Positions 1 to 30,979 of a stretch of DNA of 30,979 nt are shown here, piece by piece; the first letter of the stretch is position 1; each line of letters opens with the position of its first letter. Under the pieces are notes generated by a model. The model was not told the origin of the DNA and made no database searches. It worked only from the letters and a program-made list of their open reading frames with translations. The translations under genes were made by a program, and so were the position numbers. Origin of the DNA: a virus; IMG/VR virus record IMGVR_UViG_3300047388_000414, positions 1-30,979 of that record; one strand, written 5' to 3'.

Positions 1-1
1 G

Positions 2-126
2 AGAATAGCGGCGTGGACAGCGACACCCTATTGGTCTATCTAACTCTCCCGCTTGGAGCATGGGATAGCATGAGGTTTAGGATAAGCGGACATTTCCTAT
101 GAGCAGGTGCAATTCCTGCCTATTCT
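2..126 (+). ncRNA. tRNA-like structured RNA at the left edge (candidate)
   Basis: Positions 2-8 (AGAATAG) pair perfectly with 120-126 (CTATTCT), directly abutting a T-arm-like hairpin: GCAGG 103-107, 7-base loop TGCAATT, CCTGC 115-119. Inside are TAGGA 78-82 with TCCTA 95-99 (12-base loop) and CTATC 36-40 with GATAG 64-68, enclosing CTCC 46-49 with GGAG 55-58. Acceptor stem, 5-bp arm, short variable stretch and T-arm follow the tRNA order. However, the molecule is about 125 nt, the anticodon-like loop is 12 nt rather than 7, the T-loop has G where tRNAs have the second conserved U, and no D-arm is recognisable. It may be a degenerate or intron-bearing tRNA, a tRNA mimic or a 5' leader structure of the next gene. 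The pairing base is at the window edge, so the molecule could extend further left. Confidence 0.4.
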
Positions 127-159
127 TACCGTTTTAATTAAAAGAGAGGACAAAGTTAG

Positions 160-1035
160 ATGAATGAATTAATAAAGTCAAAAAGTCAAGATTTAGGGTT
201 TACTAAAAAAGAACAAACTGAAGAAGTTGGATTAGTTGCATCAACAGAAGCAAGAGCAGTAGCAGAAGTACAAGCAGCATATATAATAGCAAAAAAATTT
301 CCACGTAATCAGCATGAAAACTATATGAAAATTATAGAAGCTTGCAAGCGTCCTTTTCTTGCCGAACAAGCAATGTATGCTTATCCTCGGGGCGGTACAT
401 TAGTAACAGGGCCTAGTATTCGATTAGCTGAAGCTATGGCGCAAGCATGGGGTAATATTAAATTTGGAATTAGAGAAATATCTCAATCGAATGGGACGTC
501 TTTAGTCGAAGCTTATGCGATAGATTTAGAATCAAATACTCCTTCTGAAAAAACATTTCATGTACCACATGTTAGAGATACTAAAAAAGGCAAACAAAAA
601 CTAACAGACGCTCGCGATATTTATGAAATGGTCGCGAACTATGGCGCTAGAAGATTACGAGCGTGCATTTTAGCTGTATTACCGGGAGATGTTATTGAAG
701 CAGCTGTTGAGCAAGTTAAGAAAACACTTGAATCCGGAGAACTTCCGCTTTCTGATAGAATAAGACTAATGGTAACAAAATTTGATGAGCTAGGTGTTAA
801 AGTAGAGCATTTAGAGAAGAGATTAGCTCATAAGCTTGATGCTATCATACCTCAAGAAATTGTAACGCTTACGGCTGTTTACAAATCAATTAAAGATGGA
901 TTCGCAGCCCGAGAAGACTTCTTTGAAATTACAACAAAAGCCGCAGAATCAGAAACGGATTTAGGAGTACTTCTAGCTGAAAAGAATAAATCCGCAAAAC
1001 AGGAAGATAAAAAAGATGATAAAAAATCCGAGTGA
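160..1035 (+). CDS. Phage recombination-type protein, possible single-strand annealing family
   Basis: This 291-residue protein has a conserved core at about residues 30-185, including YPRGGT, GPSIRLAEA, WGNI and the block DARDIYEMVANYGARRLRAC. These blocks are typical of a widespread phage family usually found in recombination and replication gene clusters, often near RusA. I suspect a RecT/Erf-like single-strand annealing role, but that assignment is from memory and context and is not proven here. The C-terminus is Lys/Asp-rich. The start is supported by AGAGAGGACAA at 143-153. The gene overlaps the next one by 20 bases, so they are probably co-translated. Confidence 0.55.
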   Translation: MNELIKSKSQDLGFTKKEQTEEVGLVASTEARAVAEVQAAYIIAKKFPRNQHENYMKIIEACKRPFLAEQAMYAYPRGGTLVTGPSIRLAEAMAQAWGNIKFGIREISQSNGTSLVEAYAIDLESNTPSEKTFHVPHVRDTKKGKQKLTDARDIYEMVANYGARRLRACILAVLPGDVIEAAVEQVKKTLESGELPLSDRIRLMVTKFDELGVKVEHLEKRLAHKLDAIIPQEIVTLTAVYKSIKDGFAAREDFFEITTKAAESETDLGVLLAEKNKSAKQEDKKDDKKSE

Positions 1036-1261
1036 TTATGTTACTAGTGCAGAAGCTGCTAAAAAGTTAGGGTTTACCGCGGACCATATTCGTAATTTGA
1101 TTAAAAAAGGCAAACTTAAAGCTGAAAAGTTAGGTAGAAATTGGATTATCGATGTAAAATTTCTGAAGAAAATTAAAAGGCAACGTTTTCCTAGAGCAAA
1201 AAAGGATAAGATAGATGGAAGCGACAAACGACAGTCTAAAAGCAATAGCAAAAGCAGCTGA
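1016..1261 (+). CDS. Small helix-turn-helix DNA-binding protein (excisionase/MerR-like HTH)
   Basis: An 81-residue basic protein. Residues about 6-50 read as the winged-helix fold of the HTH_17/excisionase family: a TSAEAAKKLG first helix, a TADHIRNLIKKGKL recognition helix, then the wing (KAEKLGRNWIIDVKFL). The tail is rich in Lys, Arg and Ser. Proteins of this type act as phage excisionases or small transcription regulators. No integrase is visible, so a regulator is the safer reading. It overlaps the upstream gene by 20 bases and has an AGGA about 10 bases before its ATG. Confidence 0.7.
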   Translation: MIKNPSDYVTSAEAAKKLGFTADHIRNLIKKGKLKAEKLGRNWIIDVKFLKKIKRQRFPRAKKDKIDGSDKRQSKSNSKSS

Positions 1262-1358
1262 GTTATTAAAAGAATTTTTGGTACAGAATGATACATCACT
1301 TAAAGAAGTAATTGTATTGCTTGAATATGCAATCGAGAAGCTTTCTAAACCAACATGA
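1215..1358 (+). CDS. 47-residue helical hypothetical protein
   Basis: ATG at 1215 follows the purine-rich AAAGGATAAG, and the frame runs 47 codons to TGA at 1356. It overlaps the end of the HTH gene by 47 bases in another frame. The product is predicted to be almost all helix (KAIAKAAELLKEFL, then KEVIVLLEYAIEKL) with amphipathic heptad-like spacing, as in a small dimerising or adaptor protein. No family is recognised. Confidence 0.5.
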   Translation: MEATNDSLKAIAKAAELLKEFLVQNDTSLKEVIVLLEYAIEKLSKPT

Positions 1359-1392
1359 TAAACGTTCTATGTAGAACTTTGAGGTTTTTATT

Positions 1393-1518
1393 ATGATGTC
1401 AAAACTACGAAAGCAATCAGGGTTTTTTCGATGCGAAGCTTGTAGAGCTTTTAGTCGTCATACTGTTGATAAATGCCAACATTGCAAATTTAAACCTAGA
1501 AAGAAAAAAGGTAAATAG
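1393..1518 (+). CDS. 41-residue zinc-ribbon mini-protein
   Basis: GAGG at 1381-1384 is well placed before ATG 1393. The product has two CxxC knuckles (CEAC at residues 14-17 and CQHC at 28-31) and a strongly basic C-terminus (KPRKKKGK). That pattern fits a single zinc-ribbon nucleic-acid-binding domain. Its partner and target cannot be told from the sequence. It lies in the leftmost early-type operon between the HTH gene and the 80-residue gene at 1602. Confidence 0.6.
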   Translation: MMSKLRKQSGFFRCEACRAFSRHTVDKCQHCKFKPRKKKGK

Positions 1519-1523
1519 AATCG

Positions 1524-1573
1524 ACAGAGCCTTGTCCTCTCTGTGTCGCCTCGTAGTGTGGCAGGCGCGATAA
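1524..1573 (+). other. Two hairpins in the leader of the 1602 gene
   Basis: CGACAGAG 1522-1529 can pair with CTCTGTGTCG downstream (two-base bulge). CGCCT at about 1548 can pair with AGGCG at about 1564. There is no U-run, so these look like leader or processing structures rather than terminators. The first loop contains TTGTCCTCTCT (1532-1542), the reverse complement of the extended Shine-Dalgarno word used elsewhere in this phage. Confidence 0.35.
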
Positions 1574-1601
1574 AGCCATACTATTTTAATAAGGTGAGTG
1601 T

Positions 1602-1844
1602 ATGAACAAATTAGAATGGGAACAAATCACAGACACTACTCATCGTTTAAAAGTGGAAGGTGGTTTTTTGTATCGATGTAAATCGAACAATATGTGCGTT
1701 AATTTCATTTCAAGTCCTCCAAGTATCTGTTTTGTGCCTGATATAGATTTATTAAAATATCAATCCCATTTAAGAGATGCATATAAAAAAGGTTATGAAG
1801 CTGGGCACTATGATTCAAAATTAAATATAAATTGTTATGAATAA
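1602..1844 (+). CDS. 80-residue hypothetical protein (W-D-T-R-KV-GG family)
   Basis: AAGGTGAG just before ATG 1602 supports the start. The N-terminus (LEWEQITDTTHRLKVEGG) shares spaced residues with the product of the minus-strand gene at 7231-7479: EW near the start, then D-T/S-T, R-x-K-V and GG. The two look like members of one small family. The rest holds a few cysteines and ends in a charged helix. No database family is recognised. Confidence 0.65.
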   Translation: MNKLEWEQITDTTHRLKVEGGFLYRCKSNNMCVNFISSPPSICFVPDIDLLKYQSHLRDAYKKGYEAGHYDSKLNINCYE

Positions 1845-1853
1845 GGAATAGAA

Positions 1854-2123
1854 ATGTTTAGAAAAGATACTCCAGAATTACAAGATAATGTCAATCATCC
1901 AAAACACTATACAAATAGCAAATCAGCATGCTCAAGATGCGGCACAGGAATTGAGTGTATTGATGTATCAAGACATATGGGCTTTAACATAGGAAATTGT
2001 GTTAAGTATTTATGGCGCTTTCAGGATAAAGGTGGGTTAGAAGACCTCAAAAAAGCTAGATGGTATTTAGATGATGAAATACAACAAAGAGAGAAGGCTG
2101 AAGAAGTAAAGGTAACTCGTTAG
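1854..2123 (+). CDS. DUF3310 family protein (T7 gp1.7-related)
   Basis: The 89-residue product has the DUF3310 signature: VNHPKHY at 13-19, ECIDV, GNCVKYLWRF and then DLKKARWYLDDEI. DUF3310 is widespread in tailed phages and includes the C-terminal part of T7 gp1.7, a thymidylate kinase-like protein. Whether this short version has that activity is unknown. An insertion between HPKHY and ECIDV contains CSRC, an extra CxxC not usual for the family. AAGGAA lies before the ATG, nine bases after the previous stop. Confidence 0.8.
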   Translation: MFRKDTPELQDNVNHPKHYTNSKSACSRCGTGIECIDVSRHMGFNIGNCVKYLWRFQDKGGLEDLKKARWYLDDEIQQREKAEEVKVTR

Positions 2124-2125
2124 CT

Positions 2126-2365
2126 ATGTTTCTACCACCTAAAAGTCACGAATTCTTAACAGTAATCGTTTCTAAAAATGAAGCTGGTAAATTTACTGCC
2201 CGCGCTCAATATTACAACTACATAACAAAAAAATACAAAATAGCAAAAATAAAACTTGTAGCTGAAAATTACAACATTCTTTCAAGAGAGCTAAGAAATA
2301 CAGGACTCACAAAAGTCTCTCGTCAATCTGACGATAAGCCATCCATATTGGAGAAATGGGTGTAG
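2126..2365 (+). CDS. 79-residue hypothetical protein
   Basis: Starts two bases after the DUF3310 gene, so it is probably translationally coupled; the nearest Shine-Dalgarno is an AAGG about 12 bases upstream. The product is basic and beta-rich in the middle (FTARAQYYNYITKKYKIAKIKLV) with no recognisable motif or membrane segment. It ends just before the hairpin at 2367-2391. Confidence 0.65.
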   Translation: MFLPPKSHEFLTVIVSKNEAGKFTARAQYYNYITKKYKIAKIKLVAENYNILSRELRNTGLTKVSRQSDDKPSILEKWV

Positions 2366-2366
2366 A

Positions 2367-2391
2367 AAAAGCGGCTGTAATTACATACAGC
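2367..2391 (-). terminator. Rho-independent terminator for the minus-strand collagen-like gene
   Basis: A 9-bp perfect stem, GCGGCTGTA with TACAGCCGC around a 6-base loop. On the minus strand it is followed by TTTTTC, which makes it a good terminator for leftward transcription from the collagen-like gene. It also lies right after the stop of the rightward gene at 2365, but the plus-strand tail is only moderately T-rich. Confidence 0.75.
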
Positions 2392-2404
2392 CGCCCTTCA
2401 TTTT

Positions 2405-2455
2405 CTACTTCTTTTTCTTCTCGTCTCGGTCTTTTCTATCATCTTTCTTTTTCAT
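2405..2455 (-). CDS. 16-residue charged mini-ORF (doubtful)
   Basis: Reading leftward, ATG at 2455 opens 16 codons made almost only of Lys, Asp, Arg and Glu (MKKKDDRKDRDEKKKK), with an AGG six bases upstream. It sits between the collagen-like gene and its terminator. It could be a translated leader or tail peptide, or chance. Confidence 0.25.
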   Translation of the reverse strand: MKKKDDRKDRDEKKKK

Positions 2456-2467
2456 AAATTACCTATT

Positions 2468-3583
2468 TTATACTGACACTAAAGGTTGTGAAGCAAGCAA
2501 ACTTGCAGCTGATGTCGTTAAGCCATTATCCAACACTAAAATAGCAGTATTCGCTGGCGTTAACGAGCTCACCACATTATTTGCAGCGGTAAGTGAATTA
2601 GCTGCCAAAGCTTGTGCTGAAGCCATATTAGCAGTAGCTAGTGCATAGCTTGCTGGGGTTGAAACGGCAACCGCTGCTATCAAATTAGCATTAGCTGTAG
2701 CTAAAGCTGAAACAACATTATTTGCTTCGGTTTGTGCTACTAAAGCATCAACTGGACTTTGCGAAATATTAACAGTTGTTGATGCAACGAAACTCAAATT
2801 AGCAGCATTTAAAGCAGCAATGAAAGAAGCATTAGCAGTATCAACTAAAGGATTGCCGCTTTCAGAATCACAGCGAATTAATAGTAAAGTTAAATATGCT
2901 GAGCAACTTTGAGCCGTTGTGCCTAAAGTTGGTGCTGTCAAAAATACTGTATTTGTAGAGGTGCTAGCTATTTTTAAGACATCTCCAACACTTAAATGCA
3001 CAATTGTTTCAGCTGTTAGCTCGTTTGAAGCTTGAGCAGGAGAAATTGGCACATTCGAGAAAGTTGAGCCCAATACAATTGAATTATTTTTGAACAGACT
3101 GAGAGTCCAGCATGGCAATGGTGCAGGGATTGGATTTAAATACCCCGACATTCCAGCTCCAATTTTATAATAACCTGCTACAAGTGCTTTAATTTCACCT
3201 GTGACTCCAGACTGAGAAACATCAAGACCACTTGTAGAAACCGAAATGTTCTCAAATTTTACGATATCACCGGGTAAGTTAATGCCTGGGCTTGGTGCTA
3301 AAATTTGGTCAGCAATAGAGAAAACTTGAGCAAATTCAGTTGGGCACTGTTTAGGACAATCACAACCGCCGCCGTCACAGTTAACGCAATTTCCCATCGG
3401 ACCTTCAGGACCCATAGGACCTACAGCGCCGTCTAAGCCATCTCTGCCATCCCTTCCATCCCGCCCACTCAAGCCCTGGGGGCCTTGGGTGCCTCTAATT
3501 CCTTGATAACCACGCTCACGATTACAGCATGGGTCTTTCTTTTCGTGACATCCGCAATCATGTTCCTTGTTATGCTCTGACAT
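2468..3583 (-). CDS. Collagen-like protein with BclA/TNF-like jelly-roll domain
   Basis: A 371-residue product: a Cys/His-rich head (residues 1-24), 13 Gly-X-Y triplets with repeated GRD (25-63), a short Cys-rich knot, a region at about 82-238 resembling the C-terminal trimeric jelly roll of BclA-type exosporium proteins (GYYKIGAGMSGYLN, LKIASTSTN, YLTLLLIR), and an Ala/Asn-rich tail (240-371). Trimeric surface fibres of this design are known in phages and bacteria, so a virion decoration or altered host surface is plausible. The start at 3583 is preferred because AAGGG lies 8 bases upstream. A longer in-frame extension would run through the promoter at 3618-3646. It is transcribed alone and against its neighbours, as expected of a moron. 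Confidence 0.75.
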   Translation of the reverse strand: MSEHNKEHDCGCHEKKDPCCNRERGYQGIRGTQGPQGLSGRDGRDGRDGLDGAVGPMGPEGPMGNCVNCDGGGCDCPKQCPTEFAQVFSIADQILAPSPGINLPGDIVKFENISVSTSGLDVSQSGVTGEIKALVAGYYKIGAGMSGYLNPIPAPLPCWTLSLFKNNSIVLGSTFSNVPISPAQASNELTAETIVHLSVGDVLKIASTSTNTVFLTAPTLGTTAQSCSAYLTLLLIRCDSESGNPLVDTANASFIAALNAANLSFVASTTVNISQSPVDALVAQTEANNVVSALATANANLIAAVAVSTPASYALATANMASAQALAANSLTAANNVVSSLTPANTAILVLDNGLTTSAASLLASQPLVSV

Positions 3584-3617
3584 AGATTTTCCCTTCATGA
3601 ATTCATAAGAAGAATTA

Positions 3618-3646
3618 ATTATATCTGAAAAAAATAGCAATGACAC
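3618..3646 (-). promoter_or_regulatory. Sigma-70-like promoter for the collagen-like gene
   Basis: On the minus strand, GTGTCA (3641-3646) is followed by a 17-base spacer and a perfect TATAAT (-10, 3618-3623). Transcription would begin near 3611, giving a leader of about 28 bases before ATG 3583. Confidence 0.6.
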
Positions 3647-3735
3647 AAGCAGCGGAAAGTATTTTTTTGTTATTATCAAGCAATGGTTTACAGCGATTGT
3701 TGGTGTTGATAAGATGAGTAACTTTTTGATTAAGA

Positions 3736-3805
3736 AGGAAGGACGGGTAGTTGAAGCTACCCGCTTAACGCGACTGACTTAGGCGCAATATTACCCATCC
3801 TTTCT
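3736..3805. repeat. Inverted repeat with two competing pairings
   Basis: 3736-3750 can pair with 3791-3805 (15 positions, one mismatch, two G-T pairs). The inner half of the left arm (CGGGTAG 3744-3750) can instead pair with CTACCCG 3757-3763. It lies in the divergent gap between the collagen-like gene and the replication-like gene. An operator, or an attenuator with alternative structures, is possible. No U-run follows on either strand. Confidence 0.55.
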
Positions 3806-3864
3806 CCTAAAATCAACAGTATAATCTATTTCATCAATAATAGTTTGAAGATGGAGTTTCGCCT

Positions 3865-4584
3865 ATGTCAGTAGAAAAATTGTCAGATTCATCACAAGTC
3901 ACTTCCGAAAAGGTCCCTTTCGCTCAAATCAGTAATTTTGTTATTGAGCATATCAAAGATAATGATGCTTTTAGAATATGGGCATTTAGTTTTTCCAAAA
4001 GTACTGATTGGAAAGTTATAAAAGATTTTACTCAAAAAATATGCGGAGTTGGAGAAAGAAAAAGCGAATATGTGTGGTCTTACCTTAATCGTTGCGGGCT
4101 TGTGGAATACGAAAGAATAGTTGATAAAAAAACAGGCAAATATATAAAAATGCGCATTAAGATTTTAAATGGAACAAAATTTAATCCGCATGAACCATTT
4201 TTAAAAGAAAAAACCACTCCCGCAAAAAACGGGGCTATGGATGCAACCACTCCCGCGCTTTCCGCAGCCGCGGTTTCCGCAGCCGCGGAAATGACCCCCC
4301 TACTAAAGAAAGATATAACCAACAAAGAAGAACCAAACAAAAAAAGCTCTTATACAGCACCTGCTATAAAGTCAGTAACAGCAAAAGCTGTTTTAAAAAA
4401 AATCAATTCAGAAAAGCATGCTTTTGCAGATAGCATGGACCAAATGTCCAATGAAACTAAAGCAATTGCCGAGTCAGAACAATATAAAATCCGGGATAAA
4501 CAACCAGCTCCAAACCATATCAGGGAAGAAATAACCAAGGCTTTAGGGAGAAGTTATGGGCTACAACGAGGCACCACTGTATGA
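3865..4584 (+). CDS. Winged-helix phage replication-initiation-like protein
   Basis: A 239-residue product. Residues about 17-95 form a winged-helix DNA-binding domain of the kind at the N-terminus of phage replisome organisers and similar HTH proteins: FAQISNFVIEH, WKVIKDFTQKICGVGERKS, YLNRCGLVEYERI, then a Lys-rich wing. A low-complexity Ala/Pro/Thr linker follows, encoded partly by a 15-bp tandem repeat, then a charged C-terminus. It probably binds the origin or recruits host replication proteins. The DnaA boxes near 5239-5262 are in keeping with that. GGAG lies 8 bases before the ATG. Confidence 0.6.
   Translation: MSVEKLSDSSQVTSEKVPFAQISNFVIEHIKDNDAFRIWAFSFSKSTDWKVIKDFTQKICGVGERKSEYVWSYLNRCGLVEYERIVDKKTGKYIKMRIKILNGTKFNPHEPFLKEKTTPAKNGAMDATTPALSAAAVSAAAEMTPLLKKDITNKEEPNKKSSYTAPAIKSVTAKAVLKKINSEKHAFADSMDQMSNETKAIAESEQYKIRDKQPAPNHIREEITKALGRSYGLQRGTTV
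4259..4288 (+). repeat. 15-bp tandem repeat, two copies, inside the replication-like gene
   Basis: TTTCCGCAGCCGCGG occurs twice head to tail (4259-4273 and 4274-4288), encoding SAAA-V then SAAA-E in the linker. It is much richer in G and C than its surroundings. Because the unit is 15 bp, copy-number change by slippage would keep the reading frame. Confidence 0.85.
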
Positions 4585-4999
4585 GAAAGCCAATAGAAAC
4601 TTGGAATTCGAAAGGCCAAAAGTATATAAAACTGCTCTTTATCCCTCTCCTATTTTGATGTGGCATGAGCAAGAAGTACGTAAAAGAGCTAAAGGTAAAT
4701 ACAATGAAATTGATGGTAATTATATGAAAGCTGCGCTTTGTGGTGTCATTAACCAATGGTCAGCTATTATTCAAGACCATAAAAAGCTAATTGAAGATTT
4801 CTTTATGTATCTTGATACGGAGCGCAAAAATTACTCAAAAGCAAAAGAAATTTGGATTGAAATAAATAGATTGAAGGAAAATAAGAAGAATGACACCAAA
4901 AAATCAATTGAGCTTCTTGCCAGAACCAATCTACAACCCTATATACCCATCAGAGACGAGCCTGGCGTACAAGGCGCTACGATTAATGCTTCAGGGTAA
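4556..4999 (+). CDS. 147-residue hypothetical protein
   Basis: The start overlaps the end of the preceding gene by 29 bases and is preceded by GGGAGAAGTT. The product is charged and mostly helical, with a Trp-containing middle (ILMWHEQEVRKRAKG, VINQWSAIIQDHKKLIEDFF). I recognise no family. Its place between the winged-helix protein and the HTH protein suggests a replication or recombination accessory role, by context only. Confidence 0.65.
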   Translation: MGYNEAPLYEKANRNLEFERPKVYKTALYPSPILMWHEQEVRKRAKGKYNEIDGNYMKAALCGVINQWSAIIQDHKKLIEDFFMYLDTERKNYSKAKEIWIEINRLKENKKNDTKKSIELLARTNLQPYIPIRDEPGVQGATINASG

Positions 5000-5198
5000 C
5001 AGAGTGGCTCATCCGTGTTTCGAAGCCGCCACGGGCTCCTGGAGGCTCGCAGCGCATGTTCATACTTTGAAAAAATTGGGTTGGCCGGTTCAAGTTGAGT
5101 ACTTTAACTATGATTGGGACGGCCATAAAGTCGATAAACGCCACATAGGATTTTACTATTTGCCTAAAGAGTTAATTGAATTAATGTATAATCAATAA
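4890..5198 (+). CDS. HTH_39-like phage helix-turn-helix protein
   Basis: A 102-residue product. Residues about 28-70 match the small helix-turn-helix domain common in phage replication regions: LRLMLQGNRVAHPCFEAAT, then RLAAHVHTLKKLGWPV and a beta strand. The domain is thought to bind DNA; its function is unknown. The gene overlaps its upstream neighbour by 110 bases in another frame, which is unusually long. AAGGAAAATAAGAAG before the ATG supports the start. Confidence 0.7.
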   Translation: MTPKNQLSFLPEPIYNPIYPSETSLAYKALRLMLQGNRVAHPCFEAATGSWRLAAHVHTLKKLGWPVQVEYFNYDWDGHKVDKRHIGFYYLPKELIELMYNQ

Positions 5199-5238
5199 TC
5201 TACTCTCAATCGAGCGTCAATTGAGGTTATTAACAACT

Positions 5239-5262
5239 TTATCCACCGTTTTCTGTGGATAA
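5239..5262. promoter_or_regulatory. Pair of inverted DnaA boxes (candidate replication origin)
   Basis: TTATCCACC at 5239-5247 (8 of 9 to the consensus TTATCCACA) faces a perfect box on the other strand (TGTGGATAA, 5254-5262). Together they form an 8-bp perfect inverted repeat with an 8-base centre. An AT-rich stretch (5227-5240) and another inverted repeat (CTCAAT/ATTGAG, about 5205-5225) adjoin. The neighbouring genes are replication and recombination type. The same hairpin could instead act in the mRNA just before rusA. Confidence 0.5.
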
Positions 5263-5278
5263 CTTGGAGTTTGAAAAG

Positions 5279-5671
5279 ATGGAATGGTGCTTAAAGCTTC
5301 CTTGGCCGCCGAGCGTGAATCATTACAAAAAAGCTGGGCGTTTAATCAAAACTAGAACAGGTAAAACCTATCAACAGCGAATCGATACCAGTGAAACCAA
5401 AGCTTTTTACTTTCAGGTTTACCGTTTGTGTCGGGATAAAATGCCCCCAGGGTGGACAGAACTTGCAGAGAATACGATATATTCGCTGAAAATATATGCA
5501 TACCCCCCGGACAACCGAAAGCGTGACTTGGATAATATTCTAAAAGTTTTATGTGATTCGTTGGTTAAAGCTCAAGCTATAAGCGATGACTCAAAAATTC
5601 ATCAACTTTACATTGAGAAATGCTCAGTTGCGCAAGGCGGGGAAGTTATTGTCAGAATACATCCCTACTAG
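5279..5671 (+). CDS. rusA: RusA-family Holliday junction resolvase
   Basis: A 130-residue product, near the usual RusA length. It opens with the family's LPWPPSVNHY motif and carries the metal-binding block PPDNRKRDLDN, followed by LCDSLVKAQAISDDSKI, which holds the acidic residues expected of the active site. RusA dimers cut Holliday junctions symmetrically and resolve branched phage DNA before packaging. The start is ATG 5279 with GGAG 9 bases upstream. An in-frame GTG at 5255 would add eight residues but lies inside the DnaA-box hairpin. Confidence 0.9.
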   Translation: MEWCLKLPWPPSVNHYKKAGRLIKTRTGKTYQQRIDTSETKAFYFQVYRLCRDKMPPGWTELAENTIYSLKIYAYPPDNRKRDLDNILKVLCDSLVKAQAISDDSKIHQLYIEKCSVAQGGEVIVRIHPY

Positions 5672-5772
5672 CGCCATAAGAATCGTTTTAAACATAGTTG
5701 CATGCCGTGTGCAATCGGTCTAATATTCAAACCCTAGGCCTTGATAGTCAATTAACAGCAATAAGGATATGC

Positions 5773-6123
5773 ATGTCACACTCTAGCTTAATGGAAAGTT
5801 ACGAATCATTGTCAATAAAAAAGTTGGCTGAAGTAGTTAGGAAAAATGGGTTTGAATATAAATTGGTCCAGCGAACAAATGAAAGATGCATTTACTCACA
5901 ACATAGCAAAATGGGTAGAATTATTGGTTATGAGCTTTTCTTTACCAAGCTAGGCGACCAACATAAGGCAAAACAAAGATGGGCAACCCTGCATAACAAA
6001 GACCTAAACCTTGATGAGCTTGAGAAATATTACGAAATCTTCCCCGGGGATGAAGAGTTTGGAAAGAGAGCTTGGACATTTGTAAAACTCGAAGATGCAC
6101 AAAAAGCTTTTGATTCAAAATGA
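5773..6123 (+). CDS. 116-residue hypothetical protein
   Basis: ATG 5773 has AAGG six bases upstream and is preferred over a TTG further left. The product is soluble and mixed alpha/beta, with a charged middle and an acidic C-terminal half (DLNLDELEKYYEIFPGDEEFGKRAWTFVKLEDA). No motif allows a function to be named. It follows rusA and precedes the cluster of small polar proteins. Confidence 0.6.
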   Translation: MSHSSLMESYESLSIKKLAEVVRKNGFEYKLVQRTNERCIYSQHSKMGRIIGYELFFTKLGDQHKAKQRWATLHNKDLNLDELEKYYEIFPGDEEFGKRAWTFVKLEDAQKAFDSK

Positions 6124-6172
6124 TTTTAGATATCATGGTCCAAAGTTATGTTCTTTTTACTCTGAGGTCGTA

Positions 6173-6316
6173 ATGCACATCGACGAAGTTAAGCGCTATC
6201 AAGCAGAGAAAGACCATCTTATGCGCAATGAGGGTAAGCACCCTGCTAATTACTCAAATCAGGAAAAAGAAAGTATTTTTCCAAAAGAGGCTATTCCTTA
6301 TGACCATGTCGGCTGA
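6173..6316 (+). CDS. 47-residue polar hypothetical protein
   Basis: GAGG lies five bases before ATG 6173. The product is short, hydrophilic and without cysteines or membrane segments (MHIDEVKRYQAEKDHLMRNE, then a Pro/Asn-rich end). It is the first of five consecutive small polar proteins and overlaps the start of the next. Confidence 0.5.
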   Translation: MHIDEVKRYQAEKDHLMRNEGKHPANYSNQEKESIFPKEAIPYDHVG

Positions 6317-6527
6317 ACAAATGCGCAAGAAGTCTCTCGCACAGGATGAATCTGAGCGTCATGCCCGATACGCTCAAGCTGATGGCAGTATGAAGAAAAT
6401 GAATACTCAGCCTGCACCGTCAGAAGCTATCGAGGCGTCTGTGCGTCGTGTTAACGCGGCTACAGACAAAGAAACGGCGTCTATTGGGCCGCAAGATGCT
6501 AGCCCTAATGCATCGATTAGATTTTAA
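6300..6527 (+). CDS. 75-residue polar protein with AEQ-R-K-A-E-E N-terminus
   Basis: GAGG at 6287-6290 is 9 bases before ATG 6300; ATG 6306 is an alternative start. The N-terminus (SAEQMRKKSLAQDESERHA) shares a spaced pattern with those of the next two genes. The rest is Ala/Ser/Thr-rich and probably disordered. The function is unknown; small internal or nucleic-acid-associated proteins often look like this. Confidence 0.6.
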   Translation: MTMSAEQMRKKSLAQDESERHARYAQADGSMKKMNTQPAPSEAIEASVRRVNAATDKETASIGPQDASPNASIRF

Positions 6528-6536
6528 GGAGTTATT

Positions 6537-6719
6537 ATGACGCCAGGTCAAGAAGCACAGAAAGAACGAGCTCGCAAAGAAGCTGAGCATCATCAAAACA
6601 ATTCGAATGTCACGGGACAGCGCGACCCAGAGAGAAGGTTTAAAAATAAAACTGAAATGCTAGGTGAAGATTTAGTGAAAGATGCCGCCAAAGAAGGGCT
6701 TCGAATGGAGATTGAATAA
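6537..6719 (+). CDS. 60-residue polar hypothetical protein
   Basis: A strong AAGGAG precedes ATG 6537. The N-terminus (GQEAQKERARKEAEHHQNN) follows the same Q-x-x-x-R-K-A-x-E pattern as its neighbours, then a charged middle and an acidic amphipathic C-terminal helix (LGEDLVKDAAKEGLRMEIE). Its stop overlaps the next start by one base. Function unknown. Confidence 0.65.
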   Translation: MTPGQEAQKERARKEAEHHQNNSNVTGQRDPERRFKNKTEMLGEDLVKDAAKEGLRMEIE

Positions 6720-6862
6720 TGTGTATTTCTCCTGAACAAGTAAGACAGAAAGAAGAAGCGAAACGCGAGTCCGAAATGAAGACAATGGGCGTTAATGCGA
6801 CAGGGGAAAAGTCATCCCTCAATCAATACAGTGAATTTTCTAATCAAATTAACAACGAATAA
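6719..6862 (+). CDS. 47-residue polar hypothetical protein
   Basis: ATG 6719 overlaps the previous TAA by one base (TAATG), so translation is probably coupled. The N-terminus (SPEQVRQKEEAKRESE) repeats the pattern of the two genes upstream. The C-terminal half is Asn/Ser-rich. A third member of what looks like a tandemly duplicated set. Confidence 0.6.
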   Translation: MCISPEQVRQKEEAKRESEMKTMGVNATGEKSSLNQYSEFSNQINNE

Positions 6863-6873
6863 GGGATACTGAA

Positions 6874-7170
6874 ATGGATAACAAAATTAACGAAAGTCCA
6901 GAAATGAAGGGTAACCGTTCAGCTCCTCGAGTCGGTGAAGACTCTCCTAATTCTATTCGTCGTGCAGGTGGTGAAGACCCACGTCGATATGAAGCTAAAA
7001 TAGCTATTGACAGGGTTGTGCGCGACAATGACATGTCTGGATATAATCACAATTCTACGTCTACTCAGCCTGCTAATAATGGTCGAGAGAATGAAATGCA
7101 AATGAACAGAATGGATAAGAAATCTAATTTAATGGGCACTCCACGTCCTGATGGCACATATTCTTACTAA
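6874..7170 (+). CDS. 98-residue polar, probably disordered protein
   Basis: Follows the previous stop by 11 bases, with AAGGGATACTGAA before the ATG. The product is highly hydrophilic and rich in Asn, Arg, Asp, Gly and Pro (EDSPNSIRRAGGEDPRRYEAK), with no hydrophobic core. It ends with PRPDGTYSY shortly before a strong terminator, so it closes the left-arm rightward operon. Function unknown. Confidence 0.65.
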   Translation: MDNKINESPEMKGNRSAPRVGEDSPNSIRRAGGEDPRRYEAKIAIDRVVRDNDMSGYNHNSTSTQPANNGRENEMQMNRMDKKSNLMGTPRPDGTYSY

Positions 7171-7186
7171 AACAGGTTTACGACGG

Positions 7187-7226
7187 GTGGCTGGTTTTTG
7201 TTATTCCTTTCCAGCCACTTTTTTTT
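7187..7226 (+). terminator. Rho-independent terminator of the left-arm operon
   Basis: GTGGCTGG (7187-7194) pairs perfectly with CCAGCCAC (7211-7218) around a 16-base T-rich loop and is followed by eight T. It closes rightward transcription before the convergent minus-strand block. Confidence 0.9.
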
Positions 7227-7230
7227 AAGT

Positions 7231-7479
7231 TTATTTGTTTGTGCTTGCAAAATCTGAAGCTTCAACTTTGTTTTCCAATTTCTTTGCTTCTGCTAACGGT
7301 TGCAAAATTGACCATTCATGGTCTTTATCCAAGACAAAAACCATCGATTCGCTTACTTGATTTGTATTTGTACCTTTAACTATCATCATGTGATGATGAA
7401 CTATCCAACCCCCAATTACTTTTATTCTGCATGTACTATCATCTAATTTTTCCCATACCCACTCAATTCTCTTTCTCAT
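7231..7479 (-). CDS. 82-residue protein related to the 1602-1844 product
   Basis: The start at 7479 is chosen because AGGA lies 8-9 bases upstream on the minus strand; a 33-residue in-frame extension has no good site. The N-terminus (IEWVWEKLDDSTCRIKVIGG) matches the spaced pattern of the product at 1602-1844. A His-rich HHHMM follows, then a charged helical tail. It is the last gene before the terminator region and may be read from the leftward promoter at 8497-8525. Confidence 0.65.
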   Translation of the reverse strand: MRKRIEWVWEKLDDSTCRIKVIGGWIVHHHMMIVKGTNTNQVSESMVFVLDKDHEWSILQPLAEAKKLENKVEASDFASTNK

Positions 7480-7519
7480 TTTGCTGTATCCTAATAAGTA
7501 TATGATGGAGGCATTCTTC

Positions 7520-7675
7520 ATGAATATAACTAAAAAGAAAATGCTTTTAATTTGTTTCGCAGTGCTGATATATCTCATTTTAAAGCTTTATGTGATTAGT
7601 ACTGCAAGTACAGCCGATGATAATATACCAGATACTTTGTTTCAGGCTTTCATGAATAAAATGCAATGTGGCTAA
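7520..7675 (+). CDS. 51-residue single-pass membrane protein (possible)
   Basis: GGAGG at 7507-7511 precedes ATG 7520. The product starts MNITKKK, has a hydrophobic segment (LLICFAVLIYLILKLYVI, residues about 8-26), then a polar tail. It could be a membrane-anchored or exported peptide. It lies on the strand opposite to the surrounding tiny-gene block and overlaps the end of the 7650-7754 gene by 26 bases. Confidence 0.45.
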   Translation: MNITKKKMLLICFAVLIYLILKLYVISTASTADDNIPDTLFQAFMNKMQCG

Positions 7676-7754
7676 AGCTTATGCTTATTAATACGATTGC
7701 TCCGCATATTATACCCAATAGCACTACTATAATTGCCTGCATTTCTTTTGTCAT
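7650..7754 (-). CDS. 34-residue single-pass membrane peptide
   Basis: Its ATG overlaps the TGA of the upstream minus-strand gene (ATGA), typical of coupled translation. After MTKEMQ the product is one hydrophobic helix (AIIVVLLGIICGAIVLIS) with a short end. Such one-helix peptides in phages include holin-like, antiholin-like and exclusion proteins; nothing here separates these roles. Confidence 0.5.
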   Translation of the reverse strand: MTKEMQAIIVVLLGIICGAIVLISISFSHIAFYS

Positions 7755-7891
7755 ATGTAACCTTCTAACGCAAACCCGCACATAACTACTAATATACTTA
7801 AAGCCGATATTAATGCTATCACTATACATACTATACCTAACGCTGACTTAATTTTCTTACCTAATAATTCACTATTTCTTATTGCTTGCAC
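7751..7891 (-). CDS. 46-residue single-pass membrane protein (GTG start)
   Basis: GTG at 7891 is preceded by AAAGGAG with a spacing of about 9. A basic N-terminus (RNSELLGKKIKS) is followed by a long hydrophobic helix (ALGIVCIVIALISALSILVV) and a short polar end, predicting an inner-membrane protein. It is coupled to the next gene by ATGA. Family unknown. Confidence 0.55.
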   Translation of the reverse strand: MQAIRNSELLGKKIKSALGIVCIVIALISALSILVVMCGFALEGYI

Positions 7892-7906
7892 TTTTAACTT
7901 GCTCCT

Positions 7907-8008
7907 TTATGTTTCGCTTTCATCGTAATCTTCAACGTGATTATAGCACCATGTGCACATTCCGTTCTCTGCTGTTTCTTGTATCTCTCTGCAATCTTCG
8001 CAATACAT
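7907..8008 (-). CDS. 33-residue double-CxxC mini-protein
   Basis: ATG at 8008 follows the extended site AGAGAGGACAATATG on the minus strand. The product has CEDC at residues 3-6 and CTWC at 18-21, then a very acidic tail. This spacing fits a tiny zinc knuckle or redox motif. It lies between two membrane-peptide genes in the same leftward block. Confidence 0.6.
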   Translation of the reverse strand: MYCEDCREIQETAENGMCTWCYNHVEDYDESET

Positions 8009-8025
8009 ATTGTCCTCTCTCTTTT

Positions 8026-8151
8026 TTAATTGAATATCTTCATTATTACGCCCCAAATAGCCATTAAAATGAGTGCTAAATTAGCTAGCCCAACTATTGC
8101 TATTAACGTATAGCCTATGTGGTTCATGTATTGTTCTAGTTCTTTGTTCAT
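8026..8151 (-). CDS. 41-residue single-pass membrane protein
   Basis: ATG at 8151 follows AGAGAGGACAATATG. The product has a polar head (MNKELEQYMNHIGY) and one hydrophobic helix (TLIAIVGLANLALILMAIWGVI) with a basic end (MKIFN), so an inner-membrane peptide. Holin-like or superinfection-exclusion peptides have this shape, but no family is recognised. Confidence 0.6.
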   Translation of the reverse strand: MNKELEQYMNHIGYTLIAIVGLANLALILMAIWGVIMKIFN

Positions 8152-8164
8152 ATTGTCCTCTCTG

Positions 8165-8452
8165 TTAGTTACTATATTTACAATTTTCTTTTCCTTCTAT
8201 CCTGCATGTGCAATTTTCTCTTCGATATCCGCATAAATCCCCGTCTTGGCATGCGCAGTGAACATTGCTGCACCATCTAACATACTTTTCACCTAAGTGT
8301 TTATTTTTCACACATTGAGCTAAACATTGTTTTGCATCTGATAGAGTCGCACATCTCATTACTTCTTTATCATCATCTTTACATCTAACATAAAAAATCC
8401 CTTTGAATTTTTCTATTTTGTAACTACAATTTTTGCTTATGCCATAACTCAT
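8165..8452 (-). CDS. 95-residue protein with 12 cysteines
   Basis: First gene of the leftward block, about 40 bases downstream of the predicted start of the 8497-8525 promoter. AGAGAGGACATT precedes its ATG. The product carries 12 cysteines, clustered in the second half (CSNVHCACQDGDLC, then CTC). It has no signal peptide, so zinc or iron-sulphur binding in the cytoplasm is likelier than disulphides. Family unknown. Confidence 0.65.
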   Translation of the reverse strand: MSYGISKNCSYKIEKFKGIFYVRCKDDDKEVMRCATLSDAKQCLAQCVKNKHLGEKYVRWCSNVHCACQDGDLCGYRRENCTCRIEGKENCKYSN

Positions 8453-8496
8453 ATTAATGTCCTCTCTGGTTTGTTAATTACGATAACACGATGAGC

Positions 8497-8525
8497 ATAA
8501 TAACGCTAGCGCGATTAAGTGTCAA
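8497..8525 (-). promoter_or_regulatory. Near-consensus sigma-70 promoter for the leftward tiny-gene block
   Basis: On the minus strand: a perfect TTGACA (8520-8525), a 17-base spacer and TATTAT (8497-8502, 5 of 6). Transcription would start near 8490, reading into the gene starting at 8452. The spacer contains GCGCTAGCG, a partly symmetrical element that could be an operator. Confidence 0.85.
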
Positions 8526-8870
8526 CTACTTTCTTCGGCTTTCTTCTACCCTAGCTCGCTATTCTCCCTCGGGGATAAATAAATTAGAGGTGGGGCGCTT
8601 CAATTAGCTGCTAGACCTGCTTTTCTGAGGAAAAAACTCTGAAATCGTGGTAAAAATCCAGAACTTTGGGGGGGGATATGAACCGGGGGCGGGGGGGTGA
8701 TGTTGATTCCGGTGCCCTAGAACTCCCCCAGTCAAGTGGCCAGTCACCGCTACAGACCGCGCCAGCCGTGGGCTCCAGGGGATTCGAAGAGCGTCTAGCA
8801 AAGCCTTATAACCGCTTCACCTGTCCCCTCCCACCCGATTAACTAATCATGTCAGCCGACCTAAGAAGAC
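8526..8870. other. Gene-free GC-rich island with tRNA-arm-like fragments
   Basis: No supported gene. From about 8660 the sequence is far richer in G and C than anywhere else in the window, with G-runs (GGGGGGGG near 8668-8675, GGGGGGG near 8691-8697). On the minus strand it can form nested pairings (GTGGG with CCCAC, AGGGG with CCCCT) around a segment resembling a tRNA D-loop (AGCGGTTATAAGGC) and T-loop (TTCGAATCC). No complete cloverleaf closes. It may be foreign DNA, a degenerate tRNA or an assembly join. Confidence 0.5.
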
Positions 8871-8975
8871 TTAAGAACCCCCTAAAGAGAAAAGAGGAAA
8901 TAGTAAAGTAAAAGCCCAAAAATCACATAGTGGTAGAATAAGTGGAAGGAGACATGGGAGTGTCGTATAATCTCC
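8871..8975 (+). repeat. Left copy of a perfect inverted repeat of at least 105 bp
   Basis: Every base matches the reverse complement of 30875-30979. Identity stops after 8975. At the other side it stops only because the window ends, so the repeat may continue to the left of 8871. This copy contains an antisense fragment of the last 17 codons of the large-terminase gene. It ends inside the CGTATAATCTCC element. Confidence 0.95.
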
Positions 8976-8976
8976 G
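8964..8976 (+). promoter_or_regulatory. Repeated promoter-like element CGTATAATCTCCG, copy 1
   Basis: An identical 13-base word occurs at 9334-9346. It contains a perfect TATAAT (8966-8971) but lacks a good -35 at 16-18 bases. It is about 80 bases before the first right-arm gene (9054), a suitable place to start the virion transcript. Confidence 0.45.
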
Positions 8977-9001
8977 AATCTTATATACAACTCGTATAGT
9001 A

Positions 9002-9032
9002 AGTATCCGAAAGCATTCAGTAAAGTGCTTTT
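9002..9032 (+). other. Leader hairpin before the first right-arm gene
   Basis: AAAGCA pairs with TGCTTT around a 10-base loop (about 9011-9032) and is followed by one more T. It lies between the promoter-like element and ATG 9054. A weak attenuator or processing site is possible. Confidence 0.25.
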
Positions 9033-9053
9033 AGTCCAAAGCAAGGTACAAGT

Positions 9054-9311
9054 ATGATAAAACAAATATTACAAGCAATAGATTTATATGCTCTATATTG
9101 GGACGGTGATAAATATTTCATCTTACCAGTTGAATTTTATTCTTTGCATGATAATGGGGATATAAAATGTCATGCATTTGATAGCGATGGTATGTTCGAT
9201 GCTGTAGATGATGAGAGAAATTTTGTAAGATTAATAAAAACAAAAAAAGACTTTCCAATAGCAATAGATATAGATAAAGATGCATTATTAGAATTAGGAA
9301 TAAAACTGTAA
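9054..9311 (+). CDS. 85-residue acidic hypothetical protein
   Basis: AAGG lies 8 bases before ATG 9054. The product is acidic and beta-rich (YALYWDGDKYFILPVEFYSL, then two Asp-rich stretches) with no membrane segment. It resembles no family I can name. It is the first gene of the right arm, next to the inverted repeat. Confidence 0.6.
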   Translation: MIKQILQAIDLYALYWDGDKYFILPVEFYSLHDNGDIKCHAFDSDGMFDAVDDERNFVRLIKTKKDFPIAIDIDKDALLELGIKL

Positions 9312-9333
9312 TGAGTTTACATTAAGAAAGAAG

Positions 9334-9346
9334 CGTATAATCTCCG
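9334..9346 (+). promoter_or_regulatory. Repeated promoter-like element CGTATAATCTCCG, copy 2
   Basis: Identical to 8964-8976. Its TATAAT (9336-9341) is only 7 bases upstream of ATG 9349. Transcription would therefore start at or next to the start codon, giving a leaderless message. Confidence 0.5.
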
Positions 9347-9348
9347 GT

Positions 9349-9672
9349 ATGAATATAAGTAAAAACATTGTAAAAAGCTCTTCTAAATATAGAAAAAGTC
9401 TTCTTGAATATAAAAATTTAATAGAAAGAATATTAGGAAAAGAATTAATGAGTCTACACCCAGCAAGAGATGATATAGAAGCTAGAAGAAAAAGAGAAGC
9501 AATAGAACTATGCGGTAAGAATAGAGGCCCACACGATTACATTGCTATCGAATGGGTTAAGACAGAAAACACAGAGCGAGTAACCAGATTACTTTGTAGA
9601 GTTTGCTTTTGTAATATATCTACATCTACACTGATATCAAATTACGAAGATGTGAGTTATGTAGGAAGTTAG
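9349..9672 (+). CDS. 107-residue basic hypothetical protein, possibly leaderless
   Basis: No Shine-Dalgarno precedes ATG 9349, but a TATAAT does at the distance expected for a leaderless mRNA. The product begins with a basic helical half (KYRKSLLEYKNLIERILGKEL) and has a late cysteine cluster (CRVCFC) that could bind metal. Its end overlaps the 3' end of the convergent lysozyme-like gene by 47 bases. Function unknown. Confidence 0.55.
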   Translation: MNISKNIVKSSSKYRKSLLEYKNLIERILGKELMSLHPARDDIEARRKREAIELCGKNRGPHDYIAIEWVKTENTERVTRLLCRVCFCNISTSTLISNYEDVSYVGS

Positions 9673-10123
9673 TATATTTATTAATTGATTCAACTTTAGT
9701 AGCTGAACCTAATTCTGTATTGTAATATTTTTTATAATAAGTCCAGATAGCATCTACATTACGAAAATCAGGCAAAGGCTCTTTAATTCTTTCATAAAAT
9801 ATTCGAGTCATAGCGGTAGCGAAACGTAAATCATAAATGAGAATATCTTCAGCTGGCATATACGTAAGACCGAAGTTAGAGAACAACTTTAAGAGTAAAC
9901 CACCTCGAGTATGAATATAGTTTTGCCAGATATCATTGTAAGTCTGAGGTTCCATTTGATAGATACCTAACGCAGGACCATTAACTTGTTTAAGATAATG
10001 ACCGCCCAAAGATTCTACAGCGCAAGTGAATACCATTAACTCCTCTGCATTTTGTGAATACATTAGCAAATCATTTAATGTAGACTTAACAATAAGCTCT
10101 CGAAATTGAAGTATATTTAACAT
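9626..10123 (-). CDS. Lysozyme/transglycosylase-like endolysin
   Basis: A 165-residue product. Residues about 30-62 carry a soluble-lytic-transglycosylase-like signature: a catalytic Glu in AVESLGG (Glu37), then GPALGIYQMEP (the family's G-x-x-G-x-x-Q-x-x-P-like block) and a Trp-containing helix (DIWQNY). It would cleave peptidoglycan, either for lysis or as a wall-opening enzyme. It has no signal peptide, so a holin would be needed for export. The start is 10123; the 25-residue upstream extension overlaps the divergent gene. It is encoded against the virion genes, and the 16-like internal protein of this phage seems to lack such a domain. Confidence 0.6.
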   Translation of the reverse strand: MLNILQFRELIVKSTLNDLLMYSQNAEELMVFTCAVESLGGHYLKQVNGPALGIYQMEPQTYNDIWQNYIHTRGGLLLKLFSNFGLTYMPAEDILIYDLRFATAMTRIFYERIKEPLPDFRNVDAIWTYYKKYYNTELGSATKVESINKYTNFLHNSHLRNLISV

Positions 10124-10188
10124 TATGAAAGAAATCCTATAAAATCTAATAATGATGTTAATCGATAGACATGAGGAATGAAACCAAG

Positions 10189-10803
10189 ATGTCAACAAAA
10201 GACGGAATGATAGTAGATGACATTTATAAGCATTTTAAAAATAGATACAATTTAAAGTATTGCGAAGAAACACATTGCAAACTACTTATAAAAGTAATGA
10301 TGAATAAAGATTTCGGATGCCATAGTGCATTTTGTGTTCAAGCAATGGTCTGTGAACAAACATTCTATAACTGGGTTCACAAGCATGAGATTTTTAGGAG
10401 CCTCTGGTTTTTTACTAAGATGGTTGCTAAACAACTCTGGTTCGAAGAAGGCAGAAAGATTAGAGATAAAGAATACCAGATGGGTACAATTAACTTTGAG
10501 TTTGAACATTGGAAGCTCATGGGATGGACCAAGTTCGGTATTAGTCGAAATTCAAAGATTAGAATCAATGTTAATCCTGAAGACTCTCCAGCTAAACACT
10601 ATCAAGAGATTTTAAGACAAGCTTCTGAGGGTGATTTCACTGCTAGTGAATTCAAACAATTAATGGAAGCTGTGAATGTTGGATTAAATGTTCACCAAGT
10701 CTTTGAGTTACAAAAGCAGATAGATGAGTTAAAATCTGATTTGTCAATAGTTGCGGTGAATGCAAATGTCAAAAATCCTTTCGCAGATAAAGGAGCTACG
10801 TAA
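10189..10803 (+). CDS. Probable terminase small subunit
   Basis: A 204-residue product (ATG 10171 would add six residues). The N-terminal region has an HTH-like segment (CEQTFYNWVHKHEIFRSLW) like the DNA-recognition region of phage small terminases. A Trp-rich helical middle and a C-terminal helix rich in Gln, Glu and Lys (VFELQKQIDELKSDL) suited to oligomerisation follow. Small terminases recognise packaging sites and regulate the large subunit. Here it lies about 19 kb from the large subunit. GAGGA at 10173-10177 supports the 10189 start. Confidence 0.6.
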   Translation: MSTKDGMIVDDIYKHFKNRYNLKYCEETHCKLLIKVMMNKDFGCHSAFCVQAMVCEQTFYNWVHKHEIFRSLWFFTKMVAKQLWFEEGRKIRDKEYQMGTINFEFEHWKLMGWTKFGISRNSKIRINVNPEDSPAKHYQEILRQASEGDFTASEFKQLMEAVNVGLNVHQVFELQKQIDELKSDLSIVAVNANVKNPFADKGAT

Positions 10804-10900
10804 AAAAATTAAAATACCGTGGCGTATTATATATGTTGACAGAGAGATTAAGCCGGAAGAATTTGAGAAGAAAACAATATATGTTCACATATGGATATAG
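10766..10900 (+). CDS. 44-residue basic hypothetical protein
   Basis: An ORF of 44 codons overlapping the small-terminase 3' end by 38 bases; its stop lies within the Shine-Dalgarno (TAGGAGAG) of the next gene. The product is basic at the start (MSKILSQIKELRKKIKIPW) and has a beta-rich end. Its own initiation site is weak, so translation may depend on coupling. Confidence 0.45.
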   Translation: MSKILSQIKELRKKIKIPWRIIYVDREIKPEEFEKKTIYVHIWI

Positions 10901-10909
10901 GAGAGCACT

Positions 10910-11212
10910 ATGAGCTGGTGGACTGATATTAAAGATAACTTTGAAAAAATAGCAACGTTCGGTTTGATTGACCCTAAGAGTAATAGGGAACAACAAAGCA
11001 TGATGAATGCTCAAATGAAAGCATATCAAGAACAAACTGAACTAGCTAAAAAGCAATTAGATGAAGCAAGAGCTACAGCTGATGTACAAAAACGTAGAAT
11101 AGAAGAAAAGCAAATTCGAAGTTTACGTGGTAGAAATAGGGCGCAAAACACAGGAATGCTAGGAGTCGGTATGCCTGCCTCAGATGACTTAAGTACTCAA
11201 TTAGGCGGATAA
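10910..11212 (+). CDS. Small virion-region protein at the T7 gp7.3 position
   Basis: A 100-residue product with a central helical stretch (MMNAQMKAYQEQTELAKKQLDEARATADVQKRR) and a Gly-rich, Arg-containing end (TGMLGVG, then STQLGG). It lies immediately upstream of the portal, where T7 carries gp7.3, a tail-assembly protein. Similarity is by position and general make-up, so the role is inferred. GGAGAG precedes its ATG. Confidence 0.5.
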   Translation: MSWWTDIKDNFEKIATFGLIDPKSNREQQSMMNAQMKAYQEQTELAKKQLDEARATADVQKRRIEEKQIRSLRGRNRAQNTGMLGVGMPASDDLSTQLGG

Positions 11213-11217
11213 GATAA

Positions 11218-12867
11218 ATGGATACAACCCAAGGAATGCCTCCTGTTCCAATGCCGGGCAACTCAATGCTTGAGACTTTGCGGAAGAGATATAATACAGC
11301 TAAATATACAGCTGATTTGTGGATTCCAATTCAGCAAGCAGCTTATTTCTATGCGATACCATTTCGTAATAGATATTATCTTCCAGGTAAGGAATTCCAA
11401 GGGACCATTCAAAATACGCGAGTCTACGATACAACCGCAGTAGAAGCAGTTACAACCTTTGTTAGTAAAATACATGACACAATGACACCCCCACAGGTTC
11501 AATGGGGATATTTAGAAGTTGATGATACAATCGTCAAAAACTCTGATGATGAGGAAAGTATACAGCTACTTCAAGAAGCTCAGATGATTCTTGATAATTA
11601 CATGCGTCAATTGTTCACTTACATTCATGCTTCAAACTTCGATGTGACCATTAACGAATGCTACTATGATTTAGCTGTAGGCACTTCAGCACTTGTCATT
11701 AATCAAATTGATGATGAAACCCCGTTCATGTGTACAAGCATTCCTGCTGATAAGCTTGCTATTGAAGAAGCGGCAAATGGCAATATTGAATCATGGTTTC
11801 GAACATGGCAGAACCTTAAAGTATGCGAGCTTAATACTCGTTGGCCTAAGATTATTCTTACACCAAATTTACTAGCATTAATTGCTGGTGACCCTGATGC
11901 AGTTATTAGAAATGTGTATGAAGGGGTAGCTTACTTTGCAAATCAGCCAAAGAAATATTTATATGCTGTGTGGGCTGATAATGATTTGCTTTACTACCAA
12001 TGGTTAGAATCAAATCCAGGCATCGTATGGCGTTGGAAGAAATGTAATAACGAAACCTGGGGACGTGGTCCCGTAATGGAAGCATTGCCTTCTATTATCA
12101 GTTTAAATGAAATGGCGAGGATAGAGCTTGCGTCCGCTAATATTAATACTTTTCGCCCCTATATGGGATTTAGTGATGCTGTATTTAACCCTCACACATT
12201 CAAACTGGAGCCTTTCACCATTATCCCTATTGCTCCTATTGGTTCTAATGGCCAAGTACCTCTTATACCATTACCTAATAGTGCAAATCCTGAATTTGCG
12301 CAGATGACTGTTGCTGATTTGAGAATGCAGATTAAACAACTTCTATTTGCAGAACAGCCTCAAGATTCACGTAGTGTGCAACCACAAACAGCTTATGAAC
12401 TTGCTATGAAGCAATCAACTCTAGCTGAAAAAATAGGACCTATATTTTCTAGAAGTATTCAAGAATTCATGTGGCCTGTTATCAAGAGATTTGCTTATAT
12501 TCTAAACTCAATGGGTTTATTGCCATATCCTGATATAGGTGGAATCCCCATAGTATTTAAGTATAAATCCCCTCTTGCATTATCTAAAGGTCGAGCTGAT
12601 GTTGAGCGTTTTGTACAGTACATTCAAGTAATGCAGGGAATCATGGGGCCGGAAGCAACACAATTATATATTAATCCTAAAACTACTCCGTACATGATTG
12701 CTGACATGCTACAGATAGATGAACGATTCTTGAATAAGCCTGAAGATGTTCAACGTGTTATGCAACAACAACAGAATAAACAAAGCATGGCTGAGCTTGC
12801 TAATCCACAAGGCAGTATGCCAGAGCAACCACAAAACCCAAGTCAACAACCTATAGCTACTTCATAA
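11218..12867 (+). CDS. Portal (head-tail connector) protein
   Basis: A 549-residue product, close to the length of T7 gp8 (536). The N-terminal half contains family-like blocks (WIPIQQAAYFYAIPFRN, FVSKIHDTMTPPQVQWG). The C-terminal half has a long helix with QPQTAYELAMKQS, followed by a Gln-rich end. Twelve copies form the ring at one head vertex through which DNA is packaged and ejected. It is followed by the scaffold and capsid genes, as in T7. Confidence 0.85.
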   Translation: MDTTQGMPPVPMPGNSMLETLRKRYNTAKYTADLWIPIQQAAYFYAIPFRNRYYLPGKEFQGTIQNTRVYDTTAVEAVTTFVSKIHDTMTPPQVQWGYLEVDDTIVKNSDDEESIQLLQEAQMILDNYMRQLFTYIHASNFDVTINECYYDLAVGTSALVINQIDDETPFMCTSIPADKLAIEEAANGNIESWFRTWQNLKVCELNTRWPKIILTPNLLALIAGDPDAVIRNVYEGVAYFANQPKKYLYAVWADNDLLYYQWLESNPGIVWRWKKCNNETWGRGPVMEALPSIISLNEMARIELASANINTFRPYMGFSDAVFNPHTFKLEPFTIIPIAPIGSNGQVPLIPLPNSANPEFAQMTVADLRMQIKQLLFAEQPQDSRSVQPQTAYELAMKQSTLAEKIGPIFSRSIQEFMWPVIKRFAYILNSMGLLPYPDIGGIPIVFKYKSPLALSKGRADVERFVQYIQVMQGIMGPEATQLYINPKTTPYMIADMLQIDERFLNKPEDVQRVMQQQQNKQSMAELANPQGSMPEQPQNPSQQPIATS

Positions 12868-12877
12868 AGAGGAAATA

Positions 12878-13192
12878 ATGGAGCAAAACAATCCTTTTCT
12901 TGAGCAAGAGAACTTCTTCTCGGGATATCAAAAAAGTATCGATGAATTAAAAAATAACCCACAAATAATTGAATTTGACAAACTCTGCTTTGAGCTATTT
13001 GAAAGTAATGCTCAAGGTAAAAGATTTTTAGAGTTAGTAAAAGAAAGGTACCTTGTTCCTGCATTAGTTAAAAGTGGAACAACTACCTATCAATTAGATG
13101 TTTTGTGGGCTGAAGGATTTAAAGAATTTGGTAGAATGCTACTTGGTTCGGTTCGTTCGCATCAACAAAGAATATTAGCAGGAACTAAATAA
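12878..13192 (+). CDS. 104-residue hypothetical protein between portal and scaffold
   Basis: GAGGAAATA precedes ATG 12878 and the stop overlaps the next start (TAATG). The product is mostly helical and acidic at first (QKSIDELKNNPQIIEFDKLCFELFE), then basic (GKRFLELVKERYLVPALV). It is probably a virion or assembly factor by position; no family is recognised. Confidence 0.6.
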   Translation: MEQNNPFLEQENFFSGYQKSIDELKNNPQIIEFDKLCFELFESNAQGKRFLELVKERYLVPALVKSGTTTYQLDVLWAEGFKEFGRMLLGSVRSHQQRILAGTK

Positions 13193-13875
13193 TGACAGTT
13201 GAGACACCACCCGAAATACCATCTCAGCCAAGTTGGTTTCTGGATGAAGGAATGCCAGGAATAGGTGATAGACCCAGTTGGTTACCTGATAAATTTAAAA
13301 CAGTAGCTGACTTATCAAAAAGCTATACTGAGCTTGAAAAACGTGTAGGCATAGTTCCTGATAATTATGATTTTACTAAGTCAAAGTTTCTTGACCCTGA
13401 TTATGCACCGTTCCAAGACTTACAAGTCTTAGCTAAAGAAAAGCGTGTTCCTCAAGAATTCATTGATAAAATGCTAGAGTCTGTTGATAAATACATGGAT
13501 GAATTCACGATAGATAACAATGAAGAAATTAAGAAGTTAGGTGATAATGGCAAAGAACGTGTTGTAGTCTTGGATAATTGGGCGAAAGCTAACCTTTCAA
13601 AAGATGCTTATGAAGCTTTAACAGGTAGCTTAACTAATGCAGCTTCAATTAAAGCACTAGAAGAATTAAGAGGAAAAATGATGTCCGGCACACCACAAGT
13701 ACCTAATGATAATGGCTCGGTTACAGGCTCCGCCTCCTTAGATGATATCAAGTTAGAGTTATCAAATAATCTTGCTAAATATAAGACTGATGAAGGCTAT
13801 CGAAAAGATTTACAGAAGCGATTAGAAGTTGCATCTAAAAATGCTCCGGGCTTTGTTGACAAAGTAGGCGCATAA
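13192..13875 (+). CDS. Capsid scaffolding protein
   Basis: A 227-residue product with the features of podovirus scaffolds: an acidic, Pro-rich N-terminus with PSWLPDKFKTVADLSKSYTELE, long charged helices and a basic C-terminal end (YRKDLQKRLEVASKNAPGF) that may contact the capsid protein. Scaffolds guide prohead assembly and leave before the head is filled. It lies directly upstream of the major capsid gene. Confidence 0.8.
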   Translation: MTVETPPEIPSQPSWFLDEGMPGIGDRPSWLPDKFKTVADLSKSYTELEKRVGIVPDNYDFTKSKFLDPDYAPFQDLQVLAKEKRVPQEFIDKMLESVDKYMDEFTIDNNEEIKKLGDNGKERVVVLDNWAKANLSKDAYEALTGSLTNAASIKALEELRGKMMSGTPQVPNDNGSVTGSASLDDIKLELSNNLAKYKTDEGYRKDLQKRLEVASKNAPGFVDKVGA

Positions 13876-13908
13876 GATTCATAATAATAGTAGTCCATAT
13901 TTTAGTCT

Positions 13909-13936
13909 GACAACTTAAATATGTAAGGACAACTTA
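13909..13936 (+). repeat. Direct repeat GACAACTTA upstream of the capsid gene
   Basis: GACAACTTA occurs at 13909-13917 and 13928-13936, 19 bases apart start to start, about two helical turns. The spacing would suit protein binding, but no regulator is known here. Confidence 0.4.
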
Positions 13937-13951
13937 CTGCCTAGACCTCTT

Positions 13952-13984
13952 GTTAAAAGAGATAATCTTTAAAGTAGCAAGCCC
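13952..13984 (+). other. Hairpin in the capsid leader
   Basis: CTTG near 13952 pairs with CAAG near 13979, enclosing AAAGA with TCTTT around a 5-base loop. It lies about 60 bases before the capsid start. With no U-run directly after it, it is more likely an mRNA processing or stabilising element than a terminator. Confidence 0.4.
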
Positions 13985-14040
13985 TGAGAAAAACTTAGTC
14001 AAATATTTCATTGATTAATAATTTTTTTAGGGGTTAAGCT

Positions 14041-14871
14041 ATGTCCACTTCATTGACAGCCGTCCAACAAATTGAGTTTGATGCGCTTGTAAAAGCAGAA
14101 TATCAATCTCTTGGTTTTTTATTACGTGATACTGTTCGCGTTCGTAGAGACGTGATTGGTGCTACTGTGTCTTTCCGTAAGGTAAACCAAATTCAAGCTG
14201 TACCAACTGGTTATTTACAAACTGTAGTTATTCAAGACCCAACTTACAGTCAAACCTCAGCAATTCTACAAAAGTATACTGCTCCTACTGCTGTAGATTC
14301 CGTACAAGAATTAACAGTTAACTTTGATGCTAAGATGGAAAACGCTATGTTAGTAGCGAATGCTTTAGGTCGTCGTTCCGACCAAATCATTATTGATTCC
14401 TTAGCAGTATCTCCAGGTCAAACAATTTTGGATGGCGGTACTAACATGACTTATGTTAAGTACACTCAAGCAATCCAATTTTTCGATAATAATGCTGTTC
14501 CTTTACCAGAACGTTTTGCTGCAATGTCGGCCAGTAATTTCCAATCACTTCTTCAAGCTGACCAGTTCGTTTCTACTTTCTATACACAAAATCGTGTATT
14601 GGATAAAGGGTTCGTACGTGATTACCTTGGTGTAAACATTATTATCATTCCTGAAATGATTGAAGGTGGATTACCTTTTGTTAGTCCAGATATTCGTAAA
14701 ACATTCTTCTGGCACAAGCAATCAACCGGTATGGGTATTGGTCATGACTTCCGCACAGAAATTAATTACTTACCTCGTGAAACTTCTTGGTTAGTAAATG
14801 GCATCTTTTCTGCTGGAGCAATCACTATTGATAACTTAGGTATCATCCAAATCAACTGTGATGAGACTTAA
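14041..14871 (+). CDS. Major capsid protein
   Basis: A 276-residue product between scaffold and tail genes. The mid-region (VQELTVNFDAKMENAMLVANALGRRSDQIIIDSLA) is typical of HK97-fold capsid proteins of small podoviruses, and the C-terminal half has the FRTEINYLPRETSWLV type of ending. It forms the icosahedral shell. AGGGG 8 bases before ATG 14041 gives strong initiation. It is shorter than T7 gp10A (344), with no obvious insertion domain. Confidence 0.85.
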   Translation: MSTSLTAVQQIEFDALVKAEYQSLGFLLRDTVRVRRDVIGATVSFRKVNQIQAVPTGYLQTVVIQDPTYSQTSAILQKYTAPTAVDSVQELTVNFDAKMENAMLVANALGRRSDQIIIDSLAVSPGQTILDGGTNMTYVKYTQAIQFFDNNAVPLPERFAAMSASNFQSLLQADQFVSTFYTQNRVLDKGFVRDYLGVNIIIIPEMIEGGLPFVSPDIRKTFFWHKQSTGMGIGHDFRTEINYLPRETSWLVNGIFSAGAITIDNLGIIQINCDET

Positions 14872-14874
14872 TAA

Positions 14875-14896
14875 AATAAAGCATTGAATCTTTATT
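14875..14896 (+). other. Hairpin after the capsid gene
   Basis: AATAAAG (14875-14881) pairs with CTTTATT (14890-14896). It has no GC core and no U-run, so it is at best a weak terminator or an mRNA 3'-end stabiliser that might lower expression of the next gene relative to capsid. Confidence 0.4.
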
Positions 14897-14917
14897 AATG
14901 AATTGGAGTAATTAAGC

Positions 14918-15745
14918 ATGGCTTTTACAATTGCAAACTGGGGTTGCCAACAGCCCTCAATGAATGCTGGACAAGAAACTGTTACACCATTTGGTGGCTC
15001 ACCTACTGTAGAAAACACTATCAATGTTTTTACATATGCAAGCCCAAATGATACTGTTGCTACGATTACAGCAGCTAATTATTTTCTTTCACTTTATCCA
15101 ATATTGAGTGTTGGGGATATTATTTGGGGAAGCGGAACTGATGCATCATTTGCTGTTCAAGTAACAGCTGTATCCTCTACTTCGGTCACCGTAGTTAGCA
15201 TGGGTCTAACAACCTCTATTGGTACTGCAAATATTGTCGCTGGGGCAGTAACTGCAACTGAATTAGCTTCAGATGCAGTAACAACAGCTAAGATTCTTAA
15301 CAATAATGTTACTTCAGCTAAACTAGCTACAAATACCCTTCAATATTTAGCTGTGCCTATTACTGCTGCTGAATTTAATGGTATGTATGCTGCTCCTAAA
15401 TTACTTGTTGCTGCTGGTGGTGCAAATACATTAATCGTTCTAGATAAGTTAGATTTGTTATTAACTTTCGGAAGTGCGGCTTTTGCTGCCGGTGGTGTAG
15501 CTGCTGTTCAATATGATTCAACTGCGAATGGTGCTGGTGTTATTGCATCTACTACTCGTCCTGCTGCTGACTTCTTTGTTGTTGCAAGTACTGGGTTTGG
15601 ATTCAATATGGGCGTTGTAGCACAAACGTTTACGACTTGCGTTAACAAGGGTCTATATCTTTCCAACATAACGGGCGCATTTACCACTGGTACAGGTAGT
15701 TCACTAGTTGCACACATTTGGTATAAGATTGTTCCAACTGTTTAA
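14918..15745 (+). CDS. Head-fibre or decoration-like virion protein
   Basis: A 275-residue product rich in Ala, Thr and Val. The N-terminal third looks like a beta domain. In the middle is the repeat-like stretch (ATELASDAVTTAKILNNNVTSAKLATN) common in trimeric phage fibres and head fibres, followed by a beta-rich C-terminal domain. It sits directly after the capsid gene, so a capsid-attached fibre or decoration protein is likely. It is not a T7 gene: T7 has gp11 here. GGAG lies 9 bases before ATG. Confidence 0.65.
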   Translation: MAFTIANWGCQQPSMNAGQETVTPFGGSPTVENTINVFTYASPNDTVATITAANYFLSLYPILSVGDIIWGSGTDASFAVQVTAVSSTSVTVVSMGLTTSIGTANIVAGAVTATELASDAVTTAKILNNNVTSAKLATNTLQYLAVPITAAEFNGMYAAPKLLVAAGGANTLIVLDKLDLLLTFGSAAFAAGGVAAVQYDSTANGAGVIASTTRPAADFFVVASTGFGFNMGVVAQTFTTCVNKGLYLSNITGAFTTGTGSSLVAHIWYKIVPTV

Positions 15746-15759
15746 TAGGGTAGATTTGA

Positions 15760-16365
15760 ATGGCTTATACTAAAACAAGTATTATATCCTTAGCAGTAAT
15801 GTTACTTGGGCATAAGCCTATTCAAACTTTATCTGATGCAGATGACATGGTTGTAGCTGCTGAACAAGCATTTGACATATTATTACCTAGTATTTTAGGA
15901 ACTGGTAATTGGCGCTTTTCAATGCAAATTCAACAGCTAACACTATCTACTGAAGTCCCACCACCACAGACTAATTTCCAACAGATTTATTTATTACCTC
16001 CTGGTTATCTAAAGAATATAAGAATAATTCCTGAAAATTATGTATACGAAATATATTCTAATAATCAAATTTGGTGTAACTGGGGAACATCTTCACCCAT
16101 TTACATGGAATATGCATTTCTTCCAAATGTTGCCCAATTAACAGCTACATTTATTAATTACTTCATTTATGAAATAGCTGCATTTTTAAGTCTTTCAAGT
16201 GCTCAAAAGCCTGATTATTTTAAAGCGCTAATGACTCAAAAAGATATTCAATGGGCTATCGCAGCCGCTGCCGATGCACAAAATAGACCTCAATTTGTTG
16301 ATGTTCAAATACCGATGCTAACTAAGCGAAATATAACTGGTATAATAGGGCCACAAATAGGTTAA
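15760..16365 (+). CDS. Tail tubular protein A (gp11-like)
   Basis: A 201-residue product, near T7 gp11 (196). The start MAYTKTSIISLAVMLLGHKPI and the block AFDILLPSILGTGNWRFS match the adaptor family. Twelve copies join the portal to the tail nozzle. It is followed at once by the nozzle gene. Confidence 0.8.
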   Translation: MAYTKTSIISLAVMLLGHKPIQTLSDADDMVVAAEQAFDILLPSILGTGNWRFSMQIQQLTLSTEVPPPQTNFQQIYLLPPGYLKNIRIIPENYVYEIYSNNQIWCNWGTSSPIYMEYAFLPNVAQLTATFINYFIYEIAAFLSLSSAQKPDYFKALMTQKDIQWAIAAAADAQNRPQFVDVQIPMLTKRNITGIIGPQIG

Positions 16366-16378
16366 AGGCGCTAATGAA

Positions 16379-18928
16379 ATGGCATACACGACATGGTCGC
16401 AAGATATTTTTACGAAAGGTGAGCTTTCACCTTACATGTACGCTCGTGTTACCGTCAATGAATATAATAACGGATTAAAGACAGCGCAGAATGTTTTAAC
16501 TTATCCCTCAGGAGCCGCAGGTAAAAGATTTGGTACACTGTATCAAACAACCTTGACGGGCTTTACAGCTTTCGACCAACTTTATTTTCAAACATTCCAA
16601 TATTTAAATGAATGCGTTTATCAGATAGTAATGACACCTGGTAATATTTATATATATCTTGAAGGAAAGTTACAGGCTGTTGTTGTAGCAGGTTATACAG
16701 CTCCGCAAATCTTTAATGGAATCTCTACAGTTTTAGGGGCTATATTTAGATTTACTACTCAAGGTATTCGTCCATTTGATTTAACAAGGTCACCAAGTGC
16801 ACCATTTATAATTAATGCACTTGTGAGTAGTACTCAACTTAGTATTACAACCGCAAGTTTTCCCGTTGGAAATATCTATCCTGTGAAATTCGATACAGGC
16901 GTATTGCCTACAACTATTCCACAAATATTTACAGGTATTACTTACTTTATTTATACTCACACTACTACTACATTTAGTATTTATAGCACTTCTAAAGATG
17001 CAAAATTTCAGACTAATCCATTTACTATTATTAACGCTGGTGCAGGTTCCCATGTAGTAATACAAGATAACTGGGCTATTACTGCAACTGTATTTAAGAA
17101 TCGTCCTGTATATGATTTCAATGGCGCAGTTGTTTCTTATGACGGAAATGGGTTTAGTGCTAGTGCTGTTTCTGGAAGTAATGTCACGATTACTGTTACA
17201 CCACCCTATTCTTTATTATCTAGTGCATATGTAGGTGGTGCGCTTTTTATGAGCGGTGGTTCTGCAAGAATTACAGCTGTAGCTTCCACCGCATCTTTTA
17301 CTGTTGCTGTTCAAACACCCTTTAATGTTGCTAGCTCTTTTATCCCTGGCAGCCTGGTATTACTAACAGAACCTGCATGGAGTGATACTAGAGGATGGCC
17401 TCAAGTATGTTCCAGTTATCAGAGCCGAGCATTATTTGCTAATACATCTAGTTTGCCTAATGGTTTCTGGGCTAGTGTAATAAATGACTATAGTGATTTT
17501 GGTGACTTAACAACAGACGATGATGATGCTATTAGCTTCTACCCAACATCTGACAATATGAATTATATAAAATTCATAGTTCCATATCGCAGTATCACTG
17601 TTCATACAAACACAGGCATTTATTCAAGTCCATTGTCAGATGTTACAGCTATAACGCCTACTAATTTTACTCTTCAATTGCAAGATTCAACCCCAGCTGA
17701 TGTTATACAGCCAACAGCAATTGATAATCAGATTGTTGTGTTATCAGGTAATGATGCACATCAAATGTTGTGGGATGGTATCAATAATGCTTATACATCT
17801 AATATAGTATCAGTAATAAGTGAACAAACAATTCGTGACCCACAGGATGAAACAGCATTTCAAAATTTACGCAGAGCCGGAAGTCGATTTGTATTTATCA
17901 TAAATAGAAATGGTTCAATGGCAACATATCAAACATTAATCTCTCAAGGGGTTTCTGGTTTTACGCTTCAAATTATGGAGCAATCTTATGGGTCAGCCTC
18001 TTTTATACAAACTGCAAGTAGCTCCGATGGACGTTGTTGGTTTGTAGTTCAGAGACAAATAGCACAAACAGCTTTTACAAGTGCTATTACGGGATTTACA
18101 GAAGAAACATCAACAGACCCATCTACACTTGAAGTCTTATCAATTAACTTTAGTCCTACAATACCTACTGCTATGCTATTTGCTACAACGGGAGTTTTAC
18201 CAACAAGCTCACCTCAAGTAAATTCATCTCAATACTATTGGGCTGTAGGAGTTGACACGGATAATTTTGTAGTTTATTTAACTCAAGAGGATGCACTTAA
18301 TGCAATAAGTGCAATTAACTTTACGAGTATAGGAACTTTAAGTACCGTAACTTCATGGCCCTTAGCTACAATATTTACACTTGAAGAATTAACGGATGAA
18401 GTATTTTTAGATTGTGCTATTCAATACAATGGAACGCCAACTGATACAGTTTTAACAGGCAATTTGTTTAATGCTCAAGATATTAAAATGGTAGGCGATG
18501 GTTTCGGTTTTGTTTCTGAGGCGAATATTAATCTAGGCAATCAAATTGTATTTGAATCTCATGGCAGCACAGTTGAGGTATCTGATGCATTTATTGGATT
18601 TCCCATTAATACTGTTATAGAACCGATGCCATTAAGTATTGCTAGTGGCTCTTCTCCTAAAGAAACAACATTAACTAAGCCTAAGAGAATTATGTTTGTT
18701 AGATTCATGTTTAACAATACGATAGGAGGCACTATAAATGGCGTACCTATTGCACTCGAACCTTTTGATATGGCGCACATTGGTGAGCCGCCATTCCCAG
18801 CTAGAGGGATTTTCGAATTGAGTGTTTTGAAAGGATGGGATGACTTTAATAATCCAACATATACAATAGAACATAATGAACCATTCGATATCCAATTGCT
18901 TGGTGTGTTTTATTCAGTAGAGATTTAA
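16379..18928 (+). CDS. Tail tubular protein B / nozzle (gp12-like)
   Basis: An 849-residue product, close to T7 gp12 (794). The N-terminus (FTKGELSPYMYARVTVNEYNNGLKTAQNVLTYPSGAAGKRFGT) is diagnostic for the family. The rest is long beta-rich sequence, as in the multi-domain nozzle. Six copies form the tail tube tip that receives DNA from the adaptor. AAGG lies about 9 bases before the ATG. Confidence 0.85.
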   Translation: MAYTTWSQDIFTKGELSPYMYARVTVNEYNNGLKTAQNVLTYPSGAAGKRFGTLYQTTLTGFTAFDQLYFQTFQYLNECVYQIVMTPGNIYIYLEGKLQAVVVAGYTAPQIFNGISTVLGAIFRFTTQGIRPFDLTRSPSAPFIINALVSSTQLSITTASFPVGNIYPVKFDTGVLPTTIPQIFTGITYFIYTHTTTTFSIYSTSKDAKFQTNPFTIINAGAGSHVVIQDNWAITATVFKNRPVYDFNGAVVSYDGNGFSASAVSGSNVTITVTPPYSLLSSAYVGGALFMSGGSARITAVASTASFTVAVQTPFNVASSFIPGSLVLLTEPAWSDTRGWPQVCSSYQSRALFANTSSLPNGFWASVINDYSDFGDLTTDDDDAISFYPTSDNMNYIKFIVPYRSITVHTNTGIYSSPLSDVTAITPTNFTLQLQDSTPADVIQPTAIDNQIVVLSGNDAHQMLWDGINNAYTSNIVSVISEQTIRDPQDETAFQNLRRAGSRFVFIINRNGSMATYQTLISQGVSGFTLQIMEQSYGSASFIQTASSSDGRCWFVVQRQIAQTAFTSAITGFTEETSTDPSTLEVLSINFSPTIPTAMLFATTGVLPTSSPQVNSSQYYWAVGVDTDNFVVYLTQEDALNAISAINFTSIGTLSTVTSWPLATIFTLEELTDEVFLDCAIQYNGTPTDTVLTGNLFNAQDIKMVGDGFGFVSEANINLGNQIVFESHGSTVEVSDAFIGFPINTVIEPMPLSIASGSSPKETTLTKPKRIMFVRFMFNNTIGGTINGVPIALEPFDMAHIGEPPFPARGIFELSVLKGWDDFNNPTYTIEHNEPFDIQLLGVFYSVEI

Positions 18929-18937
18929 GGAGAAGTA

Positions 18938-19450
18938 ATGCCATTTTATTTATTGTTGGCCATGCAAGCATCCGGAATGATAATTGATTTTCTTGGAGCT
19001 TCGAATCAAAGAGATATGATGAATATCGGCATGAAACTGCAAGACCAAGCAGTTGAAGCTAATATCATGGATTTGAGAGCAGAAAGCGCTGATGAAAGTT
19101 TACAGTCTATGAAACAACTACGTCAGAATCTTGGTAGTCAAATTGCGGCTAATGCAGCACAAGGTAAACAGTCCGGAGCTGGTAGCGCGTTTGCTATTTC
19201 AAATCAAAGTATTGGAAATTTCAATGCCGATGAACAGATTAGAAAACTTAACCTATTAGGTAAAGAAAATCAATTACGTGCAGGTCAAGCTATGTCTCGT
19301 TTACAACATAGTTCAGATTCCACTAAGTTATGGAGAAGCTTTGCTAGCCGAACAATTAATCGATTTCCAAGTAGCGTTTCTGGTTGGGAAGCATTTGGTA
19401 AACAAGCTGGACAAGGCTTCGGCTTAACTTCCATTGGAGGTGGTAGCTAA
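18938..19450 (+). CDS. Internal virion protein (gp14-like)
   Basis: A 170-residue product. It has a short hydrophobic N-terminal segment (YLLLAMQASGMIIDFLG), then long amphipathic helices and a Gly-rich end, like T7 gp14 (196), which is ejected into the outer membrane to begin the DNA channel. AAGGAG before the ATG gives strong initiation. It is the first of three consecutive ejection-protein genes. Confidence 0.75.
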   Translation: MPFYLLLAMQASGMIIDFLGASNQRDMMNIGMKLQDQAVEANIMDLRAESADESLQSMKQLRQNLGSQIAANAAQGKQSGAGSAFAISNQSIGNFNADEQIRKLNLLGKENQLRAGQAMSRLQHSSDSTKLWRSFASRTINRFPSSVSGWEAFGKQAGQGFGLTSIGGGS

Positions 19451-21660
19451 TGGCTGAATTAGATTTTTCACATACAGTTTCAGAGGTTCCTCAACATCAA
19501 CAGAATCCAGCGCCGTATCATCGTACTGAAAAAATCGAACAAAATACTACGCCAGATTTCCAAAGCGCAATATCAAATTATGCCAGTAGTCAAAATTGGA
19601 TGTCTTCCGTAGGTTCATTTGTAGCTAATCGAGCATCAAATGCTATAGCCGAAAAATTAGGTACAGAAATAGGAAAAAATCCTAAAGGTGATTTAGGTGT
19701 TATTCCATTAACTGAATTTGATGATGCTATGCAGAAGAGTTATGTAACTCAATCTCAAGCAACTCTAGGCTTACAAGCTAATAAACTTATTACTGAATCT
19801 AATTTAGAAGTAGCTAAGGTTAGTCGTATAACGCCAGAACTAATTAGAAAAACTAATAGTTCTGTTTCTATTGGACTACAAAATATATTTAATAATGCTC
19901 CTTCTGCAATTCAAGCTAACTTACAGTCTCATTATGGGAACTTAATGTTGACTCAGAATGCAGACTTAACAGAGCGAATGCTTAGAGAACAAAAACAAGA
20001 TAGGACGAATAATACAGCTTTAGCTAGTCAGATGAATAATGAGCATGCTTATACATTTGGATTGCATGGCAATGATAAGGCAGCTCAGGCCGCAATAGAG
20101 ACTACAACTAAACTATCTCAAGCTGATGTTGCATCGCGGCTAATGACTCCTGAACAAGCTAAATCTAATATTGATGCTGCACGAAAAAGTTATCTTACCG
20201 GTAAAATGATTCATGATTATAATTCTAAAAAAGATGAAGAAAAACCAGCATATTTGAAGTCTATTGTTGATAAAAAACCAGACTATTTAAGTGACACAGA
20301 TTACATGGATGTTACAAATGGTCTAATGACTTTTGTAAATCATCAAAATGCTTTGCTAGCCCAAGACCAATCATTATCATTAGCTAAGTTTAATACTAGC
20401 ATTGCTATGAATCCTTTGGCTGCTGACATGCCACAACAACTACAAGAACTAAAAAGAAATGTTTCACCTATAGCATATGAGCAAGCACAATTAAAATATG
20501 TAAATACGGTCAAAGCTTTTAACACTGAACAAGGTAATGTCAATAATGCTATCGCTTCATGGAATGACCCAAGTTCTTTTTCTCGTCTTACTGAAAAAGG
20601 AATAAACAAAGCTTTTGATACTCAAGTTAATCATTATGTTCAACAACGACAAGAGCAAAGCAATCCTATTTCAGTAGAAGAAGCTGAAGTGCAAGTAGCA
20701 GCCTCAGCTGGTGGGAAAATACCTATTTTTGAAAAAGAATTACAAAATAAACTGTTAAGTGGAAATCCTGCAAATATTCAATCTGCCTCAAATCAAATTG
20801 ACATGTTAAATCATATGAAACGTGGAAGTGTATATGAAGGTGTTTCTACTAAAGCAAAAGCTATTGCTACTTTATTTCAACAACAACGCGGGTCAATGCC
20901 TGATAGTGATTTAGCTAGACAGATTACAGATAACTTATCTAATGTTGATGAAAAGATGCAAAAAACTTTAGATAATTCTTGGAGTCTAATACTTTCTCAA
21001 AAAGGTGTTGGAGGTATGGGAAAGAATAAATCCTTTGCTGATTTTGGTCTTCAAACTGTAGGATTATCTAAAGATAAAATGGGTGGCGATTATTTTGGAA
21101 CTATTTACGGTAATGATATTTATAACCAATTAAATTCTAATTTCACTGCCACTAGAGGTGATTATAATGCTGCTGTTAAGATGACTCAAGATTATGTTGA
21201 TAATCATTATTCGGATACTTATGTGAATGGTACTAAACAAAAATCTGATAGTTCTGTAGAGAAATATTTAGGATATGAAGGTAATGATGTAACTCCTTAT
21301 GTTCAACAGGATATATTAAATCATCTTTCTGAATCATTTAGTGTAGCGAAAACAGCTTATCCGGATGACTATTGGGAAACCTTACCTTTAAAGAATAAGG
21401 TAGTTGAAGCAGTAAGGCATGTAAAAACAAAAGATGGGATTAAGCAATATAGATATCCCATCAACTTAGTTGGCCGAGAAGGAAATCAATGGGATGTATC
21501 CGTTCAAACTCCTTATGGACAACGTAGTCTATTTTTAGTGGCTCCTCATCTTGGAATCACAACTTATAATCCAAATAAAGAAGCTATTGATAAAGCTTAT
21601 AAATCTAGAATAAGTCATTTCCCTTTAATAAGTCCTAAGGATATTCATAATGGCTACTGA
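19450..21660 (+). CDS. Internal virion protein (gp15-like)
   Basis: A 736-residue product, nearly the length of T7 gp15 (747), in the same place between the 14-like and 16-like genes. It is helical and rich in Asn, Gln and Lys, with no membrane segment. In T7, gp15 forms the middle of the ejection channel across the periplasm. GGAGG precedes the ATG, which overlaps the previous stop by one base. The end overlaps the next gene by 11 bases. Confidence 0.75.
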   Translation: MAELDFSHTVSEVPQHQQNPAPYHRTEKIEQNTTPDFQSAISNYASSQNWMSSVGSFVANRASNAIAEKLGTEIGKNPKGDLGVIPLTEFDDAMQKSYVTQSQATLGLQANKLITESNLEVAKVSRITPELIRKTNSSVSIGLQNIFNNAPSAIQANLQSHYGNLMLTQNADLTERMLREQKQDRTNNTALASQMNNEHAYTFGLHGNDKAAQAAIETTTKLSQADVASRLMTPEQAKSNIDAARKSYLTGKMIHDYNSKKDEEKPAYLKSIVDKKPDYLSDTDYMDVTNGLMTFVNHQNALLAQDQSLSLAKFNTSIAMNPLAADMPQQLQELKRNVSPIAYEQAQLKYVNTVKAFNTEQGNVNNAIASWNDPSSFSRLTEKGINKAFDTQVNHYVQQRQEQSNPISVEEAEVQVAASAGGKIPIFEKELQNKLLSGNPANIQSASNQIDMLNHMKRGSVYEGVSTKAKAIATLFQQQRGSMPDSDLARQITDNLSNVDEKMQKTLDNSWSLILSQKGVGGMGKNKSFADFGLQTVGLSKDKMGGDYFGTIYGNDIYNQLNSNFTATRGDYNAAVKMTQDYVDNHYSDTYVNGTKQKSDSSVEKYLGYEGNDVTPYVQQDILNHLSESFSVAKTAYPDDYWETLPLKNKVVEAVRHVKTKDGIKQYRYPINLVGREGNQWDVSVQTPYGQRSLFLVAPHLGITTYNPNKEAIDKAYKSRISHFPLISPKDIHNGY

Positions 21661-24600
21661 TAATATTATTGAATCTGCTGTAGGAGATATTCATGTTCCT
21701 AATAAGGGTTTAAAAAATACGCCTGTTGATACATCTTTTGAATTTATTCCCCAGAACCCTTTTACTATAGATATTCCATCTAAGACAGGTGAAGCAAATG
21801 AAACCGTTGCTAATCCAGGTTATTTAATAGAACCAGAAAAAATAGGAATTATAAAAACAGCAATTGATGAGTTTCAAAAATTAGCAACAGTATCTCATGT
21901 TTTACATGCTGCAAATGCTCCTTTAACAAAACCTGCTAGTGCACAAGTTGCACAATATTATCCAGATGTTAATGACAAATTTTATCATCCTGCTCCTCCT
22001 GGATGGTCTCCTAAACAAGAAATAGAAAAACAAACAAATATAGACCCAAAGTATTTGCCTAAGTTAATGGCAACTAAGAATCCAGATGATTTTAGATACA
22101 CAATGGATAGTATTAATGATGAAACAGTTCGTGATAAAGAGCTAGAAAATGGTTCTACATTAGGAAAAATATTGGGTGGTTTTCTTGGATTAACTGTAGG
22201 AAGCCCTGAGAATTTTATTCCTTTAACTGCTATTGCAACTAAAGCAAAAGTGGGCGCTGGATTTATAGAAGGAGCATTAAAGAATGGTTTAGGTTTGTCT
22301 GTGGCAGCCGCTATTCATGAAGGTGCGGCACAAATAGATAAAATAGATGGAAACTTACCTAGCTTTCTAAAAGATACATTTATTGATACTGTTTTTGGAA
22401 TGGCTTTCTATGGTGGTTTTGGAGCTGCAAAATCTTTAGTTAATGTAGTTGAATTTAATAATTTAAAGAAATTCGCTAGAGAATCATTAGATGGTATTGG
22501 TTTTAACTATAAAGTAGATAAAGAAGGCAATCTAAAAGGCTTTGAAGCTATTGATACAACAGGCGGCTACGCTCTTAATGCTGCCAGGGTTACAAGGGCC
22601 CAGGAACTTGCAGATGCAGCTTTTTTTAAAGGTCCAATCTTTAAGATTCCTTATTTGGGGACAGCTGTATTAAAAACAATTACAGGAAACTTTTCAAATG
22701 ATATTCCTGGCTTTAGAACTATTGGAAAAGGATTAGAATATCTTTTAGGTTCACCTTTAATTAAACTAAAAACCTCAGATTACCCTGAAGCTAATGCTTT
22801 TGCTGATGCAGCTTTTGACCATTTCATTACAACAGAAGGAGAAGCTAAAGGCGGTGTTAGACCTAAAAGTTTTGAGAAGAAAGTTAAAGAAACCAGAGCA
22901 ATGTTAACTGCTCTTAAAGCACAAACTAAAAGTCTTCATGCTGAAAGAAATGGTTATACTATAACTGCTCGTCCAGCTATTGATATTCAAAATGCTTGGA
23001 ATGCATCTAAGCAAAAGTCAATTGAAGCTTTATCACAAGATTCTAAATCAACAGATTGGACAAGTGAAGAAGGATTCATGGATGAAATACAGCATGTTTT
23101 ATTCACAGATAAATCTAGTGAACATGCTGCTGTAAATACAGGTGCTGCTATTTATCGTAAAATAATTGATAATACATGGGCAAATTATAGAAAAGCTTAT
23201 AATCTTCCAAAAGAATGGATGCCTCCCAAAACAGCCGAAGCATATTTAATGCGTATTTATAATACTGATTTTATGAATGCAAATGAAAATTTATGGATGG
23301 AAGTTGTTTCTAAATGGATTGGTGATTCTGATAAACTAATTACTCAAAAAATGAAACCAATTCATGATATTAATGAATTATTAGAACAACATAAAATTAA
23401 TCATGAAAATTTAATTCGTGGAATAAATAAAACAGATAAACAAGTTTCTGAATCAGCTGAAAAATTAATATCCTTGAAAGCTCAGAAAAAAGGATTAGAA
23501 GAAAAATTACAAAATGAATTAAGAGAAAATCCAGAATTAAATATTCATGTTGATGATTCAAGTGCATTATCAGCCAAAGAAGCAAATGATTTGAATCAAC
23601 TTACTAAACGTAGAGATATTGCATTTAAAGAACTCAAAGAGCAAAAGAAATTTATTGCTGATATGAAGAATAAGATTTCTAAAAGTAAATCTAATGCCAA
23701 TAAAGCGAAGACTGTTGCAACAGGAAAAAAACAAATAAGAAAAAGTGATATTGGTGAGATGGCACTAGAAAAAGAAGAAGAAAAATTAAGAATCTTAGAC
23801 AATGAACATGAGGAAGAAATACAAAAAATACATGAAGCCATTGCTAATGGTCAAGTTAATCCTAGGTTATTTTATAGAGAGCCAGAAAGTAACACATTTA
23901 AATTAAGAGACTCAACTAATAGATTAAAATTTAGAGATATTCATGAGTCTGATTTTCATATAAGGCAAGTAGCTAAGAGCACTTTTGATTCAATCATGCA
24001 TATGCATCCTGAAGATGTTATCTCGGACATATTTGGAAAATTAATGGGTAATCCTGAAGCTAACCCATTAAAAAAACGTACTCTAATGATTCCAGATGAA
24101 ATACTTTATAACAATAATTTTATGACAAAAGATCTTTTTGCTAAAACTGCTAACTATGTTAATTATCTTTCTAAAAAAACTCATTTAAAAACATCTTTTG
24201 AAAATGTTACTGTTAATGGAGACTTTAAAGAATTGGCGGAAGGTATCTCAAATCGTTATCAATCAAGACGTGCTATTATAAATAAAAAATTAGAAAAAAT
24301 TACTGACCCTAAAGAAATAATAAAACAACAAAAACTCTTAAAAAAAGAAGATATAAAATTTAAAGATATTAAAAATACAATGCAACAATTGTTTGAAACC
24401 AGAATGATGGGTATTAATAAAAGAAATGATTTTGATACGATGTTCAGACGAACATTGATGTCATTAACAGCTTCTGTGAACCTGCATAATATGCCTGCAA
24501 CACAAATTACTGATTTAGCTTTCGCAGGTTTTCAACATGGTATATGGCCTTCTATAAGAGATGGTATATATCCTATTATTGAAAGTCTTGGTGGGATTTT

Positions 24601-25669
24601 AAAGACAAAAGATGCTGAAGCTTTACGTGAAATGGCTCCTCATATTAATTTAGGCCTTCAGGATATGCTAAATAACTATGCTGATAAGAATTGGGGTTCT
24701 GACCTACAGCCTTATTTGAATATGGGTAAAATAATGAGTGGCATAGAAAAATATGCGCATTTCTCTGCTTTGACTGATTTATCACCTTACATTGATAATG
24801 GTATTCAACGTATGAATGGCAGCATTATTCAAAGCCATTTTATGGAGCTTTTACATAAAGAAGTTAAAGGGATTCTCTCGGATAAAGATTCTCTCTATCT
24901 TAGAAAGTATGGTATAGACCCTAAAATTTGGGCATCTAGAATGGTAAATGCATATAAAGAATCTAAAGGTTTCAAGACTAAACTAGGTGGCCATTTGTCA
25001 AAATCTTGGCTGTGGCAAGACCTTGAAGCTGCAAATATCTTTAATGATGCTGTCTTTCGTGGCATACAAAATACTTCTGTTTCAAGAGGAATGGCTGATA
25101 GTCCATTCTTTGCTGATAAAATTTACGGTATGTTCTTTCACACATTCACTGGCTGGACTTATGCAGCTACCAATCGATATTTAATTCCTGCACTACAACA
25201 TGCTGATGGAGAGATGCTTCTTAAAATGATGTGGGTTATGGGCGCAGGTGCCTTGGTTAGTCCTACACGTAGAATTTCACGAGGTGAAGATGGTTGGCCA
25301 GATGATATGACTCCTGTTCAGCATGCCTATGAAGCATTTACCGATAGCGGTGTTATGAGCTCTATTAGCAATGTATTAAATATAGCTAACTTAATGTCAG
25401 ATGACAAATTATTAGGTGATTTAAAAAACGATAAATTTAAGAACCGGGTTAAAACTGGAATATTTGGTATGAGTGATGTTGTTAGTTCAACAGCTGCTCG
25501 TATAACTGATGTAATAGGAATGTTTAACTCAGGTATTGACGAAAAGGATATGAAAACTGCTGCGCATATGACTTGTATTTCTGGCGCTATGTATGGGCGT
25601 TATTTCAGTGATAAACTTATTGAAGGACAGAATTGGCCTAAGAACAAAAAAGCAGCTGAGAATAACTAA
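21650..25669 (+). CDS. Giant internal virion protein (gp16-like)
   Basis: A 1339-residue product, matching the size of T7 gp16 (1318) and its place after gp15. It has Ala/Gly-rich stretches near residues 170-270 that could insert in membrane, a charged coiled coil at about 567-735, and a C-terminal half rich in amphipathic helices. T7 gp16 starts with a transglycosylase domain; I see no ES/GLMQ-like catalytic block at the start here. It would form the inner-membrane part of the ejection channel. AGGAT precedes the ATG. Confidence 0.75.
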   Translation: MATDNIIESAVGDIHVPNKGLKNTPVDTSFEFIPQNPFTIDIPSKTGEANETVANPGYLIEPEKIGIIKTAIDEFQKLATVSHVLHAANAPLTKPASAQVAQYYPDVNDKFYHPAPPGWSPKQEIEKQTNIDPKYLPKLMATKNPDDFRYTMDSINDETVRDKELENGSTLGKILGGFLGLTVGSPENFIPLTAIATKAKVGAGFIEGALKNGLGLSVAAAIHEGAAQIDKIDGNLPSFLKDTFIDTVFGMAFYGGFGAAKSLVNVVEFNNLKKFARESLDGIGFNYKVDKEGNLKGFEAIDTTGGYALNAARVTRAQELADAAFFKGPIFKIPYLGTAVLKTITGNFSNDIPGFRTIGKGLEYLLGSPLIKLKTSDYPEANAFADAAFDHFITTEGEAKGGVRPKSFEKKVKETRAMLTALKAQTKSLHAERNGYTITARPAIDIQNAWNASKQKSIEALSQDSKSTDWTSEEGFMDEIQHVLFTDKSSEHAAVNTGAAIYRKIIDNTWANYRKAYNLPKEWMPPKTAEAYLMRIYNTDFMNANENLWMEVVSKWIGDSDKLITQKMKPIHDINELLEQHKINHENLIRGINKTDKQVSESAEKLISLKAQKKGLEEKLQNELRENPELNIHVDDSSALSAKEANDLNQLTKRRDIAFKELKEQKKFIADMKNKISKSKSNANKAKTVATGKKQIRKSDIGEMALEKEEEKLRILDNEHEEEIQKIHEAIANGQVNPRLFYREPESNTFKLRDSTNRLKFRDIHESDFHIRQVAKSTFDSIMHMHPEDVISDIFGKLMGNPEANPLKKRTLMIPDEILYNNNFMTKDLFAKTANYVNYLSKKTHLKTSFENVTVNGDFKELAEGISNRYQSRRAIINKKLEKITDPKEIIKQQKLLKKEDIKFKDIKNTMQQLFETRMMGINKRNDFDTMFRRTLMSLTASVNLHNMPATQITDLAFAGFQHGIWPSIRDGIYPIIESLGGILKTKDAEALREMAPHINLGLQDMLNNYADKNWGSDLQPYLNMGKIMSGIEKYAHFSALTDLSPYIDNGIQRMNGSIIQSHFMELLHKEVKGILSDKDSLYLRKYGIDPKIWASRMVNAYKESKGFKTKLGGHLSKSWLWQDLEAANIFNDAVFRGIQNTSVSRGMADSPFFADKIYGMFFHTFTGWTYAATNRYLIPALQHADGEMLLKMMWVMGAGALVSPTRRISRGEDGWPDDMTPVQHAYEAFTDSGVMSSISNVLNIANLMSDDKLLGDLKNDKFKNRVKTGIFGMSDVVSSTAARITDVIGMFNSGIDEKDMKTAAHMTCISGAMYGRYFSDKLIEGQNWPKNKKAAENN

Positions 25670-25689
25670 TTTTATAGGATGTATAAATT

Positions 25690-28374
25690 ATGTCAGACGT
25701 TGTGATTGGTGATATTCTTCCCTATACACAAGCTACAGCTATATTAAACCAAGTTGATTTTGGCACAAATTGGACTGCTAACTTTGCTTCTGATGTTGTA
25801 GTTTATGTTACGCCATTCGGTGATGCTCCTGACGATGAGACACAAATTCTTTCTTATCCTTCTCAGTATTCTGTCACTTTTATAGGAGCTGAATTAGAAG
25901 TTCAAGTTACCTTAGTTACTCCATCCGCAGCGGGGGATATTGTAACTATAACTCGTATGACTCCTGCTGATAGAGAAAATCTCTATACCAATACTAATTT
26001 CACTCCTAGTATGTTGAATAATGACTTCGGCATTCTCACTTTAGTAGACCAGCAAGCTGAATTAGTTAATCAATTAATTGCACCTAGATATAACTACTCA
26101 GCTGTGATTGCTCCGAATTCATCTTTTCCTAATGCTAATATTATTTTACCTATTCTAAACGGTAATGAATTTTGGGCAATGAATGGTGCTGGAACTGCTA
26201 TTGAATCTGTCCCTATCAGTACAATTGTTAGTGGTGGTACGGTAACTCAAATCAATACAGGGCTTGGTTTAACGGGTGGCCCAATTACCAATGCAGGAAC
26301 AATATCTTTTGATACTATGACTGCTAATACTTTTTGGGGGAATATTACTGCTGGAGTTGCTTTGCCCACGATGGTGCCAACAACTTACTTTCTCAAAGCC
26401 ACTAATAATCTTTCTGACTTAACAAACGTTCCACAAGCTCGTATTAATTTAGGGTTACAAATTGGCGTAAATGTTCAAGCCTATAATGCGGCGTTAGCTA
26501 GTATTGCTGGATTAACCACTGTTGCTAACAATCTAATCTACACTACAGGTTCTAATACTTATGCTGTTATTACACCTGCTAATAGTAGTGTAATGCAATC
26601 TAGTGCTGCTGGTGTACCTAGTTGGAGCCAGACACTACCTCAAGCTGTTCAAACTAATATTCAATACTTAGGCGTTCAAAATCAAAACTTAAACATGGGT
26701 GGCTTCCAAATTAATAATGGTGCAGACCCCAGTCAGCCATCCGATTTTGCGACAAAAAATTACGTAGATTTGAATTCTTTAACAGGTACGTCAGTTTATG
26801 CTGCAACTACTACTAACTTAACTGTTACTCAATCAGGCTCTGGTGTAGGTGCTACTTTAACCAATGCGGGTGCACAAGCTATTTTTGCACTTGATGGAGT
26901 TAGTCCTCCTCTAAATTCAAATGTATTAGTAAAAAATCTAGCATCTGCACAAAATGAAGGCATATATCGAGTTTCAGATGTTGGTTCTGCTATCACAAAT
27001 TGGGTATTAACTCGAGCTACAACATATGACACTCCTACAGAAATTAACAATACAGGTTTAATTATTATTAATAATGGTGCTACTTTAAGTGGTACCGCTT
27101 GGTATAACTCAGTAACTATTGTGGCTGTAGATGTTACTGCTTTCAATTATTCACAATTTGGCAATATAACATTTCCTGTTTCATTAGCTCATGGGGGTAC
27201 GAATGCAAACTTGACAGCTAGCGCAGGTTCTATTGCATATAGCACCTCCACAGCTATAGCATTATCTGCTGTAGGAACTAGTGGACAGTTATTGCAGTCT
27301 GGTGGTGCAGGCGCTCCTACGTGGAGTGCAGCAACATTTCCTACTACAGTTGGCGCTGCTGGTAAAATAATACGGTCTGATGGTACATCAAATGTATATA
27401 GTACAGCTACATTTGCTGATACATACGCTGCTAGTAATATCTTATATTCCAATGGTGCTAATACTGTTACTGGTTTAGCAACTGTTAATAGCGCTGGATT
27501 ATTAACAAATGGTTCAGGTGTGCCTGCTTGGGTTGTAGCTACTGGAACAGGAGCTCCTGTTCTTGGAACTAGTCCAACAATTAATAATCCTTTAATTAAT
27601 GCTATTAATGACCAAGCTAATAATATACCCGTACTAACATTTACTGGTGCAGCTTCTGCTGTTAATTTTATTACAGCTGTTAATAGTGTAACAGGAGCTT
27701 TTCCAGGATTTCAGTTTGCTGGTACAGATGCTAATGTTACTGGTTTATTTACTACTAAAGGTTCTGGTGGATTTAGTTTCAGCAATAACCTAGGTGTTTC
27801 AGCTGCTAATATTCTTACTTTAACAGGTGCCTCAACTTCTGTTAATTATGTAAATATTGCATCGGCATTAACTACAGCAAGTCCTACTATTTCTGCTCTT
27901 GGTACAGATTCAAATATAACTTTAACTCTTTCAGGTAAAGGAACGAGTGGAGTTGCGTTAGTGGGGGTTACAACAAATTCTAATGCCGCTGCTGGAAGGG
28001 TGGGTGAAGTTATCAGTAGTGTTATTTTAACAGCTTCGGCAGTTACTTTTAATAATGCAACTGTAACAAATTTGACTTCTATCAGTTTAACGGCTGGTGA
28101 TTGGGATGTCGATGCAAACATAAGATTTGGAGTAACTGTCGCTACTTCAGGTGTAATTTGTTGGACAAGTTTAGTATCGGCAACACTTCCAGACCCTGCT
28201 TTATATAATCAAGTAACGGCAGCCACGGCAATATATGGTTCTATTGCATTGAATACACCTAAATTAAGAGTGTCTATTTCATCAACAACAACAGTTTATG
28301 TTTCAGGATATGCAACATATTCATCGGGAACTGTTGTAGCGTCTGGACAGATATCAGCAAGAAGAGTTAGATAA
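25690..28374 (+). CDS. Tail fibre protein (gp17-like N-terminus)
   Basis: An 894-residue product, longer than T7 gp17 (553). Residues 1-140 resemble the conserved T7-type particle-binding domain (IITRM/TITRMTPADRENLY type of segment and a helix DFGILTLVDQQAELVNQL). The shaft has Ala/Thr/Gly-rich repeats of the NLIYTTGSNTYAVI and GQLLQSGGAGAPTW kind, and the end (SGQISARRVR) is a common fibre terminus. It is trimeric and binds the host surface. AGGA precedes the ATG. Confidence 0.85.
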   Translation: MSDVVIGDILPYTQATAILNQVDFGTNWTANFASDVVVYVTPFGDAPDDETQILSYPSQYSVTFIGAELEVQVTLVTPSAAGDIVTITRMTPADRENLYTNTNFTPSMLNNDFGILTLVDQQAELVNQLIAPRYNYSAVIAPNSSFPNANIILPILNGNEFWAMNGAGTAIESVPISTIVSGGTVTQINTGLGLTGGPITNAGTISFDTMTANTFWGNITAGVALPTMVPTTYFLKATNNLSDLTNVPQARINLGLQIGVNVQAYNAALASIAGLTTVANNLIYTTGSNTYAVITPANSSVMQSSAAGVPSWSQTLPQAVQTNIQYLGVQNQNLNMGGFQINNGADPSQPSDFATKNYVDLNSLTGTSVYAATTTNLTVTQSGSGVGATLTNAGAQAIFALDGVSPPLNSNVLVKNLASAQNEGIYRVSDVGSAITNWVLTRATTYDTPTEINNTGLIIINNGATLSGTAWYNSVTIVAVDVTAFNYSQFGNITFPVSLAHGGTNANLTASAGSIAYSTSTAIALSAVGTSGQLLQSGGAGAPTWSAATFPTTVGAAGKIIRSDGTSNVYSTATFADTYAASNILYSNGANTVTGLATVNSAGLLTNGSGVPAWVVATGTGAPVLGTSPTINNPLINAINDQANNIPVLTFTGAASAVNFITAVNSVTGAFPGFQFAGTDANVTGLFTTKGSGGFSFSNNLGVSAANILTLTGASTSVNYVNIASALTTASPTISALGTDSNITLTLSGKGTSGVALVGVTTNSNAAAGRVGEVISSVILTASAVTFNNATVTNLTSISLTAGDWDVDANIRFGVTVATSGVICWTSLVSATLPDPALYNQVTAATAIYGSIALNTPKLRVSISSTTTVYVSGYATYSSGTVVASGQISARRVR

Positions 28375-28384
28375 TAATAAAAAA

Positions 28385-28425
28385 TTAACTTACCATCACA
28401 TTTTAAAAAATGAATGGTAAGTTAA
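28385..28425 (-). terminator. Terminator between tail fibre and leftward moron
   Basis: A 12-bp perfect stem (TTAACTTACCAT with ATGGTAAGTTAA) around a 17-base loop. On the minus strand it is followed by TTTTTT, so it terminates the leftward gene ending at 28438. On the plus strand no U-run follows; the stem may only stabilise the fibre mRNA. Confidence 0.75.
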
Positions 28426-28437
28426 AATAAAAATCCT

Positions 28438-28884
28438 TCAAACATCATTACCTTTATTATTTGAAAACAGCACATTCTTAACATCCGCAGAATATGCAGG
28501 CTCAGAACCACTAAGAACTGTCTCTGCAACAATGGTACAACGCATTGGATACGTTGCAACATAATCTAAACTTATATTTGCATCTTGACGAATTTCAGAT
28601 TGAGAAGGAGATTTAAAATCACGGCATACGATTGTTTGTTTAGTTGCTTTAGGCCCATGTTCACGACAAGCTGTAAGTATAAAACAAGCTCTAGCATCTT
28701 TTTCTACAGCCGAACTATTTGATGTTATTGACCCGTGATAAGAACTAAAAGTTGCATGCATGTTAAGTGGAATAGGACGACTCTCATCAAATGGCCAAAT
28801 CTTAGTTAATGTGCTTGATGGATGTACTGCAAATGCAGTGGAAGATAAAAGTAAGGATATTACTATTATAAATTTCTTAATCAT
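28438..28884 (-). CDS. Secreted 148-residue protein with signal peptide (moron)
   Basis: The N-terminus is a clear signal peptide: MIKK, a hydrophobic core (FIIVISLLLSST) and a likely cleavage after AFA (about residue 19). The mature protein is about 129 residues with four cysteines that could form disulphides in the periplasm. It is otherwise unrecognised. It has its own promoter (28920-28947) and terminator, and is transcribed against the virion operon, the mark of a cargo gene that could alter the host cell envelope. AAAGAG precedes the ATG. Confidence 0.7.
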   Translation of the reverse strand: MIKKFIIVISLLLSSTAFAVHPSSTLTKIWPFDESRPIPLNMHATFSSYHGSITSNSSAVEKDARACFILTACREHGPKATKQTIVCRDFKSPSQSEIRQDANISLDYVATYPMRCTIVAETVLSGSEPAYSADVKNVLFSNNKGNDV

Positions 28885-28919
28885 TTTTTAATCTCTTTAG
28901 TGATATTTTTGAACCAGTG

Positions 28920-28947
28920 AATATACGGAAATAAAAATAATAAGCAA
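28920..28947 (-). promoter_or_regulatory. Promoter for the secreted moron
   Basis: On the minus strand: TTGCTT (28942-28947), a 16-base spacer and TATATT (28920-28925). Transcription would start near 28913, about 30 bases before ATG 28884. Confidence 0.6.
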
Positions 28948-28960
28948 TGCTTTTAAATCG

Positions 28961-28969
28961 TGCTATAAT
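28961..28969 (+). promoter_or_regulatory. Extended -10 promoter for the rightmost genes
   Basis: TGCTATAAT is a perfect extended -10 (TGnTATAAT), which can work with a weak -35. It would start transcription near 28976 for the gene at 29005 and the terminase genes. It is divergent with the moron promoter only a few bases away. Confidence 0.6.
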
Positions 28970-29004
28970 TTTTAATTATAATTAATAATTAAGAGAAATT
29001 TTAA

Positions 29005-29244
29005 ATGTCTGAAGAATTACAAAATCAAGTTGATACTTTAACAACTGAAAATACTAATCTTAAAACACAAATTGCTCAAACTAACGAAGGTGTTAAGAAT
29101 CTACTTGCACAATTAGATGCTCATAAACAATACTTGAATGAAAGTATTATTTCTAATTTAAGCTTGAGAACTAATTTGTTTTTAGGTCAAAAAGTTAATG
29201 AAGAACTTAATGCTAAAATTTCCGGGTTAGAGAATCCAGTTTGA
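29005..29244 (+). CDS. 79-residue coiled-coil protein
   Basis: AAGAGA precedes ATG 29005. The product has a near-continuous heptad-like helix (LQNQVDTLTTENTNLKTQIA) and no membrane segment or cysteines. It sits between fibre and terminase, where T7 has holin, small terminase and Rz. It lacks the membrane parts of holin or spanin, so its role is open. Confidence 0.6.
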   Translation: MSEELQNQVDTLTTENTNLKTQIAQTNEGVKNLLAQLDAHKQYLNESIISNLSLRTNLFLGQKVNEELNAKISGLENPV

Positions 29245-29263
29245 CAATAAAGGAGTGATAAGT

Positions 29264-29422
29264 ATGCCTCTTATACATAGCGATAGCAAAGAAGCCTTTA
29301 GTAAGAATGTAGCTGAACTTATGCATTCAAATTATCCTCAGAAGCAGGCCGTCGCTATAGCTTACTCTGAAGAAAGAGAAGCTGAAAAGAAAGAGCATGA
29401 GCGTAGAAAGTATGGTAAATAA
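29264..29422 (+). CDS. 52-residue conserved small phage protein
   Basis: AAGGAG lies 8 bases before ATG 29264. The product (MPLIHSDSKEAFSKNVAELM, then PQKQAVAIAYSEER and a Lys/Glu-rich end) resembles a small protein found in many phages with the PQKQAVAIAYS motif. Its function is not known to me. It overlaps the next gene by 11 bases. Confidence 0.7.
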   Translation: MPLIHSDSKEAFSKNVAELMHSNYPQKQAVAIAYSEEREAEKKEHERRKYGK

Positions 29423-29591
29423 ATCCATATATGCAGATAACTTTGAAGATGAGCGGCAAGAACATGAAACTCAAAAGTATGGCCCTCGTCTCCCAATTCC
29501 GGAGATGGCTGCTCATCCTCACACTTATTTTCGTCATAGCATTGAGCCTGCTTATGGAAACTATGACCGCCCTATTAATGAAAGCGTGTAA
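29412..29591 (+). CDS. 59-residue hypothetical protein before the large terminase
   Basis: ATG 29412 overlaps the previous stop by 11 bases; ATG 29397 would add five residues. The product is polar with His/Pro/Tyr-rich middle (GPRLPIPEMAAHPHTYFRHS). Codon use fits the neighbours. It ends 25 bases before the probable terminase start. Family unknown. Confidence 0.55.
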   Translation: MVNKSIYADNFEDERQEHETQKYGPRLPIPEMAAHPHTYFRHSIEPAYGNYDRPINESV

Positions 29592-29613
29592 AGTTTTTAA
29601 TTCTGAGGATTAA
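29464..29613 (+). CDS. Overlapping 49-residue membrane ORF (holin candidate, doubtful)
   Basis: In another frame within the 59-residue gene, ATG 29464 opens 49 codons with RRWLLILTLIFVIALSLLME, a good transmembrane helix with a basic edge. T7 carries its holin between fibre and terminase, so the place suits. But no clear Shine-Dalgarno precedes it, and it may be a chance shadow frame. Confidence 0.25.
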   Translation: MKLKSMALVSQFRRWLLILTLIFVIALSLLMETMTALLMKACKVFNSED

Positions 29614-29616
29614 ATA

Positions 29617-30927
29617 ATTTATATTAAAGTTCCTTCCATTAATCCTTATGACTTTCAGAAACGAATGTTTAAAGCTGTTTTAGAAGATAAGAATATCTGC
29701 GCTATTATTCATCGTAGGGCAGGAAAAGATATATTTTGTCTTGAAGCTTGGGTTCTTCGAGGTTTAAAAAGATTAGGAACACATGTTTATCTCTTTCCGC
29801 TTTACGCACAAGCTAGAAGTGTTATTTGGAATGGTATGGACTTTGATGGTAAACCATTTCTAAACGCTATTCCTGATGCCTTAATCTCTAGAAAAAATGA
29901 AGCTCGTATGGAAATTACTCTATACAATGGTAGTCGTTTAATTCTAGCAGGTTCAAATAATTATGACAGTCTCATGGGTACCAATCCTATTACTCTTATT
30001 TACTCTGAGTTTGCTCTACATAATCCGTTAGCAAGACAATATCTAAACCCTATTCTAGTACAGAATAAAGGCATAGAAATTATTAATAGCACTCCCAGAG
30101 GAATGAATCATCTATTCGAAGTCTATAATGCTGTTAGAGATTTACCTGATTACCATATTGAGCATCTAAGCGTAGACCAAACTTTCAAGCATGATGGCAT
30201 CACTCCTATTATCTCTAAAAAAGATATCAAGCGTGCTAAAGATTTAGGCATGTCTGATGAATTAATTCGACAAGAATTCTTTGTCGATTTCGAAGTTGGT
30301 AATCTTGGTGCATACTACACTCAAGAAATGGGCGACATGGTTCGAGAAGGTCGTATCACGATGCTTAAGCCTGACCCTCGACTTAAGTTACACTCCATAT
30401 GGGATTTAGGAGGTACCGATGCAACGGCGGGAATTCTTTTTCAGGTTACTGGTAAGTTTATTCATCTACTTTACCTTATCCACGATTCAAAACGTGGTTT
30501 TAAATCATATCTCGACGAAGCCGAAAGGGTCCGTGAAATATTTGGATGTCAATGGGGAAACCACTTTGGTCCTCATGACATAGACCATAAGCATCAAGGT
30601 TGGGAACATGCCGAGTCTAGACTAATGCAAGCTAGAAGATATGGTTGGCACTTTCAAATGGTTCCTAAGATGGCGTTTGATGATGGTATAGAAGCTGTTC
30701 GTTATATGTTCCCTAGGCTCCGTGTCGATAAACTTAATTGTGATTTATTAGTGAGAGCTCTACGAGAATATCAGCGTCTATTTAAAGAAGGCTTAGGAGT
30801 CTACGACAAGAAGCCTTTAGATAATTGGGCTGTACACATAGCCGATGCGGTGAGGTATTTAGGGGTGGTATATAGGAGATTATACGACACTCCCATGTCT
30901 CCTTCCACTTATTCTACCACTATGTGA
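29617..30927 (+). CDS. Terminase large subunit
   Basis: About 436 residues. The ATPase half has VPSINPYDFQKRM (adenine-binding Gln region), Walker A HRRAGKD (32-38), Walker B-like LIYSEFA (about 127-133) and coupling motif NSTPRGMNH (about 157-165). The nuclease half has acidic residues in WDLGGTDAT (about 262-270), GPHDIDHK (about 318-325) and DNWAVHIADAVRYL (about 402-415). It packages DNA through the portal and cuts it. The first ATG (29665) lies after the conserved Gln. The preceding stop at 29611 leaves only ATA or ATT codons, of which ATT 29617 has GAGG 8 bases upstream. Its last 17 codons lie within the inverted repeat. Confidence 0.85.
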   Translation: MYIKVPSINPYDFQKRMFKAVLEDKNICAIIHRRAGKDIFCLEAWVLRGLKRLGTHVYLFPLYAQARSVIWNGMDFDGKPFLNAIPDALISRKNEARMEITLYNGSRLILAGSNNYDSLMGTNPITLIYSEFALHNPLARQYLNPILVQNKGIEIINSTPRGMNHLFEVYNAVRDLPDYHIEHLSVDQTFKHDGITPIISKKDIKRAKDLGMSDELIRQEFFVDFEVGNLGAYYTQEMGDMVREGRITMLKPDPRLKLHSIWDLGGTDATAGILFQVTGKFIHLLYLIHDSKRGFKSYLDEAERVREIFGCQWGNHFGPHDIDHKHQGWEHAESRLMQARRYGWHFQMVPKMAFDDGIEAVRYMFPRLRVDKLNCDLLVRALREYQRLFKEGLGVYDKKPLDNWAVHIADAVRYLGVVYRRLYDTPMSPSTYSTTM

Positions 30928-30979
30928 TTTTTGGGCTTTTACTTTACTATTTCCTCTTTTCTCTTTAGGGGGTTCTTAA
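30875..30979 (-). repeat. Right copy of the perfect inverted repeat, reaching the window end
   Basis: Reverse complement of 8871-8975 without a mismatch. It holds the last 53 bases of the large-terminase gene and the 52 bases after it, and may continue beyond the window. Confidence 0.95.

Follow-up and report, generated by a model that had tools for sequence, protein, structure and literature searches.

Inverted repeats around both segments of a T7-like podovirus family point to a probable isomerising genome

An inverted repeat around the virion segment

The window analysed here, which is the entire IMG/VR record IMGVR_UViG_3300047388_000414 (30,979 bases), raises the question of why the virion half of a T7-like phage should be bounded by an inverted repeat that takes in the coding end of one of its own genes. 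A first-pass annotation had described a perfect repeat of at least 105 bp that includes the 3′ end of the terminase gene and stops with the window, and had offered three explanations: a fold-back assembly chimera, the terminal inverted repeats of a linear genome or an invertible 22-kb segment. A repeat scan (at least 25 bp) confirmed the repeat as the sole inverted pair in the window, with arms at 8871–8975 and 30875–30979 that are 100% complementary and lie 21,899 nt apart; an exact 105-bp match within 31 kb cannot be a product of chance. As the annotation had read it, the right copy (30875–30979, minus strand) is cut by the contig end, and it comprises the final codons and stop of the terminase open reading frame (ORF) together with 52 bp up to the end of the record. 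The left copy (8871–8975, plus strand) carries the antisense terminase 3′ end, stops just ahead of the first late gene and occupies a homologous position in relatives. In the closest relative of the window (G001, IMGVR 3300011424_000003; approximately 91–96% nucleotide identity), both copies are present and the repeat is longer by 64 bp on either side; the 105 bp seen in the window therefore represent a lower limit.

The segment between the arms (segment B, 8976–30874, plus strand) encodes a T7-like set of virion proteins: portal (11218–12867), scaffold-like protein (13192–13875), capsid (14041–14871), tail protein (16379–18928), fibre (25690–28374) and large terminase (29665–30927). To its left lies an early segment (segment A, 1–8450) that is incomplete in the window and encodes a phrog_3657 protein, a RusA resolvase, a collagen-like protein and ORFs of unknown function, with gene directions converging at approximately 7200. 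The collagen-repeat protein (403 amino acids; 2468–3679, minus strand) lies inside the early module and has tail-fibre-like PHROG matches. The annotation had also pointed out that T7-like genomes normally end just after the terminase gene, although with direct repeats; the gene order and the position after terminase bear out this comparison, but the window holds no direct repeat of at least 25 bp and, as a partial contig, is unable to show genome ends. No tRNA or RNA family was detected in the window (ARAGORN, Rfam). As near-identical DNA was absent from the phage collection and terminase relatives were absent from genome_contigs, neither an isolate nor a provirus was found. An exact search of viral_contigs with the first 47 bp of the window repeat gave no match, which is uninformative given that the relatives differ in this sequence.

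Relatives were collected from viral_contigs with the terminase (33 relatives) and the portal (148, of which the best 80 were kept), and whole contigs were then retrieved. Many of these contigs end just beyond terminase and approximately 2 kb upstream of the portal. An inverted repeat around segment B is present at the equivalent gene position in 24 contigs (the window and 23 others), with lengths from 25 to 234 bp, and its sequence is genome-specific, each genome having its own version. Within genomes, the two copies differ at only 3 of 1,967 bases (17 genomes; where the copies are assembly-graph overlaps at contig ends, the assembler itself accounts for part of this identity), whereas the nearest other genome is only 61–92% identical. 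Such near-identity within genomes and divergence between them indicates concerted evolution, which requires exchange between the copies. The left copy, that is, the antisense terminase 3′ end upstream of the portal, also occurs in contigs without the terminase end (G036, G037, G041, L207, L209, L223, L227 and L228), so it does not arise as an artefact of contig ends.

A second repeat pair and the junction between the segments

The structure is larger than the first-pass annotation had seen: a second inverted pair surrounds the early module, and both pairs belong to a single junction, here called R. The pair around segment A was found in eight contigs, namely G005 (1–99 and 11360–11458), G007, G008, G018, G019, G033, G049 and G050, and six of these (G005, G007, G008, G018, G019 and G049) carry both pairs together, giving two unique segments each with its own bounding inverted repeats, as in the herpesvirus type of layout. 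R (497–1193 bp) is made up of the two repeats, one on the A side and one on the B side, and the stretch that separates them, such that the two pairs are the two ends of R. In the resulting A–R–B layout, A (approximately 7.5–13 kb) opens at its far end in an inverted copy of the A-side end of R, and B (approximately 20–24 kb) closes at its far end in an inverted copy of the B-side end. Different spacers at the two ends of B were considered and ruled out, as one and the same conserved element recurs outside both ends. In the window, R probably extends from approximately 8450 to 8975, with the repeat continuing leftwards beyond the 105 bp; this left limit is taken from G005, in which the repeat stops at a start codon, and the second copy of the limit would lie outside the window.

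No single contig holds the full R on both sides of one segment, the best being G005 with 234 of 539 bp, and scans with RecE-like and phrog_3657 queries, which yielded G048, G049 and G050, returned no contig in which full R flanks A on both sides. Repeat lengths at contig ends are near k-mer sizes and are often equal within a contig (70/70, 85/87 and 86/88). The contigs therefore look as if they had been cut at the repeats by the assembly graph, in which case their ends would say nothing about physical ends. The proposal that the repeats are the inverted termini of a linear genome holds only partly: they do bound segments, of which there are two, but the left copy is internal.

Read from B to A, R contains the terminase 3′ end and, at the opposite side of B, the first late gene's leader, then a conserved noncoding element and, in some genomes, a putative promoter directed towards A. 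The noncoding element (8603–8793, minus strand; AGAGAGTTGTGGGGCACCGGA... followed by C-rich runs) was detected in 22 contigs at E values below 1e-15, with its core also present in a divergent clade, and is a candidate packaging site or origin; a pattern scan for further contigs with the element returned known ones only. In T7, the concatemer junction sits at the position that matches the place of this element beside the terminase gene. Given this adjacency, it is plausible that the element is perhaps a packaging site, with an origin of replication as the alternative. Runs of at least five C or G are enriched in R (22 contigs), at approximately 1–10 per kb compared with 0.2–0.5 per kb elsewhere in the genome, and might mark a packaging site, an origin or a G-quadruplex region. 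The putative promoter is sigma70-like (TTGACA-17-TATTAT; 8497–8525, minus strand) and faces the early module; it is a consensus match, not proof, and such matches directed towards A occur within R in 7 of 13 genomes against 2.1 expected. A DnaJ-domain gene lies within R in species S1 (G016, 21658–22167) and in G018 (11154–11648), and may thus be present in two copies per genome.

Orientation of the segments and its possible causes

Gene maps show that the orientation of A relative to B differs among lineages. Depending on the contig, the conserved element of R lies to the left or to the right of B, always pointing outwards, and A and B are joined through R in more than ten contigs. In three species, near-100% identical contigs from different metagenomes have opposite A/B junctions. 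In S3, G049 and G039 have the portal end of B connected to one end of A by an R of 817 bp. G048 has an identical 4,168 bp, which include the entire R, but here they adjoin B at its terminase end (10,687 bp identical). In S1, L226 and G016 have 3,789 bp of R plus A in common at 100% identity and link them to opposite ends of B, and L225 links the other end of A; R is 1,152 bp long with zero differences. In S2, L227 and L228 have opposite ends of A at the portal end, with some differences within R. These opposite junctions come from what appear to be short-read metagenome contigs, in which R (0.5–1.2 kb) exceeds the usual fragment lengths, and the path chosen by the assembler could be arbitrary for any one of them.

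On the basis of these observations, we suggest, with a probability of roughly 0.7, that the window is most of a T7-like podovirus genome with a two-segment, isomerising layout that inverts by homologous recombination; the invertible 22-kb segment is thus the best supported of the options proposed by the first-pass annotation, through the opposite junctions seen in short-read contigs of three species. Homologous recombination between the copies of R would flip B relative to A, RecE/RecT-like and RusA proteins of the phage may assist it, and the exchange that flips B would also keep the copies of R identical. The A modules of the family encode a RecE-like exonuclease VIII, a RecT-like protein (in G019), SSB, O-like and P-like replication proteins and RusA, the last of which is among the genes of the window's own A segment, as is the phrog_3657 protein. 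We favour homologous recombination given the RecE-like, RecT-like, SSB and RusA proteins of these modules and given that a site-specific recombinase is absent from the A proteins of the five near-complete ones (G005, G007, G008, G018 and G019). A protein-primed DNA polymerase B, of the kind that goes with a phi29-type linear genome, had no Pfam match among the 80 A-module proteins scanned from several genomes. In G008, the A module also encodes a protein with an RNA polymerase alpha C-terminal domain (L050:3418–4002, plus strand; PF03118, 1.8e-20), a possible transcription modulator.

As the end of terminase, the first late gene's leader and probably an early promoter all lie within R, flipping would leave every gene intact and would amount to isomerisation and not to an on/off switch. 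No gene switching by inversion was apparent: the end of terminase lies inside the repeat, so that terminase would be expected to read through either way. More speculatively, R may hold a packaging (or replication) site, and, as the copies of R face in opposite directions, a directional terminase would, after initiating at one copy, ignore the other and package the full A + B unit.

The most serious competitor, which we nevertheless regard as unlikely, is a fixed A–R–B–R′ genome in which R is a fully duplicated inverted repeat that never flips, with the opposite junctions being paths taken by assemblers through a repeat too long for them. The length of R relative to usual short-read fragments, the single junction type in each sample and the resemblance of contig ends to graph overlaps would all fit such a genome; however, concerted evolution shows that the copies recombine, and recombination between inverted copies also inverts, while the order of genes in A relative to B differs between lineages. 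A site-specific inversion by a phage serine recombinase, comparable to that of the Mu G and P1 C segments, appears improbable. A serine recombinase with a Resolvase domain (4e-42) is encoded by G021 (L074:6589–7155) and, by clustering, a homologue by G022, and these may be invertase-like, but both belong to the divergent clade only. The gene is missing from the five near-complete A modules, the repeats are long and genome-specific, no short conserved site marks the edge of the segment, and inversion switches no gene.

Still less probable is a bipartite genome of two separate linear segments with common terminal repeats. This would account for the many contigs that consist of B alone between inverted repeats, but A and B attach at opposite ends of R, which makes R a junction and not a common terminus, and the contigs that join A and B through R (more than ten) run counter to separate segments. 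To a fold-back artefact of assembly or library preparation we give almost no credence. Although the window repeat stops exactly at the contig end, as such a chimera would predict, its gene position is kept in the 23 other contigs with independent, differing sequences, the internal antisense copy is present in contigs without the right end, and G001 extends both copies; nor did the relatives show terminase continuing into unrelated DNA with nothing spanning the region equivalent to 8870–8976, the outcome that the first-pass annotation had named as refuting its observation. An isomerising genome that inverts by homologous recombination hence remains our preferred reading.

Comparison with known isomerising and inverting genomes

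Herpesviruses, among which HSV-1 has an isomerising genome, and plastids are textbook cases of segments that isomerise across inverted repeats, and the capsid and terminase of herpesviruses have common ancestry with those of tailed phages. The family described here resembles HSV-1 and ostreid herpesvirus 1, the latter with a TRL-UL-IRL-X-IRS-US-TRS genome in four isomers (PMC9836095), in having two unique segments with their own inverted repeats, a junction between them and, as the short-read contigs suggest, possibly also differing relative orientations. It differs from them in being a much smaller, T7-like tailed phage with repeats of 0.1–1.2 kb, and its T7-like portal, scaffold, capsid and tail genes place it outside the herpesviruses. 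We found no tailed phage with such a layout in the literature searched (openly licensed papers). It is tempting, although distinctly tentative, to go further and envision a tailed-phage family with a herpesvirus-like genome, in which the halves flip freely by homologous recombination over a duplicated packaging-site junction and terminase skips every second copy to pack full-length isomers. If confirmed, the isomerising architecture would have arisen or persisted on the phage side, would offer a small system for asking why viruses retain isomerising genomes and would account for the breaking of short-read assemblies of this phage group at two recurrent places.

The chloroplast genome is quadripartite, with large and small single-copy regions and two inverted repeats. 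If R is fully duplicated, the phage genome would have a similar A–R–B–R′ map, in which recombination keeps the copies identical and a single-copy region flip-flops; unlike the chloroplast repeat, R is short and carries a phage gene end and a conserved cis element. Invertible segments of phages include Mu G and P1 C. Two further phage inversions, the L region of PhiH, which is flanked by ISH1.8, and the tail fibre switch of phiCh1, are driven by insertion sequences or recombinases (PMC6210493). All four involve phage DNA between inverted repeats that is found both ways round, as here, but those systems rely on IS elements or recombinase genes, and fibre genes are switched by several of them. 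In the present family, by contrast, most genomes have no recombinase, the entire virion module makes up the segment and genes are not switched.

Among distantly related phages, no inverted repeat comparable to R was found in six genomes, and Dunaliella viridis virus SI2 has a 448-bp direct terminal repeat with nothing comparable to R. SI2, Methylophilales phage MEP301, Pelagibacter phage Hodr, Mareflavirus ZP6 and Vibrio phage 1.179.O resemble the window family in virion gene order and at approximately 25–36% identity in capsid, portal or terminase. In MEP301, ZP6 and Vibrio phage 1.179.O, terminase lies upstream of the portal, whereas in the window family it is the last gene of the late module. 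Across the family, the fibre region that precedes terminase (25690–28374 in the window) is highly variable in length and ORF number. In G007, terminase (34053–35324, oriented map) is split into two adjacent ORFs of 208 and 207 amino acids that both match the family, which may reflect a frameshift, an intron-like insert or a sequence error.
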